Positions 1 to 55,665 of a stretch of 55,665 bases of DNA are shown piece after piece; positions within the stretch are counted from its first letter, which is position 1, and every line of letters starts with the position of its first letter. Made by a program: the position numbers and the translations under genes. Source of the stretch: Myxococcota bacterium. Its GTDB lineage: Bacteria; Myxococcota_C; UBA6777. Where the stretch lies: the NCBI GenBank assembly GCA_023150835.1, contig JAKLKB010000031.1, positions 1 to 55,665 on the forward strand, read 5' to 3'. Below the pieces are notes generated by a model that was not told the DNA's origin, did not search any database, and saw only the letters and a list, made by a program, of their open reading frames with translations.

Positions 1-1122
1 CAAGCCCTCGGTGGACAGGCCCTCGCCGACACCCACAGCGTCTCCACTCCCGAAGGCGGCAAGGCTCTGATCGAAGCGGCTGTTGGGCATTTTGGGCGGG
101 TGGATATCTTGATCAACAACGCGGGGATCTTGCGCGACAAGAGTTTTTCCAAGATGACACCCGATCAATGGCGAGATGTCATGAGCGTCCATCTCGACGG
201 GGCCTACCACACCACACAGCCCGCTTTTGAGGTCATGAAAGCCCAAGGCTACGGGCGGATCATCATGACCTCTTCTGCCGCTGGTTTGTACGGAAACTTC
301 GGACAAGCCAACTACGCTGCCGCAAAGCTCGGTCTCGTCGGCCTGATGCACGCACTCAAAGAAGAGGCCGACCGCTATGGGATCAAGATCAATACCGTTG
401 CCCCAATCGCACGTTCTCGCATGACCGAAGATGTGATGCCGCCCGATATGCTCGAAAAGCTGCACCCCGAAGCGGTCGCTCCGTTGGTCTTGTTCCTTGC
501 CTCACCAGAATGCCCAAACAGCGGCCATCTCTACAACGCAGGCATGGGCTATTTCAACCGCGCACTCGTGCTCACCGGCCCAACTGTCGCGATTGCCGAA
601 CACGGCATCCCTGCATCTCCCGAAGATATCGAAGATGCCATCTCCCAGATCCACGATCTGCGCGACCTCTATCCCGCAAACAACGTGATGGAATTCATCG
701 GAAGATTCAGCACTCCCCCCCCACCCCCGCAAAAAACTTCGCCATCTCACGCAGCGTCCGCAGCTTCCTCAGCAGGTGCAGCCTCAAATGAAACACAAAT
801 CGCCCTCCAATCGGTTTTTTCGCAGATGCCCGATGCCTTCCGCCCCGAAAAAGCCGAAGGGATCAGCGTGATCTTTCAATATGCCCTCTCAGGCGAAGCG
901 AGCAGCGTGTGGCACGTGATCGTCAAAGATCAGCGTTGCACCGTCCAACAAGGCGAACACAGCGCCCCGACCGTCACACTCAAGATGGACTCTCAGGACT
1001 TCTTGCGTTTTGTGCGGGGTGAACTGGATCCGATGCAAGCCTTTACCTCTGGGAAACTCCGTATCACGGGCGATATGATGGCCTCTCGCTTGATGACGAA
1101 ACTCTTCAAGATCGGCAAGTGA
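1..1122 (+). CDS. SDR-family dehydrogenase fused to SCP2 sterol-carrier domain (5' partial)
   Basis: The frame is open from base 1, so the start lies upstream of the window; 373 residues are visible. The N-terminal part is a short-chain dehydrogenase: the NNAG motif (visible residues 39-42), followed by ILRDKSF typical of the peroxisomal MFE-2 / 17-beta-HSD type 4 group, and the catalytic YxxxK (Tyr105, Lys109) with TSS upstream. The Rossmann glycine motif is cut off. After a Pro/Ser/Ala-rich linker (about residues 235-260) comes an SCP2-like lipid-binding domain (about 265-373) with the usual pattern of hydrophobic strands and a final helix. Such fusions oxidise 3-hydroxyacyl-CoA or related lipids in the cytosol, with SCP2 presenting the acyl chain. 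It is followed 58 bp downstream by a thiolase on the same strand, which supports a beta-oxidation role. The exact substrate is unknown. Confidence 0.88.
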   Translation, partial: QALGGQALADTHSVSTPEGGKALIEAAVGHFGRVDILINNAGILRDKSFSKMTPDQWRDVMSVHLDGAYHTTQPAFEVMKAQGYGRIIMTSSAAGLYGNFGQANYAAAKLGLVGLMHALKEEADRYGIKINTVAPIARSRMTEDVMPPDMLEKLHPEAVAPLVLFLASPECPNSGHLYNAGMGYFNRALVLTGPTVAIAEHGIPASPEDIEDAISQIHDLRDLYPANNVMEFIGRFSTPPPPPQKTSPSHAASAASSAGAASNETQIALQSVFSQMPDAFRPEKAEGISVIFQYALSGEASSVWHVIVKDQRCTVQQGEHSAPTVTLKMDSQDFLRFVRGELDPMQAFTSGKLRITGDMMASRLMTKLFKIGK

Positions 1123-1180
1123 ACCGCCTCACAAACCCACCGCATCACTCCTCAAAAAAAGGAAAAGGAGCAAAACCAAC

Positions 1181-2392
1181 ATGGGCAAGGGGATTCGAGA
1201 CAAAGTGGTGATCTTGGGGATGGGCTGTAGTCGCTTTGGCGAGCGTTGGGACGCAGGAGCCGAAGAACTGATGGTCGAGGCGTGGCAAGAGTGCCTCGCA
1301 GACGCGGGTATCTGCGCCGATCAAGTCGAGGCTGCGTGGCTCAGCACCTGCATGGAAGAGGTCAACGTCGGCAAAAGCGCCCTTCCTCTTTCGATCGCGC
1401 TGCGGCTTTCAAACATCCCTGTGACGCGTACCGAAAACTTCTGCGCAAGCGGTACGGAAAGCTTTCGTGCTGCTTGTTACGCCGTTGCATCGGGAGCTTA
1501 CGACATCTGCCTTGCGATGGGCGTGGAAAAGCTCAAAGACGTCGGATATGGCGGACTCCCAAACTGGGGGGCAGGGGCAGGAACACTCAACTGGTTGTGG
1601 AGTCCGAACATGACGGCTCCCGGGTCTTTTGCGCAGCTTGCGTCGGCGTATTGCGCCCGATACAACGTCAAAAGCGATGACCTCAAACGTGCGATGGCTC
1701 AAGTTTCAGTCAAAAGCCACGACAACGGCAGCCGCAACCCCAAAGCGCACCTCCAAAAGCCCGTCAGCATGGAGCAAGTGTTGTCTGCGCCGATCATCGC
1801 ACACCCGCTTGGATTGTTCGATTGTTGCGGTGTCAGCGATGGAGCGGCCTGTGCGATCGTCACCACACCTGAGATCGCCCGACAGTTGGGCAAAGACAAC
1901 CTGATCTCTGTCAAAGCGCTCCAAGTGGCCCTCAGCAACGGCCAAGAGATGGCCCACAACAGTTGGGATGGCTCTTCTTTTCTCACGACCAGCATCGCAA
2001 GCCAACGCGCTTACACCGAGGCTGGCATCACCCATCCCCGCGAACAGATCTCCATGATGGAAGTCCACGATTGCTTCTCGATCACCGAACTCGTCACGAT
2101 GGAAGATCTCGGCGTCTCCCCTCGCGGCCAAGCCCCCCGCGATATCCTGAGCGGCTTCTACAACCATGACGGTCCTGTCCCCTGCCAAATCGACGGTGGA
2201 CTCAAATGTTTCGGCCATCCCATCGGTGCTTCGGGGCTTCGCATGATCTACGAGATGTACCTTCAATTTCTCCATCGGGCAGGCACCCGCCAGATCCAAC
2301 GCGATCTACACTACGGACTCACCCACAATCTCGGGGGCTTTCCCGCCATGAACGTCTGTAGCATCGCCATCCTCGGCCCCCTCCAACCTTGA
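1181..2392 (+). CDS. Thiolase-family acyl-CoA acyltransferase (SCPx-type)
   Basis: The protein has 403 residues, normal for the SCP-x / non-decarboxylating thiolase group. The nucleophilic cysteine is Cys88 in ENFCASGTE, and a C-terminal GHPIGASG (His near 345) matches the second catalytic motif. A strong purine-rich ribosome site (AAAGGAAAAGGAG) sits a few bases before the ATG. It probably cleaves 3-ketoacyl-CoA with CoA, or acts in the condensing direction, in the cytosol. The gene directly follows the SDR-SCP2 gene, so the two can perform consecutive steps, a bacterial counterpart of peroxisomal MFE-2 and SCPx. No terminator is obvious, only a short GGGGC/GCCCC palindrome near 2456. Family assignment is firm; chain-length or sterol specificity cannot be read from the sequence. 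Confidence 0.9.
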   Translation: MGKGIRDKVVILGMGCSRFGERWDAGAEELMVEAWQECLADAGICADQVEAAWLSTCMEEVNVGKSALPLSIALRLSNIPVTRTENFCASGTESFRAACYAVASGAYDICLAMGVEKLKDVGYGGLPNWGAGAGTLNWLWSPNMTAPGSFAQLASAYCARYNVKSDDLKRAMAQVSVKSHDNGSRNPKAHLQKPVSMEQVLSAPIIAHPLGLFDCCGVSDGAACAIVTTPEIARQLGKDNLISVKALQVALSNGQEMAHNSWDGSSFLTTSIASQRAYTEAGITHPREQISMMEVHDCFSITELVTMEDLGVSPRGQAPRDILSGFYNHDGPVPCQIDGGLKCFGHPIGASGLRMIYEMYLQFLHRAGTRQIQRDLHYGLTHNLGGFPAMNVCSIAILGPLQP

Positions 2393-2578
2393 CACCTTCT
2401 TCATCCCACAAAACAAGCCAATTTGCCTTTTTGCTTCCACAACGCTCGCTCTGTGGGGCATTGCCCCCATCCCCCGCTTCCCGTGTTTTCCGAAGCGTGA
2501 AACTCCCTCTGGTCGTTTTCCATTTTTTCCGTGCCTTCCGTGGACTTGTTTTGTTTGTGTCTTTTCACCGAGCGCGTT

Positions 2579-3012
2579 ATACGGTATCCGAGTGATGTGT
2601 GATCGAAGGAGAGTGCGTAGACGCCCTGTAATAGGGCAGCCACAGGGGGCATTTGATCCAACTAATTCATTTCGAGTTCAAACCTGCGAACGATCATATC
2701 GGACAGTGCGGGGTTTCGCACCTCACCCCTGTCAAAGGCGGACGTCCCCATGACCCACGGGCGCAAACAAGGTTTGCTGCGCGTTATGGGGAAAGCAAAG
2801 CCAAAGTCTCTGCCGTCCGTAAGCTTTTTTCCCCCACCTCGCCTCTGCGACAGCAGGGAGAGGGGGGCTGGGGGGGGTGAGGGTCAAACGACGTATTGCC
2901 ATTTTTTTCAACAAAATCAAATTCTTCGTAAAAATGACGTCCAATTAGTTGGTCCAAGTACACACCTGTCTGCCCCTACTTCTTTACGATCACACAATGG
3001 GCGGATTTCGTA
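2579..3012 (+). mobile_element. Palindromic MITE-like element, copy 1 (split by an insert)
   Basis: The left half (2579-2644) begins ATACGGTATCCGAG and carries TGTGTGATCGAAGG and a GGGCAGCC arm. The right half (2961-3012) carries CTGCCCCTAC, CGATCACACAATGG and ends GCGGATTTCGTA. The two halves together equal one member of the dispersed family also found at 34016 and 42559. They are separated by about 316 bp with its own inverted-repeat ends. The left half continues as the CAGGGGGC core subtype while the right half is the CACCTGTCTG subtype, so a rearrangement between copies is an alternative to simple insertion. Confidence 0.7.
2645..2960. mobile_element. Inverted-repeat insert inside MITE copy 1
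   Basis: Near its ends are TTGATCCAACTAATT (2653-2667) and AATTAGTTGGTCCAA (2943-2957), inverted repeats matching at 14 of 15 positions. The segment is bounded by CACA at 2641-2644 and 2961-2964, which could be a target duplication or the residue of a palindrome. Inside lies a G-rich stretch (about 2850-2885) of the kind found in many bacterial intergenic palindromes. It has no plausible transposase, so it would have to move in trans. The length and short direct repeats fit a small non-autonomous element, but with one copy in view this remains an inference. Confidence 0.45.
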
Positions 3013-3217
3013 CGATACGGTGGAGTCGACCGTTTTGGGCATCACCTTCAAAGACTCGGGTTCGTTTAACCTTGAACGACCCTAGCTGCTTTTCTTTGCC
3101 GCGACAGCCGCTTGTTTTTCCTTGCGCGGGTGGATGTGGATCGCTATCTTCGGGGCTTTGGGCGTGTGAATCGGCATTCACCTGCGGATCGCAGAGGACG
3201 GATAGGAGGGGCGCGTG

Positions 3218-4282
3218 ATGGAAAAGATGCCCGATCTCTCGCAAGATGTGTGGTACATTCACCCTTATCGGGAGATTCAAAACGCGGCAGGGCCGTTTTA
3301 TGCGATGGTGGGGCGAGTGGAGGGGATACAAGCCGCCGCGCCGAGCCTTTCGTTGCTGGTATCGAGCAGCACCCACCCCCCTAGCTATTCATTCGCCAAG
3401 ATGCCGGAAACAACAGAAGAATTAGAGCAGACGTGTGAGATCCTGCTTCATAGCCAGACGCCGCGTTTGCGATATGGAGGTCAAGATCGCAGCATTATCC
3501 GCCGATTGGGAAACAGCCCGCTCTACAGCGATCACGTTCTACATGGCGGCGAAGTCGTTTTTTACGGGGACGATGGGCTTCCTCTGTTATCACAAACGGC
3601 GCGAAAACTGCCGCGAGTCGCGTCGTTGCGAAGACTGCCTGCTGCGTATGCCCCTGCCGATATCGCGCACCGTTGGATGAATGATGTTGCGCTGCGCTGC
3701 ATCAAGCGCGAAGAGGCAACAGAGCACACGCACCTGAACTCTTTGCGAAACCTGCTTAAACAAAAGCTGTTGTGGCTACAAGATCCGCAACGATACACAG
3801 AATTTCCACGCCAGATCGATCAATTTTACTGGAAAGCGGCCAATGCTTTTTCTGCGCCGCCCCCCCATCTTCGGCGTGATCTGGATGACGCGCATCCGTT
3901 GACGTTGATCATGGTGCGCATGGCTTGTCAGGTATCGCTGCGCTTTGTGTACTGGATCGGCTTTTTGGCGGAACTCCACGCAAGTTATTACGCGATGCGA
4001 GAAGAGAACACCGCTCCACCTCGACGCCCGAGTCGTGCGTGGATGACCGAATGCGCCGAGTGGATGCGAAAATATTATGATATCGCTTGCCTTCCATCCT
4101 CGCTTTTGCACCGCAGAGAAGAACTGCGCAAACAACGCCAACAATTAGATGCTTTCCTTCAAAGCCTCCGAGATGCCCGTCAAAATCTTCTGCACACTCT
4201 CCATCAACAAGCCCACCATTGCGCGACCCAATGGAAAAAGCGCCAAGCAGACCTAGAGACCGCCCTTTTCGAGAGCATCTAG
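3218..4282 (+). CDS. Hypothetical protein with C-terminal coiled coil
   Basis: I do not recognise this 354-residue protein. The start is taken as ATG 3218 because AGGAGG at 3204-3209 lies 8 bases upstream; GTG 3215 is a near-equivalent choice. No signal peptide is visible. A moderately hydrophobic stretch around residues 230-260 (Val-Arg-Met-Ala, then a Trp-Ile-Gly-Phe-Leu run) could be one membrane or buried helix. The last 60 or so residues are Gln/Arg/Leu-rich and probably coiled coil. It lies about 100 bp upstream of the TerC-family gene on the same strand and may be co-transcribed with it. Base and codon use look like the neighbours. Confidence 0.6.
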   Translation: MEKMPDLSQDVWYIHPYREIQNAAGPFYAMVGRVEGIQAAAPSLSLLVSSSTHPPSYSFAKMPETTEELEQTCEILLHSQTPRLRYGGQDRSIIRRLGNSPLYSDHVLHGGEVVFYGDDGLPLLSQTARKLPRVASLRRLPAAYAPADIAHRWMNDVALRCIKREEATEHTHLNSLRNLLKQKLLWLQDPQRYTEFPRQIDQFYWKAANAFSAPPPHLRRDLDDAHPLTLIMVRMACQVSLRFVYWIGFLAELHASYYAMREENTAPPRRPSRAWMTECAEWMRKYYDIACLPSSLLHRREELRKQRQQLDAFLQSLRDARQNLLHTLHQQAHHCATQWKKRQADLETALFESI

Positions 4283-4384
4283 CCTCGTGTACGTTGCGGT
4301 GCTATGGTCTGCTGCTTTTTTCTGCAACGCGTGTGTTTGCGCGTTGTGGTACTATCCCTTGCCACAATCCGTCGGAGGTGTGCG

Positions 4385-5425
4385 TTGTCTGTGCAGAGTT
4401 GGATGTGGATCCTCTTTCATGTCTTTTTGGTATTGATGCTTGCGTTGGACTTGGGACTATTCCATCGCAAAAGCCATCAGATCGACGTGAAAGAAGCGTT
4501 GGTTTGGAGCGTCGTGTGGATCAGTTTGGCCATGCTTTTTAACGTGGGGATCTACTTTTGGCGGGGTTCGGAGTTTGCTATTCAATTTTTTACAGGCTAC
4601 GTCCTCGAAAAGTCTCTAAGTGTCGATAATCTTTTTGTTTTTATGTTGATCTTCTCCTTCTTTAAGGTGCCTGCGGCTTATCAACACAAAGTCCTTGCGT
4701 GGGGGATCTTTGGCGCGTTGATCATGCGTGCGATCATGATCTTTGCGGGGGTTCAATTGATCAACCGCTTCCATTGGATCCTGTATCTCTTCGGTGCTTT
4801 CTTGATCTTTACAGGCATCAAGATGGCCCTCGAAAAAGAAACAGGCGTTCATCCCGAAGACAACCCCGTGATCAAACTGGTGCGTCGCCTCTTTCGTGTC
4901 ACCGAAACCTACCAAGACGATCGGATCTTTGTCCGCCAAAATGGCGTGCTGTGGGCAACGCCTTTGTTTATCGTCATCGCAGTTGTGGAAGCGACCGACG
5001 TCGTGTTTGCGGTGGACTCGATCCCTGCGGTGCTTGCGATCTCACGCGACCCGTTCGTTGTGTACACCTCCAACGTCTTCGCGATCCTTGGGTTGCGTTC
5101 GTTGTACTTTGCGCTTGCGGGCGTGATGGATCGTTTTCACTTGCTCAAGTTTGGCCTTGCTGCGGTGCTTACATTCGTCGGCGTCAAGATGCTGATCGAT
5201 GGCTGGTATCACATCCCCACGCATACTTCTTTGGTGGTGGTGGTGAGTATGCTCGGCACGTCGGTGATCGCGTCCTTGCTGATCGCGCCCACAGAAGAAG
5301 AGATCGTCCACCTCCCCCCGGGCAGCTTCCCCGAACAGCCGCCCTATGAAACCTTGAGCGAGGCCGAGATGAGCAGCCCTGCCCTTCCTGACCCCGATCA
5401 CCCCCACGACAAGTCTTCCTCCTAA
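4385..5425 (+). CDS. TerC/Alx-family integral membrane protein
   Basis: This is a TerC-family protein of about 346 residues with seven or more hydrophobic segments. Diagnostic family motifs are visible: EKSLSVDNLFVF in the second helix region and VEATDVVFAVDSIPAV further on, whose acidic residues are thought to bind metal ions. Members export manganese or other divalent metals, or assist metal loading of exported proteins (E. coli Alx, Bacillus MeeF/MeeY). The start is uncertain: TTG 4385 has GGAGG 6 bases upstream, while ATG 4403 is a more conventional codon. The C-terminal tail (last 40 residues) is Pro/Glu/Ser-rich and cytosolic-looking. No yybP-ykoY-type manganese riboswitch was recognised in the 100-bp leader. 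A palindromic element starts immediately after the stop codon. Confidence 0.88.
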   Translation: MSVQSWMWILFHVFLVLMLALDLGLFHRKSHQIDVKEALVWSVVWISLAMLFNVGIYFWRGSEFAIQFFTGYVLEKSLSVDNLFVFMLIFSFFKVPAAYQHKVLAWGIFGALIMRAIMIFAGVQLINRFHWILYLFGAFLIFTGIKMALEKETGVHPEDNPVIKLVRRLFRVTETYQDDRIFVRQNGVLWATPLFIVIAVVEATDVVFAVDSIPAVLAISRDPFVVYTSNVFAILGLRSLYFALAGVMDRFHLLKFGLAAVLTFVGVKMLIDGWYHIPTHTSLVVVVSMLGTSVIASLLIAPTEEEIVHLPPGSFPEQPPYETLSEAEMSSPALPDPDHPHDKSSS

Positions 5426-5426
5426 G

Positions 5427-5547
5427 CGCTCTCCGAGAGAAGTGTGCTCAAAGGGTCAGTGCGATCCGCGATGGGCGTGCTGTGGTTGGGCAGCCACAGG
5501 GGGCTGCCCCTACATCTTCCGTCTACTACGATGGGCGGATTTCGTAT
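5427..5547 (+). mobile_element. Palindromic MITE-like element, copy 2
   Basis: The copy begins with a degenerate left end (CTCTCCGAGAGAAGTGTG aligning with TATCCGAGTGATGTGTG of copy 1). It has the core hairpin GGGCAGCC-ACAGG-GGCTGCCC at about 5488-5510 and ends GATGGGCGGATTTCGTAT at 5547. It abuts the stop codon of the TerC-family gene and occupies most of the space before the S9 peptidase gene. Confidence 0.7.
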
Positions 5548-5650
5548 TAGCCCCCTCCGCCATCGTCTGACTCGAAACAAACACCGTTCCCTGAAACACT
5601 CGCTGTTCCAACAACTAACCCGCTTCTCCAACAACCCGAAGGAGCCGCCC

Positions 5651-8600
5651 ATGCCCATACGCCCCCCTCAACACACACCACCGCGATCTTTTCTGCCCTG
5701 CTGCACCGCTGCGACGGTGCTTTTGACATCCGCTGTCTTTGGCTTCGCAAGCCCCCGTGCCCACGCCGCCCCTCCCAAAGCCTCGGATGCTACGGCACAA
5801 CCGCACCCCCCCAAAGACTCGGATGCTACGGCACAATCAACGCATCCCAAAGCCTCGGATGCTATGAAATCCGCTCATGGCGTGATCGCAAAACGTAGGG
5901 GCAGCCCCCTGTGGCTGCCCAACCAGAGGGCGTCTACAGCGGATCGCACGACCCTTCGATCACACACCTCTCGAATATCGGATGCTACGGCACAACCAAC
6001 ACCCTCCAAATCTCCCAACGCAACGAAACGAACGACCACAACTGTGTCTGCGGCCCCTTCGATTGTTCGTAAAGTTCGCCCCACCACAAAGCCCGCAGCA
6101 TCGGCATCTCTCGCCAAAACCAAGATCAAGCCAAAAACTCCTGCTGCCAAGGCGGCCAAGACACCGAAGCCTGCACCACGTCCGTTGCGTGCGTGGCTAC
6201 TGCTTGGGCCTACGCCGCTACCGTTGCCGCTGTTTTCAAAAGACAAAGAAGGCTCTTACAAAGAAACCCAACTGCTCGCTGACGAACACCTTGATCAAGA
6301 GCGTTTGCGCCCACAGATCGGGCAAGAAGTGCCTTGGTTAGGTGGTCGATCTTTGCGTTGGCGTCCTTGGGGGGGTGGTTCGATCTCTCGCAAAAGCCCC
6401 CTTCCACAAGCCGCGTGGGCCGCAACATGGCTGCACACTACGCGCTACACCGAAGGCACGTTGATCTTGCGGTCCCATCAGCGTTTGCGTGTCTTGCTGG
6501 ATGGAAAAACGATCAGCACACAAGCCACTTGCACACCTGCCAAAGCCTCCAAACCCGCTGCTGTGACGGCCTCTTCAGCGGCCAAACCCACCCCGCCTCC
6601 TGCCTCGTTGCCCACCACCGCAACGGATCCGCGTGACCTGTTGATGTTGCGCATGGCCCAGATCCTCGAACGCCAGTCCCAACTGATCGAACGCCAAACG
6701 GCGATGCTTGGGGGGATGCTCCAACAAGCCCAAGCCCAAGCCAAAAGCCCCACCATCCCGACTCTACGGGTTTCTTTAAAGCTTACTCCCGGTCTGCATC
6801 GGATCGTGATCAAGACGCTTGCGACCCAAGATTGTCTACCGCATTGGGGGCTGGAAGCAACTCTTGAAGCTACCGATGCACCGAGCCTTCGAGCGATCAC
6901 CGCAGAGCGAATACCTACTTTTTACCACTCGATCGACTTCGTGCTGTATCGCAAGTACATCACAGCCCACAGCCTCTCTCCCGATGGAAAGCACATCGCC
7001 CTCTTGATGCAAAAGCTCCATCCCAACGGGCATCACGAATACTGGAGCGAGTTGCGCGATGCCCAACACGGTCATCTGCTACATTCGCTGCGTGCTGTCG
7101 GGGCGCTGCGCGATCTGCAATGGTCCCCCAATGGCCGCTATTACAGCTTTTCAACGATCATCAAAGGGTTAGGCGCGATCTGGCGGGTGGATCGGCAACA
7201 CGGAAGCGTGCGCTTGCTGCGTTCGGGCCTTCGGGGACTTTGGGGACACGCATGGGTCCATGACAGCCGAACGATCGTCTATAACGCCAGCCTACCGCTC
7301 ACTCCGACCGAGACCGAAAAAGCTGGACTCCTACGCTTGCGCGGGATGTTCGATCGCCTGCCTTGGCATCGCAACCGCAGCCATATCTATGCGATGTCTG
7401 CGGATGGAACGATGCACCTGCGCCTTACAGCGGGCTATTGGGGCAACGACACCCTCAAACTGCATCCAAGCGCCCCCAAGATCCTTTTTCGACGCTCGAT
7501 CCCCGACGACAAGACCCGCCCTTTTCGCAAAAGCGCTCTGTTTGAACTCGATCTGCGAACCTTGCAGATCACCCGTATCCTCGATAACTTGGGCAGCTTT
7601 TTCGGTGCGTCCTACGCCATGAACGGCGACGCCATCTTGATCAGCGGCGGTCCTTCGCTGTTTGGCATCCTCGGCCATGCACCCGATCTTCCACCCAGCA
7701 CCGTTCCCAACGACTACGACGGCGAGATCTACCTGTATCACCGCAAGACCAAGCAGATCACTTGCCCCACCCGCACCTTCGATCCAAGCGTCGAGCGGGC
7801 TTTTTGGCATCCGCTTACCCAAAAGATCTACCTCAACGCGCTTCACCGAACCCGCCGACTGTTGTATGAACTCGATCCGAAAAACGGACAGATCCGCCCA
7901 CTTGCCCATGCCAAGGGCCTCGATATCCTAAGCCAACTCAGAGCAGGCCGCCAAACCCACTCGCTCACCTACATCGGCAGCGGTCTCCAACACACCGAAA
8001 GCCTCTACCGCCTTGATTTGCGCACAGGCCGCTCCAAGCTGCTTTACGATCCCAACCAAGCCGCGTCCCAACACCTCCAACTCGGACCGATCGCCGACTG
8101 GGACGTCACCCTCAAACAAGGCGAACAACGCGACGGACACGTCTTTTACCCCCCCGGCTTTGACCCCCGAAAACGCTACCCCTTGATCGTGTATTACTAC
8201 GGCGGAACTTACCCCGTCACGCGCACCTTCGATGGGCGCTATCCCTTCCATCTTTGGGCTGCACAAGGATACGTCGTGTATGTCCTCCAACCCAGCGGTG
8301 CGATCGGCTTTGGACAACGCTTCTCCGCACGCCACGTCAACGAATGGGGAACCCTCGTTCCTTCCGAGATCATCCAGTCCACCCGACTGTTTCTTCGCGC
8401 CCATCCCTTCATCGATCCCAAGCGTGTCGGCTGTATCGGCGCAAGCTACGGCGGCTTTACCACGATGAGCGTCGTCACCAAAACCCGCCTCTTTGCTGCC
8501 GCCATCAGCCACGCAGGGATCAGCAACATCCCAAGCTACTGGGGCGGCGGATACTGGGGCTACCTCTATAGCGCCATCTCCGCAGCCCATCGCTACCCGT

Positions 8601-8908
8601 GGAGCCATCCAGACTATTTTACGCGCCAAAGCCCCCTATTCTCCGCCAACAAGATCCACACCCCCCTACTCCTCCTTCACGGTAGCCACGACACCAACGT
8701 CCCCGCCATCGAAAGCTATCAGATGTACGCCGCCTTGCGACTGCTCAAGCGGCCTGTCGAGATGGTCGTCGTCAAAGGCGAAGACCACTGGATCCTTCAA
8801 CCCAGCAAACGCATCCTCTGGAGCCACACCATCCTCGCATGGTTCGATCGCCACCTCAAAAAACAACCCCTCTGGTGGACCCGCCTGCACGGGAATCAAT
8901 CCTACTGA
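5651..8908 (+). CDS. Secreted S9-family prolyl oligopeptidase-like serine peptidase
   Basis: The start is ATG 5651, preceded by GAAGGAG about 7 bases upstream; the frame is open further upstream, but that part is the repeat element. The protein has 1085 residues. A signal peptide (residues 1 to about 32, ending RAHA|A) implies export. Next come 12-residue tandem repeats beginning SDATAQ, a 41-codon segment that is an in-frame palindromic element, and a Pro/Ala/Lys-rich linker. A beta-propeller-like region occupies roughly residues 400-820. The C-terminal alpha/beta-hydrolase domain has the full triad: Ser932 in GASYGG, Asp1014 in HGSHDTN and His1046 in GEDHW. S9 enzymes of this DPP-IV/acylaminoacyl-peptidase type cleave short peptides. 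The N-terminal 200 residues are longer than usual for the family. Confidence 0.9.
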   Translation: MPIRPPQHTPPRSFLPCCTAATVLLTSAVFGFASPRAHAAPPKASDATAQPHPPKDSDATAQSTHPKASDAMKSAHGVIAKRRGSPLWLPNQRASTADRTTLRSHTSRISDATAQPTPSKSPNATKRTTTTVSAAPSIVRKVRPTTKPAASASLAKTKIKPKTPAAKAAKTPKPAPRPLRAWLLLGPTPLPLPLFSKDKEGSYKETQLLADEHLDQERLRPQIGQEVPWLGGRSLRWRPWGGGSISRKSPLPQAAWAATWLHTTRYTEGTLILRSHQRLRVLLDGKTISTQATCTPAKASKPAAVTASSAAKPTPPPASLPTTATDPRDLLMLRMAQILERQSQLIERQTAMLGGMLQQAQAQAKSPTIPTLRVSLKLTPGLHRIVIKTLATQDCLPHWGLEATLEATDAPSLRAITAERIPTFYHSIDFVLYRKYITAHSLSPDGKHIALLMQKLHPNGHHEYWSELRDAQHGHLLHSLRAVGALRDLQWSPNGRYYSFSTIIKGLGAIWRVDRQHGSVRLLRSGLRGLWGHAWVHDSRTIVYNASLPLTPTETEKAGLLRLRGMFDRLPWHRNRSHIYAMSADGTMHLRLTAGYWGNDTLKLHPSAPKILFRRSIPDDKTRPFRKSALFELDLRTLQITRILDNLGSFFGASYAMNGDAILISGGPSLFGILGHAPDLPPSTVPNDYDGEIYLYHRKTKQITCPTRTFDPSVERAFWHPLTQKIYLNALHRTRRLLYELDPKNGQIRPLAHAKGLDILSQLRAGRQTHSLTYIGSGLQHTESLYRLDLRTGRSKLLYDPNQAASQHLQLGPIADWDVTLKQGEQRDGHVFYPPGFDPRKRYPLIVYYYGGTYPVTRTFDGRYPFHLWAAQGYVVYVLQPSGAIGFGQRFSARHVNEWGTLVPSEIIQSTRLFLRAHPFIDPKRVGCIGASYGGFTTMSVVTKTRLFAAAISHAGISNIPSYWGGGYWGYLYSAISAAHRYPWSHPDYFTRQSPLFSANKIHTPLLLLHGSHDTNVPAIESYQMYAALRLLKRPVEMVVVKGEDHWILQPSKRILWSHTILAWFDRHLKKQPLWWTRLHGNQSY
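5783..6013 (+). repeat. 36-bp in-frame tandem repeats interrupted by an element
   Basis: Units starting TCGGATGCTACGGCAC lie at 5783, 5819 and 5855; the third is interrupted after TCGGATGCTA and resumes at 5978. Each complete unit is 36 bp and encodes 12 residues (SDATAQ plus a variable half). The displacement of the interrupted unit is 123 bp, exactly 41 codons. Confidence 0.8.
5863..5980 (-). mobile_element. Palindromic MITE-like element, copy 3 (inside a CDS, in frame)
   Basis: The copy runs from TATGAAATCCGC to TCTCGAATATCG, with the core GGGGCAGCCCCCTGTGGC and GATCACACACCTC. It is in the opposite orientation to copies 1 and 2. It lies inside the S9 peptidase gene and is translated as roughly residues 71-111 without a stop. 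The 10-bp sequence TCGGATGCTA occurs at both junctions (5855-5864 and 5978-5987), which fits a target-site duplication, although the host is itself a tandem repeat. Confidence 0.8.
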
Positions 8909-8927
8909 TCGTTGTCTTTTGGTCTTG

Positions 8928-9197
8928 TGGGGCGCTGCCCCATACGCGTTAGGTTAAGGCGGAAATACCGGAGAGTCGAGGATGATCGCTCTTTCTTTTG
9001 TCGGCCCCCCCTCATTCCCCCCGGCCAACGGGGGGGAAGTTGGAGCAGGCAGCGTCTGCATTTCGTGCATACAGCGCACGTCATGAAAAAACAAAATCCC
9101 CGATGCTTCCGACTTTCGCTCCCTCCCCTGTTCACGGGGGAGGGCGGGGTGGGGGGCTTTCCTCCGCTTCACCTAACGCCTATGGGGCGCTGCCCCA
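8928..9197. mobile_element. 270-bp element with ~35-bp inverted-repeat ends
   Basis: The left arm 8928-8963 begins TGGGGCGCTGCCCCATA and continues CGCGTTAGGTTAAGGCGGA. The right arm 9163-9197 is its near-perfect inverse (TCCGCTTCACCTAACGCC then TATGGGGCGCTGCCCCA). The interior has two G/C-run palindromes (about 9003-9035 and 9118-9155) and no credible gene. The TGGGGC/GCCCCA ends are themselves palindromic. It is most likely a non-autonomous mobile element or a large intergenic palindrome; no target duplication was identified. Confidence 0.6.
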
Positions 9198-9487
9198 AAC
9201 CCCGCCATAGACTTTCGCCCCTTGACCCCGTATCGACGGTGGAAGTCTTGTGCTCGAAACGGCGACTCTGGCCTTTCGATACACCACGACCACGCCTTGT
9301 TTTCAAAACGCAGCCAGCCGCACACTTTTTCGCACGCCTTGTTCCCCAAAAGCCCGTGTTCGCGCCATGTCAAGCGGGATCGTCGTTGGTTTGAAAAAAC
9401 ATCCGATCGCTCCGCCAATACGGGGTCCATAGAGCCGCGCTAAGAAAGTGGGGTATGGGGTGAAACCCCACGAAAAATCCAACTATA
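9198..9487. other. Intergenic region between convergent genes
   Basis: No gene is supported here. TGACCCCGTAT near 9223 and ATACGGGGTCC near 9418 form another inverted pair about 190 bp apart. The GCGCGGCTC-type sequence next to the right arm recurs at 21042. At the 3' end of the helicase gene (9450-9473, read on the minus strand) is a GTGGGG...CCCCAC hairpin followed by TTTCTT, possibly a weak terminator. Confidence 0.4.
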
Positions 9488-11314
9488 TCAAGAAGACTTT
9501 TTCTTTTTTGGACGTTGTGAAGGTGTGGAAGGGGCGGAGGTGTGGGTGTTGGGGGGGCTTGATTTGGGGGCGTGGGTTTTGGAGGTTTGGGGATCGGCGG
9601 ATCGGCGGCCACCGTGAGGGGGGCTGCTGCGCGGGCCGCGAGGAGTGGCTTTGCGGGGAGCGGTGCGTGCGGTGCGGCCTTGATCGCTCGGTTTTCGGGC
9701 GCGAGAGAGGCCGCGATCACTTTCGCGGAGGTCATCTTTGGACAAGGATAAGTCGCGAGAGTCGAGGACATGAAGAGAATCGAGATGTTTTTGCAAGACA
9801 GCGCGCACCAATTCGAGCGCCTCTTCGGGGGGGATGGATTCGAGAAGTTTGTCGGTGATCCGTCGAACATTGCGATGCGCAGGGGTTTCAGCAAACTGCA
9901 TCAGCTCGGAGAGATGGCGTTGTGCGATGTTGGTGAGGATCTCGTGTTGCGAAGGCAGTTCGAGGTGCTTGAGGGGCAGTTCAAGGGCCTTCATGTGTGC
10001 GCGATAGCGATAAAAGGTTTGGGGTGTCACCAAGGTCCATGCGCGGCCATCTTCACCAGCGCGCCCAGTTCGACCGATGCGATGGGTGTAGCTTTCGAGA
10101 TCGGGAGGCACGTCGAAATTCAAGACCAGCGGCAGGGCTTGGATATCGATCCCACGGGCCGCGACGTTGGTAGCGACGAGGTACTGGAGACTGCTGCTGT
10201 GAAAGCGTTTGAGGGTATCTTCGCGGGCTTCTTGGCTGAGATCACCGCTGAGGGGGGCGGCATTAAAGCCGCGAGATTCGAGGGCGCTGGCGACTTCGCG
10301 ACATTCTTCGCGGGTGGCGCAAAACAGCATCGCTTGTTTTGGGGCATGAAAGAGCAACAGGTTGATCAAAGCGCCCAAGCGTTGGTCATTTTTGACGAGA
10401 AGGCAAGCATGTTCGATATTGGGGGGGGTGGCGTCTTCGGCGGAGAGATCGAGGCGTACGGGTTGACGCAACATCTTTTCGGTGACGCGGATCATCTGTT
10501 TGTCGATGGTGGCCGAAAAGAACAAGACTTGGATCTCGGTAGGAAGGGCATCTTTGACGACGTTTAATTCTTCTGCAAAGCCGATATCAAGCATCTGATC
10601 GACTTCATCCAACACAAAGCATTGGATCTGCTTGAGTTGCAGAGAATTTTGGCGGATCAGATCGGCGATCCGTCCCGGGGTTCCGACGACGATATCGACG
10701 CCATCGCGCAAAGTCTTTTTTTGGCGTGCGTACGAAGATCCACCGATAATCGAGAGGCAGCGCAAGCCAAGCGTTGCGAGAGTGGTCGAAAAGACGGCCT
10801 CGACTTGGTTGGCAAGTTCACGAGTGGGGGCCAAGACCAAAGCGCGGGGTTGTCCGTCACGAGAAGGGCCGCCGAGCTTCAAGCCGATGGGAAGGGCAAA
10901 AGCAAGCGTTTTGCCTGAGCCTGTTTGGGCTTGCACCAAGACATCACGCCCATCCATCGCGGGGCCGATGGCAGCCTTTTGAACGGGCGTGGGTGTGGTG
11001 ATGCCTTGTTCTTGAAGAACGCGCTGGATGGACGCAGGCAAAAAAGAAAAGTCTGTATAAGAAGGGACCGCTCCCTCTGTGGAGGTGCTTTGTTCTGGCT
11101 GCACTGCGGGAGAAGCCGAAGGATTCGGTTGGATCGCAAAAGAGGCCGAAGTCTTGGGTGGCGCGGCGACAGGGAGGGTCGCGGAGGCGTTGGATTCGAC
11201 AACGCGGGCAGTTTTTTTCGATGGCATGGGATCTTTCGTTGACACATTCTGAAGGGGTTGAGGAACCGAGAGGCGTACGGTTCTCTTTTCGGAAGAGAGA
11301 TCGATGGGGTTCAT
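9488..11314 (-). CDS. DEAD-box ATP-dependent RNA helicase
   Basis: The protein is 608 residues counted from ATG 11314; a TTG 18 bases upstream is possible. About 90 disordered Pro/Ala/Ser-rich residues precede the helicase core. Motifs in order are the Q motif (TPTPVQKAA), motif I AQTGSGKT, PTREL, TPGR, motif II DEVD (instead of DEAD), SAT, ARGID and HRIGRTGRAG. The C-terminal tail of about 115 residues is basic and Pro/Ser/Arg/Lys-rich, ending in a Lys run, as in RNA-binding tails of RhlE/DeaD relatives. It unwinds short RNA duplexes, probably in ribosome assembly or RNA decay. It is the only gene on this strand in its neighbourhood and has a leader of about 230 bases. It is clearly distinct from the second helicase at 44056-47028. 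Confidence 0.92.
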   Translation of the reverse strand: MNPIDLSSEKRTVRLSVPQPLQNVSTKDPMPSKKTARVVESNASATLPVAAPPKTSASFAIQPNPSASPAVQPEQSTSTEGAVPSYTDFSFLPASIQRVLQEQGITTPTPVQKAAIGPAMDGRDVLVQAQTGSGKTLAFALPIGLKLGGPSRDGQPRALVLAPTRELANQVEAVFSTTLATLGLRCLSIIGGSSYARQKKTLRDGVDIVVGTPGRIADLIRQNSLQLKQIQCFVLDEVDQMLDIGFAEELNVVKDALPTEIQVLFFSATIDKQMIRVTEKMLRQPVRLDLSAEDATPPNIEHACLLVKNDQRLGALINLLLFHAPKQAMLFCATREECREVASALESRGFNAAPLSGDLSQEAREDTLKRFHSSSLQYLVATNVAARGIDIQALPLVLNFDVPPDLESYTHRIGRTGRAGEDGRAWTLVTPQTFYRYRAHMKALELPLKHLELPSQHEILTNIAQRHLSELMQFAETPAHRNVRRITDKLLESIPPEEALELVRAVLQKHLDSLHVLDSRDLSLSKDDLRESDRGLSRARKPSDQGRTARTAPRKATPRGPRSSPPHGGRRSADPQTSKTHAPKSSPPNTHTSAPSTPSQRPKKKKSS

Positions 11315-11784
11315 GTTTTTTTCTCGTCCCAAACGGCGGGCGCGAAGCCCGAGACGAAGGGTTGTAGGAGTTGGTGCGAAAAAAGGACACGCGGACGATC
11401 AGCGATATCCTTTTTGGCAGATGGGCGGGAAGAAAAGCAGCGGATCAACAGCAGGTGGGTCAGACTGGGTGGATCGTGCTTGAGCAGATCGCACGGTATG
11501 GACGGCCATACACAACGAAAACACTCGGGAACTCGCCTAAACGACGCGCACCTTATACCAAAGGCTGGCATTTATGCAAGCCCAAAGGTGTATTCTTTTG
11601 ATCGATGAGTGGCATACACCAAAACTAGGCAGCAGGAACCCGAAGGTTTTTATTTGGAATCGAGGAATTATACGAAATCCACCCGTTGTGTTGCCGTAAA
11701 GATGTAGGGGCAGCCCCCCGTGGCTGCCCTAGAATAGGTCGTCTACGTACTATACCTTTGTGTACACATCACTCGGATATCGTA
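11315..11784. other. Intergenic region with promoter, leader and MITE copy
   Basis: No gene is supported. The stretch holds the presumed leader and promoter of DEAD-box gene 1 and, at 11670-11785, a copy of the palindromic element. Short open frames here lack ribosome sites and coding character. Confidence 0.6.
11552..11579 (-). promoter_or_regulatory. Candidate sigma70-type promoter of DEAD-box gene 1
   Basis: Read on the minus strand, TTGCAT (11574-11579) and TATAAG (11552-11557) are separated by 16 bases. If used, transcription starts near 11545 and leaves a leader of about 230 bases before the helicase start, reminiscent of long leaders on cold-shock helicase mRNAs. Promoter use is inferred from hexamers only. 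Confidence 0.45.
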
Positions 11785-11785
11785 T
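11670..11785 (-). mobile_element. Palindromic MITE-like element, copy 4
   Basis: The copy runs from ATACGAAATCC (11670) to GGATATCGTAT (11785), ends that are near-perfect inverse repeats. The core is GGGGCAGCCCCCCGTGGC, followed by a variable segment, TACACATCACTC and the right end. It overlaps the last base of the stop codon of the adjacent minus-strand gene, so the element again abuts a gene end. Confidence 0.78.
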
Positions 11786-12447
11786 TACATGGACGAGCGA
11801 AACAGCAAAGCGGGGGGAGCGGCATCACGGGGAGAGGAAGTGCGCAGATGCCCCCACGTCGGGGCGTTGGGAAGAGTTGGCAGATCGCGACGGACGTACT
11901 TGGGCTGGGGAGGGCGATGCACAAACATCCAGATCGCACCGACGAGAACGAGGCCGACGCCGACGCCCGTCACGATCCAACCCACTGTGCCGAGCGTGAT
12001 GGCCTCGTCTTCGGCCTGTTTTACAGCCGATGCGGAAACGTCGGAAAATCCGTTGTTTTTGATATCTTCGTTGGCTTCTTTGATCTTGCGGTCGCGGTCG
12101 GTCATGCGACCCGCAGAGAGGGAGAAACACACCAAACCACCGATCACAACAGCCGCGCCCACACCTTCAAGAACCCATGCCCCGACGGGCCACTGCCCTC
12201 CCGGGATCTCTTCGTCTTTGTTCTGCTTTGAATCGCCTTGGCTTTGGGCCAGTCGCAAACGTCGGACGATCTCGTGGCCTTGTGCCTCTTTGGAGCCGTT
12301 TGATCTTGCGGCTCGTTCTGCTCGTTCGGTTTGATGGCTGTAAGCCTTGTTGTTTCCGAGGGTTTGAGCGGTAGGCTTTGCCCATGCCTCCGACGAACAC
12401 CACGCGATCAACGCGATCATCCACCCAACGATCATTCTCTTTTGCAT
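11785..12447 (-). CDS. Hypothetical exported/membrane protein with two transmembrane helices
   Basis: The protein has 220 residues from ATG 12447 (GGAGAG about 7 bases upstream; ATG 12453 would add two residues). A signal peptide or N-terminal helix (IVGWMIALIAWCSSEAWA) precedes a charged, Gln/Lys-rich region of about 70 residues. Two hydrophobic segments rich in Gly/Val/Ala follow (VLEGVGAAVVIGGLVCFSL and WIVTGVGVGLVLVGAIWMF), separated by a 40-residue charged loop. This pair of Gly-rich helices near the C-terminus is common in uncharacterised myxobacterial envelope proteins. It follows the Cys-rich lipoprotein gene by about 60 bp on the same strand, suggesting one transcript. Function unknown. 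Confidence 0.7.
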   Translation of the reverse strand: MQKRMIVGWMIALIAWCSSEAWAKPTAQTLGNNKAYSHQTERAERAARSNGSKEAQGHEIVRRLRLAQSQGDSKQNKDEEIPGGQWPVGAWVLEGVGAAVVIGGLVCFSLSAGRMTDRDRKIKEANEDIKNNGFSDVSASAVKQAEDEAITLGTVGWIVTGVGVGLVLVGAIWMFVHRPPQPKYVRRDLPTLPNAPTWGHLRTSSPRDAAPPALLFRSSM

Positions 12448-12508
12448 CTGCATTCTCTCCGTCTCTACTCTAGGCTCTTGTGCTTTTGGATTTTTTCGGT
12501 GGCACGTT

Positions 12509-13141
12509 TCAGGGTTGAGGGGGTGCGCATTGTGGTGCGCAGATCGACATGGTTCCGAAGGTGCAGCACTGGGTGGTTTGTGGGCAGTCCGTGTTGGTCT
12601 TGCAAGGCGTACACAAACGAAGTGTTTGCCCACCAAACGGGAACGAGCCACACGTTTGGCCTGTGCAACAATCGCTGTCTTGAGTGCAAAAACCTTGTGC
12701 GGTGAGATTTCCCTTGCACTGTCCGACTTCTTGGATGGGTTCAGGCGTGGCTTCTTGGGTGGCTTCTGCGTTCGGTTCGGTAGGAGCGCCCTCTTGGGTG
12801 GTCTCGGTGGGTGCGACGTCTTGGGTGGTTTCAGTAGGTGTGCCTTCTTGGACAGTTTCAGCGTCCGCTGTTTTTTCTTGTGCAGCGGGTTCTTCGGGAG
12901 TGGTGGCTTCGGGCGTCGCTTCTTTTTCGGGGGTGGCTTCGACAGGCTTTCCACCGCAGATCCCATCTTGGCAAGCCAAACCATCCCAACAGTCCGCTGC
13001 TTTCGCGCAAGACAAGCCCTTCGAGCCGTTTAAGCCGCCATCCGTTTTTCCGTTCAGACTGGGTTCAACACACGCCCCACTCCACACGACTACCGCCCAC
13101 AACAACACCACCCAACCCATCCCATACCAAGGCTTGAACAT
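12509..13141 (-). CDS. Cys-rich lipoprotein with Pro/Thr/Glu-rich spacer
   Basis: The start is ATG 13141 with GAGGAG 8 bases upstream. The 210-residue protein has a lipoprotein signal ending WSGAC, the Cys being the lipidated residue. A short Cys cluster (SCAKAADCWDGLACQDGIC) is followed by about 75 residues of low-complexity Ala/Thr/Pro/Glu with TETTQ-type repeats. A second Cys-rich module near the C-terminus (CTQDSDCCTGQTC, CTPCKTNTDCPQTTQCC) contains roughly 12 cysteines. The architecture matches many secreted myxobacterial proteins in which disulfide knots sit on an extended stalk. It lies downstream of the kinase-FGE gene (375 bp gap) and upstream of a small membrane protein. Likely exposed on the envelope; the ligand is unknown. 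Confidence 0.8.
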   Translation of the reverse strand: MFKPWYGMGWVVLLWAVVVWSGACVEPSLNGKTDGGLNGSKGLSCAKAADCWDGLACQDGICGGKPVEATPEKEATPEATTPEEPAAQEKTADAETVQEGTPTETTQDVAPTETTQEGAPTEPNAEATQEATPEPIQEVGQCKGNLTAQGFCTQDSDCCTGQTCGSFPFGGQTLRLCTPCKTNTDCPQTTQCCTFGTMSICAPQCAPPQP

Positions 13142-13515
13142 CAAACAAACTCCTCACAACCGATGCGATCACGCGCTTTTTTTTGCTTTCGAACGAAGCA
13201 TCGACCGACACAAAGCACCGAAGATCATCCAAAAGTTCCACCCGACAAGCCATCCTTGGCCGATCAAGCGCCGCCTAACATAGCCACCTCCCCCAAAAGC
13301 ACAAGGGCAGCTTTGTGTGGCCCAACTCCTACCACGACACGATCTCCCCATCCCGTCGCACATTCAGCAAGTATCCCACCTGTGCAACACTCTCTTTGCG
13401 ATCTCGCAACTTGCCTTTTGTGGAGTGCGCCAAAGCCCGCAACGGGCGCAATTCGGCGCTTTCGGTGGGCGACCTGTGGGGGAGAGGATGGGCAAAAGCC
13501 CGAGATGGCGTCGTG
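13142..13515. other. Intergenic region
   Basis: No well-supported gene. A minus-strand frame (13329-13553) ends in a plausible-looking peptide (KLRDRKESVAQVGYLLN, then VRRDGEIVSW) but overlaps the kinase 3' end and has no ribosome site. It may be a remnant of a lost C-terminal exon-like fragment or chance. Confidence 0.35.
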
Positions 13516-16179
13516 TTAGGGCCTGCGCCATACGCAACGAAAGCCGATGGCATCGTTTTGTGTGTCAGGCGAAGCGTGGCGCAGCGAAAAAGTCGTGATC
13601 TCTTGGCTGAGATTTTTCCATGACCCCCCCGCGATGTAGCGGGTGGCGCAGGTCAAGGACGCGCTTTCGGCGCAGTCGCGCAACCACTCCCAGACGTTGC
13701 CAGCAAGATCATACACCCCCTGCGGGCTTCGGCCTTGTGCGCGATGGCTCGATCCGACAGGCTGCGCCCCGCTGCCACATCCTCGATAATGCGCGTATGC
13801 ACAAGAAGGCGTCGCCTCACCCCAAGGAAAGCGTTGCATCCCGTCACCACGCGCTGCACGCGCCCACTCGATCCGCGATGGCAAGCGCTTTCTGGCCCAA
13901 TTGCAATACAGATCTGCATCTGCCCAACTGACATGGATCATCGGGTGGTTTTCGGGAAAGCTTTTCGAGACAGGAGTGTTGCGGAAAAAGCCCGTGTAGA
14001 CTTCTTTGCATACTTTTTCTTGCATACATCTTCGATACTGCCGAACGGTCACTTCAAAGCGATCCAGCCAAAAGCCATGCACACGGCGCACGGTTCGCCC
14101 CCATTGAATGGGGCCTTCGGGGATATAGGCCATTGGAGCGATCGCGAGGACATATCGGGGTGGGCGAGGCGGAGAAACAGGGAGGGCGGGAGGGCGCGGA
14201 GGATCGGGGGCTTTGTGTGCCACCCGAACAAGCCGCCGCCGTCGTCCAAATCGGCGCTTGCGCGGAGATCGAGTGACGGGGTCGGTGGATTGTGCTTCTT
14301 CGACGGAAAGCTCGGGATGATCGGGTTCATGGAGATCGCCTGCGTCATCGTTTTGGGCGGAAGGTTCTTGATGTGCGATAGGTTCGGCAGAAGAGAGGGG
14401 CGCTTCGACGGAAGAAGCCGATGGATGGGCAGGCAAAGAAGGCACAGGCGATCCGGCGTTGGGGGTGGGAGTGGAAACTGCGACAGGAGCGGGCGTTGGT
14501 GTAGGAGAGGCTGATGTTGCGAGGGCTTTGGGATGCTTTGGCGTCGAAGTGGCGGCTTTCTTTTGTGTGCTGCTGTAAAGCAACGCCACAGCAAGCGCGA
14601 TCAAGGCGAGACTTGCGAACAACATCAGCAAGGCAGGCCACGGCAGGCGCTTGGCGGGGGGTTTGCGCACAGGAAAGGAGATCACATCAAGCTGGGTTTG
14701 TGTGGGGTGCGCAGAGGGCGAGATCGCGGCAGCAGCTTGTCGATAGGCATCTAGCGACGAAGGAGCAGCAGGATACCCCCCGATTTGGGTGGGTTCTTGG
14801 GAGAGTGGGATATCCTCTTGTTCGGCGCGCAAGGCTTCATCGACAGCGCGCTCCAAGGCAGCGTCTTCTTCGGCTTGTGCGCGCTGTTTTGCAGAAGCGT
14901 TGGTGTGCCTTGGCGGTGGGGCATCGGAAGCACGCGGAGAAGCGACACCGGTGTTGTTGACGGGCGAAGAGGGAGAAGTCGAGGCAAGCATCGAAAGATC
15001 GCCGAGCAGTCCGGGGCGCTGGATGGTGGGAGAATAGAGATCTTCTTCTTGTCCCAAAGCGATATCGCCGATGGGGCGGCCCTGTTTGTGGTGCGATTCG
15101 GAAGCGCCGTCAACTGGGGTAAATTGATGCCCGTCGGTGGGTGTGCCGATGGGAGTCGAAGGATACGAAACGCCTGCGGGGTTGGGCATTCCTCTGTTGG
15201 AGGAAGGAGGACGCGAAAGGGTATTTTCGGGATCGATCATGGGCGGGCGAGGAAGAGTGGCGTAGCTTTGGCGTTTGGTCGAGGCTTGGGTGGCGGCGTT
15301 GTTGTGGTTGAATTGTGCGAGGGCTTCGTCAGAAAGGGCTTGTTCGATAGCGCGTTGAAAGGAGAGGCAGTCTGCAAAGCGTTGGGTGGGGGACTTGGAG
15401 AGGCTGCGCAAGACGATCTCTTCGAGGGCGGGCGGAAGATGCAGACCGAGCGAAGAAGGCGGTGGGGGGGGCAAGTGGATGTGCTTTTGCAGCAGTTCAT
15501 AAGCTCCTTGGCGCGTGCCGGGCGGCTCAAAGGGAGTGAAGCCACAGATGGCTTCGTAGAGAGAGATGCCGACGCTGTAGATATCGGTTTGGGGATTGGG
15601 TTCTTGGCCTTGGATCTGTTCGGGGGCCATATAGCAAGGCGACCCCAAGACCACGCCCACATCGGTCAATCGGGAGTCTGCACGCGCCATCGCGATCCCA
15701 AAGTCTGCGATCTTGACGAGCAGATCATCACGCACCAAGAGATTCGCAGGCTTCATATCCCGATGCACCACACCTTCGCGGTGCGCGTACCCAAGCCCCG
15801 CCAATATCTGCGAAAAGATCTCACGCAATACCGCAAGTGAAAAACACGGACGTTGCGAGATCGTGCGCAAGATCGACCCCAGATCCCTGCCGGGAACATA
15901 CTCCATCACAATGAAGTAATCGCCGTCTTCTTGCAAAACAGTACGGATACCCACGATGTTTTGATGAACCAACCGCGACTGCGTGCGGGCTTCGCGCAAA
16001 AATCGCTCAGGATCGATCAAGACGCCTTTTTTTCGTTTTTTGAGGTACTTGATCGCCACAGGGACATGCAGCAACAGATCCATCCCACGAAAGACGACCG
16101 AGGGTCCGCCTTCTCCCAAAAAAGCCTCGATCTGATAGACATCCTTGAGGACGCGCCCGATCAGTTCTTCGTGGCTCAC
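13516..16179 (-). CDS. Membrane Ser/Thr protein kinase fused to a formylglycine-generating-enzyme-like domain
   Basis: The protein has 887 residues. The start is GTG 16179 with AAGGAGG about 7 bases upstream, overlapping the previous stop codon (GTGA). The Hanks-type kinase domain spans about residues 12-290: glycine loop GEGGPSVVF, VAIK lysine, catalytic HRDMKPANLL, DFG and APEQ. A disordered, Pro/Ser-rich juxtamembrane region follows, then one transmembrane helix (about 512-535). An extracytoplasmic Pro-rich stalk leads to an FGE-sulfatase (SUMF1) fold (about 680-887), with WLDRFEVTVRQYRRC, HPMIHVSWADADLYCNW and LAGNVWEW as family signatures. The GGSW motif is not followed by the CxxxxC active-site pair of genuine FGEs, so this domain probably binds a ligand instead of making formylglycine. 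The most likely role is a receptor kinase sensing something outside the cytoplasmic membrane. Confidence 0.93.
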   Translation of the reverse strand: MSHEELIGRVLKDVYQIEAFLGEGGPSVVFRGMDLLLHVPVAIKYLKKRKKGVLIDPERFLREARTQSRLVHQNIVGIRTVLQEDGDYFIVMEYVPGRDLGSILRTISQRPCFSLAVLREIFSQILAGLGYAHREGVVHRDMKPANLLVRDDLLVKIADFGIAMARADSRLTDVGVVLGSPCYMAPEQIQGQEPNPQTDIYSVGISLYEAICGFTPFEPPGTRQGAYELLQKHIHLPPPPPSSLGLHLPPALEEIVLRSLSKSPTQRFADCLSFQRAIEQALSDEALAQFNHNNAATQASTKRQSYATLPRPPMIDPENTLSRPPSSNRGMPNPAGVSYPSTPIGTPTDGHQFTPVDGASESHHKQGRPIGDIALGQEEDLYSPTIQRPGLLGDLSMLASTSPSSPVNNTGVASPRASDAPPPRHTNASAKQRAQAEEDAALERAVDEALRAEQEDIPLSQEPTQIGGYPAAPSSLDAYRQAAAAISPSAHPTQTQLDVISFPVRKPPAKRLPWPALLMLFASLALIALAVALLYSSTQKKAATSTPKHPKALATSASPTPTPAPVAVSTPTPNAGSPVPSLPAHPSASSVEAPLSSAEPIAHQEPSAQNDDAGDLHEPDHPELSVEEAQSTDPVTRSPRKRRFGRRRRLVRVAHKAPDPPRPPALPVSPPRPPRYVLAIAPMAYIPEGPIQWGRTVRRVHGFWLDRFEVTVRQYRRCMQEKVCKEVYTGFFRNTPVSKSFPENHPMIHVSWADADLYCNWARKRLPSRIEWARAARGDGMQRFPWGEATPSCAYAHYRGCGSGAQPVGSSHRAQGRSPQGVYDLAGNVWEWLRDCAESASLTCATRYIAGGSWKNLSQEITTFSLRHASPDTQNDAIGFRCVWRRP

Positions 16180-17432
16180 AACGCGCCTCCTTCTGTTGTG
16201 TGGCGTCCACGATGCCGCACCGACGCTTCTTCTGCTGTTGCGCAGCGTTCGCTTTCTCGTGCGAGTGCTTCTCGGGCCACCTCTTCCAACAGGCGCACAC
16301 CGAGATCAAAGGCTGCTTCGTCAAGCAAAAATCGCGAATTGTGGTGTGGGGCCGCTCCTGCGACAGAAGCGCCGCCCGCCCCTACAAAGAAAAAGCACCC
16401 CGGCACGATATCCAAAAAAGACGCGAAATCCTCACCCGCAAGCATCGGTCGTGTGCGCAAAGCGTCACGCTCCACCCAACGCAGCGCAACTTCCCGCACC
16501 AAGGCCGTTTCAGCTTCGTGATTCACGAGCGGCTGTTGCAGGCGAGAAAGGCGGATCTCTGCGCGACAACCCTGCGCAGCGACGCTGTGTGTCACCACTT
16601 CTTCTAACAAACGCGGGATCACTGCCCACGTCTCAGGTTCCAACGTGCGGATCGTCCCCACCAACCGAGCCGTACTCGGGATCACATTGAACGCATCGCC
16701 CGCTTGAAACTGCCCGATCGTCACAACCACAGGCGACATCGGATCGATCCGACGGCTAACCAAGGTCTGTAACTGCGTCACCAAATAAGCTCCCGCAACC
16801 AACGGATCCGCCGTATCATGCGGAGCCGCAGCGTGTCCTCCCCGACCATGTATCACGATCTCCAGATGATCGACCGAACCCATCGCAGGGCCTGTGGTCA
16901 CAGAAAGGCATCCCGTCGGCAAAAGCGACCAAAAGTGCAATCCATAGATCGCAAAAGGCCGTGTGTCGGCCAAAACGCCTTCCTTGATCATCTCGATCGC
17001 ACCACCCGCCCCTTCTTCTGCGGGTTGAAAGATCAGCCGAACTCTCCCATGCTTTGGGGGATCTGCGACCAGTCGACGCGCCACAGCCACCAATACCGAC
17101 GTGTGCGCATCGTGACCACACGCGTGCATTATCCCCTGATGCTTCGAGGCAAATTCTAACCCCGTTTCTTCTTGGATCGGCAGCGCGTCCATATCCGCTC
17201 GCAACGCCACCATCGGTCCAGACTCTCCGATATCTGCAACCACACCTGTTCGTGCAATACCTGTCCGTACCTTTAGCCCCAACGCTTGCAAGGCTTCTGC
17301 AACCACTCTTGCGGTGCGTTCTTCTTGCCACGAAAGCTCGGGATGAGCGTGAAGATCATGACGCATGGACAACAACAACGCTTGTTCTGCCTCGGGTAAT
17401 CGCCACCGTTCTGTCAACGCCGTCTCCTGCAT
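16176..17432 (-). CDS. M20D-family amidohydrolase/peptidase
   Basis: This 418-residue protein has the M20D signature: HPELSWQE near the N-terminus, ALRADMDALPIQE, the metal-binding HACGHDAH, QPAEEGAGG and GLHFW. A dimerisation domain with GRGGHAAAPH lies in the middle, and AGEDFASFL and a late APHHNSRF complete the set. Family members (hippurate hydrolase, IAA-amino acid hydrolase, N-acyl-L-amino acid amidohydrolase) remove acyl groups from amino acids using a two-metal centre in the cytosol. A CGGAG site lies about 8 bases before the ATG. Its stop codon overlaps the GTG of the kinase-FGE gene, indicating translational coupling. The substrate cannot be deduced. Confidence 0.92.
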   Translation of the reverse strand: MQETALTERWRLPEAEQALLLSMRHDLHAHPELSWQEERTARVVAEALQALGLKVRTGIARTGVVADIGESGPMVALRADMDALPIQEETGLEFASKHQGIMHACGHDAHTSVLVAVARRLVADPPKHGRVRLIFQPAEEGAGGAIEMIKEGVLADTRPFAIYGLHFWSLLPTGCLSVTTGPAMGSVDHLEIVIHGRGGHAAAPHDTADPLVAGAYLVTQLQTLVSRRIDPMSPVVVTIGQFQAGDAFNVIPSTARLVGTIRTLEPETWAVIPRLLEEVVTHSVAAQGCRAEIRLSRLQQPLVNHEAETALVREVALRWVERDALRTRPMLAGEDFASFLDIVPGCFFFVGAGGASVAGAAPHHNSRFLLDEAAFDLGVRLLEEVAREALARESERCATAEEASVRHRGRHTTEGGAL

Positions 17433-17689
17433 CTGTGCGCTCCGCCTGATCCTCTTGACTCAACCTTTGTGTTTCTTTGCGTCTACGCCTTGCTCAAAGA
17501 CTCTATCTTCACCAAATCTATAAAGCCGTAAAGACGCTTGTGTGGAAACGCGCTTTTGTTTTTCTCACAAGCGTGCTTAAATCCCCATCTAGCGGCATGG
17601 ATGCGCTTTCTCTTTGTGCCGTTGGATCAAAACAAAAGGTACCCTCACCACCCGCGCATCGTTGCCCCCGCGATGCCGATAGGTCGATC

Positions 17690-18877
17690 ATGGTTGTCCG
17701 TATTCATGGCCTTGTGCGCGCACACAAAATCCTCCGATCACAACTCCAACACGGGATTCCTGTTCCTTCGCAATCTCAATTTCGCCAAGAAGTTCAACAA
17801 CTTCTTCGCAAAGTCGAAGATATCTGCTCTTCACACCGCATCACCCCCGATGATCTCCCTGCCCCTTCGCGTCAAGCCTACCAATCCCTCAAAACCATCG
17901 ATCTCCACAAACTTCCTTCGCCCTCGCAACATACACCGCTGCCTCCCCGCCCACTCCGCATCCCCGGCCTGCTTCACGTCGGACAACATCTCACCTCACG
18001 CATCTGGGAACAACTCGATCCGCTCGCCCTTTCAAGCGATGCACAACGACAACTTCGCCTTGAGATCGCCGCCCACGCCACACAGATCGAAACACTTTGC
18101 CAACAACAACAACAAACCCCCTCTGCACTCGAAGAACCCTCGCAACGTGTGTACGCATGGCTCTGCTTTCTCTCGCGCCAAGATCACTTCTCGGGCCTGC
18201 TCCAAGCCCTTTTGTGTGTACGAAAACGTGCCAAGAGCCTCCCACCCTTCCCCAAGCCCCTACGCATCGAGATCTTCCCGATGCAAGCCCTCTGGCGCAC
18301 ACGCATCTTTCACGACACGCTGCTGTTGCGCTGTAACCCCGGATTCCTCGACGCTGACGAATCTCTTTGGGATGCCATCCTTTGCTCGGCCTTTGCACAC
18401 GCAACCACCGAACAAAAACAGATCGTTCGCGCCTACGCTGATCACGAAGACTATCAAGATATCCAACTCACCCTCGAAGCCTTTTTGCCCCAACCTCCCG
18501 CCTCTACACGCGGACAACACCACAACCTCCGCGAAAGCTTTCTGCGCGTCAACCATGCCTTCTTTCAAAATCAACTCACCTCACCCCAACTTCGCTGGAG
18601 TCACCGCCCAACCTCTCGCATACTTGGGCATTATCTCTCTAGCCACGATCAAGTGATGATCTCCACTTCACTTGATCACCCCGATGTTCCGCGCTTTGTG
18701 TTTGATTTTGTGATGTTCCACGAACTCCTTCACAAAAAACACGGCACATCCTACCAACAAGGCCGACGCATCGTCCATTCCAACGACTTCCTCGCCGAAG
18801 AACGCACTTACCCGCGTTATCACGAAGCAGAATCCTTCCTCCGTTCTTGGGCTCGTGATCATCTGAGAGGCAAATGA
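17690..18877 (+). CDS. SprT-like zinc metalloprotease-domain protein
   Basis: I place the start at ATG 17690 (395 residues), the first one followed by protein-like composition; no strong ribosome site is present and an upstream start is possible. The N-terminal 230 residues are Gln/Leu/His-rich, predicted helical and unassigned. The C-terminal 120 residues resemble SprT/YgjP-type metallopeptidase domains: ESFLRVNHAFFQNQL, LRWSHRPTSRILGHY, then the zinc motif HELLH at 344-348 followed by KKHG. No signal peptide is seen, so it should act in the cytosol, possibly on DNA-protein crosslinks like SprT/Spartan, though this is only an analogy. It is divergent from the M20 gene, with a shared 257-bp upstream region. 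Confidence 0.75.
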   Translation: MVVRIHGLVRAHKILRSQLQHGIPVPSQSQFRQEVQQLLRKVEDICSSHRITPDDLPAPSRQAYQSLKTIDLHKLPSPSQHTPLPPRPLRIPGLLHVGQHLTSRIWEQLDPLALSSDAQRQLRLEIAAHATQIETLCQQQQQTPSALEEPSQRVYAWLCFLSRQDHFSGLLQALLCVRKRAKSLPPFPKPLRIEIFPMQALWRTRIFHDTLLLRCNPGFLDADESLWDAILCSAFAHATTEQKQIVRAYADHEDYQDIQLTLEAFLPQPPASTRGQHHNLRESFLRVNHAFFQNQLTSPQLRWSHRPTSRILGHYLSSHDQVMISTSLDHPDVPRFVFDFVMFHELLHKKHGTSYQQGRRIVHSNDFLAEERTYPRYHEAESFLRSWARDHLRGK

Positions 18878-18884
18878 TCACGCC

Positions 18885-19071
18885 CTATCTATCGAGCGGC
18901 GGCGCAGGAGTCGGTCGCAAGCGGGGAAGGTGCGCGGATTGTCGGTGTCGGGTCGTGTCTATCTATCGAGCGGCGGCGCAGGAGTCGGTCGCAAGGGGGA
19001 GTCCCAAAACCCCGTTTGGATCTTGAAACAACTGTTATCTATCGAGCGGCGGCGTGGGAGTCGGTCGCAAG
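18885..19071. repeat. Three 37-bp direct repeats at 74-76-bp spacing
   Basis: Copies at 18885-18921, 18959-18995 and 19035-19071 share TCTATCGAGCGGCGGC and AGGAGTCGGTCGCAAG or a near match. The third copy forms the last 11 codons and the stop of the Sel1-type gene on the minus strand; the other two lie downstream in the convergent intergenic space. The spacers differ in sequence, so this is a duplicated gene tail, not a simple satellite. Confidence 0.8.
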
Positions 19072-19823
19072 ATCCGCGACATCTCTTTGTGGCGCTCGCA
19101 TCCGACTTTTGCACCCAACAAACAAGCCCGATGATAGGTCTTCATCGCGCCATCTACGCGCTGGCTTCCGCCTTCTCCTCGGATCTGCATCTCTGCAAAC
19201 AAGGTACAACCGTGACCATGACGCCCGATCTGACAAGCTCGACGAAACAGCGTTCGCGCTTCGTAAAGATTCTGCGGCCCACCCAACCCGCGCAAAAGCA
19301 ACCCGCCCAGATGCACACAACCATCCATCGAACCCATCCGACACGCCTTGCCATGCAGACGACGCGCCATCCGTAGATCTTGTGTCACCCCCGTCCCTCC
19401 GCCCACCATCACTCCCGCAAAGTCGCACGCTTCTGCATGGTTCCCCTGACACGCTTTCAACATATACGACATTGCCCGATTCATCGAAGGTTTCACCACC
19501 TGACCCTTGTAATATGCCCCGCCCACCCACCAACAAGCCTTCCCTTCTCCTCGCGCACACGCCTCCTCCAATAACTTCCGACCACGTTTCCAATACGCCA
19601 CTTCTTGCCGACGCAACGACACCGACACACGCAAGCCCGAACGCCGCCTCATCGCTTGCTCTTCAGCCCATTGCCAACACGCTGCACCATCACCCCGTTT
19701 GCAAGAAAGCTCTAACACCCCCATCCCTTCGGGCGTTCGCCATGCCAAGGCCCGACCAACCTCCCAACACACCGCAGCCAACACACCGATCAACACCACC
19801 ACACACCGCACTCTCTCACACAT
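19035..19823 (-). CDS. Sel1-like repeat protein
   Basis: The protein has 262 residues from ATG 19823; ATG 19865 is an alternative. A signal or anchor helix (VVVLIGVLAAVCWEVGRALA) follows a short basic start, so it is exported or membrane-tethered. The rest is a chain of about five alpha/alpha repeats of 36-40 residues with the Sel1 pattern A...Y..ACQGNHAEAC..., each holding a Cys pair (for example ACARGEGKACW and ACRMGSMDGC), as in the Cys-rich Helicobacter Hcp proteins. Such solenoids mediate protein-protein contacts. The C-terminus (LRPTPTPPLDR) is encoded by a 37-bp sequence present twice more downstream. It is divergent from the membrane protein at 19947-20981. Confidence 0.82.
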   Translation of the reverse strand: MCERVRCVVVLIGVLAAVCWEVGRALAWRTPEGMGVLELSCKRGDGAACWQWAEEQAMRRRSGLRVSVSLRRQEVAYWKRGRKLLEEACARGEGKACWWVGGAYYKGQVVKPSMNRAMSYMLKACQGNHAEACDFAGVMVGGGTGVTQDLRMARRLHGKACRMGSMDGCVHLGGLLLRGLGGPQNLYEARTLFRRACQIGRHGHGCTLFAEMQIRGEGGSQRVDGAMKTYHRACLLGAKVGCERHKEMSRILRPTPTPPLDR

Positions 19824-19946
19824 CTGTTTTCTACCCTTGCCTTTGTTGTGCTCTTTTGCAAACATACTCGCCTTTGCGCTATCGGCCTCTTTGTTCGCTA
19901 TCTTGATTTGGCGCATCCTCCGCCCTTTTCGCATCCAACCAAGACC

Positions 19947-20981
19947 ATGGAAACGATCATGCACGATATCCACTCTAGCCCGCTCCACACAAACCGATCC
20001 CCGCGAATGTTGCTGTTGCTCCTCGCCTTCTCTTCGGCCTTTTCCCTCACAGGCTGCCAGATCATCCAAACACAGACCTCTCCAAACCACCTGCCTTGGT
20101 TGTCTTGGCTATTTTGGGCCTTGCTTGCCTGCTCGGCGCTCACATTCGTTCGAGGACTCCAACAAGAACACGATAGCCTCAGCCTCAGCGGCCTCCTTTT
20201 GCTCGGTTTTACCATGCTTTGGTTTGCGTGGCGCATCCTCCCCTTCTCTCTTTCCAAACAACATCTCCTGTTGATCTTGCTCCAAGCCGCCGTATTACTC
20301 GGCTTGTTCGCCTTGATCCTCTTGTTCTTGCTGCGCGTCCTCGAAGACGGCTCCCGCTCTGCCGCCTCCCTCGCTTTCTTGCTGCTGTTTTTCCTCACCC
20401 TACCCTACACCCGCGCTACCACCCCTCCGCCTCCGTCGCTGCGCCTCCCCCAAAGCCTCCAGCCCCTCTGCTTCGCTCAAAACCCCGTCCCTTCGGTGCT
20501 TTCCTACAACGCCGACACTTGCGTCCGACTCGCACGCCTCCAACTTCGCCTCCAACACCACCTCCATCATACCCTCTACCCGCTGCGCAAAGACTACACC
20601 CAACAACTCCGTGATAGCCTCCCTCCCTTCAAAGAAAAATTCACCCAACTACCCCCCGCACAACAAACCCCCCAAGGCATCGAAAATAGCCTCCTGATCT
20701 ACGAATGGAAACGCCTTCGCCAGATCGCCATCCTTCAACACCAACTCGAATCCACCCAACAACGCGCCGAACAAGCCCTCGCCCAAAGCCGCTTTTATCT
20801 CTGGGAGCTTGCCCAGATGATACGCCTCAACCAAGAAAGTCTCGATGCGCAAAAGCAACACTACCTCGAAGCCGAACGTCGCCTCGATCAACTTCTTCGC
20901 GAACAACCCGTCCGATGGCAAGATCCCACCCTCACCCGCACCATCCAACAACAGCTTCTCCAACAACTCAAAAAAGAATAA
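19947..20981 (+). CDS. Hypothetical multi-pass membrane protein with C-terminal coiled coil
   Basis: The protein has about 344 residues. The start is uncertain among ATG 19947, 19959 and 20007. The first hydrophobic segment (LLLLLAFSSAFSLTGC) ends in a lipobox-like LTGC, so the protein may be a lipoprotein with further membrane helices, or the segment may simply be a helix. Three more hydrophobic segments follow (LSWLFWALLACSALTF, LSGLLLLGFTMLWFAW and a longer Leu/Ile/Ala-rich one). The final 170 residues are Gln/Leu/Arg-rich, predicted helical and probably coiled coil. I do not recognise the family. It is divergent from the Sel1-type gene. Confidence 0.65.
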   Translation: METIMHDIHSSPLHTNRSPRMLLLLLAFSSAFSLTGCQIIQTQTSPNHLPWLSWLFWALLACSALTFVRGLQQEHDSLSLSGLLLLGFTMLWFAWRILPFSLSKQHLLLILLQAAVLLGLFALILLFLLRVLEDGSRSAASLAFLLLFFLTLPYTRATTPPPPSLRLPQSLQPLCFAQNPVPSVLSYNADTCVRLARLQLRLQHHLHHTLYPLRKDYTQQLRDSLPPFKEKFTQLPPAQQTPQGIENSLLIYEWKRLRQIAILQHQLESTQQRAEQALAQSRFYLWELAQMIRLNQESLDAQKQHYLEAERRLDQLLREQPVRWQDPTLTRTIQQQLLQQLKKE

Positions 20982-21030
20982 GAGAAAAGTGACTTATCGG
21001 GGTACATTTGTGGGGGTTCCACCTCATACC

Positions 21031-21047
21031 CCGCGCCCTCAGCGCGG
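21031..21047. repeat. Small GC-rich hairpin
   Basis: CCGCGC-CCTCA-GCGCGG is a perfect 6-bp stem about 50 bp after the membrane-protein stop codon. It lacks a T-tract. The GCGCGGCTC...TTGACTCC sequence beside it recurs in variant form near 9211 and, inverted, near 9418. Confidence 0.4.
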
Positions 21048-21064
21048 CTCCCTTGACTCCATAC

Positions 21065-21123
21065 CGTAGCGTCTACAACAAATCGTGCCGATGTTTCGCA
21101 CACATATCTCTCGGATATCGTAT
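21065..21123 (-). mobile_element. Palindromic MITE-like element, copy 5 (right end only)
   Basis: Only the terminal part is recognisable: GTAGCGTCTAC, CACACATATCTCTCGG and ATATCGTAT, matching the right ends at 11785 and 27151. The core hairpin and left arm are missing, being replaced by unrelated repeat sequence. It lies directly upstream of the Cys-rich lipoprotein gene. Confidence 0.55.
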
Positions 21124-21146
21124 CCGCCGAAAGAAAGAGATCTTCG

Positions 21147-22349
21147 ATGCCTAAGTTGCTCTTGGTCTTGATCCTGTGTGTCCTTTTCTTTGCCGTCGCT
21201 TGCCCCCCGCCATCGGCCTCTTGCAAACAAGACAGCGATTGCCCTCCCACGCAACGCTGCCTCCAACAACGCTGCGCCCTCACCGATACCTCCGAGTCCT
21301 CCGCAGAGACCCACCACGACACTTCCGACGCCTCCGATGCCTCCGAAGAGATCAGCTCCGATACATCCGATGCCTCCGATGCAATCCCCCCCGAGAATCC
21401 CCAAGAATGGCCCATCGAATCTCCAGAAGACCACGAGAACACACCCGACAGAGAAATCACCACCGAGATCCGCCCCGAATCCGTGATCGAGCCACCCACC
21501 GAGATCCGCCCCGAATCCGTGATCGAGCCACCCACCGAGATCCGCCCTGAACCCACTCCCGAAACAGCACCACTCGGAAGCCTTGGGACACCATGCCAAA
21601 ACAACACCACCTGCACACAAGGCCAATGTTTAGACATCTTCGGACTCGGGCAAAAACTGTGTAGCCTTCCTTGTAAGAAAAATACGGAATGCCCCACCCA
21701 AAGCATCTGTCAACGCCCCAAAGCGTGGGAAGGCTTTTGTATGCCTGCCTGCCAACGCTCCCAAGACTGCGCGCATTACCCACACACGCCTCTTTGCGCC
21801 TCCGAAGGGCACTGCTGGGCACCCAAACGCGTCGGATTCTCCTGCTTGCGCAAGGATGAATGCGCAACAGGTCTCGATTGTGTCGATCCCGGGGGGGTCG
21901 GTGAAAAAATATGCACAAAAGCCTGTACTGAAGACCCAAGCGATCCACGCGCATCTTGCGGAGGAAACTCTTACTGCGAAGCGCACCTCGGCCCGGGCTC
22001 ACCCGGCTTTTGTGTCCCACTCTGTCAAAAGCCCGAAGATTGCCGCTCCTTTTCCGCTGTGCCCCATTGCAACTTTGAAGGGCATTGTTGGCGCGCTTAC
22101 CTAAATGACTTTCGCCTTTGCACCGATTCGACGCTGTGTTTGAGTGGCTTGTGCAAACAACCCAAAGATCTTCACACAGCGATCTGCACCTACGAATGCA
22201 GTCAAGACAGCGATTGCTCTTTGCGTACACGCTGTTCTGGCGCATCCCCCCAAAGCACCGGCCTTTGCCTCCCTTCTTGCACAACCCACGCAGATTGCGC
22301 CCTCTACCTCGATCTCCAAACCTGCGAAACCAACGGATTTTGTCGATAA
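21147..22349 (+). CDS. Cys-rich lipoprotein with Ser/Asp/Glu spacer
   Basis: The protein has 400 residues. The lipoprotein signal ends FFAVAC. A short Cys cluster (SCKQDSDCPPTQRCLQQRC) is followed by a spacer of about 100 residues rich in Ser/Asp/Thr/Glu. The spacer includes a 12-residue tandem repeat of the type TEIRPESVIEPP (36-bp DNA units at 21462 and 21498, with part of a third at 21534). Residues from about 145 onward form five to six disulfide-rich modules of about 45 residues with the pattern C..D.DC......C....G.C. The layout is the same as that of the lipoprotein at 12509-13141. Outer-envelope location is likely; function unknown. It is convergent with the MYXO-CTERM gene, the stop codons being 12 bp apart. 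Confidence 0.82.
   Translation: MPKLLLVLILCVLFFAVACPPPSASCKQDSDCPPTQRCLQQRCALTDTSESSAETHHDTSDASDASEEISSDTSDASDAIPPENPQEWPIESPEDHENTPDREITTEIRPESVIEPPTEIRPESVIEPPTEIRPEPTPETAPLGSLGTPCQNNTTCTQGQCLDIFGLGQKLCSLPCKKNTECPTQSICQRPKAWEGFCMPACQRSQDCAHYPHTPLCASEGHCWAPKRVGFSCLRKDECATGLDCVDPGGVGEKICTKACTEDPSDPRASCGGNSYCEAHLGPGSPGFCVPLCQKPEDCRSFSAVPHCNFEGHCWRAYLNDFRLCTDSTLCLSGLCKQPKDLHTAICTYECSQDSDCSLRTRCSGASPQSTGLCLPSCTTHADCALYLDLQTCETNGFCR
21462..21551 (+). repeat. 36-bp in-frame tandem repeat
   Basis: Two essentially identical 36-bp units (21462-21497 and 21498-21533) and the first half of a third start with ACCGAGATCCGCCC. They encode TEIRPESVIEPP in the lipoprotein stalk. Confidence 0.85.
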
Positions 22350-22361
22350 GACAATGTCGGT

Positions 22362-25300
22362 TTATGCTCGTTCTACTGCTTCGCGTCTTTGGCGACGGCG
22401 GGCCAACGGGAGCAAGAGCAGCAAGAAGAGAAAGAAAGGAGCGGAGGCTGCGGTGCCTTGGTCACAACCACAGCCGCCACCGATCACACCGGCCCCTTCG
22501 TTGTCGCCTTGGGCGTTGTCGTTGGTGTTGCCTGTTTCTTTGGCCCCACCATCCGCATCCATGGTGCTTTCTTCGGGTTGGATCTGCTCAGGGGCTTGTT
22601 CGGTGGTTGTTTCCGCGACAGGTTCGACGGTAGGCTCGGGCGGTTTGGGTGGATCGACACAAACGCCTGCGTTGCACGTTCCGTTGTTCGGACAAGTCAA
22701 GCCTGCGCAGGGGTCTTCGCTGCAACTTTCTTCTGAACAAGCGCGCTGAAACTTGCATAGACGGCCATTTTTGCAAGGATCTTCGGGGACACATTGGCCG
22801 TTTTTACAACGTTCGCCGCTATTGCACTGTTTGCTTGCGCAAGGATCGTCTTGGCAGACTCCGTTGACACAGATCTTTCCTGTGGCGCACGTCGGGCAGC
22901 GTTTGACGCACAAACCATCGATAGGACGGCAAAATTCATCGACGCCGCATTGCTTGTTTGCACAAGGATTGTCTTGGCATTTGGCTTTGATGCAAAGTTT
23001 GCCATCCGAGCAGCCATCGCGGAAACAACCCGGGTCAGAGCAGATGCGATCGATACAGATCCCCACGCTTGGGCAATCCACGTCTGTTTTGCAAGGCAGA
23101 TCACCCGTACATTGGCCGCCTTTGCAGGTCTGTCCAGCAGGGCACTTGACACCACCGCAAGGATCGGCAGCACAAGTATCTCCTGCGCAGATCCGTTGTT
23201 CCTTGCAGTAGTCGGGTTTACAAGGATCTTTGATACACTTTCCAGCGTAGCAGACTTCGCCTTGGGCGCATTGGACGCCCGCACAAGGATCGACGGTACA
23301 TTGACCGTTGACACAGACTTCGCCTTGTTTACAGAACACACCCGAACAGCTTCCGACACAGTTTCCGCCCGAACAGACTTGATCAGCGGGGCATTGTTTG
23401 TTTGCACATGGATCTTCGAGACACTTGCCGTTGACGCAGACTTGTCCAGAAGGACAAGGGGTCGTAGCGCCACAGGCAGGGACCACGCACTTGCCTGCCA
23501 CGCAAAGGTTTGCGCCCGGGCAATCTTTGTCGAACTTGCACGTGGGCGGCGCGATGCACTGACCGAGGCGGCAAACTTGTTGTGCTTCGGGGCATTGGAT
23601 GCGATCACAAGGATCGTCGACACAAGTCCCTTGGGTGGCGTCACAAACGCGACCGCTTTTGCAAGCGTTGGCATCTTTGCAATAATCATTTTGGCACTTG
23701 CCTTTGACGCAAGCCTCACCCGCAGCACAAGTGACACCCGAACACAGATCAGGCTCACAAGCGCCATCTCGGCAGATCTGACCCGCAGGGCAAGCCACCG
23801 AAGAACAAGGCTTGATGCACTTTCCATCGGTAGGACGGCAAAATTCGCCTTGTGCGCAAGTCGGAGCGGTGCTTCCCTTACAAGGATCGGGCTTACAGGT
23901 AGATTGATAGCAGACTTCGTTGGCCCCGGGGCATTTGGGAGTGGTGGTGCTGACGTAGCATCCGGGTTCATAGCAGCGACCACTTAAACAGACTTGTGTG
24001 TTGGGGCATTCGGAATCCACATGACAAGGCAAGCGCGGGATGCACTGACCTGCAAGACAGCGGTCCGTAGCATCGGGGCATTTCATCCCATCGCAAGGAT
24101 CGTCGATGCACTTGCCTCGCCAACAAGCACGACCGTGTTTGCAATGCGTCGCCGAATCGGTACAAGGATCGGTCGCACAAGCAGGTTTGGCAGGGTTGGA
24201 GGTGTCGCAGGTTTGGCCTTGTGCGCAGGCGGTCGTTCCGCAAGGATTGGGAACACACACCCCACCATCACAATAAGTCCCCGCAAAACAAGAAACACCC
24301 GCACAGCTTTTCACGCACTTGCCATCGGAGGCGCGACAGGTAGTGTCTGCTGCGCACGTTTGCACCAAACAAGCGTTGGCATCGCAGTTTCCGTCTTTGC
24401 AAAACTTGTCGGTGGCGCACTTGGGGCTTTGTGTCGAACAGCCCGCAGGCAAACAAACGCGCTCATCGGTCATCTGCACACAAATCAGGTTGGTAGGACA
24501 ATCGAGATCGATCTTGCAGGATTGGCGGGGTGTCAGTTTGAAGCTTTGGGTTTTACAAGAGGGCGGTGTGGCGCTGTCGCACACTTCGATCTCGATCTCG
24601 ACTTCGGTGTTAAGGTCCGTGTTTGCGGGTGTCCATTCGAATTTGCCGGTGGCGGGGTCGATGGTCGCTCCTTGGGGGGCCTTTTTGATCTTCCATGTCA
24701 ACGTGTCGCTGGGATCGGCATCTGTAGCTTTGGCTTCGTATTCGAGCTTTTGACCAACATACGCTTTGGTCGGTGGTGTCGAAGTGATCGCAGGAGCATC
24801 GTTGACGTTGTTGACGGTAGTTTTCCAGCTTTGCTTGACGCAAGCGCCCGTGGGATCGCAGACTTCGACTTCAAAGTCGACGGGGCTGTTTTTGACACCA
24901 TCATCGCCCGGGGTCCATTTGACTTCGCCTGTGTTGGGGTCGATGGTGGCTCCTGCGGGGCCTTTGGTGAGCTTCCACTTGAGCAGCGCTTGATCACCGG
25001 GATCGGGATCCGTTGCGGTGGGTTTGTAAGAGAAGGGTTGATCTTCGGTAGCGTTGGTGGTGGGTGCGGTGCTGGTGATCACGGGGGGATCGTTGACGTT
25101 GCGTACTGTGACGGTAAAGGTGACGGTGGTGGTTCCGCCCTTGCCATCGGAAACAGTCACCGTCACGGTGTACGTCCCAACGTCAGCTTGGGTGGGGGTC
25201 CACGAGATCTGACCTGTCGTGGGGTTGATCGTTGCCCCAGCGGGTAGCCCGGACATACTGTAGGTCAAGGTGTCACCGTCGGGATCGCTGGCTTGGACGT

Positions 25301-26762
25301 TGTAAGTCCATGCTTTCTTTTCGTCGATGTTTTGGTTCGGAATAGCGGTGACAACAGGAGCGCGGTTTTCAACCACGCGGATCTGAATGGTCTTGGTGGC
25401 GGTTTTGGGGATACCGTCTTTGTCGGTGGCCGTGAACAACAAGTTGTAATTGGTCGCCGTTTGGGTGGCGTTGGGCGCGCAAGTGATCTTCCAAAGATCC
25501 GAACCGACCTTGGTTCCTGTGCAAAATGTCGCAAGACCCGCATTAAACGTAAAGGTGTTGATGCCATTTCCGTCGGGGTCGGTGGCTTTGACATCAAAAG
25601 AGATGCTTCCGCCTTGAGCGACTTGTTTAATTTCGCCGGGGGGAGTGATCGTGAACTCGGGAAGCCCACCCGCAGACACCGTGATCTCGAAGGTTCCTTG
25701 GCCCGAAAGGTTGGGGGTTCCGTTGTCTTTGAACTCAAAGACGACCTTGAAGACCTTGCCTTCATCCGCCAACGTCGGCGTCCAGCAGTAAGTAAAGGTG
25801 CGGGGGCTTGGACCGTTGGGGATCGGACTGGGATTGGTGGTCGCGCCCGTTAGAGGCGGAAGGATCGAACCGACACGCAAGATCTGCCCTGCGTCGGGAT
25901 CGGTGACGGTGACGGTTGCGCAGGTTTGGACGTTGGGCTTGACCAGCGCAGAGGGCGGATTGACCGAGACCGCAGGGGGTTTGTTGTTGCAGTTGGCGGC
26001 GGTGCGAACGAGCATCAAATAATCTCGATACGTCGAGGCTCCGCGACTGTCGGTCACACGCACCGAGAATACGTGATACGTGTCTCCTGTTCCAGCCGTA
26101 GGACTGGGCCAAGAGATCTGCCCCGTGGGATCGATCACCATCCCTGCGGGTTTGAAAAACAGATCGTAAGTCAGCGGATCGTTGTTGGGGTCCGAGGCGT
26201 TGACGTTTTGCGTAAAGGGAATCCCCACGCACCACTCGTAATAGGTACTCGATCCGATGATCGGGTCGCTGTTTCCGTCGAGATGGACGTTGATCCGCAG
26301 ATCCCAACTGGTTCCCGCAGGCCCTTGCAAGACGCCAATCCAACAGCAACCGGTCCAAGCAGCAACGTAATCCACCACAGGAACAGCAGGGGTGCCCGTC
26401 GTCTGTGAGGGAAACGTGTACGCGGCGCTGGTCCAACGAAACACCACCGTGTCTTCGGATTGATCCTCGCTCACCACCGTTCCGATAACGGTTAAGGAAG
26501 CGCTATGCGCAGGATTTCCCGCTTTGTTGGCGATCGATAAAGTTCCGAGACCGAACTGTTGCCCGACGCAAGACGTGGTGGTTGTGCAAAACGCACTACG
26601 CCGAAAATAGGCTTCGATGGTGAAAGTCACTTGACGCGTGGTCCCGATCTGGGTGTACGTCAACGTCCCACCCCGAAAGTGCGAGGCTTCCGCGATCTGC
26701 GGAAACCACCACACACCAAACAACAAACTCAAACTCCAATACAACCGTAAACGTGAACCCAT
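22362..26762 (-). CDS. Giant secreted protein: Ig/cadherin-like domains, Cys-rich repeats and MYXO-CTERM sorting signal
   Basis: The protein has 1466 residues; ATG 26762 has AGGAGG 8 bases upstream. A signal peptide ends near EASHF. An unassigned beta-rich region (about 30-260) leads into Ig/cadherin-like domains to about residue 745. Repeated elements such as GLPAGATINPTTGQISWTP and VTVSDGKGG are typical of putative-Ig (He_PIG) modules. From about 745 to 1370 come some fifteen or more Cys-rich units of the type DPCxxxxCxxGexCxxGkC. A Pro/Glu/Thr stalk is followed by the C-terminal signal: GGGCGCDQG, a hydrophobic run FFLFLLLLLPLA and RRRQRR. That tripartite tail is the MYXO-CTERM pattern, expected to be cut at the Cys by a rhomboid/myxosortase-type enzyme and delivered to the cell surface. 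It is probably an adhesin or cell-surface scaffold. Confidence 0.9.
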   Translation of the reverse strand: MGSRLRLYWSLSLLFGVWWFPQIAEASHFRGGTLTYTQIGTTRQVTFTIEAYFRRSAFCTTTTSCVGQQFGLGTLSIANKAGNPAHSASLTVIGTVVSEDQSEDTVVFRWTSAAYTFPSQTTGTPAVPVVDYVAAWTGCCWIGVLQGPAGTSWDLRINVHLDGNSDPIIGSSTYYEWCVGIPFTQNVNASDPNNDPLTYDLFFKPAGMVIDPTGQISWPSPTAGTGDTYHVFSVRVTDSRGASTYRDYLMLVRTAANCNNKPPAVSVNPPSALVKPNVQTCATVTVTDPDAGQILRVGSILPPLTGATTNPSPIPNGPSPRTFTYCWTPTLADEGKVFKVVFEFKDNGTPNLSGQGTFEITVSAGGLPEFTITPPGEIKQVAQGGSISFDVKATDPDGNGINTFTFNAGLATFCTGTKVGSDLWKITCAPNATQTATNYNLLFTATDKDGIPKTATKTIQIRVVENRAPVVTAIPNQNIDEKKAWTYNVQASDPDGDTLTYSMSGLPAGATINPTTGQISWTPTQADVGTYTVTVTVSDGKGGTTTVTFTVTVRNVNDPPVITSTAPTTNATEDQPFSYKPTATDPDPGDQALLKWKLTKGPAGATIDPNTGEVKWTPGDDGVKNSPVDFEVEVCDPTGACVKQSWKTTVNNVNDAPAITSTPPTKAYVGQKLEYEAKATDADPSDTLTWKIKKAPQGATIDPATGKFEWTPANTDLNTEVEIEIEVCDSATPPSCKTQSFKLTPRQSCKIDLDCPTNLICVQMTDERVCLPAGCSTQSPKCATDKFCKDGNCDANACLVQTCAADTTCRASDGKCVKSCAGVSCFAGTYCDGGVCVPNPCGTTACAQGQTCDTSNPAKPACATDPCTDSATHCKHGRACWRGKCIDDPCDGMKCPDATDRCLAGQCIPRLPCHVDSECPNTQVCLSGRCYEPGCYVSTTTPKCPGANEVCYQSTCKPDPCKGSTAPTCAQGEFCRPTDGKCIKPCSSVACPAGQICRDGACEPDLCSGVTCAAGEACVKGKCQNDYCKDANACKSGRVCDATQGTCVDDPCDRIQCPEAQQVCRLGQCIAPPTCKFDKDCPGANLCVAGKCVVPACGATTPCPSGQVCVNGKCLEDPCANKQCPADQVCSGGNCVGSCSGVFCKQGEVCVNGQCTVDPCAGVQCAQGEVCYAGKCIKDPCKPDYCKEQRICAGDTCAADPCGGVKCPAGQTCKGGQCTGDLPCKTDVDCPSVGICIDRICSDPGCFRDGCSDGKLCIKAKCQDNPCANKQCGVDEFCRPIDGLCVKRCPTCATGKICVNGVCQDDPCASKQCNSGERCKNGQCVPEDPCKNGRLCKFQRACSEESCSEDPCAGLTCPNNGTCNAGVCVDPPKPPEPTVEPVAETTTEQAPEQIQPEESTMDADGGAKETGNTNDNAQGDNEGAGVIGGGCGCDQGTAASAPFFLFLLLLLPLARRRQRREAVERA

Positions 26763-27383
26763 CCGATGTTCCTCCTATGCTTTCTTGCCTATGGATGAAT
26801 CGCTTGCGTGGCCTTTTGCGAACGAAAGACCCGTGCCTTCTGTGCCTCTGCAACAAGACAGCAGAAACCAGCAGATCTTGACAAACAAGAAAGTATCGTA
26901 AACAGAACCTTGCACAACGCGCAAGATATCGCCCACACAAGATCCTACAAAAACACAAAAAAAGATCGCTGATTCTCTTTTTGTATTCGTACGTTGCACG
27001 CCTTTTAAGCAATGCCATAACATTCCCCAAAAACCACATCCATACGAAATCCGCCCACAGTGTGATCGCAAAACGTAGGGGCAGCCCCCTGTGGCTGCCC
27101 AACAATCGGGCGTCTACGTACTCTCCTGTACACACCTCTCGGATTTCGCATCATTCATCCAAAACCATGCAAACAATCGATAAACCGCTCGAAAGACCTC
27201 ACGAAGTAGACGCCGCTCTCAGAAAAATGTCGAAGATTTCCAATGCTTGCGATACCTACCCTGCGATCTTTGCGGGGTTGGCGAACTTTCAACGGTTTTG
27301 TTTTTTGTTGATCAGTCGATAAAAATATCCATAAAAATCTTTTTTAATCGAAGGTATTTCGTTTGAAGAAGCGGGGGGGCGAT
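26763..27383. other. Intergenic region upstream of the MYXO-CTERM gene
   Basis: No gene is supported. It contains a palindromic element (27042-27151) and an AT-rich stretch at about 27298-27362. A possible minus-strand promoter-like arrangement lies near 26890-26925 (TTGTGC, 16 bases, TACTTT), which could serve the MYXO-CTERM gene. Confidence 0.45.
27042..27151 (-). mobile_element. Palindromic MITE-like element, copy 6
   Basis: It runs from ATACGAAATCCGCCC to TCTCGGATTTCGCAT, a nearly inverted pair. The core is GGGGCAGCCCCCTGTGGC, with GTGTGATCGC on the left. Length is 110 bp. It lies between two minus-strand genes, far from either coding end. Confidence 0.78.
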
Positions 27384-30300
27384 CTATCCGTCTTCGCGTT
27401 CGCGGAGCATGGAGAGGGCGTGTTGAAGGGCGTCAAGGGCCTGATCTTTTTTGGCTTTTTCTTGGGCGACTTGTTGTTGAAGGCGATTGGATTGGGTGGA
27501 AGTTTTTTCGATGTGGGATTTGAGTTCGTCGCGTTCTTGTTCGAGAGTGCGGTTCTTTTGTTCGAATTCGCGTTTGATCAGATCGATTTGGTTGCGTTCG
27601 TGGCGTCGTAGGGATTCGAGATCAGAGAGTTTTCCGCGCAGGTCGTCGACTTGATTTTGGAGGGTATTGTAGCCCAAAGCAGCGGATTGTTCGGCCTCAC
27701 GGGCCGAAGCAAGCGCGGATTCGGTTTTTTTGATCTGGGCGGCGAGGTCGCGTTCGCGCTGTTCGAGTCCTTCGATGATGGCCTCAAAACGTAGGCGGGC
27801 TCGGCGTTCGGCTTCTTCGATGCGTTTTTCGGACTCGGCTTGCCATTCGGCTTCACGGGCTTGTCGATCGCGGACGGATTCTTCTTTTTGGGTGCGGATC
27901 TGTTGGCGAAGCTGACGCAGTTCTTTTTCGGATTGGGCGAGGATCTGGTGGCTTTGTTCTTGGAGGGCGATCTGAAGGGCTTCCATCTCTTGCTGGTGTG
28001 CGGCGTGGAGGGCGTCGGCCTCGCGCTGGAAAGCCTCGCGCAGCGTGCGTTTTTCGGAATGAAAGGAGATCTCTTGTTCGGCGAGGATCTCTTGTTGGGT
28101 TTGACGGGCTTGACGGCGGTCTTTGTCTTGTTCGGCGAGGAGGCGTTCGACATCAAGTGCGTGTTCTTGGCGTATTCCTGCGATGATCTCGGCATGTTGG
28201 CGTTCGCGAGCATCAAGTTCTCGTGCGAGCAATGCTTCGAAGCTGCGTTCTTGTTGTTGGAAACGGCGTTCGAGGGCTTGTTCTTGGCGGAGGGAGTGTT
28301 CTTGGTGGAGGCGGAGAGCTTCTTGGTGTTCAGCGGAAAGCCGCAGCATGGCGTTTTCGTGTTCTCGTTCGAGGTGCTGCATCACTTCTTGGGCTTGTCG
28401 GCGCTCGGTTTCGAGGGCGGATTGATGGGTGATTTGGCTGGTTTCGATGTGTTCTTCGTGTGCGGCGAGTTGATGGGTGAGGCGTTCTTGTTCGGCGTGC
28501 AGGCGGGTGAGTTCGGCTTGTTGGGTGGTGGTTTTTTGTTTGAGTTGGAAGGTTTCGGTTTCCAGAAGGATGGCGCGTTGTTTCCAGTCATCGAGGGATT
28601 TTTCAGCGTGATGGAGTTGATCGAGGACGCGCTCTTGTTGTTCGGACTCGCTCAAGCGGTTGTGTTGTTCGGCGTGCAAGAGTTCGCGCAAGGAGCGTGC
28701 TTCACTTTCGAGGCGTTCGGTGCGTTCTTGGACATCAAATTTTTCTTGCTCTAGCACGACGTTTCGATGGCGAAGCGCCACCAGTTCGGCTTCCATCTGT
28801 TCGGTGGAATCGCCGATGTTTTGGAGTTTTCCTTGGGCGCGATCGAGTTCTTCTTCGAGGGTGGCTTGTTGGTCTTGCAGCGAAGCGATCTGTTGGCGTA
28901 AGAGATCTTCGACTTCGAGGCGATTGCGGGCATCAGCGCGTGAAGCGTCGAGATCTTCTTGGAGTTGCGTGATCTCGTCGCGGAGTTGTTGTTGTGCGGA
29001 TTTGAGGCGGTGGCCTTGTTCTTGTGCCTCGAAGATCGCAGCATCGGCCTTTTCGAGTTTACCGAGCAAGGCGCGTCGTTCGGATTCGAGCGCTTCGATC
29101 CGTGTATGTTTGGTGGTTTCAGCTTGAGAGAGTGCGCGATATCCGGTCTCACGGGCGGTTTCGAGATCGACGCGCAGCCGTCCGAGTTCTTCGCGGAGGA
29201 CTTGCATGGCGGCGTCGTGTTCTTCGAGCAAGGCGCGGCGTTCTTCGGCATGGGATTCTTTCAAGCGCTCGCGTTCATCGGCGTGTTGGTGGAGTTGTTT
29301 TTCGAGGCGTTCTTTGTCGATGCGTATGCTGTGGAGGGCGTGTTCATCTTCGCGGGCGGTTTGTTTGAGGGCATCAAGTTGGGCTTCCATCTCGCGATAG
29401 CGCGAGGAAAGATATCCGTGATCGTCGCCGAGGCGGTTGATCTCTTCGCGCAGGGATTGAAGCTCTCTCTCGCGTTCTCCGAGTTGCGAGAGTAGTTCGT
29501 CATCGTTGAGGGATTGGGCGTGGACTTGGGTACGAAACCCTGCGAGCTCGCCGCGAAGCTCACAAGCGGCTTGGATCTGTTCTTCCAAAGCGGCCTGTGT
29601 TTCGAGCAGTTCGGCACGTTGTGTTTCGAGCATCGTTTCGCGTTCGTTGCACAAGCCTTGATAAAACAGCACTTGTTTTCGGGCATCGTCGACTTCGATC
29701 GCAAGGGAGGAGAGTTGTTCTTCGAGGGCTTCGACTTCTCCGCCGCGTTTGGAGAGTGCGTCGCTATGGGATCGAGCGTGTTGTGCGGCTTTTTCGGCTT
29801 GGGCGTCAACTTCGATCTGCAAGCGTTGTCGTTCGCGTTCGAGATCTGTGATGCGTGCGTAGAGATCGTTGGTTTCGTCTTGAGAGGCTTCGTGTTGGGC
29901 TTGGGCTTCTTGTAGAAGTCGTTGGAGCCGCCCATTTTCGTCTTGAAGGGAGGAGATCTGAGTGGAGTCGTCGATCGAGTGGGTCTGAAACAAGACACGG
30001 GTGGGGGATTCTCCGGAGTCCTCGTCGGCAGCGTCATGAAGGATGCGCGTGGGAACTTCGGAGTCATCGCCATCGGCTTGGGTCGCTACGGCAGAAAGAC
30101 GGGTGGGTGCGTCGTCTTCTTCGGATGCAAGGGCCTGTTCGGTTGTAGGCTTGGCTTTGCCCTTTGCGGACGGTGTTTTTGTGGAGGCAGAAGGATCGCG
30201 CAGCGCTTTGTTTTCGTGGCGCAATCGTTCCAGTTCTTCTTGAAGTCCATCCATCTGTTGCGCAGCCAAGGCTTTGGCCAAAAGCTCGGGATAAAGGGCA

Positions 30301-32132
30301 AAAGCATCTTCGTCTTGTTGATGGAGTGCGATGATCTGTTTGCGCAACCAAACGCTTTCTTTTCGGACGGCGCGCATCTCTTCTTGGAGAGCGTCGTTAT
30401 CGCCCTCCTGTTGGGCGTCTTGCAGCGCAGCATTGGCTTTTCGTAAAGCGTCGGCCTCTTCCAAAGAGGCTTTTTGCTGTCGGCGCAGTTCTTCGGCTTC
30501 GTCGCGAGCACGTTTTTGTTCGGAGCGCAAACGCTCGATATCTTCGCGTGATCGCTGTTGTTCGGAGCGCAAACGCTCGGTCTCTTCGCGTGATCGCTGT
30601 TGTTCGGAGCGCAAACGCTCGGTCTCTTCGCGTGATCGCTGTTGTTCGGAGCGCAAACGCTCGGTCTCTTCGCGTGATCGCTGTTGTTCGGAGCGCAAAC
30701 GCTCGGCCTCTTCGCGTGATCGCTGTTGTTCGTTGCGCAAGCGTTCGGCTTCGTCGCGAGCCTGTTGCTGTTCGGAGCGCAAGCGCTCGATCTCGCTTTG
30801 AAGCTGTTTTTTTTCGGTGCGCCAGTTCTGTTCTTCGTCGCGTGAGCGCTTGGGTTCGGCCTCAGTCTCGGGGCGGGAGATGTGGACGGGTTCTCTCGAT
30901 TGGATCAGCGCATCAAGTTCGGCTTGGGCGTTGCGAACGGAGAAAGCACTGGCCTCTTTGTTGGCGATCTTGGACTCGGGCGCACCGAGGGGAACCAGCG
31001 AAGGGAAGGGTGGGAGAGCTTGCATCTCCGAGGTTTTGGGTCGCGGGGGTTCGGAGGAAGTCACCAAAGCCGAAGGGGGTGGCTGAGTGAGCGGGCGTAC
31101 GGGGATGGAGGGATTGGTTTGTGGACGGGGCGGCAGCGGGGCTCCTGTGAGTGATGGAAACGGCGCGAGTCCGCCTGTTTGAGGCGAGAAAGGAGAGTTT
31201 TTGCTAGAGAGGGAAACCGCTCGTAGTTCGGTCGAAGCGGCAGCGGCGATTTCGGGAGAAGAGCCTGCCCATGCGCGCCCAATCGAGGCAGAAGCTCCTG
31301 CGACAGGTAGCGGTGTTTGCACCCCCGAAGCAAGGGAGCTTGTGGAGTGTTGCACAACAAAAGCATCGGTCGCAGCGTTTTCACCCCGCGCCAAGGCGGG
31401 GGCAGGCGTCGGGCGAGCAGGAACTTTCGCGATGATGGTGCGATCCGCATCGTCGAGGTCATCGTCTGAAAACCCCGAAGCTGGCCCTTGATAGATCTGT
31501 CCGGCTCGTTCTTCGATTGCTTCTCGGATGGCGCGGCGGTGCTTTTCTTCGGTGATATCTTCGGCGCTCAACAAGAGATCTCCGTCTTCGTCGTCGAGAT
31601 CGAGCTCTTCTTCTTCCGAACCTTCGGGGACCAACGTGCGATCGACATCCGACGGGCCGCCGCCCAGTTTGGCGCGTTGTCCTGCGGCGGGTAAGTTGGG
31701 GTTGGTGTCGGAGGTTCCTTGTCCCGCACTTGGGCGTTCGGCGGCTTGCGCGGAAAGCATCAATCCCCCCAGCATTCCGAGCAATTCGTCATGGTTCAAT
31801 GGCATCATCAAGTAGCCTTGCGCTCGGGTTCTCAGGCGTTGGTGTTGCGAGAAGCTTTCTTCGGTGGCTTGGGACGAATACAACACCAACGGTATCCCTC
31901 GCAAGCCATCACGCCGCTTGATCCGATTGCACACCGAATAGCCGTTGCGGCGGGGGATCTCGACACGCAGCAAGATCACATCAGGCCGACGGGCCGGATC
32001 TTCTAGCTCGTTGAGAGCGATCAATCCATCCGCGACCAATTCCACTTCGTAACCGCCTTGCAAAAGCACGCGCTGTAACGCTTGGGATGTCGTTTTGTCC
32101 GATTCAATCAGAAGTATCCGCGCCTTTGCCAT
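27384..32132 (-). CDS. FrzS/AglZ-like pseudo-receiver with giant coiled coil
   Basis: The protein has 1582 residues; ATG 32132 has AAGGTGGG about 6 bases upstream. Residues 1-125 form a CheY-like receiver fold (ARILLIESDKTT at the start, RRPDVILLRVEIP, IPLVLYSS, YLMMPLN), but the phosphoacceptor Asp is Arg56 and the conserved Lys is Met110. A disordered region (about 130-430) is rich in Pro/Ser and acidic residues and contains repeated DADRT/SPTR-like motifs. From about 430 to the end the protein is heptad-rich coiled coil (Glu/Gln/Arg/Leu), partly built from 14-residue tandem units. Myxobacterial FrzS and AglZ have this same receiver-plus-coil plan and act in polarity and motility. The analogy is good, but identity is not proven. 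The gene is divergent from the M48 peptidase. Confidence 0.85.
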   Translation of the reverse strand: MAKARILLIESDKTTSQALQRVLLQGGYEVELVADGLIALNELEDPARRPDVILLRVEIPRRNGYSVCNRIKRRDGLRGIPLVLYSSQATEESFSQHQRLRTRAQGYLMMPLNHDELLGMLGGLMLSAQAAERPSAGQGTSDTNPNLPAAGQRAKLGGGPSDVDRTLVPEGSEEEELDLDDEDGDLLLSAEDITEEKHRRAIREAIEERAGQIYQGPASGFSDDDLDDADRTIIAKVPARPTPAPALARGENAATDAFVVQHSTSSLASGVQTPLPVAGASASIGRAWAGSSPEIAAAASTELRAVSLSSKNSPFSPQTGGLAPFPSLTGAPLPPRPQTNPSIPVRPLTQPPPSALVTSSEPPRPKTSEMQALPPFPSLVPLGAPESKIANKEASAFSVRNAQAELDALIQSREPVHISRPETEAEPKRSRDEEQNWRTEKKQLQSEIERLRSEQQQARDEAERLRNEQQRSREEAERLRSEQQRSREETERLRSEQQRSREETERLRSEQQRSREETERLRSEQQRSREDIERLRSEQKRARDEAEELRRQQKASLEEADALRKANAALQDAQQEGDNDALQEEMRAVRKESVWLRKQIIALHQQDEDAFALYPELLAKALAAQQMDGLQEELERLRHENKALRDPSASTKTPSAKGKAKPTTEQALASEEDDAPTRLSAVATQADGDDSEVPTRILHDAADEDSGESPTRVLFQTHSIDDSTQISSLQDENGRLQRLLQEAQAQHEASQDETNDLYARITDLERERQRLQIEVDAQAEKAAQHARSHSDALSKRGGEVEALEEQLSSLAIEVDDARKQVLFYQGLCNERETMLETQRAELLETQAALEEQIQAACELRGELAGFRTQVHAQSLNDDELLSQLGERERELQSLREEINRLGDDHGYLSSRYREMEAQLDALKQTAREDEHALHSIRIDKERLEKQLHQHADERERLKESHAEERRALLEEHDAAMQVLREELGRLRVDLETARETGYRALSQAETTKHTRIEALESERRALLGKLEKADAAIFEAQEQGHRLKSAQQQLRDEITQLQEDLDASRADARNRLEVEDLLRQQIASLQDQQATLEEELDRAQGKLQNIGDSTEQMEAELVALRHRNVVLEQEKFDVQERTERLESEARSLRELLHAEQHNRLSESEQQERVLDQLHHAEKSLDDWKQRAILLETETFQLKQKTTTQQAELTRLHAEQERLTHQLAAHEEHIETSQITHQSALETERRQAQEVMQHLEREHENAMLRLSAEHQEALRLHQEHSLRQEQALERRFQQQERSFEALLARELDARERQHAEIIAGIRQEHALDVERLLAEQDKDRRQARQTQQEILAEQEISFHSEKRTLREAFQREADALHAAHQQEMEALQIALQEQSHQILAQSEKELRQLRQQIRTQKEESVRDRQAREAEWQAESEKRIEEAERRARLRFEAIIEGLEQRERDLAAQIKKTESALASAREAEQSAALGYNTLQNQVDDLRGKLSDLESLRRHERNQIDLIKREFEQKNRTLEQERDELKSHIEKTSTQSNRLQQQVAQEKAKKDQALDALQHALSMLREREDG
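30541..30750 (-). repeat. 42-bp tandem repeat in coiled-coil region
   Basis: Five units of 42 bp start at 30541, 30583, 30625, 30667 and 30709 (first bases TCTTCGCGTGATCGCTG). The first four differ at only a base or two; the fifth is more divergent. Read on the minus strand, each encodes 14 residues such as RLRSEQQRSREETE, two heptads. More divergent units flank the array on both sides. Confidence 0.9.
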
Positions 32133-32279
32133 GCTTTTCCCACCTTGCGATGCTCGTTTGCACTCTTGTTTCGCCGCCACAGCACCGACCGATCCTATCA
32201 AACCCCCTGCACGCTCGCAAGTGTAGCCCTCACCTAGCCGATCGAAACCGTCTTCTTTCGGGGCAAGTCATCCACCCTC

Positions 32280-32309
32280 TTGGCTTGTGGCGCGTCTTTC
32301 CTTTAGTAT
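32280..32309 (+). promoter_or_regulatory. Candidate promoter of M48 peptidase gene
   Basis: TTGGCT at 32280-32285 and TAGTAT at 32304-32309 with 18 bases between them, ending 52 bases before the ATG at 32362. The -35 is poor, so this is only a candidate. Confidence 0.35.
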
Positions 32310-32361
32310 CGTTCTTCTGCTTCGAGACGTTGCCCAACCACCAAACCAAAGGGAGTGTTTC

Positions 32362-33636
32362 ATGGGTATCCTCGCCGAAAAATGGTTCTTCATCCCCACC
32401 CTCCTCGGGATCGTCGGCTTTTTGTTTTACCGCTTTGCAGACTACCTGCAACACAAACACACACAAGACGCCACCCAACCGACCGACCTCGAACAACTCA
32501 CCCCCGAAGTCTACGCGCAAAAAAAAGCGCGCAAGCTCAAACGTACCTCCAGCGCTGTGTGGAAAAACTCGCTCGCATGGGGGCTTCAGTTTGGTTATGT
32601 TCTCCTCGGGATCCCCACCTTGATCAATCTCCTGATCGCTCAAAAGTGGTCGCCCGGGACCATCTACACCACCCTTGGCATCGTGGGTTGGGTGCTCAAT
32701 ATGCTGATCTCCAAGATGTTCTCCTTGTGGAGTCCGACCCTCCCCTTCATCCCACACGCGCATAACCCCCGCAAAACGTGGACTTTTGGGAACGCTGCTT
32801 GGCAGGCTTGGGGGATCGCTTCTTGGTCGCTTCCCGCTTACTTCTTCTTTGCCACCCTCCAACAAAACGGATGGGTCGGCAGTATCGCGATGATCTGGGT
32901 GAGCCAACTGATCCAACTTGTGATCTTTATTTACACCATCAAAAAACAAGCCATCCCCTACCAACAATACCCCGGCCTCAGCACCGAATTCAAAGCCAGC
33001 CTCCACACTTATCTCGAAAAACAAGGCTTTCGAGACGACGAAGTCGGCGTCCTGAAGGGACTCAAGATGGGCCCGAACGCCTTTGCCACCAGTCTCACCC
33101 CCGGGTTTCGCCAGATCGTCATGACCGAAGAACTCGTCGAAGGCTTCCGCGATCCTCAAAACCCCAACTTCAAGCTCAAACTTGACGATAGCGCCCTTGA
33201 GGCCGTGCTCTCCCACGAAGTCGGCCACATCAAAAATCACCACGTCCCCAAATCGATCTTCTGGGGTGGCCTCTTCTCAAGCATCACCACCTTCGCCGTT
33301 TACCAAGTGTTCGGTGCAAAGGGCGGATTCGTTCTATTTGATGCCGAGACATCCCGCCAACTCACCATGTTTTGGGGCCAGTCCGTCCTCAACATCACGC
33401 TTGTCTTTTTGCTCAACTTCATCATGATCGGCATCATTCGTGGCAACGAATACCAAGCCGACACCCATCTCCTCGAAACCAACGGCTGCAAAAAAGGCGA
33501 CCAATTCTTCCACCAGATCCGCCACATCGCACCCGTCCCCAACCATCCCCTCTGGGATCGCTGCAACGCCACACACCCCGCCCCCGAAGACCGCGAACAA
33601 CGCATCAAAGAATGGCAATCCAAACATTGCAAGTGA
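32362..33636 (+). CDS. M48-family membrane zinc metallopeptidase
   Basis: The protein has 424 residues; ATG 32362 has GGGAG about 7 bases upstream. Six or so hydrophobic segments are spread through it: four before and two after the catalytic site. The zinc motif HEVGH lies at 285-289, and the third ligand, Glu363, in NEYQAD. This resembles Ste24/HtpX-type intramembrane or membrane-bound metalloproteases involved in membrane protein quality control. The active site is expected at the cytosolic face. The length is closer to CaaX-protease-like Ste24 than to HtpX. It is divergent from the coiled-coil pseudo-receiver gene; a hairpin at 33677-33696 may terminate it. Confidence 0.88.
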   Translation: MGILAEKWFFIPTLLGIVGFLFYRFADYLQHKHTQDATQPTDLEQLTPEVYAQKKARKLKRTSSAVWKNSLAWGLQFGYVLLGIPTLINLLIAQKWSPGTIYTTLGIVGWVLNMLISKMFSLWSPTLPFIPHAHNPRKTWTFGNAAWQAWGIASWSLPAYFFFATLQQNGWVGSIAMIWVSQLIQLVIFIYTIKKQAIPYQQYPGLSTEFKASLHTYLEKQGFRDDEVGVLKGLKMGPNAFATSLTPGFRQIVMTEELVEGFRDPQNPNFKLKLDDSALEAVLSHEVGHIKNHHVPKSIFWGGLFSSITTFAVYQVFGAKGGFVLFDAETSRQLTMFWGQSVLNITLVFLLNFIMIGIIRGNEYQADTHLLETNGCKKGDQFFHQIRHIAPVPNHPLWDRCNATHPAPEDREQRIKEWQSKHCK

Positions 33637-33676
33637 TACCCCCCATATCACGTCAACGACCCACACCGAAAGGGGT

Positions 33677-33696
33677 GGGCTTGTGAGAGCAAGCCC
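33677..33696 (+). terminator. Hairpin after M48 peptidase gene
   Basis: GGGCTTG (33677-33683) pairs with CAAGCCC (33690-33696) around a 6-base loop. It is followed by GTTGAC and a C-run, not a T-run, so intrinsic termination would be weak. Confidence 0.35.
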
Positions 33697-33801
33697 CGTT
33701 GACCCCCCCCCAACGAGTCTGCCGAGATTTCGGCGGTGATCAACGAGGTTTTCTTGCCCTGCACCGCTGCTCTATCTGTCCACAGACCACGCAGATATCT
33801 C

Positions 33802-33830
33802 TTGACAGATCCGCGCTGTTGTGCTACACA
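33802..33830 (+). promoter_or_regulatory. Sigma70 promoter of tRNA-Val
   Basis: TTGACA (33802-33807) is a perfect -35 and is followed at exactly 17 bases by TACACA (33825-33830). The tRNA begins 17 bases further on. Position and spacing strongly favour a genuine housekeeping promoter. Confidence 0.85.
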
Positions 33831-33847
33831 CTCAATCCGTTCTTTTT

Positions 33848-33920
<73 letters not shown>

Positions 33921-33936
33921 CAATCTTTTCCCCTCC

Positions 33937-33963
33937 AAAGCGACACCTCTTGTCGCTTTTTTT
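33937..33963 (+). terminator. Intrinsic terminator after tRNA-Val
   Basis: AAAGCGACA-CCTCT-TGTCGCTTT forms a 9-bp stem, with the T-run continuing to 33963. It lies 16 bases after the tRNA end and is a textbook factor-independent terminator. Confidence 0.9.
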
Positions 33964-34015
33964 GTTTCTCCCCCTCTGCTCTCTTTTGGTTGATGTTCCA
34001 CGAAAAAAAGGAATG

Positions 34016-34129
34016 ATACGAGATCCGCAAGATGTGTGATCGAAGGATCGTGCGTAGATGCCCTACGGTTGGGCAACCACACCTGTCTGCCCCTACGTTT
34101 TACGATCACACGATGGGCGGATCTCGTAT
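34016..34129 (+). mobile_element. Palindromic MITE-like element, copy 7 (intact)
   Basis: This 114-bp copy has perfect terminal inverted repeats, ATACGAGATCCGC and GCGGATCTCGTAT. Inside are TGTGTGATCG and CGATCACACGA arms, then GGGCAACC and CTGCCCC around CACACCTGT. Most of the length can pair with itself. It is one of the two best-preserved members and lies in the gap before the C-terminal end of the membrane-protein gene. Confidence 0.85.
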
Positions 34130-34151
34130 GACGCGGTGGCTCGATCGGCGA

Positions 34152-37100
34152 TCAGGAGACGGGATGGCGAGGAAGGATCGCGTCTTGGTGTTCAAGGACG
34201 ATGGTGGGGGCGGGTTCACGGAGCTTTCCGTCAGAGGTGAGTTCATAATGAAGGGCTCTGAGTTGTGCGCCGGGGGCGTGGACAGAGACACGAACGCGAT
34301 CTTTTTCGACCCAGTACTCGGCATAACGCTCGGAGGTTGCGGCTCCCGGAGTGACGATCTCAAAGCCGCGAAGATAAAAGCCAAGCCATTCTTCGATCTT
34401 GGAGCGAACCAAACGCACGCCTGATTTTTGTAAGAAAAAGACGAGATGTTGATCGCAAGCGCTCTGTTGATCGAGCGTAAGGCGAAGAGCGCCTTGGGAT
34501 GGGGTGGAGAGAGAGCGCAAAGACGCCAGCAGCCAGCCGTTTTCCAGTTCATAGCGCAAGCGCAAGCGATAGAGGGTGGTTTGCTCTTGGCGGATCTCCA
34601 AAAAGGCGTCAAGGTGGGTGCGATCCGTGTCGATCTCTTCGCAAACAAAGCGCAGCCCGCTGTGTTCGAAGGCTGGATCGCGATGCAATGCGGCGATCAG
34701 ATCGCGGTCCACAAAGCGCCGAACATCCTCGGCGACGTGGTGCAGATCGTGGTGGACGCGATGGACTTTGTCTTCGTCGTAGTACAAAAAGCTTTTCTTG
34801 TAGGCTTTGAACAGTTTTTCATAGGCACGCGGCAAAGTGCCCGAGTGAAAGCCTCGCCGCAACAGCGCGTCGACCGTTTCGCCGTGCGATCCCACCCGAA
34901 CAGCGGCAGGAGACGCAGGCTGATTGGCGCGAAACAGCTTCCAGTTTTCTTTGAGTTCCCACGCCAAGAATCCGCAAAGCCCGGGCAGCCCGAATTGAAA
35001 AAACAAGCCGACGATCCAGATCACAGAGCGAGCAAAACCCGCACTTTCCATCACGGTGATGATCACGATGGTGGCAGGGATCAGGAGTTTGTGAGAGATC
35101 GTGACGATCGGAAAGTGTTTCACGGGGTTGAGTTGCGGTTCTGCGACGAGATTCACGCTGAGTCGGATCAGGTAGGTCACACCAAACCACAGACTTTGGA
35201 GGATGCTTTTGATCCAGATGACTGCGCGGCCTTCGCCTTCATGGAAACGCAACATATCGTCCACCCGATAGATCGCGTAATCAAGCGCGATCAAGAAACG
35301 GCGAAAGACCTCCAAAGTCCAACGGATCAAACCGACCACGAGGTGATCACGGATCTGCGACCATAAAGCGAGCAGACGATACGCCAGCCAGTCCCAAACC
35401 GCCCGTCCGATCGTTGTATTCAACAAGAAGTACAAAAATCCCGCCCACACCAATACGCTCAAAAACTGCCATCCAAAGGGCACCTGATAATGCAGGATCT
35501 GCGGATACAGATTGCGCATCGTCACACGCCACGCGGTACTTCCGACGAATGTAAAGGCCAGCGCCACAAATACAGGCAGCACGATGTGGCGATACACAAA
35601 AAAAGCCCGAGGATGCGTCAAGACCAGTTGTAGCCAAGGGTGACGGTACAGCCAACGCGGTCCCTCGATAAACAAAAAGCGCAAGGCCATACCGAAGCTC
35701 GACAAGATCCGCCGAAACAGATCCCAACCTGTTTCGGTGTGCATCACGCCATACATCAAAAGACCGAGGACAAGCACACTTTGAAAGCCGACATAGTCCC
35801 ACAGATGAACCTTCGGTAGCTTCAGGCTGTAAAGCGTCGCATCCATCACCCAAACAGGTACGCTTTCCCGAACGACGAGGATATCGCTATAAGAAAAATA
35901 AAACAGGATGTGGTTGCGCAAAAAGGCGTTGAAGTACTCGACCACGATCCCAAACGTCATCAAAAGCGCAACGGCCCCACCAAAGGGCAACAGCAGATTC
36001 AGACAGAACCAACGCCCCCAGATCGTGCCAAAAGCCAGCGCCGAAAACCGTTGGTTCAGGCGAAGGTAGATCTCACCCGAGCGATAGATATCGTGAAAAC
36101 GCGGCTGTAAGGCTTCGTTGAGCTTGATCAAGATATCACCATGAAGAAAGTCACGCCACGTCGAGGTGGGAAGGCGAAGATCGTTGCGGCTGATCACATC
36201 GCGCATATCAGAGAAACTAAACTGGCCCCTGCGCACCACAAGATCCATCAAGTCGTCGCGGATACGCGCTTGGGCGACTTCTTCACGCAACGAAGCTGGG
36301 ACCAATCCGACTTTGTTCATCGCCTCGATCAATCGAGGCCCAAAGGTTTCGCGGACGCTTTGTTCGATGTAGTGGTTGGCTTGATGGATCGGGATCAACA
36401 AGCGTTCAAGGCGTTGTTCGGGCAGAGGGAGCCCTTCGAGGCGACGCAACGTCACTTGGAGATAGTGCATCGCACGGATCATCCCGTAATGATCGAGCGG
36501 GATCTGGAGGGGGACTTGCCCTTTGTGGCGGATCCATCGGGCAAGCCGCGTGACAAAAAACAAACGCTCTCGATCAAGATAACTGCGTTGCATGGATTTT
36601 AAACTGGCCGCTGCGAGCCGTCCAAGTCGCGACGACAACGGCACAGAAAGCAAAAGCGCGATCAGTTCGGACAAACTGCGCAAAGCAGGTCCTTGGGTTG
36701 GATAATGTTCGCAAAAGCGCGTCAATAGGGTATTTTGGTAGCTTTGCTGTTGAACGATCAGCTCGTTTAAAAACCCACGACTGGCCTCATCTGCGACCAT
36801 CCCGCGAAAAAAACGGATGGCTTCGCCGCATTGAAGGGCAGCTTCGGCCTCGTTTCCGCGCCATTCTTCTGCAATGGCCCATCGATAGGAATGAACGAAC
36901 TCAAACACTTGTGTGCGCAAAGCTTGTCGCGCCGCAAAGCGCAGCAGAAACATCTGGAGCTTCGATGGACTCGGCGGGTTCGCGGTTTCGGCAGCATCTT
37001 GGGCCTCAGCATGACGATGCGTACGCGTCAAAAACGGCATCACAGAGATCCAGCGCCCCCAAACACGCACTTGAAACCACCACCACAACGACGAGATAAC

Positions 37101-38390
37101 CAGCCTCGTCAACTCCAACGCGGCGCTACGTTTTCGCAGATGTTGGCTTTTTTCGGCACTGGCATCTCGCAAAAGACGTGCTTCGCGTTGGCATCGCTCG
37201 CTGGCTCGGCGCAGATCTTCTTCGTCGAGGTACGACAGCCAAGCAGGGCGGCACCAAGCAGGGAGGGCGTGGGCGTCGCATGGATACGCCGTTTTTTCAA
37301 GCGAGCGAACAGCTTGAACCTCGGAAGCATCGGCCGCAGAGAGCGCAAGGTGCTCCACCGAAGTGACCGACAGATCCGCAGGGATGAGGACGTGGTGAGA
37401 AGCAGGAGCCTCCGCGATCTTGTCGGCAGGATCGGAGTCTTCATCCCCTTGTTCAAGATGACGAGACCACCACTGCAACGCGATCTCGGCCTTGTCCTCG
37501 TTGCGAACAGGCGTCGAAAAGTGCGCAGTATCGGCCATCGAAAGCAACATCGCGCAGCGATCTTCGCCTCGTGCCAACTGCCGAGGGATCGGCGTTTCGA
37601 CTGCGGGGCAGCACGCGGAAACGATATCTTCGATCGGAAGGCCCACTTCACGCAGCCAAGCATCTAACGCTCCTGCGTGGATGCTTGGGAACAACTCTGC
37701 ACGCCAAGAAGATGCAAAGACCCCAAGACCCGCCCACCACGCAACGACCGTTGTCGCGACCTCTTCGTCGTCCAGAGCATCTACCAAAAAACGTTCGCGA
37801 GAAAAAAAACCGCGCATCCCTTCAAACGCCGTGTGTCCAATCACAGCCCGAAGCCCTGCGGCCCTTCGATCCAGCCGTTCCCAAGCCCCCATCAACGCTC
37901 CGATGCTGCACCAAGACCAATAACGCCACCAGATATGCGCCGCAGGCGCTCGCTTGAGTTGGCGATGCGTCAACTCTTCGATCAACAAGACCTTTGATGG
38001 AAGTGTTTTGCCAAGGATTCCTTTGGCGAGCTCGGGTTCTTCTTCTTCGAGGATCTGCACAAATGCAGCAGAATCCATCCGAACTACGGGCGATTCGGGC
38101 GGGGGTTCTAGGCGTTTTAATCCAAAGTGGTGCAAAAAGATACGCCGCCGCGAACGCTGATGAAATACAAACACCCCTTTTTCGGGCGACTGGATCACAG
38201 CACGAAGCTGCTCGCTCGTCAGATGCGTCGAAGGATGAGGAGAAATGGATCCTTGCAAGCGCGACACGTCCAAATTCGTCGAAATGTCTGGGTGGGCGGT
38301 AGGCTCGGTCAACCGTGAAGGCGATGCGGGGCTTGAAGATGGCGGCGTTTCAACATCCGCCGAGCGAAGGTGCGGGGATTTTTCGGACAT
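34152..38390 (-). CDS. Very large membrane protein of unknown function
   Basis: I do not recognise the family of this 1412-residue protein. The start ATG 38390 follows AAGGAAG by about 9 bases. The first 60 residues are Ser/Pro-rich and disordered. Residues about 110-820 are largely helical and soluble-looking apart from a Trp-rich stretch near 440. At least six strong hydrophobic segments fall between about 850 and 1160 (for example LLLPFGGAVALLMTFGIVV and FLSVLVWAGFLYFLL). A cytosolic C-terminal domain of about 230 residues contains conserved-looking charged motifs such as YYDEDKVHRVHHDLHH and FVCEEIDTDRTHLD. The central motif FSFSDMRDVISRNDLRLP is striking and may be family-defining. It lies 118 bp downstream of clpA on the same strand and may belong to that transcript. 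Confidence 0.75.
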   Translation of the reverse strand: MSEKSPHLRSADVETPPSSSPASPSRLTEPTAHPDISTNLDVSRLQGSISPHPSTHLTSEQLRAVIQSPEKGVFVFHQRSRRRIFLHHFGLKRLEPPPESPVVRMDSAAFVQILEEEEPELAKGILGKTLPSKVLLIEELTHRQLKRAPAAHIWWRYWSWCSIGALMGAWERLDRRAAGLRAVIGHTAFEGMRGFFSRERFLVDALDDEEVATTVVAWWAGLGVFASSWRAELFPSIHAGALDAWLREVGLPIEDIVSACCPAVETPIPRQLARGEDRCAMLLSMADTAHFSTPVRNEDKAEIALQWWSRHLEQGDEDSDPADKIAEAPASHHVLIPADLSVTSVEHLALSAADASEVQAVRSLEKTAYPCDAHALPAWCRPAWLSYLDEEDLRRASERCQREARLLRDASAEKSQHLRKRSAALELTRLVISSLWWWFQVRVWGRWISVMPFLTRTHRHAEAQDAAETANPPSPSKLQMFLLRFAARQALRTQVFEFVHSYRWAIAEEWRGNEAEAALQCGEAIRFFRGMVADEASRGFLNELIVQQQSYQNTLLTRFCEHYPTQGPALRSLSELIALLLSVPLSSRLGRLAAASLKSMQRSYLDRERLFFVTRLARWIRHKGQVPLQIPLDHYGMIRAMHYLQVTLRRLEGLPLPEQRLERLLIPIHQANHYIEQSVRETFGPRLIEAMNKVGLVPASLREEVAQARIRDDLMDLVVRRGQFSFSDMRDVISRNDLRLPTSTWRDFLHGDILIKLNEALQPRFHDIYRSGEIYLRLNQRFSALAFGTIWGRWFCLNLLLPFGGAVALLMTFGIVVEYFNAFLRNHILFYFSYSDILVVRESVPVWVMDATLYSLKLPKVHLWDYVGFQSVLVLGLLMYGVMHTETGWDLFRRILSSFGMALRFLFIEGPRWLYRHPWLQLVLTHPRAFFVYRHIVLPVFVALAFTFVGSTAWRVTMRNLYPQILHYQVPFGWQFLSVLVWAGFLYFLLNTTIGRAVWDWLAYRLLALWSQIRDHLVVGLIRWTLEVFRRFLIALDYAIYRVDDMLRFHEGEGRAVIWIKSILQSLWFGVTYLIRLSVNLVAEPQLNPVKHFPIVTISHKLLIPATIVIITVMESAGFARSVIWIVGLFFQFGLPGLCGFLAWELKENWKLFRANQPASPAAVRVGSHGETVDALLRRGFHSGTLPRAYEKLFKAYKKSFLYYDEDKVHRVHHDLHHVAEDVRRFVDRDLIAALHRDPAFEHSGLRFVCEEIDTDRTHLDAFLEIRQEQTTLYRLRLRYELENGWLLASLRSLSTPSQGALRLTLDQQSACDQHLVFFLQKSGVRLVRSKIEEWLGFYLRGFEIVTPGAATSERYAEYWVEKDRVRVSVHAPGAQLRALHYELTSDGKLREPAPTIVLEHQDAILPRHPVS

Positions 38391-38508
38391 ACTAGAAGCC
38401 TTCCTTTTCCATGCGGCGATCTCGCCGTTGTTTTTTGCGATCGCGCTTCTCCGCGATCTTCGTCCCCCTCTTGTTCAAAACGGCCCTTGCAACCGCGATC
38501 ATCAGAGT

Positions 38509-40896
38509 TTAGGAATGGACCGCAGCAGCTCGTCGTCGGGCTGCTTTTCGACGCGGCGGAGATTCTTGGGGCACGTCGAAGGTAAATGCGAAATTGTCTT
38601 CTTGGACATCGACATCCACGCGCCCGCCCTGCCGCAGCGGGCCAAACAACAGCGCATCGCTTAACGGGATCTTCAGTTGTTCGCGGATCACACGCGCCAA
38701 CGGACGCGCACCCATCGCAGGATCATAACCAAGCGCAGCAAGCCGCGTCTTGGCCTCTTGCGAGATTTGAAGTTGCACGCCTTGTTGTGCAAGCTGTGCG
38801 CGCAGTTTGTCCGTAAACTTCGCCACGATCTGCTCCATCACATCGCGTTGAAGCGGCGCAAATCGGATGCGTGCATCCAGCCGATTGCGAAACTCTGGGC
38901 TAAAAGCCGCACGATACGCCTGTTCGTCCGAAAGGCTTTGTTCACGTGAACCAAAACCGATCGGCGAGGATGTCGCTTCGCGAGCGCCGATATTCGAGGT
39001 CATGATCAAGATGACGTGCCGAAAATCCGTGCTGCGCCCGTTGTGGTCCGTCAATTTCCCATAATCCATCACTTGCAGCAAGATGTGGAAAAGTTCAGGG
39101 TGGGCTTTTTCGATCTCGTCGAGCAAGATCACGGCGTAGGGGGATTGGTGGACAGCATCGGTTAATAGCCCTCCTTGCTCAAACCCGACATAGCCGGGGG
39201 GCGCACCGATCAAACGGCTCACCGCGTGGCGCTCCATGTACTCGGACATATCGAAACGCAACAGCGGAACCCCTAGTGTTTTGGCGAGTTGACGTGCCAC
39301 TTCTGTTTTTCCAACCCCTGTCGGCCCCGTAAACAAAAAGCTGCCAAGGGGTTTTTCTTGTTCCGAAAGACCTGCCCTTGCGAGTTTGACCGCAGACACG
39401 ACTTGCATCACGGCCTCATCCTGACCAAACACCGCACCTTTCAGATCAGCCTCAAGGGACTGCAAGCGTTGTCGATCCGTCGTGCTGACTTCCGCCGCAG
39501 GGATGCGTGCGATCCGAGCAACCACGCGCTGCACAGCCTCTTCGGTCACGATTGGACGGGCCTTTCGATGCAGCTTGGTCCACGCCCCCGCCTCGTCTAA
39601 CAAATCGATGGCTTTGTCGGGCAGCTTTCGTTCGTGCAGATAGCGCACAGACAAATAGACGGATTCTTCGAGGGATTCTTTGGTGTAATGGACCTTATGG
39701 AATTCTTCGTAGCTGCGTTGCAATCCGCGCAAGATCAACAGCGTTTCATCGATCGACGGTTCGCCCACATCGATGCGCTGAAAGCGCCGCGCCAGCGCCC
39801 GATCCTTTTCGATATGTTGGCGGAACTCCTTGTAAGAAGTGCTCCCCATACAACGCAGCCGCCCCGATGTTAGCGCAGGTTTTAACATATTTGCCGCGTC
39901 GACCGTCGATCCCGAAGTGGCTCCCGCACCGATGATGCTGTGGATCTCGTCGATATAAAGGATGGCGTGGGGCTGACGTTCCAAAGCCCGCAACACTTGT
40001 TTAAACCGCGATTCAAAGTCCCCCCGATAGCGCGTTCCCGCCAACAAAGCCCCCATGTCCAAGCTGTAGATCGCCGCCCGCTTGAGGGAGTCAGGAACAT
40101 CACCCGCAACGATACGTTGCGCAAGTCCTTCGGCCATCGCGGTCTTGCCGACGCCTGATTCTCCCACAAACAACGGGTGATTTTTGCGGCGACGCGCCAA
40201 CACTTGAATCGCTCGCTCCAATTCTTCTTCTCGCCCCACCAGCGGATCAAGCTTTCCCAGCGCCGCCATCCGATTCAATAAGACGGCGTAAGCCTCCAGC
40301 GGATCGACGTCTTCTTCTTTGGTCTTGTTGTTTTCTTCGGGAACAGGTGGCGGAGGCTCCACCAGCCAAGGGTTGCCCTCCTCTTCGTCGCTCGCTTCGT
40401 TGTCTTCGTCGCCGTAACCGTCGTCTTCTCCGTCGCCATCGTCCTCTTCAAACGATGGCTCGCCGTGAAGTTCTTCGTACAGACTCAAGGCCAACATGAT
40501 ATCAAGGCGCGTCAAACCAAGCCGCTCAAACAATCCCACCGCGAAGCTTTGGGGTTCATCAAACAGCGAAACCAGCACAACACCTCGCGTCACTTCGATC
40601 TGCTCGTCCTGATGGGCGCGTTGGACCGCACGATTCAGAACGCGGCGCAATCCATCGGAAGGACGGGGATCCACATCATGGTTTCTCGGTGCGGGATTGA
40701 CGCGTTTGTCAAGAAAATGCAGCAGCTCGTCCTTCATCAAATCCACGGGTACACCCGCATATTCCAACACCGCATGGATCTCTTCGTTGAGCAACATCGC
40801 ATAAAGCAGATGCTCGATCCCGATGTACTCGTGACGCCGTTCGCGTGCGTCTTGAAAAGCGGTATCGATGGCGACTTGGATATCTTGCGATAACAT
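38509..40896 (-). CDS. clpA: ATP-dependent Clp protease ATP-binding subunit ClpA
   Basis: The protein has 795 residues from ATG 40896 (GAGGAA about 6 bases upstream). The N-terminal ClpN repeats are visible ([29 protein letters not shown]). An unusually acidic linker ([20 protein letters not shown]) precedes the two AAA+ modules. The first has Walker A GESGVGKT and the second GPTGVGKT, with [11 protein letters not shown] as the second Walker B and typical C-terminal [16 protein letters not shown]. ClpA unfolds substrates and feeds them to ClpP, with ClpS delivering N-degron proteins. clpS lies 21 bp upstream on the same strand. No clpP is in the window. Confidence 0.96.
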
Positions 40897-40917
40897 GGGC
40901 TTCCTCATGGATAGAGG

Positions 40918-41232
40918 TTATTCGGGTTCCATCGTCACCAAAAACGGGTGTCCTTGTTCACGCGCGTAGTCCGTGACCTGATGGACTTTGGTCTCCGCGA
41001 TATCATAGGTATAGATCCCTGCCACTGCATGTCCCTTGTGGTGAACAGCCAACATCAATTCCGTCGCTTCCGCTTCGTTCTTGCGGAAAAACCGAACCAA
41101 GATCTCGATCACAAAACCCATCGTTGTGTAGTCGTCGTTGTGCAAGATCACCTTGTACAAACGCGGCGGAACCACCCGCTCCTCCAAATCAACGCCTGTT
41201 TCCTCTTGTTCTTTTCGTTGCTTTTTGCTCAT
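40918..41232 (-). CDS. clpS: ClpS adaptor protein
   Basis: A start at ATG 41232 gives a 104-residue protein, close to the usual ClpS length, with GAGGG 4-5 bases upstream. ATG 41250 or 41271 would lengthen it. The core LYKVILHNDDYTTMGFVIEIL matches the N-degron-binding site region of ClpS (NDD acidic residues and a Met gate). It continues with AVHHKGHAVAGIYTYDIAETK, a typical ClpA-contact segment. ClpS delivers proteins with hydrophobic N-terminal residues to ClpAP. It is the first gene of the clpSA pair. Confidence 0.95.
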   Translation of the reverse strand: MSKKQRKEQEETGVDLEERVVPPRLYKVILHNDDYTTMGFVIEILVRFFRKNEAEATELMLAVHHKGHAVAGIYTYDIAETKVHQVTDYAREQGHPFLVTMEPE

Positions 41233-41264
41233 TCGACCCTCACTCCGCATCGGCGCAGCATCCT

Positions 41265-41283
41265 CGTTCAAAACCTTTGAACG
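41265..41283. promoter_or_regulatory. Palindrome upstream of clpS
   Basis: CGTTCAAA-ACC-TTTGAACG is a perfect 8-bp inverted repeat around a 3-base centre, 33 bases upstream of the proposed clpS start. It could be an operator for a dimeric repressor or a small mRNA hairpin. If ATG 41271 were used it would overlap the start, which argues for the downstream start. Confidence 0.45.
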
Positions 41284-41485
41284 TCGAAATGTTCTTCTTG
41301 CGCCTTTGCCTTGAAGCTACAACTTGCTCCCACAAAAACAAGCGAAAAAGATCGCTTTTCCTGCGCAGTTTTTGTGCCCTCCCACTTTTCATCACCCACC
41401 CAACCCCCGTAAGATACCCCACAAAGTCCACGCTCCAAGGCAAAGGCACAATGCCTTGGAGCTTATCGCGCAAGAGGATCACGAA

Positions 41486-42559
41486 ATGGAAACCTTCGAT
41501 ATCCCTGATCGGCTCGGACGTTACCGCCTTATCCAACGAGTGGCCGTCGGCGGCATGGGTGAGATCTTTTATGCTACCGCTCAAGAACAGAGCGGTTCTC
41601 TTCGCGAATTGGCCATCAAACGACTGCACCCCGAAAACAAAGAACATCCCACTTTTATCAAGATGTTCTTAAACGAAGGCCGTATCTCCGGGCTATTAAA
41701 GCACCCACACATCGTTCAAACTTACGAGTTCGCCCAAGACGGTAGCGAGCTCTTTATGGTGATGGAGTGGATCGATGGTCCCGATCTACAACATCTTTTG
41801 CGCCTCGGACAAGAGCAAGGCCGTCCGCTCTCGGTCTCTCACGCCATCGAGATCGCCATACAGGCGCTGCGTGCGCTCCATTACGCCCACACCCTCGATA
41901 TCCAAGGCCAACCCATGCACCTCACGCACCGCGATATCTCTCCCCACAATCTCTTGCTCAATCGCAAAGGCGTCGTCAAAGTGACGGACTTTGGGATCGC
42001 TCGGATGGCCGACCACCTTTCGTTGACCGCCACAGGCGTCCTCAAAGGCAAAGTCCCTTACATGGCCCCCGAGCAAACACGCAGCAGCAAAGTCGGCCCC
42101 CAAGCCGATATCTTTGCGATGGGTGTGATCCTGTGGGAGATGCTTTGCCATCGCCGCTTATTTTCCGAACCCAACGACCTTCGTTGCATCGATCTTGTTC
42201 GCCACGCCCCGATCCCTTGGCCCAACACGTTGCAGCCCGCTGTCCCCGAAGAAGTCGCCGAGATCGTCATGTGGGCGCTTCAACGCGACCCCCAAAAACG
42301 CGCTCCCAACGCAGACACACTTCTCCATTATCTCAGCGTTTTGGCCGAAAACCTCCCTCCCACCGAACCTTTGCACGAATACATCCGCTCTCTCGACAAC
42401 CCCGAGCCCTCTCTCGCAGGCACCCAAGAGATCGAACATTGGCACCCTCCGACCCCGCACACCACCACCGAATGCGTCACCCTCGCCGAACACGATCATC
42501 CCACCCATCCAGCCGATGGCGAGATGCTTTCCCGCTTTCCACGCAAAAAAGACCCGTAA
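41486..42559 (+). CDS. Cytosolic Ser/Thr protein kinase
   Basis: The protein has 357 residues; ATG 41486 has AGAGG about 8 bases upstream. It is a Hanks-type kinase with all key motifs: glycine loop VAVGGMGEIF, invariant Lys in LAIKRL, catalytic HRDISPHNLLL, DFGIARMAD, and KVPYMAPEQT in the activation segment. The HRDISPHN version of the loop is common among myxobacterial kinases. The kinase domain fills residues about 10-290. A Pro/His-rich C-terminal tail of about 65 residues follows, without a transmembrane helix, so the protein is soluble. It starts just upstream of a MITE copy, whose left end overlaps the stop codon. Divergent from clpS. Targets unknown. Confidence 0.93.
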   Translation: METFDIPDRLGRYRLIQRVAVGGMGEIFYATAQEQSGSLRELAIKRLHPENKEHPTFIKMFLNEGRISGLLKHPHIVQTYEFAQDGSELFMVMEWIDGPDLQHLLRLGQEQGRPLSVSHAIEIAIQALRALHYAHTLDIQGQPMHLTHRDISPHNLLLNRKGVVKVTDFGIARMADHLSLTATGVLKGKVPYMAPEQTRSSKVGPQADIFAMGVILWEMLCHRRLFSEPNDLRCIDLVRHAPIPWPNTLQPAVPEEVAEIVMWALQRDPQKRAPNADTLLHYLSVLAENLPPTEPLHEYIRSLDNPEPSLAGTQEIEHWHPPTPHTTTECVTLAEHDHPTHPADGEMLSRFPRKKDP

Positions 42560-42672
42560 TACGATATCCGCAAGATGTGTGATCGAAGGATCGTGCGTAG
42601 ATGCCCTACGGTTGGGCAGCCACACCTGTCTGCCCCTACGTTTTGCGATCACACAACGGGCGGATCTCGCAT
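42559..42672 (+). mobile_element. Palindromic MITE-like element, copy 8 (intact)
   Basis: This 114-bp copy starts ATACGATATCCGC and ends GCGGATCTCGCAT. It is nearly identical to copy 7 (34016-34129) in sequence and length, including GATGTGTGATCGAAGG, GGGCAGCC and CACCTGTCTGCCCC. Its first base is the last base of the kinase stop codon. Confidence 0.85.
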
Positions 42673-42820
42673 AAAACGCCCTTCACAATCCACCCAACTA
42701 TCGCAAAATTGAACGATCACAACGAAGCTCGATGGCAACCAGACCCGTCCCACAAACAACCGTCCACCACAAACACAACCACCGCAAACATCGCGGTTCA
42801 TCCTACCACACGGAGGTTTT

Positions 42821-43969
42821 ATGCAACATTCGATTACGGCTCTCCCCGTTCTCCCGTCTCTGCGCCGATATCTTTCGTTCTCGCTGCTGGTCTTTTTCGT
42901 TTGGCTCGTCCAAAGCCAACCCATCCACGCAGCCAAAGAATACGAGATCGAGATCCAAGCTTTTCCGAGCATCTTACACGCCGATGGAACATGGCTGATC
43001 GAAGGGCGAACCATGCGAAAAAGCCGATGGATCGGAGGTGATGCAAAACCCTCAGCCTTGCGCAATATGATGGGCATGGTGCGGCGCTTTACCCGAAAAG
43101 GGGCCGCACGCGCCCGTGTCACACTGGTCCTTGGCTCGCAACACTTCACCACCGACGCCGACCCCAAAGGATATTTTCGTTTCCAAGGAAAAGCCCCAAC
43201 CAGCCGCCCGCTCCAAGCCCCCCAAGAAACCACCAGCGCGCCATCGGCTTGTCGACGCCCCCGCTGGGATGTTGATCCAAGCCGACCGTTCCCCGCAACG
43301 CCCGGGATCTTGCCTTTCTCACTCAGCGTCGAAACCAAATCGAACGGAAACGGCAAACGCTACAAAGCCCCACTCTACCACGGTTTTCTCGTCTATCGAA
43401 ACGCAAACCAAGGCATCCACGTGATCTCCGATCTGGATGACACCCTGATCTGGACGTACGTCACGCAAAAAACCAAACTCGCCAAACAAGCCCTCTTCGA
43501 GGATGTCCGCAAAGTCAAAACCATCGACGGCGCGCTTTCTTTCCTTGAAACGCTCCTTTGCTTCCCCAACCACCAAGGCGGCGGTACGCTCCATTACCTC
43601 AGCGGCTCCCCCACACGCCTCTTTGATCGTGTCCTCCGCATCTTTCGACTTCATCACTTCCCCCTCGGCTCCCTCACTCTGCGCCCGCTCTCTAACGCCA
43701 AAGCCGCTTCCCAAAACCAACAAAGCCTCTACAAAGTTATCGAGATCCGACGCATCCTCCGCACATACCCCCAAGAATCCTTCGTTCTCCTCGGCGATAA
43801 CGGCGAAAAAGACCCCATCATCTATAACCTCATCCGAAACGAATTCCCCAAACAAATCCGCGCTATCCTCATCCACCAAGTCAAGCCCCTCACCCTCGAA
43901 CAACAAGCCCTCTCCAACACCTTCTACTTCAAAGACTACAAAGACGCCACCCGCTATATCACCCACTGA
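42821..43969 (+). CDS. Secreted App1-like phosphatidate phosphatase domain protein
   Basis: The protein has 382 residues; ATG 42821 has CGGAGG 5-6 bases upstream. A signal peptide (YLSFSLLVFFVWLVQSQPIHAA) implies export to the periplasm or beyond. The central and C-terminal part carries the HAD-like App1 catalytic signature: SDLDDTL (DxDxT, about residues 206-212) and YLSGSP, then FVLLGDNGEKD as the last acidic motif. In yeast App1 is a Mg-dependent phosphatidate phosphatase; bacterial homologues (DUF2183) are mostly uncharacterised. An all-beta N-terminal region (residues about 40-160) precedes the catalytic part. It is isolated between the kinase/MITE and a convergent helicase gene. Confidence 0.88.
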   Translation: MQHSITALPVLPSLRRYLSFSLLVFFVWLVQSQPIHAAKEYEIEIQAFPSILHADGTWLIEGRTMRKSRWIGGDAKPSALRNMMGMVRRFTRKGAARARVTLVLGSQHFTTDADPKGYFRFQGKAPTSRPLQAPQETTSAPSACRRPRWDVDPSRPFPATPGILPFSLSVETKSNGNGKRYKAPLYHGFLVYRNANQGIHVISDLDDTLIWTYVTQKTKLAKQALFEDVRKVKTIDGALSFLETLLCFPNHQGGGTLHYLSGSPTRLFDRVLRIFRLHHFPLGSLTLRPLSNAKAASQNQQSLYKVIEIRRILRTYPQESFVLLGDNGEKDPIIYNLIRNEFPKQIRAILIHQVKPLTLEQQALSNTFYFKDYKDATRYITH

Positions 43970-44037
43970 GAATTGATCGACGAAAAAAGCAGATCAGAGT
44001 GCTTTGAGTGAGAATTGATCGACGAAAAAGGCAGATC
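43967..44037. repeat. Two 29-bp direct repeats between convergent genes
   Basis: TGAGAATTGATCGACG with the following AAAAA and GCAGATC occurs at 43967-43995 and 44009-44037 (period 42). The first copy includes the stop codon of the App1-like gene. As at 18885, a gene end is duplicated into the intergenic space. Confidence 0.7.
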
Positions 44038-44055
44038 GGGCGAGGGCGGGAAGGA

Positions 44056-47028
44056 TTAGCGGCGACGGGGTTGACGGCGGGCGACTTCGGCATTGACGAC
44101 AAAGTCACCGACTTGGCGTTCTTGGAAGGCAGCGAGGACTTTTTCTGCGGCATCACTTTCGACATCAAGAAAAGCGTAATGCTTTTCCATCTGAACAGCG
44201 CCTAAGTAACGCGAAGAGACTTGGGTTTCGCTGACGACCATCTGACGGAGTGCGTCTGCGTTGTAGCCTTGGGCATTTCCGACGCTGATGTATAGACGGA
44301 CGGGGCCTTCGCGAAGTGGAAGCCCTGTGGGGGCTTCTGTCTTGTCGGATCCCGCTTCAAGGCTCGACGTGGCGTGTTCTTCGGGTTCACCGGCAGAAGA
44401 GTCCTCGCTCGCAGCGTCTGCGATATCGGCAAAAGGCGCGGGTGCTTTAGCGGTCACATCCAATGAAGGCGCAGGTGCTTTGGTGGTCACATCCAACGAA
44501 GGCGCGGGTGCTTTGGTGGTTGCATCCGTTGGGGATGCCGTCTCTTTAGAACGAGGATGGGCCGCTTTTGGAGAAGGCCGTTGAGGCGCGGCCTGGTTTG
44601 TGGCGGTGCTTGGTTTGAGCGAGACGGGTTGAGGAGCGATGTTCTCTGCCTTTGGATCCACCGAAGAAGACGTTGTTTCGGGCTTTCGCGAAGGAGCCTC
44701 TGCTTGTGTTATCGAGATCACGGGTGTGGGCTGGTTTGCGAGCGTTGCAGGATTTGCCGAGGATGCGGGCGATACCGATGTTTTTTCGGCGACGGGAGAG
44801 ACAGAGGAGCGGAGTTGGCCGTTGGTTGCGTGGCGAAGGGCTTCTTGGACGGGTTGGATCTTCTCTTCGTGATAGAGCTTGAGCAGATAGGCCATGATAA
44901 AGCGCCCGCGCCCGTCGAGAGCGATGGCATCCGCAAGAGGCAGATAGGGTTCGATAATCTGAGACAAGGAGGAACGAAAGAGTTTTTCGAGATGGCGTGA
45001 TGCTGCGATCTGAACGATGGACTCAGCTTTGGGGAGTTCTCGGATATCGAAAAAGATCTTGTGGATGCGCTTGAGTTGGGTGAGGTGAAAGAGATCGCTT
45101 CCGCTCACCATCGAGATCGCCGTACCTTGGCGACCTTGGCGGCCCGTACGTCCTACACGATGCAGATAGATATCCAGAGACATCGGGAAGTTGTAGTTGA
45201 TCACATGGCTCAAGCCAGAGATATCGATACCACGCGCAGCAACATCGGTTGCCACCAAGAATTGGAGTTCGCCGTCTTTGAGTTTTTGCAGTGCTTCTTC
45301 ACGGTCGCGCTGATCGATATCGCCGTGTATGGCCTCTGCGCGTTTGCCTTGTTGCAACAGGTAGGAGGCCACCATCGAGGTTTCTTCGCGTGTGTTGCAA
45401 AAAACAATTGCTGACTCGGGGCCTTCGTGTTCGATGATATAGAGCAAGTTACGGGGGCGAGGCAGATGCTTTTCCGAGAAGTACACCACATGATGGATGC
45501 CTTCCACTCGGCGATCTCCGCCACTCACCATCAAGCGCAAGGGGCGTTGTAGGTGCGTGCGTACCAGACCTTCGATCTCGGGCGGCAACGTCGCGGAAAA
45601 CAACAGCATCTGCTTGTCTTGTGGGCATTTTTCCAAGATCGCAGAAACCTCAAGATAAAAGCCCATCGACAACATCTCGTCGGCTTCATCCAACACCGCG
45701 ATCCGCACATCGCCAAAAACCACCGTTCGGCGTCGCAAGTGATCTGCCAAACGACCGGGGGTTCCGACCACAACATCCACCCCTGACGCCAAGACTTGGA
45801 TCTGTTCATCCATACGGATACCACCGTACAAAGCGCCCACACGAACGCCCTTGTAGCGGCCCAAAGCAGCGATCTCATCGGCCACTTGCGAAGCAAGCTC
45901 GCGGGTCGGCACCAACACAACCGCTTGTGGATTGCGTGTCTTTTTCGGTTCCACCATCTCCACGATCGGGATACCAAACGCCGAAGTCTTGCCCGTACCC
46001 GTCTTTGCTTGAACAACCATATCCTGCGCAGCCATCGCAGGTTCGATCGAAGCACGCTGAACAGGCGTCGGCATCACGTATGAAAGCTCGGCGAGAGCCC
46101 GTTTCACATCCACCGACAAGCTCTCCCATTCCGCGTAGGGACGGGCTTCTTGCAAGAAACGTGAGCGAACAAGTTCTGCTTGTTCTTCGGTTTTCGGAGC
46201 TTCGGTTTGTTTCGGAGCTTCGGTTTGTTTCGGAGCTTCGGCTTGTTTCGGAGCTTCGGTTTGTTTCGGAGCTTCGGTTTGTTTCGGAGCTTCGGCTTGT
46301 TTCGGAGCTTCGGTTTGTTTCGGAGCTTCGGTTTGTTTCGGAGCTTCGGCTTGTTTCGGAGCTTCGGCTTGTTTCGGAGCTTCGGCTTGTTTCGGAGCTT
46401 CGGCTTGTTTCGGAGCTTCGGCTTGTTTCGGAGCTTCGGTTTGTTTCGGAGCTTCGGCTTGTTTCGGAGCTTCGGCTTGTTTCGGAGCTTCGGTTTGTTT
46501 CGGAGCTTCGGTTTGTTTCGGGGTTACGGGAGCTTTTCGTGGCGTGGGATGGGTCAATTTGACAGGAGCAGAAGGTGCTTTTGTAGGGTGGGATCCAGCG
46601 GCCACTTCGGGGGGATGGGATGGGGTGTGATCGGCGGAGGAGGATCGTTGTGGAGACGTTGTCGCGTGTGGAGCGGCAGAGGGTTGTGGAGCGACGGTTG
46701 TTTCGCGATGGCGTGGTCGCTGCCGTTCCGAGCGTGAGTCGCGTCCGCCACGCGGCTCCTCTGCGCGCACGTCCACGTCGACGGGGGGTGCGTTGGTGAA
46801 AGAGGGAGCGGCTTCTTTGGGAGAAGGCGAGGCGGTCGTTGTGACCGTCGGGATGATTTCAACAGGGGTTTCGTCTCTGGGACCCTCGGTGACCATAACA
46901 GCTTCCGTCGTGTCTACAGCTTCTTCAGAACGAGGCTTGCGGAGGCTTTTGCGTCCGCGCTGTGCAGGAGCTTGGGAAGGGGTTTTGGATCGAGAGGCAG
47001 AGGATCTTGTGGCTCGCTCGTCGTTCAC
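44056..47028 (-). CDS. deaD: DeaD/CsdA-type DEAD-box RNA helicase with minisatellite-encoded linker
   Basis: The protein has 990 residues from GTG 47028 (GGAG 8 bases upstream; TTG 47031 is possible). The first 300 residues are disordered and low-complexity, including 18 units of KQ[T/A]EAP encoded by an 18-bp repeat. The helicase core (about 300-660) has AKTGTGKT, PTREL, TPGR, DEADEM, SAT, ARGIDI and HRVGRTGRQG. A second low-complexity region contains three 11-residue APAPSLDVTTK repeats. The last 80 residues match the DbpA-type RNA-binding domain (RLYISVGNAQGYNADALRQ), as in DeaD/CsdA, which acts in cold-adapted ribosome biogenesis. The total length is far above the usual 500-650. It is the last gene of the trxB-CNBD-DUF177-rpmF-deaD run; the placement after rpmF fits a ribosome-linked role. 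Confidence 0.93.
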   Translation of the reverse strand: MNDERATRSSASRSKTPSQAPAQRGRKSLRKPRSEEAVDTTEAVMVTEGPRDETPVEIIPTVTTTASPSPKEAAPSFTNAPPVDVDVRAEEPRGGRDSRSERQRPRHRETTVAPQPSAAPHATTSPQRSSSADHTPSHPPEVAAGSHPTKAPSAPVKLTHPTPRKAPVTPKQTEAPKQTEAPKQAEAPKQAEAPKQTEAPKQAEAPKQAEAPKQAEAPKQAEAPKQAEAPKQTEAPKQTEAPKQAEAPKQTEAPKQTEAPKQAEAPKQTEAPKQTEAPKTEEQAELVRSRFLQEARPYAEWESLSVDVKRALAELSYVMPTPVQRASIEPAMAAQDMVVQAKTGTGKTSAFGIPIVEMVEPKKTRNPQAVVLVPTRELASQVADEIAALGRYKGVRVGALYGGIRMDEQIQVLASGVDVVVGTPGRLADHLRRRTVVFGDVRIAVLDEADEMLSMGFYLEVSAILEKCPQDKQMLLFSATLPPEIEGLVRTHLQRPLRLMVSGGDRRVEGIHHVVYFSEKHLPRPRNLLYIIEHEGPESAIVFCNTREETSMVASYLLQQGKRAEAIHGDIDQRDREEALQKLKDGELQFLVATDVAARGIDISGLSHVINYNFPMSLDIYLHRVGRTGRQGRQGTAISMVSGSDLFHLTQLKRIHKIFFDIRELPKAESIVQIAASRHLEKLFRSSLSQIIEPYLPLADAIALDGRGRFIMAYLLKLYHEEKIQPVQEALRHATNGQLRSSVSPVAEKTSVSPASSANPATLANQPTPVISITQAEAPSRKPETTSSSVDPKAENIAPQPVSLKPSTATNQAAPQRPSPKAAHPRSKETASPTDATTKAPAPSLDVTTKAPAPSLDVTAKAPAPFADIADAASEDSSAGEPEEHATSSLEAGSDKTEAPTGLPLREGPVRLYISVGNAQGYNADALRQMVVSETQVSSRYLGAVQMEKHYAFLDVESDAAEKVLAAFQERQVGDFVVNAEVARRQPRRR
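44436..44534 (-). repeat. 33-bp in-frame tandem repeat in deaD
   Basis: Three 33-bp units start at 44436, 44469 and 44502 (GGCGCGGGTGCTTT...). They encode 11-residue units ending TKAPAPS in the disordered C-terminal linker. Confidence 0.85.
46194..46520 (-). repeat. 18-bp minisatellite in deaD
   Basis: About 18 tandem copies of an 18-bp unit (plus strand GGAGCTTCGGTTTGTTTC or its GGCTTG variant). Read on the minus strand they encode APKQTE or APKQAE. Units vary only at a single base, giving the Thr/Ala alternation, which indicates recent expansion. Confidence 0.93.
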
Positions 47029-47122
47029 CAAAAAATCTCCGTAGTTTCAGGGTACGTCCAACCCGAAGGATGGGCGTAGATTGACGCGGAAGTGCGGGGG
47101 ATGCAGGGGCGAAAAGGGAGGA

Positions 47123-47305
47123 TCAATCGTTTTCGATCTGAAGAACAACGCGATCTTTGTAGTGACCACAGTTTCCGCAGACATGGTGGCGGAGTTTGGG
47201 TTCGCCACAGCTGCTACAGGCAACGGTGTTGACGTGAGTGAGGGCTTTGTGGGCGCGACGATGGCCGCGCTTGCTTGGCGAGGTGCGTTTCTTGGGGTTT
47301 GCCAT
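47123..47305 (-). CDS. rpmF: 50S ribosomal protein L32
   Basis: The 60-residue protein starts MANPKKRTSPSKRGHRRAHK, the classic L32 N-terminus. It has four zinc-type cysteines (CSSC...CGNC) near its centre. AAGGAGA lies a few bases before the ATG. Like most bacteria, it sits downstream of the DUF177 gene (here with a 162-bp gap) and upstream of the deaD-type helicase. Confidence 0.97.
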   Translation of the reverse strand: MANPKKRTSPSKRGHRRAHKALTHVNTVACSSCGEPKLRHHVCGNCGHYKDRVVLQIEND

Positions 47306-47333
47306 TGGAAATCTCCTTCATTTTTCAAAACGA

Positions 47334-47349
47334 GCCTCGATATCGAGGC
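47334..47349. promoter_or_regulatory. Perfect 16-bp palindrome in the rpmF leader
   Basis: GCCTCGATATCGAGGC lies about 20 bases upstream of the rpmF ribosome site, between DUF177 and rpmF. A dimeric regulator site or a small mRNA hairpin are both possible; the DNA alone cannot tell. Confidence 0.45.
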
Positions 47350-47467
47350 GCAAGACAAACATCTATTTAGAAAAGCCGACTGCTCCAGACGAAACATTCG
47401 GAAACCGAGAAGAAAGCATCTATTTCGTGGAAACGAAACGTGCGAAGAACAGAAGACGGGCAGGGGA

Positions 47468-48091
47468 TCAAGAAGGCTTTTTGGAGCCTGTTTTTTTGGG
47501 TTTGGTTGGATTGCTTTGGTGGGTTGGACTGGGCGTTTGGCCGAGACCTTTTTGGATGTTCAACAAAGCGGACCAACGCGGATCGATCGTCGGTTCAGAA
47601 GGCGATGGTTCCGACGCTTTCTGAAGTTCAGACAACGGGATGGGCAGTTCTTCCGAGAGGGTGGGATTGATCGGCAAGAACAAAAACAACTGTTCACGGA
47701 GAACATCGCCAAAGTCGATCTCATCGCCTTCGTAGAAATAGAAGGAAGGATCGTCTTCGTCGTCTTCGGAGGGCGATTCGGTATACTTGCTGGCTTTGCG
47801 GGGTCGAAACATGCCAGAGATATCGAGGGTCACGGGCATTTTTCCTTCTTCGAGGCTGCGCACGCAAGTGAAGCCGATGGTTCCAACAGCGTTGCCGTAG
47901 AAGAACACTTCGTCGTCATCGTTGCAGTAGACGCGCACATTTAAAGAAAAAGGATCCGTGGCGTTGTATAGGCTTGCATGGAGGCTGTCTTTTTCTGCGT
48001 CTTGTTCGAGGATGGATTGTATCCAATCTACCGCAAACACCGACTGGAAAGCCTCTTCGAGGGTCGAAAGTTCGCTTACTTTCAGCTTCAT
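47468..48091 (-). CDS. DUF177/YceD-family protein
   Basis: A start at ATG 48091 (MKLKVSELSTLEEAF) gives 207 residues; the frame is open 93 bases further upstream, but the downstream start matches the family. DUF177 (E. coli YceD) proteins are encoded next to rpmF and are linked to 23S rRNA accumulation and ribosome assembly. The characteristic mid-protein VGTIGFTCVRSLEEGKMPV corresponds to the usual C.RCLE segment, with Ser replacing the second Cys. The C-terminal region is Glu/Asp/Ser-rich with a Pro/Lys tail. Neighbouring rpmF on the same strand supports the assignment. Confidence 0.87.
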   Translation of the reverse strand: MKLKVSELSTLEEAFQSVFAVDWIQSILEQDAEKDSLHASLYNATDPFSLNVRVYCNDDDEVFFYGNAVGTIGFTCVRSLEEGKMPVTLDISGMFRPRKASKYTESPSEDDEDDPSFYFYEGDEIDFGDVLREQLFLFLPINPTLSEELPIPLSELQKASEPSPSEPTIDPRWSALLNIQKGLGQTPSPTHQSNPTKPKKTGSKKPS

Positions 48092-48220
48092 AAAATCGAG
48101 TCCTACAGGTCCAAACTGACGTATCGAAGTCAGCGAAGCAGGTAGTATAGGAAAGGAGTTTGAAAAGTCAACCAACTTTTTCAACGGCCCCCGATCATGC
48201 GTCGAATCTTGTTGTGTGGG

Positions 48221-48694
48221 TTAAAGCAGTTCCGTTTGGTAAAGAGCGCGGAGCTTTTCGTTGGTTTCTCGCAAACGAACGGCGAGATGGCGAACCAAGA
48301 CCCACAACATCTCACGGGCGAAGTCGGCGTCTGCGAACATGAGTTCTTCGACGTCGACTTTGCGCAAGATGAGCAATTGCGTGGGTTCGCTGGTACGGGC
48401 ATTTGCGGAGCGTGGGGCATCGTCGACGAGGGAGAGTTCGCCAAAGTAATCGCCGTCACGACAAACAGAGAGGAGTTCTTCGCCGATTCCTTCGATGTAT
48501 CGAGAGATCCGAACGGCTCCAGACAAGACAACAAAAAACCGATCGCCTTGTTGGTCTTCGGAGAAGATCAATGCGCCTTCTTCGGTATCTTCGACCTGAC
48601 AGAAGTTGGCAAGACGCGCAAGACTTTGAGGCGAGAGTTCCGAAAACATCGGGATGCCTTGAAGGGTTGCGATCTCAACCACCGCAACGTGCAT
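48221..48694 (-). CDS. Cyclic nucleotide-binding domain protein (no HTH)
   Basis: The protein has 157 residues from ATG 48694, with AAGGAGG 5-6 bases upstream. It has the cNMP-binding beta-roll: FSEDQQGDRFFVVLSGAVRI, followed by YFGELSLVDDAPRSANA, in which Glu and Arg are the residues that normally contact the cyclic phosphate. No helix-turn-helix follows, so it is not a Crp-type transcription factor; it may be a stand-alone sensor or partner subunit. It lies between trxB (126 bp upstream) and the DUF177 gene (129 bp downstream). Its ligand is unknown. Confidence 0.88.
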   Translation of the reverse strand: MHVAVVEIATLQGIPMFSELSPQSLARLANFCQVEDTEEGALIFSEDQQGDRFFVVLSGAVRISRYIEGIGEELLSVCRDGDYFGELSLVDDAPRSANARTSEPTQLLILRKVDVEELMFADADFAREMLWVLVRHLAVRLRETNEKLRALYQTELL

Positions 48695-48820
48695 CACACC
48701 CTCCTTTTGAGCGGTTAAGCGGGACAAGGGACCCATGTTTGAGGCAGACAGCGATCCGCAGATCGTGCGATCTTTTGTTGGGTTTGTTTTGGGGGGCTGC
48801 GTGATTGAGACAGGGAGCGC

Positions 48821-49780
48821 TCAACCTTCGAGTTCTCCCAAGAATCGCTCTGCATCGATCGCGGCCATACAGCCGGTGCCTGCGGCAGTGACAGCTTGGC
48901 GATACGAGTGATCGGCGACGTCGCCGGCGGCAAACACGCCCGGTATCTGGGTGCGCGTGCTGCCGGATTCAACGACGAGATAGCCGCCGTGGTGCATCTC
49001 TAACTGGCCTTCAAACAAGCTGGTGTTGGGTTGGTGGCCGATGGCGACAAAGACCGCAGCACAGGCAAGCTCTTTGGTTTGTTTGGTCTTTGTATCGCGA
49101 AGACGCACGCCCGTTACTTTTTTGGCGTGACCGCTGCCTTCGCCCAAGATCTCGTCGACTTCTGCGTTCCAGACGAATTCGATCTTGGGATTGGCGAGAG
49201 CGCGATCTTGCATGATCTTGGAAGCGCGAAGCTGATCGCGCCGATGCACGAGATAGACCTTGCTTCCGAGACGTGCAAGGTAGAGCGCTTCTTCGAGCGC
49301 GGTATCTCCGCCGCCGACGACCACCATGACTTGGTTCTTAAAGAATGAGCCGTCGCAGGTCGCACAAGAAGACACCCCAAAGCCACGATATTGATTTTCC
49401 GAAGGAAGCCCCAGCCATTTGGCCGATGCACCTGTGGAGATGATCAAAGAGTCCGTGGTGACTTCTTGGTCTTCATCGATCCACATCTTGATCGGGCGAG
49501 CCGCGAGATCAACACGAGTGACTGCGCCAAACAAGAAGCTCGTACCGAAACGCTCGGCTTGGCGGCGAAACATCTCCATCATCTCGGGACCCATCACTCC
49601 TTCGGGAAATCCGGGATAGTTCTCTACGTCGGTAGTGGTGGTAAGCTGTCCGCCCGGCTCCATACCGTCGATCACAAGGGGAGAAAGCCCTGCGCGCCCT
49701 GTATAGATCGCAGCGGTCAGTCCAGCAGGCCCGGATCCTAAGATAACGACTTTCCAGTGTGTTCTTTGTTCTGTTGTCAT
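48821..49780 (-). CDS. trxB: Thioredoxin reductase
   Basis: The 319-residue protein is a standard low-molecular-weight TrxB. It has the N-terminal FAD motif GSGPAGLTAAIYTGRAGL, the redox-active CATC (SSCATCDGSFF), NADPH-binding GGGDTALEEALYL with HRRDQLRASKIM, and the C-terminal FAD motif FAAGDVADHSYRQAVTAAGTGC. It transfers electrons from NADPH to thioredoxin in the cytosol. CGGAG lies 10 bases before the ATG. A good promoter lies 50-75 bases upstream (49827-49855). Confidence 0.96.
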   Translation of the reverse strand: MTTEQRTHWKVVILGSGPAGLTAAIYTGRAGLSPLVIDGMEPGGQLTTTTDVENYPGFPEGVMGPEMMEMFRRQAERFGTSFLFGAVTRVDLAARPIKMWIDEDQEVTTDSLIISTGASAKWLGLPSENQYRGFGVSSCATCDGSFFKNQVMVVVGGGDTALEEALYLARLGSKVYLVHRRDQLRASKIMQDRALANPKIEFVWNAEVDEILGEGSGHAKKVTGVRLRDTKTKQTKELACAAVFVAIGHQPNTSLFEGQLEMHHGGYLVVESGSTRTQIPGVFAAGDVADHSYRQAVTAAGTGCMAAIDAERFLGELEG

Positions 49781-50153
49781 GAATCGATGCTCCGTACGTG
49801 TTGTGTTCTTGATGCGTGTGCGTCTTTAGGTAGCCGCTTTGGACGGGGCTGTCAAGCAGAAGGCAAGGCGTTCGCTCCGTATAAGCGGGCATCCTTGCGA
49901 TCCACAGGCGCGCTTTGAGTCAACGGCCTCTCTAGAGACAGCACGCCGAGAGACGATGCAAGCCGCACGAAGCCTCTAGGAAGAAAGCTCTGTTTGGGCT
50001 AGATTGCCCACCCCACGCAGCGCGACAACAAAACAGCTTAGCGCGGTGCAACGAGTCCTTGCCCTCGCTCTCACAAGAATGTTCCCAAGCGAGAGCGCAA
50101 CCCCGAGATGGCCTAGAGCGAGGTAGCGAGACGCATCCCTCAAGGAGTCTGAG
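49781..50153. other. Divergent intergenic region between trxB and moaC
   Basis: Besides the trxB promoter, the stretch contains an inverted pair CGCTCTC/GAGAGCG near 50084-50118, in the moaC leader. I looked for a molybdenum-cofactor riboswitch-like layout in the moaC leader but could not recognise its conserved core. Confidence 0.5.
49827..49855 (-). promoter_or_regulatory. Candidate sigma70 promoter of trxB
   Basis: On the minus strand TTGACA (49850-49855) is followed after exactly 17 bases by TACCTA (49827-49832), leaving a leader of about 40 bases before the ATG at 49780. The perfect -35 and optimal spacing support use. Confidence 0.7.
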
Positions 50154-50654
50154 ATGACCGATACACCAGAACAACAGCCCTTGACGCACCTCGACAAAGA
50201 AGGTGCAGCACGAATGGTCGATATCACCGACAAAGCCGTCACAGATCGCCGAGCGACGGCCCAAGCCCTTGTGCGAATGCAGCCCGAGACGTTGGTTTTG
50301 TTGATGAATGCGCGTCTTCCCAAAGGGGACGCGCTCCAAGTAGCCCGAGTTGCAGGGATCTTGGCGGCAAAACGCACATGGGAGTTGATCCCGTTGTGCC
50401 ATCCGATCCCGTTGTCAAAGATCGAGATACAGATCGACGCGATCGCCAAAGACACCGTACGGATCTGCGCGGATGTACGGAACGCTGCGCAAACAGGCGT
50501 AGAGATGGAAGCCTTAACCGCTTGCAGTATCGCGGCGCTGACCCTGTATGACATGGCCAAGGCCGTCGATCCCGGGATGTGGATCACCGATATCGGATTG
50601 ATGGAGAAAGCGGGTGGAAAACGCGGTTTGTGGACACGCGAAGACGGGGCTTGA
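50154..50654 (+). CDS. moaC: Cyclic pyranopterin monophosphate synthase MoaC
   Basis: The protein has 166 residues; ATG 50154 has AAGGAG about 7 bases upstream. Family motifs are all present: [54 protein letters not shown] and the final KAGGKRG region with the catalytic Lys. MoaC forms cyclic pyranopterin monophosphate in molybdenum-cofactor synthesis, following MoaA. No moaA or other moa gene is in the window, so moaC stands alone here. Confidence 0.96.
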
Positions 50655-50669
50655 GTGAGAAGAATTGTT

Positions 50670-53600
50670 TTAGTTGCAGATCGCTTTGTAGGTGACGTCG
50701 ATGCGGGCCGCTTGGGGAGGTCGTGTACTTGAAGCGAACACGATCGAGTTAGAGGCCGCATCATAAACCCAGCCATTGTTGGGATCTTGGGGGACGATCG
50801 CGCCGTTGACCTTGACTTGGAGAGTGAGGGGTTCAGGACTACGGGAGAGGAAGAATTGTTCGAGCAGGCCAAACGAGATCGCCCCAAGGCGACTCAGCGT
50901 GGTGGCCCAATCGGACGAACAGATCGAGGCTTTTTCGCCCCGCAGCGCTGCTGCAAGATCCCAGTAACGTGGTGCGGATCGAGCGGAGATGCTGGTTCCA
51001 CTGGTGCGACAGCCGTTCGGTGGAGGCCCAACGACCGCCGAACCGCGCACAAGGTTGGCATTGCGAGCACCTTTGAGGTTTTGAAAGAAACTTAGATAAA
51101 ACCCGTAGCTTTTTGGCGATTGATCTTCTTCGTCCGAAACAAACACCAGCGACAGCGACGCATCATCCCGATAGAACAAGTGGTTGCACAAGGGGCTGTC
51201 TTTGACGGGTTGTGTAAGCGCCCGATAAGCGGCTTCCAGTCCTTGTTCGGAGCCGCTGCCGCGTGTTCCGACGTTGGCCATCTTTTGAAAGACTCCCGAT
51301 GGATCGGATGTTTTTGTGGTGATAAAGTGATGCTTTTGTTTTTTGTCATCTTCGACTTGTTGCAAACAGCCGGGTGTTCCGCTGCGTCCCGTCATGTCGG
51401 TGTGCGTGACACCGATGTGATAGTCCACATTCAAGCGGCTGGCCCAGTTGATAAAGCTGACAAAGTTTTGAGCGAGTTCTTGTTGTTCGCCGCGCATCGA
51501 GCAAGAGTTGTCGACGACAAAAAGGATATCGACGGAGGGTTGGTCTTTTTGTCGGAAGGTATCGGTTTGTGTATCTTCGGAAACGCCTGAACCTTCGAGG
51601 GGAACGGACATCGGGGATTGGGGAGTAAAGGAGTGGACGATCTCAAGGAAGTCGCGATCCAAGCCCACGTGCTCGGGGCGATAGCCCAAGGATATCTCGA
51701 TGGATTGGCCGACGGTGAGCGGAAAGCCGCTCGGTGGGATCGGGGGAGAAGTGCTTTTGATGCGGAATGCCTGTGTGGTCTGGCCGCCAAGTTGGACTTT
51801 TTGGAGGGTGATCCGTGAGGGACAGCCCGTTGCGCCGACGTGATACACATGCACCTTTTGATCACGCGCCGCACAAGTAAAGCGCGAAGGCCCGAAGTCT
51901 ACAAGGCGTGGGACCACTTCGAGGCAAGGCGAGCCAAACGCCCCGCGCAAGACAACTTGCACAAAAGCCGCCTCACCTTCGGGAGTATCAAGGCGCAAGA
52001 GGCCCTCATAATTGCTCGACTGGGTCGGTGCATAGCGAACAGGCAAAGACAGCACCTGACCGACAGGGACTTCGAGAGGAAGAGAGGGGGGCTGTGGCAA
52101 CGTAAAGGCGGTGTGTTTGGAAGGCACCGTCCCTTCGGTCTTTGCGCCGATCACGCGACAAGGCGAACGACCGATATTAAAGAAGGTGGCCGTCAGGATC
52201 TTGTCTTGGCCGCTTTGGACGATCTGAAAGTTGAGGGTTGTCGGGTTGGCGATCATCGCGCATTTTTCGGGGCGTGGGATCACGGGGATCAAGACGACTT
52301 CTTGGGCGGGTTTGTCAAAGTCGTTGCTGAGGATATCGGCGATATCGGGTGTAGCTTTGGGATCGATGGTGTGTTGCACGCGCATGGTTCGGCTGGCGTT
52401 TGGAAAGATCAGATCGCGAGTCGATGGGATATCCTGCAACGCGAAGACTTGTGTTTGTCGAAAGCGCAACGACACGCTTTTGATCTGGCAAGGCTCGTCG
52501 CCTTCGTTGCGCAAGGCGATGGGACGGGATTCGGCCTGCGTAAACTCGATCAGGGTGGGAGCGACCGCGAGCTTGCAGCCGATGGCAGCGGCTTCGACAT
52601 CAAGGCGGGCTTCGGGCTTCTCAAAGGCATCGCTCAAGACCACGAGTTGACCTTTGTCTTTGAGGTTGTCGGAGGGTTTGTAGAGGACTTCGACGGGGCG
52701 TTCTTGGTTGGGCGCAACCACGAAGGGCGCAAAAGGCAGCGCGAGGCCGAGGTCAGGGCTGGATTCGGAGGTCCACACCATGCCCGTCACACGCAAGGGC
52801 GCATTTCCCGTGTTGCGCACAAGAAATGTCTTGCGTTCTGTTTTCGAACAATCCAACCGTTCGTCGAGCAATTGGCAGTCGAGTGTTTGTGTACACGGCG
52901 GATACTGCGGGATCAGAGCGATATCGGGGGCGATGGTTTTCCCGCGCACAGCGATCTGCGCTTTTTCTTCGTCACTTTCGGCAGGCAAGTTGGTTTCGAG
53001 GATGTAGATCCCCTCATCGATATCTGGTGAAGCATCCGAAGGTTTGTAACGGATGCGGATCGTGACGCCCGATCCATCGGGTGGGATGCGCAAGGGAAGC
53101 TCGGGCGAAAGCCAAGCAAAGTCGCTTGGTGCGTTGCCCTCTTTGCGTTTATAAGAAAAGCCATTGAGCAAAAGCGGCGCAGTTCCGGCGTTTTTGACTT
53201 CGCAAGTGAGTTCTTTGGATTGGCCGAGGGGGACTTCGCCAAAGTCGAGGGCATCGCCACAATCAAACAAGGGGCCGAACTTTTCGCGTTCTGCGGGCAT
53301 CGGGACATAAAAATAGCCGTCTTCGTCCGTATTATCGGCACTGGGAGCAAAGAAGCGCATACGAGCGTTGTAGACACCGGGCCGACGGGCGCGAAAGCGC
53401 ACCGAAAAAGACACCGCGTGTTGGATGCCGGGCGCAAGCGTAAACGGTTTTTGCGAGGACGGAGACTGGAGGATCGCGTAGATCCCTTCGGGATCATCGA
53501 CGATTCCGAACGAGATCACATTCAAGGGTTGCGTGCCGTCGTTGTACAACAAAAAAGGGCGTGTTTGGATAAAGCGTTTGCCCTGCTCAAAGCGCAACAC

Positions 53601-53753
53601 GCGATCGGGTAGGTCGGTTTTGAGTTGACGAGGCCCGATCTCTGGGTCGGTTCGCAGCGATACACCGCACTGACAGCCCGAGAGGATATCTCCCCAAAAG
53701 CCGAGAAACAAAAAGACACCAACAAAAAACAACAAACGAACGCGGCATAGCAT
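50670..53753 (-). CDS. Lipoprotein with beta-sandwich repeats and VWA domain (paralog 1)
   Basis: The protein has 1027 residues; GAGG lies about 7 bases before ATG 53753. A lipoprotein signal ends ILSGC. Residues about 40-730 form a series of beta-sandwich domains with the spacing of ASH/HYDIN-like or choice-of-anchor modules (repeated LRNEGDEPCQI, VRNTGNAPLRV and VKNAGTAPLLL). A von Willebrand A domain (about 738-960) has the MIDAS motif DNSCS, with VSDEED in the second metal-site region. A final beta-rich segment (DVTYKAICN) closes the protein. VWA-type outer lipoproteins bind partners through a metal site. It is 33 bp downstream of a paralog on the same strand and convergent with moaC. Confidence 0.88.
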   Translation of the reverse strand: MLCRVRLLFFVGVFLFLGFWGDILSGCQCGVSLRTDPEIGPRQLKTDLPDRVLRFEQGKRFIQTRPFLLYNDGTQPLNVISFGIVDDPEGIYAILQSPSSQKPFTLAPGIQHAVSFSVRFRARRPGVYNARMRFFAPSADNTDEDGYFYVPMPAEREKFGPLFDCGDALDFGEVPLGQSKELTCEVKNAGTAPLLLNGFSYKRKEGNAPSDFAWLSPELPLRIPPDGSGVTIRIRYKPSDASPDIDEGIYILETNLPAESDEEKAQIAVRGKTIAPDIALIPQYPPCTQTLDCQLLDERLDCSKTERKTFLVRNTGNAPLRVTGMVWTSESSPDLGLALPFAPFVVAPNQERPVEVLYKPSDNLKDKGQLVVLSDAFEKPEARLDVEAAAIGCKLAVAPTLIEFTQAESRPIALRNEGDEPCQIKSVSLRFRQTQVFALQDIPSTRDLIFPNASRTMRVQHTIDPKATPDIADILSNDFDKPAQEVVLIPVIPRPEKCAMIANPTTLNFQIVQSGQDKILTATFFNIGRSPCRVIGAKTEGTVPSKHTAFTLPQPPSLPLEVPVGQVLSLPVRYAPTQSSNYEGLLRLDTPEGEAAFVQVVLRGAFGSPCLEVVPRLVDFGPSRFTCAARDQKVHVYHVGATGCPSRITLQKVQLGGQTTQAFRIKSTSPPIPPSGFPLTVGQSIEISLGYRPEHVGLDRDFLEIVHSFTPQSPMSVPLEGSGVSEDTQTDTFRQKDQPSVDILFVVDNSCSMRGEQQELAQNFVSFINWASRLNVDYHIGVTHTDMTGRSGTPGCLQQVEDDKKQKHHFITTKTSDPSGVFQKMANVGTRGSGSEQGLEAAYRALTQPVKDSPLCNHLFYRDDASLSLVFVSDEEDQSPKSYGFYLSFFQNLKGARNANLVRGSAVVGPPPNGCRTSGTSISARSAPRYWDLAAALRGEKASICSSDWATTLSRLGAISFGLLEQFFLSRSPEPLTLQVKVNGAIVPQDPNNGWVYDAASNSIVFASSTRPPQAARIDVTYKAICN

Positions 53754-53786
53754 GATTAGCCTCGCGTGGGGGGGAAGGAGGGCGGC

Positions 53787-55665
53787 TTATTGGCAGATGG
53801 CGCGATAAGAAACTTCGATACGGGTTCCTGTGTTGGGCCGTGCGCTTGAAGCAAAGAGGATGGAGTTGGAGGTTACGTCGTAGGTCCAACCGTTCGCGCT
53901 ACTTTGCGGGATCACGACGCCATCGACTTTGACTTGGATGGTTGGAGGTTCGGGGGTGCGGGAGAGGAAGAACTGATCGCGCAAGCCAAAGGATATCGCA
54001 CCGATGCGGTTGAGGGTATTGGACCAATCAGCGTCACAGATCGAGGCTTTTTCACCGCGCAGCGCGTCGGCAGTGCGCCAATAACGCCCGCCCAAAGTGG
54101 CGCGCCCTGTGCCGGGGTTGTTGCAGCCGTTGGGAGGTGGGCCAACGACCGCAGAAGCCCGAATCAAGTCGGCGTTTCGTGAGCCTTTGAGATTGCGAAA
54201 GAAGTTGAGATAGAAAGATTCGGACAACGGAGATTGATCTTCTTCGTCGGAGACAAAGACCAACGAAAGAGAGGCGGTATCACGATAAAAGCCTTGGTTG
54301 CAAGAGGGGTCGTCTTTGGTGGGTGCGGTTAAGGCTTTGTGGGCGGCTTCAAGCCCCCGCTCGATGGCGCTTCCGCGTGTTCCGACGTTGACCATTTTGT
54401 CGAATACACCGATGGGATCGTTGGTTGTCAACGAGATAAAGCGGTGTTCTGTGCCTGCGGTGTCTTTTATTTTGTGCAAGCATCCCGCTGGGTAGAGGCG
54501 ACCTGTGGTGTCGGTGGTGGCGACGCCGATGTGATAATCCACGCTCAAACGGATCGCCCAGTTGATGAAGGTGCGGAAGTTGTTTGCGAGGCTTTGTTGT
54601 TCTTCGCCCATCGAGCAAGAATCATCGACGACAAACAAGATATCTGCGGTGGGAGTCGAGTTTTGGTTGAAGATATCAGTTTGGTTGTCTTCGCGGATGC
54701 CCGTCCCTTCGAGCGGAACATAGGCAGGCGATTGGGAAGTAAAGGAATGGCGGATCTCAAGCGATCCGCGATCAAGTCCGAGATCTACGGGCTTATAACC
54801 GAGTGCGATCTGCATCGACTGTCCAGCCGCGAGGGCAACGCCAACACTTGGGATGGTCGGTTCGATCGACTTGATCGAGAACTCTGTGCTGGTTTGTGCG
54901 CTCAGTCGGACATCTTGAATGGTGATCAGCGAAGGACAAGAAGGCGCACCCACATGGAACACACGCACCTTTTGATCGCGGGCAGCACAAGTAAAACGCG
55001 GCGTCCCAAAGTCCACGACCTGAGGAACCACTTCCAGACAAGGCGAGCCAAACGCCCCTCGCAACGTCACTTGTGTGGTGCTGTTTTCTCCGTCGGGTGT
55101 GTCGAGGATCAATTTTCCTTCGTAGTTGCTTTGTTGTACAGGAGCATAACGGATATCAACAGAAAGTGGCCGGCCTTCGGGGATGACCAACGGAAGAACG
55201 ATTTCTTTGACCATCGTAAAGGCCGTATGTCCCGAGGGAGTCGTGCCAAGGATCTGCGAGGAAGTCACACGGCAAGGCGCACGACCGACGTTGAAGAAGG
55301 TGGCTGTCAGGATCTTGTCTTGGCCGGGTTGTACGATCTGGTAGTCCAAGATCTCGGGGTTAACGATGAGTGCGCATTTTTCGGGGCGTGGAATGAAGGG
55401 GATCAAGACGACTTCTTGGGCGGGTTTGTCAAAGTCGTTGCTGAGGATATCGGCGATATCGGGTGTAGCTTTGGGATCGACGGTGTGTTGCACACGCATG
55501 GTTCGACTGGCGTTTGGAAAGATCAGCTCGCGAGTCGATGGGATATCCTGCAACGCGAAGACTTGTGTTTGTCGAAAGCGCAACGACACGCTTTTGATCT
55601 GGCAAGGCTCATCGCCTTCGTTGCGCAAGGCGATGGGACGGGATTCGGCCTGCGTAAACTCGATC
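53787..55665 (-). CDS. Lipoprotein-type protein with beta-sandwich repeats and VWA domain (paralog 2, 5' partial)
   Basis: The start lies beyond the window; about 626 residues are visible. It repeats the organisation of paralog 1: ASH/HYDIN-like beta domains (LRNEGDEPCQI, GVALAAGQSMQIALGYKP), a VWA domain with MIDAS DDSCS and VSDEED, and a C-terminal SYRAICQ ending. Over the VWA part the two proteins agree at about two-thirds of residues. Over the first 290 visible bases the DNA is nearly identical. It precedes paralog 1 by 33 bp and they are probably co-transcribed. Confidence 0.87.
   Translation of the reverse strand, partial: IEFTQAESRPIALRNEGDEPCQIKSVSLRFRQTQVFALQDIPSTRELIFPNASRTMRVQHTVDPKATPDIADILSNDFDKPAQEVVLIPFIPRPEKCALIVNPEILDYQIVQPGQDKILTATFFNVGRAPCRVTSSQILGTTPSGHTAFTMVKEIVLPLVIPEGRPLSVDIRYAPVQQSNYEGKLILDTPDGENSTTQVTLRGAFGSPCLEVVPQVVDFGTPRFTCAARDQKVRVFHVGAPSCPSLITIQDVRLSAQTSTEFSIKSIEPTIPSVGVALAAGQSMQIALGYKPVDLGLDRGSLEIRHSFTSQSPAYVPLEGTGIREDNQTDIFNQNSTPTADILFVVDDSCSMGEEQQSLANNFRTFINWAIRLSVDYHIGVATTDTTGRLYPAGCLHKIKDTAGTEHRFISLTTNDPIGVFDKMVNVGTRGSAIERGLEAAHKALTAPTKDDPSCNQGFYRDTASLSLVFVSDEEDQSPLSESFYLNFFRNLKGSRNADLIRASAVVGPPPNGCNNPGTGRATLGGRYWRTADALRGEKASICDADWSNTLNRIGAISFGLRDQFFLSRTPEPPTIQVKVDGVVIPQSSANGWTYDVTSNSILFASSARPNTGTRIEVSYRAICQ

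What the first reader, a model, noticed from the sequence alone, without database searches (positions are those of the whole stretch)
2579..42672. Dispersed 110-120-bp palindromic element in eight whole or partial copies
Copies at 2579, 5427, 5863, 11670, 21065 (partial), 27042, 34016 and 42559 share terminal inverted repeats ATACGA[A/G]ATCCGC, inner arms TGTGTGATCG/CGATCACAC and a core hairpin based on GGGCAGCC/GGCTGCCC or GGGCAG/CTGCCC. Two core subtypes exist (ACAGGGGGC and CACCTGTCTG). The inverted pairing extends over most of the element, so a transcript would fold into one long hairpin. That is one copy about every 7 kb, with no transposase in view. Palindromes of the GTAGGGGC type are, as I recall, widespread in bacterial genomes, so this may be a lineage-specific member of a broader class.
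Basis: partly seen in the sequence, partly recalled or inferred. Interest (0 to 1): 0.7.

Follow-up and report, generated by a model that had tools for sequence, protein, structure and literature searches.

The report
Transposon-like hairpin carrying swappable REP palindromes
A roughly 115-letter mobile DNA repeat present in hundreds of copies in this bacterium has transposon-like ends that duplicate a 3-letter target (T-any-A), and its centre is a second, separately known kind of palindromic repeat that can be swapped for others, so it looks like one tiny transposon carrying another as cargo.

Summary
The window holds eight whole or partial copies of a ~112-122 bp element, and the 7.6 Mb genome holds about 500 left ends. 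Two layers are visible. The outer layer is a MITE with inverted ends TACGA[A/G]ATCCGC / CGGATATCGTA and a 3-bp target duplication, mostly TNA: 31 of 58 full copies have identical flanks (shuffle mean 8.8), and this recurs in a sister genome. At four window sites the sister, at ~92% identity, has the joined empty site; another copy is shared by both genomes. One window copy is a 123-nt in-frame insertion in a peptidase gene. The inner layer is a GTAG-tagged REP pair of the RAYT type. Other copies of the same carrier hold different REP cores, and unrelated phyla have the same kind of core without these ends. Most probably the unit is moved by an IS5/IS1031-type DDE transposase, not by the RAYT, but no transposase with matching ends was found. 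Covariation and Rfam give no support for an RNA role. The closest precedent is Anabaena GTAG-15 dimers inside long palindromes (PMC3733652). Verdict: a new variant of a known kind.

The parts
2579..2650 (-). first half (in window order) of a carrier copy, ending inside the REP core; TTA flank
2650..2950 (.). unrelated ~300-bp repeat (ends ATTTGATCCAACTAATT / AATTAGTTGGTCC) nested in the 2579 copy; 97.7% identical copy at L090:14968-15265; exact limits approximate
2951..3012 (-). other half of the split carrier copy (core subtype ACACCTGTCTG plus end GGGCGGATTTCGTA)
5428..5547 (-). older, degenerate carrier copy, present at the same place in sister genome G001
5863..5982 (+). 120-bp carrier copy flanked by TGC/TGC; 123-nt in-frame insertion adding 41 aa to an S9 peptidase precursor; absent in G001
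11671..11784 (+). full carrier copy, TSD TTA/TTA; empty site in G001
21065..21123 (+). partial copy (right arm only), 3' end CGGATATCGTAT
27043..27150 (+). full carrier copy, flanks CCA/TCA; empty site in G001
34017..34128 (-). full carrier copy, TSD TGA/TGA, core subtype GGGCAGACAGGTGTGG; absent in G001 (flank there also altered)
42560..42671 (-). full carrier copy, TSD TAA/TAA; empty site with a single TAA in G001
11704..11729 (+). example of the GTAG REP core (GTAGGGGCAGCCCCCCGTGGCTGCCC) inside a carrier; the inverted partner ends ...GTCTAC

Best explanation
The element is a composite. The outside is a non-autonomous DNA transposon (MITE) with ends TACGA[A/G]ATCCGC...CGGATATCGTA. It inserts mostly at TNA and duplicates those 3 bp, as IS1031-type members of the IS5 family do. 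The inside is a GTAG-headed REP pair of the kind associated with RAYT (TnpA-REP) transposases. The inferred mechanism: a DDE transposase acting in trans recognised the inverted ends and moved the whole unit, REP cargo included, across the genome after this species and its sister diverged. The REP core arrived separately and has been replaced by other REP types within the same ends. Shown here: ends, target duplication, empty sites, alternative cores, genus restriction. Inferred: the DDE enzyme, the original REP capture by a RAYT, and direction (gain rather than loss) at each site.
For: Copy number: 554 cores and 516 left ends in 7.56 Mb, 0 reversed controls. TSD: 58 full-length copies, 31 with identical 3-nt flanks, shuffle mean 8.8 and maximum 20 in 20,000; among 37 with TNA on both sides, 29 have the same N, shuffle mean 9.3, maximum 22; identity peaks at exactly three positions. 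Replicated in the sister genome: 16 of 34, shuffle mean 6.8, maximum 15 in 5,000. Empty sites: joined flanks match G001 at 5863 (88/90 nt), 11671, 27043 and 42560. Cores: same ends with a GGTTCGCGAACC REP (L080:6943-7042, TGA/TGA) and with REP heterodimers (L094:4777-4897, L074:57-178). GTAGGGGC hairpins lie near 76 of 80 RAYT relatives in many phyla, reversed control 1, and lack the TACGA ends in the unrelated genomes looked at. One RAYT gene in the genome. IS1031 members insert at TNA with a 3-bp repeat (PMC12016507).
Against: No transposase with these ends was found: PF01609, PF13340, PF13359 and PF13586 gave none flanked by them. The assembly is a 239-contig draft at 93% completeness, so absence is weak evidence. 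Without an outgroup at these loci, precise loss in G001 is not excluded. Most REP cores (48 of 59) sit in carriers, so REPs moving on their own here is little supported. The REP array next to the RAYT also lies in a degenerate carrier, so its adjacency may be chance.
Confidence: 0.85

Rival explanations
1. It is purely a REPIN/BIME: the RAYT (Y1 tyrosine transposase) mobilises the whole ~115-bp unit as single-stranded DNA, and the outer arms are just conserved REPIN flanks.
For: GTAG heads in inverted orientation, one RAYT gene in the genome, REP arrays next to it and a REP within it; REP dimers of conserved spacing are typical of RAYT systems (PMC3733652, PMC3116915).
Against: A 3-bp target duplication with a TNA preference is not expected from IS200/IS605-type chemistry (general knowledge). 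The unit ends at TACGA...TCGTA, not at the GTAG heads. The sister genome has 127 cores but no Y1 match.
Confidence: 0.08
2. The element is kept mainly as a structured RNA (transcript hairpin) under selection, and mobility is secondary.
For: Three of five window copies fold much better than shuffles; most window copies are intergenic.
Against: No covariation: 3 pairs with two-sided changes against 2.7 in shuffles, 1 of 22 in the predicted structure; no Rfam match; copies are absent at orthologous sites in the sister genome.
Confidence: 0.04
3. A sub-question within the best explanation, not an alternative to its MITE part: the REP core was built into the MITE once, long ago, and the 'alternative cores' are only mutational drift or recombination between copies, with no independent REP mobility.
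For: 48 of 59 cores lie in carriers; intermediate cores exist (GGGCAGAC..GTCTGCCC, GGGCAGCCATGTGTGGCTGCCC).
Against: The GGTTCGCGAACC REP core is unrelated in stem sequence, is the same REP as found next to RAYTs elsewhere (e.g. L243, L246, L256), and appears both alone and as the partner of the GGGCAGCC REP.
Confidence: 0.3

Closest known systems
Anabaena variabilis GTAG-15 REP dimers inside long palindromes (Di Nocera et al. 2013, PMC3733652)
   Same: GTAG REP dimers sit inside a longer, lineage-specific palindrome, and that palindrome was not found without REPs.
   Different: Different palindrome (TATAGGA...TCCTATA). The passage read reports no target duplication, empty site or core exchange; here a 3-bp TNA duplication, empty sites and several core types are shown.
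IS5-family MITEs, IS1031 subgroup type
   Same: Short inverted ends, no coding capacity, hundreds of copies, 3-bp TNA target duplication (TNA for IS1031: PMC12016507).
   Different: No autonomous IS with the same ends was found; an internal REP pair is carried.
REPINs / BIMEs mobilised by RAYTs (PMC3116915, PMC2817692)
   Same: GTAG-headed hairpins in inverted pairs, a RAYT gene in the genome, tandem REP arrays.
   Different: The mobile unit extends ~30 bp beyond each REP to MITE ends with a target duplication.
Rickettsia palindromic elements (RPE) inserted in frame in proteins
   Same: A palindromic repeat inserted in frame and leaving the gene open (5863 copy).
   Different: Only one in-frame case was examined; sequence and ends are different.
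BrickBuilt MITE of Porphyromonas (PMC4596501)
   Same: An IS5-like MITE whose interior is itself a repeat.
   Different: Its interior is a 23-nt minisatellite, not a REP pair; its target duplications vary in length.

Membership tests
MITE | terminal inverted repeats | tested here: met
   TACGA[A/G]ATCCG with CGGATATCGTA, 95% of cells paired over 10 bp
MITE | target-site duplication | tested here: met
   3 bp, mostly TNA
MITE | presence/absence at orthologous sites | tested here: met
   four resolved empty sites in G001, one shared copy
MITE | no own transposase gene | tested here: met
   100-122 bp for most copies; longer ones hold nested or tandem repeats
IS5/IS1031-derived MITE | autonomous IS with the same ends | tested here: inconclusive
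   none found in the draft genomes; an IS5-type remnant with TTA flanks but different ends lies next to carriers (L176)
GTAG REP / REPIN (core only) | GTAG head next to a hairpin, inverted pair | tested here: met
   GTAG-GGGCAGCC..GGCTGCCC and ..GTCTAC
GTAG REP / REPIN (core only) | cognate RAYT in the genome | tested here: inconclusive
   one RAYT-like gene, NF047646 E 9e-16 but below that model's cut-off (58 vs 80 bits), PF01797 over cut-off; that it is the cognate one is not shown, and none was found in the sister genome
REPIN (whole element) | mobile unit bounded by the REPs, no target duplication | tested here: not met
   the unit ends at TACGA..TCGTA with a TNA duplication
REPIN (core only) | RAYT binds and moves this REP | not testable with these tools
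   needs biochemistry
structured RNA element | covarying base pairs or Rfam match | tested here: not met

The most novel reading that the evidence does not exclude
Two transposition systems of different chemistry are layered: RAYT-type REPs repeatedly enter or replace the centre of a DDE-type MITE, which then spreads them, so the MITE acts as an exchangeable vehicle for REPs. Related to this, RAYT genes of this group in many phyla keep a REP pair in frame inside their own coding sequence.
Probability: 0.4. Interest if true: 0.7.

Novelty: new variant of a known kind. Interest (0 to 1): 0.5.

Why it matters
How REPs spread, and why some sit inside larger palindromes, has been open since those palindromes were noted. 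This family gives target duplications, empty sites and exchanged cores in one genome, so 'REPs ride on MITEs' can be tested directly. It also adds one in-frame case to the question of how palindromic repeats become protein sequence.

Tried and rejected
RAYT as mover of the whole unit: set aside because of the 3-bp duplication. RNA element: no covariation, no Rfam match. Search for the autonomous parent: PF01609 gave five loci, none an IS with these ends; PF13340 and PF13359 gave none; PF13586 gave one remnant, L176:1461-1881, with other ends (GAGGGTGTTTGCGAAAAAGTG). A scan of all held DNA for paired ends 200-4000 bp apart gave expanded carriers, carriers with nested inserts, and a few pairs not examined further. 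I first took the 5863 insertion for a frameshift; translation beside G001 showed it is in frame. Phage and plasmid carriage: no exact end pattern in IMG/VR, no plasmid match. The literature term GTAGGGGC returned unrelated papers. An N-terminal-only RAYT query to remove sampling bias gave only 1 viral and 3 plasmid loci, too few to use.

Full report
What was checked. Five are full-length copies (5863, 11671, 27043, 34017, 42560), one is older and degenerate (5428-5547), one is only an arm (21065-21123), and one (2579-3012) is split by a separate ~300-bp repeat that has a 97.7% identical copy elsewhere in the genome. The two core subtypes are real.

Abundance and range. The core has 554 matches and the left end 516 in the 7.56 Mb genome, with no match for the reversed patterns. 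The one genome of the same genus has 127 cores and 103 ends; three genomes of the same family have none of either. Cores of the GTAGGGGC...GCCC kind occur in unrelated genomes, there without the TACGA ends. So the ends appear restricted to the genus while the core type is widespread.

Outer layer: a MITE. In 761 kb of own-genome sequence, full-length core-bearing copies were delimited by their inverted ends only, without using the flanks. Of 58 such copies, 31 have identical 3-nt flanks (shuffle mean 8.8, maximum 20 of 20,000), mostly TNA; identity is confined to three positions. The sister genome repeats it: 16 of 34 (shuffle mean 6.8, maximum 15 of 5,000). Part of the own-genome sample was chosen because it held copies, which should not affect the flanks. 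Tandem head-to-tail pairs are separated by a single TNA. In G001, collinear at 89-94% DNA identity, joined flanks match the empty site at 5863 (88/90 nt), 11671, 27043 and 42560; 34017 is absent but its flank is also altered; 5428 is shared; 2579 and 21065 could not be resolved. I read these as insertions after the split, but no outgroup was used.

In-frame copy. At 5863 the element plus its TGC duplication is 123 nt and adds 41 residues after the signal peptide of a prolyl-oligopeptidase-family protein, leaving the frame open; G001 lacks it. The signal peptide is judged by eye. Whether the protein is made is unknown.

Inner layer: GTAG REPs. The core is a GTAG-headed hairpin (GGGCAGCC..GGCTGCCC) with an inverted partner ending in CTAC. 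Copies of the same carrier hold other cores: a GGTTCGCGAACC REP (L080:6943-7042, TSD TGA) and heterodimers of both types (L094:4777-4897, L074:57-178). In 532 kb, 48 of 59 cores have at least one carrier end nearby; at random positions the figures are 3% (left) and 9% (right). The remaining 11 are mostly tandem arrays. So within this genome the core travels almost entirely with the carrier.

The RAYT. The genome has one RAYT-like gene (L032:1450-2214 minus) with HUH motif and tyrosine helix in place by eye. Its 3' side has a five-copy 43-bp REP array, but a degenerate carrier arm precedes that array, so the adjacency may be coincidence. No Y1 match was found in the sister genome, which is 86% complete.

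Mechanism. Shown: ends, duplication, empty sites, exchanged cores. Inferred: a DDE enzyme in trans. TNA with a 3-bp repeat is the stated habit of the IS1031 subgroup (PMC12016507), and an IS5-type remnant with TTA flanks lies next to carriers (L176), but its ends differ and no parent was found in the draft assemblies. Folding is strong in three of five window copies, yet pairs do not covary, so I see no support for an RNA-level role.

Comparison. Di Nocera et al. (PMC3733652) report Anabaena GTAG-15 dimers inside long palindromes, which is the nearest precedent. The present family differs in showing the carrier's target duplication, empty sites and more than one core. I file the whole as a new variant of a known kind, the outside as a MITE (IS5 origin not established), the core as GTAG REP.

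Limits. Counts are from a draft assembly. REP capture by the RAYT is an inference from core type, not observed.

Noticed in passing
L192-L271 (80 relatives of the RAYT in L032:1450-2214): 62 of the 80 best RAYT relatives, from many phyla, carry GTAGGGGC REP hairpins inside their own coding sequence, first one a median 13 codons after the start of the MPNHxH motif, 45 as inverted pairs, frame open in 61. The query contained the REP-encoded stretch, so the 80 may be biased; I found no report of it in the papers searched.
   Followed up: partly
L032:1450-2214 (minus): The genome's own RAYT carries an in-frame tandem (GQAQI)n expansion of REP-like GGGCAGGCACA units.
   Followed up: partly
window 8929-9196; L079:11036-11401; L090:3767-4076: A ~250-bp repeat with inverted arms (ATASGCGTTAGGTTAAGG) sits inside carrier REP cores twice and at a GGGGCGCTGCCCC palindrome in the window, as if it targets REP hairpins; also many partial matches in G001.
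   Followed up: partly
window 2650-2950; L090:14968-15265: ~300-bp repeat, 97.7% identical between two places, nested in a carrier in the window.
   Followed up: partly
L176:1461-1881: Broken IS5-type transposase remnant with ends GAGGGTGTTTGCGAAAAAGTG and TTA flanks beside tandem carriers; in the sample 4 of 7 TNA-GAGGGTGT[CT]T ends abut a carrier end.
   Followed up: partly
L012, L019, L025: Three contig ends (C8, C17, C20) share the same carrier region, two of them stopping at the centre of a GGTTCGCGAACC hairpin, suggesting that REP palindromes break the assembly.
   Followed up: no
window 46102-46623 and 30451-30870: 18-bp and 42-bp tandem arrays in long ORFs.
   Followed up: no

Follow-up and report, generated by a model that had tools for sequence, protein, structure and literature searches.

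The window analysed here is a whole contig of 55,665 nucleotides (C180; JAKLKB010000031.1) from a Myxococcota bacterium (GCA_023150835.1), whose genome, G000, is a draft of 7.56 Mb in 239 contigs. It carries a gene for an S9 (prolyl oligopeptidase family) peptidase, and a profile search placed the prolyl oligopeptidase catalytic domain at aa 866-1071 of the product (PF00326, 142.7 bits versus a cut-off of 22.6, E 1.5e-41). The ATG is preceded, at a distance of 6 bases, by AAGGAG, a good match to a ribosome-binding site, and the first 39 residues form a probable Sec signal peptide, as judged by eye. Between signal peptide and enzyme runs a long linker rich in Pro, Ala, Lys, and Thr. As the earlier note on this DNA had described, the linker contains 36-bp tandem repeats, of which two units are complete and the third is interrupted by an inserted element (Table 1).

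The element, which begins after codon 70, adds together with a 3-bp duplication 123 bp to the gene, that is, codons 71-111. These 41 codons hold no stop, as had been claimed, and the reading frame from the ATG at 5651 is open across the whole insert. A possibility raised beforehand was that translation starts downstream of the element, which would have spoken against an in-frame capture. No convincing candidate for such a start was found: the earliest plausible ATG 3′ of the element is codon 332, and it is the upstream ATG that has a good ribosome-binding site and a signal-like sequence. The added residues include KSAHGVIAKRRGSPLWLPNQRASTADRTTLRSHTSRIS and its neighbors, a basic stretch that is probably unstructured. 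The RNA fold predicted for the element had an energy of −40.7 kcal/mol (z −1.7). A second, older copy of the element lies in the intergenic region and starts just past the stop codon of the upstream gene.

Table 1. Features of the peptidase locus and of two other genes with in-frame element sequence (positions refer to the window unless a contig is given)
Feature	Position	Strand	Basis or remark
S9 (prolyl oligopeptidase family) peptidase gene	5651..8908	+	ORF, ATG start, 1085 aa, predicted exported
Probable Sec signal peptide MPIRPP...AHA, aa 1-39	5651..5767	+	called by eye
Two 36-bp tandem linker units (TCGGATGCTACGGCACAA...)	5783..5854	+	units at 5783 and 5819
Inserted element, 120 bp, ends TATGAAATCC / GAATATCGGA	5863..5982	+	family alignment and empty site in L051
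Left 3-bp target duplication TGC	5860..5862	+	
Right 3-bp target duplication TGC	5983..5985	+	
Left copy of 10-bp repeat TCGGATGCTA	5855..5864	+	host TCGGA, TGC, then element TA
Right copy of 10-bp repeat TCGGATGCTA	5978..5987	+	element TCGGA, TGC, then host TA
Core hairpin of element (GTAGGGGCAGCC-CCCTGT-GGCTGCCC)	5895..5920	+	
Second, older element copy between upstream gene and peptidase start	5427..5546 (approximate ends)	-	present in both species
TonB-dependent receptor gene (L178/L057)	G000:C5, about 20400-22034		Plug domain PF07715
HmuY-type lipoprotein gene (PF14064, L215)	G000:C111, about 36201-36947	-	sister copy L214/L202 on G001:C47

We searched for the orthologue of the peptidase gene in 60 genomes and found it in G001, the only other genome of the genus (sister species, Myxococcota MAG/isolate KLAP109, contig record CAUJFU010000209.1). 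The empty site that the earlier note had proposed to look for is there: in the alignment, the insert is precisely absent from the KLAP109 gene, the flanks are otherwise collinear, and a single TCGGATGCTA, hence one copy of the target, runs on into CGGCACAACC. The KLAP109 linker also has one 36-bp (12-residue) unit fewer than that of G000. Thus, the two genes differ in length by 159 bp (123 + 36), both frames are intact, and apart from the insert and a single 12-residue unit of the linker the two proteins can be aligned. The insertion is real, since the sister orthologue has an empty site, and this orthologue, taken with the family evidence given below, puts it beyond chance. We considered that the assembly might be chimeric here, misjoined at a repeat present in many copies, given a draft in 239 contigs and hundreds of family copies. 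However, both flanks are collinear with a single locus of the sister and the frame continues across the element, and orthologous halves are not what a chimera would bring together; an artefact is therefore extremely improbable.

Over 1032 codons compared between the two species, dN/dS was 0.08, and by this measure the peptidase gene is under purifying selection. The value was 0.32 in the 81-codon linker 3′ of the insert, and the part preceding the insert showed just 4 changes in 56 codons, too small a number for judgement. Differences between the species amounted to 0/150 at 5550-5699, 3/114 at 5700-5849, and 0/27 at 5850-5999, and to roughly 4-11% in most other intervals around the peptidase. 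This unusually similar tract, 5550-5999, would fit either recent allelic exchange or constraint.

The inserted sequence belongs to a large family with the traits of a MITE. The core hairpin gave 554 matches in G000 with at most 3 mismatches, against 0 for a reversed control, and together with the empty orthologue this substantiated the proposal that a complete MITE copy sits in frame in the peptidase gene. Full-length copies have terminal inverted repeats, with consensus ends TACGAAATCCG to CGGATATCGTA, and they are short, with a length distribution that has peaks at 113 and 121 bp (n=121). Presence is polymorphic between relatives at the window site and in the filled/empty pairs L192/L127, C176/L132, and C17/L122. 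A left-arm pattern matched 367 times in G000 and 87 times in G001, with 0 matches in the 3 other genomes of the taxonomic family. The element family thus looks genus-restricted, at the sensitivity of this pattern search.

Some features of the family are worth recording in their own right. A 9-bp block in the right half, AGCGGATCG, sets the two size classes (about 113 and 121 bp) apart. The core hairpin also occurs in short-period tandem arrays (G000:C12, about 21400-21640; G000:C62:16418-16521; G000:C69:19727-19854), as if sub-units were also multiplying by tandem duplication. In addition, the core, for example at 5895-5920 of the window, opens with GTAG ahead of a GC-rich hairpin, an arrangement that we take to resemble REP units, and the MITE may here enclose an older REP-like unit. 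REP/REPIN sequences are moved by RAYT (Y1-HUH) transposases and are not known to duplicate their target, and in them GTAG plus hairpin is the whole unit. We rejected this class for the present family: its core does start with GTAG, but the unit extends over all 113-121 bp and comes with a 3-bp duplication.

What the element duplicates on insertion was decided on the family. The earlier note had drawn the element at 5855-5987 with a 10-bp target duplication. The 10-bp direct repeat is indeed present and perfect, its two copies are spaced by 123 bp, and it is single in the sister, all of which would suit an element of 113 bp (5865-5977) with TCGGATGCTA on either side. We examined 131 oriented distinct copies and kept the 121 with both ends within 3 mismatches (10 were dropped). 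Identical 3-bp flanks were found in 49/121, versus a mean of 17.7 and a maximum of 28 over 200 shuffles, while 10-bp flank identity was found in 0/121. The flanks follow a TNA consensus (first base T in 100/121 and last base A in 102/121 left flanks), so that the family has the fixed-length target duplication of a MITE, 3 bp, TNA. Moreover, the 10-bp reading needs a copy without the TA and TCGNA ends that are present in nearly all full-length copies. On these grounds the 10-bp duplication is improbable. The boundaries were redrawn accordingly to the 120 bp of Table 1, with a duplication of 3 bp, TGC, and the site reads TCGGA-TGC-[TATGAAATCC...GAATATCGGA]-TGC-TACGG (the element is also written TATGAAATCC...ATATCGGA, with ATATCGGA given as its right end).

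Further support came from a scan for empty sites. Querying 339 copies yielded 23 flank-adjacent pairs, of which 4, including the window, were usable; the discarded ones were compound, rearranged, within arrays, or matched via the repeat itself. L192 has TGA on both sides and the empty L127 a single TGA; the copy on G000:C176, compared with the empty L132, has TCA / CCA flanks; and the copy on G000:C17, a compound insertion compared with the empty L122, has TAA. These three further empty/filled comparisons agree with a 3-bp duplication.

The 10-bp repeat at the peptidase can then be read as the 3-bp duplication plus 5 host bases that equal the right end of the element and 2 that equal its left end. 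Both ends of this copy are rare variants: the right end TCGGA occurs in 4/133 copies (TCGTA in 100), and those 4 carry no such 10-bp target, which also argues against the 10-bp reading; of the left ends tallied, 2 were TATGA and 116 TACGA. The target triplet TGC is likewise off-consensus with respect to the TNA of the family. The 7 extra matching flank bases may be due to chance, or to later conversion with the neighboring linker repeats.

The capture had also been described as recent, a view that the copy itself did not bear out. Its identity to the nearest sampled full-length copy is 87.6% over the element, and because this is close to the family median of 88.4%, the peptidase copy is not obviously young as far as such a comparison can date it. 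This bears on a reversed order of events, with the element already in the common ancestor and then precisely deleted in the sister through recombination of either the 10-bp repeats or the tandem linker units. Direct repeats of 10 bp in a tandem-repeat region favor deletion, and a copy that does not look new would be expected. Yet a simple insertion takes one event, and the low divergence around the site fits a young difference while being silent on direction. Two genomes do not fix the direction; loss in the sister is rather unlikely in our estimation, and insertion in the G000 lineage, presumably after the split of the two species, is the simplest account.

As to the enzyme that moved the element, the 3-bp TNA duplication points to a transposase of the IS5 family, IS1031-like. 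Elements of the IS1031 group share the TNA preference and the 3-bp repeat, according to the relevant section of PMC12016507, although the MITE ends, TACGAAATCCG, are unlike the one IS1031-type terminal repeat that appears in that section. By this analogy, an IS5/IS1031-type DDE transposase most likely moved the element. In G000, transposase profiles matched 5 times for PF01609, once for PF13586, and 0 times for PF13340 and PF13359. None of the five PF01609 loci, when checked for ends, was a bounded element, and the PF13586 match (L282) overlaps the L177 region, which was scanned for ends. An end-pair scan of the retrieved DNA returned two pairs; one of them reused MITE ends, and the other enclosed unrelated genes. 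Hence, neither an autonomous partner with matching ends nor a full-length IS or IS1031-type transposase gene bearing the ends of the MITE was found by profile searches and end-pair scan in this incomplete draft.

We therefore favor, with a probability of roughly 0.85, that a MITE making a 3-bp duplication landed in the third of the 36-bp linker repeats, kept the frame, and is read through as 41 extra residues. The transposase responsible would duplicate 3 bp at TNA-like sites and would have moved this non-autonomous palindromic element into the region between signal peptide and enzyme. There, 120 bp plus the 3-bp duplication preserve the frame and this copy is stop-free in the strand and frame used, so that the ribosome would read through it and the peptidase would be translated and exported with its 41 additional residues. 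The site would tolerate the insert because the low-complexity linker already varies in length between the species.

The open frame, for its part, is a weak sign of coding selection. In a 2.0 Mb sample, the frame used in the peptidase was open in 74/173 full-length copies; these 173 copies had 344 open frames, that is, about two of six each, and the consensus element itself has two. Element length plus 3 was divisible by 3 in 27/121 copies. An in-frame, stop-free copy is not improbable, given insertion into a gene that survived. Rather, selection lies in the survival of insertions: 262 of the 275 copies (≥60 model positions) in 2.01 Mb fall outside crudely called genes covering 75% of the sequence; the crude caller set the start of the peptidase too far downstream, and the peptidase copy was therefore not counted as inside.

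Domestication, the interpretation given in the earlier note, would mean that the 41 residues are useful to the enzyme and kept by selection. The intact frame and the constraint on the gene would agree with it, as would an HmuY-type lipoprotein (see below) whose signal peptide has retained an element-derived segment in both species. In the peptidase, however, the insertion is in one genome only, so that selection on it is not measurable, and the insert lies within a variable-length linker of low complexity, has no conserved motif, and implies no catalytic role. We saw no sign of selection on the added peptide, and tolerance in a flexible linker accounts for all observations; domestication is accordingly very unlikely. 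The insert is probably a tolerated passenger, and it is tolerance rather than benefit that the locus suggests.

We scanned 2.0 Mb of G000 and the earlier loci for in-frame captures, using a codon score and inspection by eye, and kept three genes. Most other apparent in-frame ORFs start normally 3′ of the element or lack a coding signal by the same codon score and inspection. The two captures besides the peptidase are both at the N-termini of predicted exported proteins. One is a TonB-dependent receptor, with two in-frame element copies between a signal-like start and the plug; the element apparently inserted and was then tandemly duplicated, and the orthologue in the sister (G001:C228) is without element copies.

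The other is the HmuY-type lipoprotein. Here both species carry 95-96 bp of the element, and this piece supplies the sequence that leads into the lipobox (...ALFLGSHRGMPLRFAVALLWLAGC for G001, ...ALFLGSHTLLLLCFAVALLWLAGC for G000). The homologues of G003 and G004 lack the element and begin with an ordinary lipoprotein-like sequence. Between the two species, nonsynonymous changes number 10.5 and synonymous ones 0.5 in the 32 element-derived codons (19-50), compared with 11 and 40, respectively, in codons 51 to the end. This is a small sample in which adjacent changes are possibly one event, and we do not claim positive selection; with a putative start codon, the pattern in codons 19-50 could be relaxed constraint, tuning, or one block change.

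It is tempting to think that exported proteins of this genus have repeatedly drawn on the palindrome for their N-termini. One of its strands and frames encodes a basic-then-hydrophobic stretch (ALWLGSHRGLPLHF-like), and landings near export signals might survive and even join the signal peptide, as in the HmuY-type lipoprotein. We put this forward as a tentative and on balance doubtful idea.

In-frame capture of MITEs is already established in other bacteria, and the peptidase case adds one more. Rickettsia palindromic elements (RPE) lie in frame in protein genes and are read through as added peptide, as the portions of PMC10969869 and PMC2229807 on these elements describe. They are about 100-150 bp, palindromic, high-copy, and non-autonomous (same portions of PMC10969869 and PMC2229807), and the in-frame insertions in the peptidase, the TonB receptor, and the HmuY-type lipoprotein resemble theirs. 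The likeness is claimed for the mode of action alone, as the host group is unrelated and the sequence probably is too. The target duplication is listed as unknown for RPE in that portion of PMC2229807, whereas it is 3 bp, TNA, here. Nearly half of the R. conorii RPEs are in ORFs, by the account excerpted from PMC10969869, whereas in-frame captures are rare here, with 3 genes versus 275 copies in 2.0 Mb. Among the rickettsial cases, gmk was tested experimentally and is described in the excerpt of PMC2229807 as translated and enzymatically active.

A parallel for the N-terminal position is offered by the ORF fusions of ERIC (RU-1) and YPAL (RU-2) in enterobacteria, again MITEs in frame at the N-termini of exported proteins. 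The pertinent extract of PMC2759123 presents the predicted signal peptide of YPO1552 as partly RU-2, and this leader parallels that of the HmuY-type gene. Element and duplication are different, and here an empty orthologue was seen for the peptidase and the TonB receptor. Our full-text literature search on uncultured Myxococcota retrieved no MITE literature beyond unrelated bioreactor work, and a literature search for the sequence of the element gave two matches, both unrelated.

Collectively, the comparison of the two genomes indicates that the capture of a MITE by the peptidase gene is real, in frame, and polymorphic. It provides a clean case, with an empty orthologue and a defined 3-bp duplication, in uncultured Myxococcota. 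The HmuY-type lipoprotein is the more interesting lead, and real exaptation is better tested on it than on the peptidase. Given its several hundred copies and the availability of a sister genome, this family amounts to a natural experiment on when mobile DNA turns into protein.

Follow-up and report, generated by a model that had tools for sequence, protein, structure and literature searches.

The 55,665-nucleotide stretch analysed here (the window) carries on its minus strand a gene for a 1,582-aa protein that, judging by its sequence, belongs to the FrzS/AglZ pseudo-receiver family, which helps gliding bacteria tell front from back. The protein is probably the FrzS/AglZ-type scaffold of its lineage, present in one copy and acting in the MglA polarity pathway, with a receiver that would serve as a docking surface independent of phosphorylation. 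The open reading frame, strand and length given in the first-pass annotation were confirmed, and the gene is under purifying selection, since the orthologue of the genus-mate KLAP109 (G001) is intact, with 94.4% amino acid identity, and the whole-gene dN/dS between the two is 0.104. In the same comparison constraint is strongest on the receiver (dN/dS 0.055, 98% identity), and receiver and linker (0.059) are both held more tightly than the rods (0.11-0.19). The gene and the parts of its receiver needed for the phosphorylation argument are the following:

27384..32132, minus strand: FrzS/AglZ-family gene (pseudo-receiver, linker and coiled coil), ATG start, 1,582 aa
31749..32132, minus strand: pseudo-receiver domain, residues 1-128 (Pfam PF00072, 4.7e-13; PDB sequence match to FrzS 2gkg, 1e-16; model pLDDT 87)
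31965..31967, minus strand: codon of Arg56, which takes the place of the phosphoacceptor (FrzS Ala53, CheY Asp57); the AglZ-type and the three own-lineage rows all have Arg
31803..31805, minus strand: codon of Met110, which stands in for the conserved switch Lys (FrzS Lys105), with Ile in the AglZ rows and Lys in all 28 'other' family rows

The AlphaFold model, obtained from a five-sequence input, has a mean pLDDT of 87 and the alternating beta/alpha topology of receivers, and residues 1-128 are predicted to adopt a receiver fold without the phosphorylation machinery. It had been proposed that the phosphoacceptor Asp is replaced by Arg56 and the conserved Lys by Met110, leaving a domain that cannot be phosphorylated in the usual way. 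Both positions were confirmed, and Ser11 adds a third loss, as it matches FrzS Ser10 and occupies the site of CheY Asp13 (the acidic-pocket or Mg-binding Asp). All three residues depart from the canonical response-regulator set (Asp phosphoacceptor, second acidic Asp and switch Lys), which the 1,582-aa protein lacks, and the proposal stands. A canonical Asp displaced by one or two positions was considered and rejected, because PDVILLRVEIP aligns without a gap with the PDLILLDVMMP of ordinary receivers and no Asp is hidden near Arg56; the nearest acid is only Glu58, which corresponds to FrzS Asp55, a residue dispensable in FrzS, whose change to Ala had no motility phenotype (PMC1974792). The pseudo-receiver interpretation is therefore kept.

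The comparison with FrzS and AglZ, originally drawn from a common layout, goes beyond layout and amounts to family membership, because it is supported both by a split in the receiver tree and by a gap in profile scores. In the tree of 77 receivers, 35 family members (FrzS, AglZ and the query among them) separate from 42 ordinary receivers on a branch with support of 94/90, which is good but not maximal, so that the query falls outside the ordinary phosphorylated regulators. With the family receiver profile the 1,582-aa protein scored 187 bits and the runner-up among the receivers of its genome 76, although the profile was built from nine receivers including the query, whose own score is high by construction. 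A PDB sequence search also ranked FrzS best (1e-16), the best protein other than FrzS reaching 2.5e-10. The predicted structure itself gives no preference for FrzS over ordinary receivers: FrzS (2i6f) ranked second in one fold search of the receiver model and was not among the 50 best matches listed in the other, and such searches do not discriminate because hundreds of receivers match equally. NCBIfam returned only sub-threshold receiver and SMC-like matches for the protein. FrzS and AglZ have been described as paralogues without a working phosphorylation site, a loss that is family-wide, with single-copy relatives outside the Cystobacterineae (PMC4546325); this single-copy picture fits the 1,582-aa protein, but its rod is of AglZ size.

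Three further features of the receiver concern what the family holds fixed:

31842..31844, minus strand: codon of His97, the counterpart of FrzS His92, which S-motility requires (PMC1974792); His is present in each of 43 family receivers and in none of 42 ordinary ones
31812..31814, minus strand: Tyr107 codon (FrzS Tyr102, the essential switch Tyr; PMC1974792), invariant in 43 family receivers
31830..31943, minus strand: segment alpha3-beta4-alpha4 (residues 64-101), the densest in family-specific conservation

Across the 43 family receivers the phosphoacceptor position is variable, being occupied by Arg, Ala, Cys, Thr, Ser or Asn, and position 58 is acidic in all of them. Mutation of either His92 or Tyr102 abolished S-motility in FrzS (PMC1974792). 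Positions were ranked by how well they separate the family from ordinary receivers, the family residue having to occur in at least 75% of rows; of the top 20, 12 fell within residues 64-101, a segment that makes up 38 of the 130 residues (p 0.002). In FrzS the corresponding alpha3-beta4-alpha4 face is reported to dock onto SgmX after MglA-GTP, by binding SgmX, has exposed the site (PMC12632262). A phosphorylation site that is free across 43 receivers, together with an alpha4 His, a switch Tyr and an alpha3/alpha4 face that are fixed, gives evolutionary support to the docking-surface model of pseudo-receivers.

Behind the receiver, the protein consists of a long linker and an interrupted rod:

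30873..31748, minus strand: disordered acidic and Pro-rich linker (residues 129-420) that carries acidic-Thr-hydrophobic motifs at T166 and T232 (Pro/Gly- and acid-rich composition, no heptad signal)
30333..30872, minus strand: first block of coiled coil (residues 421-600), in which the z of heptad periodicity reaches 4.2
30516..30794, minus strand: 42-bp (14-residue, double heptad) tandem repeat, 6.6 copies, within the first coiled coil
29928..30332, minus strand: rod break, residues 601-735, with three [DE]xPTR[LIV] sites
27387..29927, minus strand: second and longer block of coiled coil (residues 736-1582), in which the z of heptad periodicity reaches 8.1

A coiled coil is present as the first-pass annotation had it, but the 1,100 residues assigned to it are slightly too many, the two blocks adding up to about 1,030 with the break at 601-735 between them. 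Nor is the disordered linker, of about 290 residues, unusual as had been suggested, given that the linker of FrzS is likewise acidic and Pro-rich. The units of the 42-bp repeat are fewer and divergent in the genus-mate, and the region has the highest dN/dS of the gene (0.186). The unstructured parts contain five acidic-Thr-hydrophobic sites (T166, T232, T677, T695 and T711), and no other protein of the window has more than two. A D/E-x-T-hydrophobic-hydrophobic...Pro motif occurs in proteins of the same lineage, in FrzS (in the linkers) and in AglZ (in the tails), amounting to 12 of 42 against 1.4 expected by shuffling, a statistic that is inflated because the motif was found and chosen post hoc. 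One might guess that these sites serve for Ser/Thr phosphorylation, as kinase sites or for docking. The last helix ends alike in FrzS-like proteins (KALVIAQQLLDE in FrzS) and in the present gene (LDALQHALSMLRE, from 27387 onward), unlike the AglZ tail, and this pattern is possibly a conserved rod tip.

The lineage was represented by five genomes (G000-G004), which are the whole phylum in the genome collection used. All five are of one family and 6.6-10.8 Mb in size, and the record of KLAP109 is labelled Myxococcota although the collection places G000-G004 in a separate phylum. A FrzS/AglZ-like gene was found in four of them, and no match was found in G002, a draft of about 930 contigs. The mglA gene is present in 5/5, with 83-84% identity (84% in the query genome) to what we take to be the M. 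xanthus MglA; this query is close enough for the purpose, because it matches at 97% in a Myxococcaceae genome and at 84% in the query genome. A roadblock (MglB-type) gene lies directly upstream of mglA in each of the five, and each also has PilT-family ATPases above the curated cut-off. In a wider sample, MglA occurs in 18/18 genomes with a FrzS-like gene and in 19/58 without one, a count that ignores kinship among genomes that were partly hand-picked.

Within the window, no motility or polarity gene was found beside 27384-32132, whose neighbours are a divergent M48 peptidase (kept in G004), a 1,412-aa protein, ClpA and an Ig-repeat surface protein. The 1,412-aa protein (34152-38390, minus strand) has no Pfam or NCBIfam match and has a 40% identical homologue near the orthologous locus in G003. 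In that same genome (L052, C34), two MglA-LRR genes (6065-7843 and 7966-9720, minus strand) are divergent from the orthologue with about 270 bases between; their products, of 592 and 584 aa, combine an N-terminal MglA-like GTPase domain with C-terminal leucine-rich repeats, an order other than that of Roco proteins, which have N-terminal LRRs and a COR domain (PMC4316618). In G048 (L131, C93), a genome outside the Myxococcota sample, a short FrzS-like gene (48-1298, plus strand) also has an MglA-like gene about 0.7 kb away, which encodes a GTPase of 346 aa (2024-3064, minus strand) with a long acidic C-terminal extension. Elsewhere in the window, an 887-aa protein (13516-16179, minus strand) fuses a Pkinase (Ser/Thr kinase) domain to an FGE-sulfatase (formylglycine-generating-type) domain, and two neighbouring proteins (50670-53753 and 53787-55628, minus strand) have Ig-like domains of the ASH/HYDIN/Cep192 type, which are best known from cilium and centrosome proteins.

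A profile search of the Myxococcaceae returned two proteins. The first, about 560-640 aa long, has a receiver that matches 2gkg (FrzS); the second, of 1,304-1,428 aa in the sampled full-length frames (1,395 in the Myxococcus genome, G135), was taken as AglZ from its length and layout. The existence of the latter does not support the earlier view of the query as unusually long. With FrzS (Myxococcus xanthus; 2gkg, 2i6f) the query has in common a receiver at the N-terminus that lacks the phosphoacceptor and has Ser as its second acidic-site residue, the essential His and Tyr, the acidic and Pro-rich linker and a C-terminal coiled coil; FrzS differs in its length (562 aa in the sampled Myxococcus genome), in Ala53 instead of Arg56, in a Lys105 that is mostly kept and in its shorter rod, with a coiled coil of 235 residues (PMC4546325). 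With AglZ of the Myxococcaceae it shares Arg at the phosphoacceptor site, a hydrophobic residue at the Lys position (Ile in AglZ-type receivers, Met or Ile in the three own-lineage orthologues), a rod of about 1,000 residues and a similar total length, whereas AglZ has a short linker, a conserved C-terminal tail and a receiver only about 31% identical to that of the query. The single-copy FrzS-like proteins of other Myxococcota share with it the signature xELPxMSGYSxCNxxKK ... TxETFxQHxxLKTxAxxYL, the single copy and the coiled coil, and differ in usually having Cys or Ala at 56, in always having Lys at 110 in our sample and in being mostly 360-740 aa long, with two of about 970-985 aa.

It is conceivable, though unlikely, that the protein is an offshoot of the AglZ branch and works with a gliding machine instead of type IV pili, which would make the AglZ type older than the Cystobacterineae. 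Among the sampled receivers, only those of the query lineage and of AglZ combine Arg56 and a hydrophobic residue at 110 with a rod of about 1,000 residues, and the first tree, of 77 receivers, joined the two at 98/94. However, that join disappeared with wider sampling and removal of the two trait columns, after which the AglZ sequences, on a very long branch, grouped with FrzS (80/78) and the query clade stood apart without a supported placement; specific AglZ orthology is not claimed here. Moreover, comparison of the C-terminal tails did not find the AglZ motif DW[TS][AS]LVD[ED]LDK at the query C-terminus, and the AglZ duplication has been placed in the ancestor of the Cystobacterineae (PMC4546325). 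The chances are close to even, if slightly below, that a single-copy protein of the FrzS type separately gained Arg56, lost the Lys and lengthened its rod while placing type IV pili as FrzS does, a finer version of the scaffold explanation and compatible with it. Such independent elongation accords with the single copy in G000, G001, G003 and G004, with a best tree that puts the query among the single-copy FrzS-like proteins, with f59 relatives (L110) that carry Arg56 and keep the Lys, and with pilT in the genome, but the tree placement is without support and AU tests gave p 0.13 for the query with AglZ and 0.20 for the query with FrzS, no alternative tried being rejected. On sequence grounds, we assign the query to the FrzS/AglZ family as a whole and call it an orthologue of neither.

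More distant from the scaffold explanation is a structural coiled-coil filament with a cytoskeletal or cell-shape role, in which the receiver would be a decaying relic. The long coiled coil with its weak SMC-like similarity would suit a filament, and AglZ is called filament-forming in the title of Yang 2004, as cited in PMC4316618. Nevertheless, this reading is improbable, because a relic would not stay the most constrained part of the protein (dN/dS 0.055, 98% identity) with the residues essential in FrzS retained. Hardly credible at all is an ordinary phosphorylated response regulator with odd residues, for although the sequence passes the general receiver model PF00072, it has no Asp in the phosphoacceptor position or beside it, no Lys, and Ser in place of the Mg-binding Asp, and it lies outside the ordinary receivers in the 77-row tree.

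For the preferred reading, that of a single-copy scaffold in the MglA pathway, we infer the polarity role from FrzS, in which the pseudo-receiver binds SgmX and the coiled coil localises the protein to the pole (PMC11580455). By analogy, the coiled coil of the 1,582-aa protein would dimerise and set it at the cell pole, as in FrzS, or along the cell, as in AglZ, and the receiver would be a constitutive docking surface with no phospho-switch. Its alpha3-beta4-alpha4 face may bind an MglA-GTP effector, which could be a TPR protein like SgmX or some equivalent; the nucleotide state of MglA, and not a histidine kinase, would then set the timing of partner capture. In this way the protein would help to position, at the leading pole, type IV pili or some other motility machine. 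We also put forward, tentatively and as somewhat doubtful, that the set of traits known from AglZ (an Arg-locked receiver, loss of the Lys and a rod of about 1,000 residues), here outside the Cystobacterineae in the only FrzS/AglZ protein of its lineage, means either that AglZ-type effectors are older than the proposed Cystobacterineae duplication or that a long-rod, Arg-locked MglA effector evolved twice, and that the MglA-LRR proteins may be GTPase partners in one relative.

The FrzS/AglZ family is known already; what is new is a further member, in this lineage, with the residue pattern of AglZ. It extends a scaffold best known from myxobacterial motility to a sparsely sampled lineage outside the classical myxobacteria, and it offers a comparison with AglZ for the question of whether Arg at the phosphoacceptor site is a functional lock.
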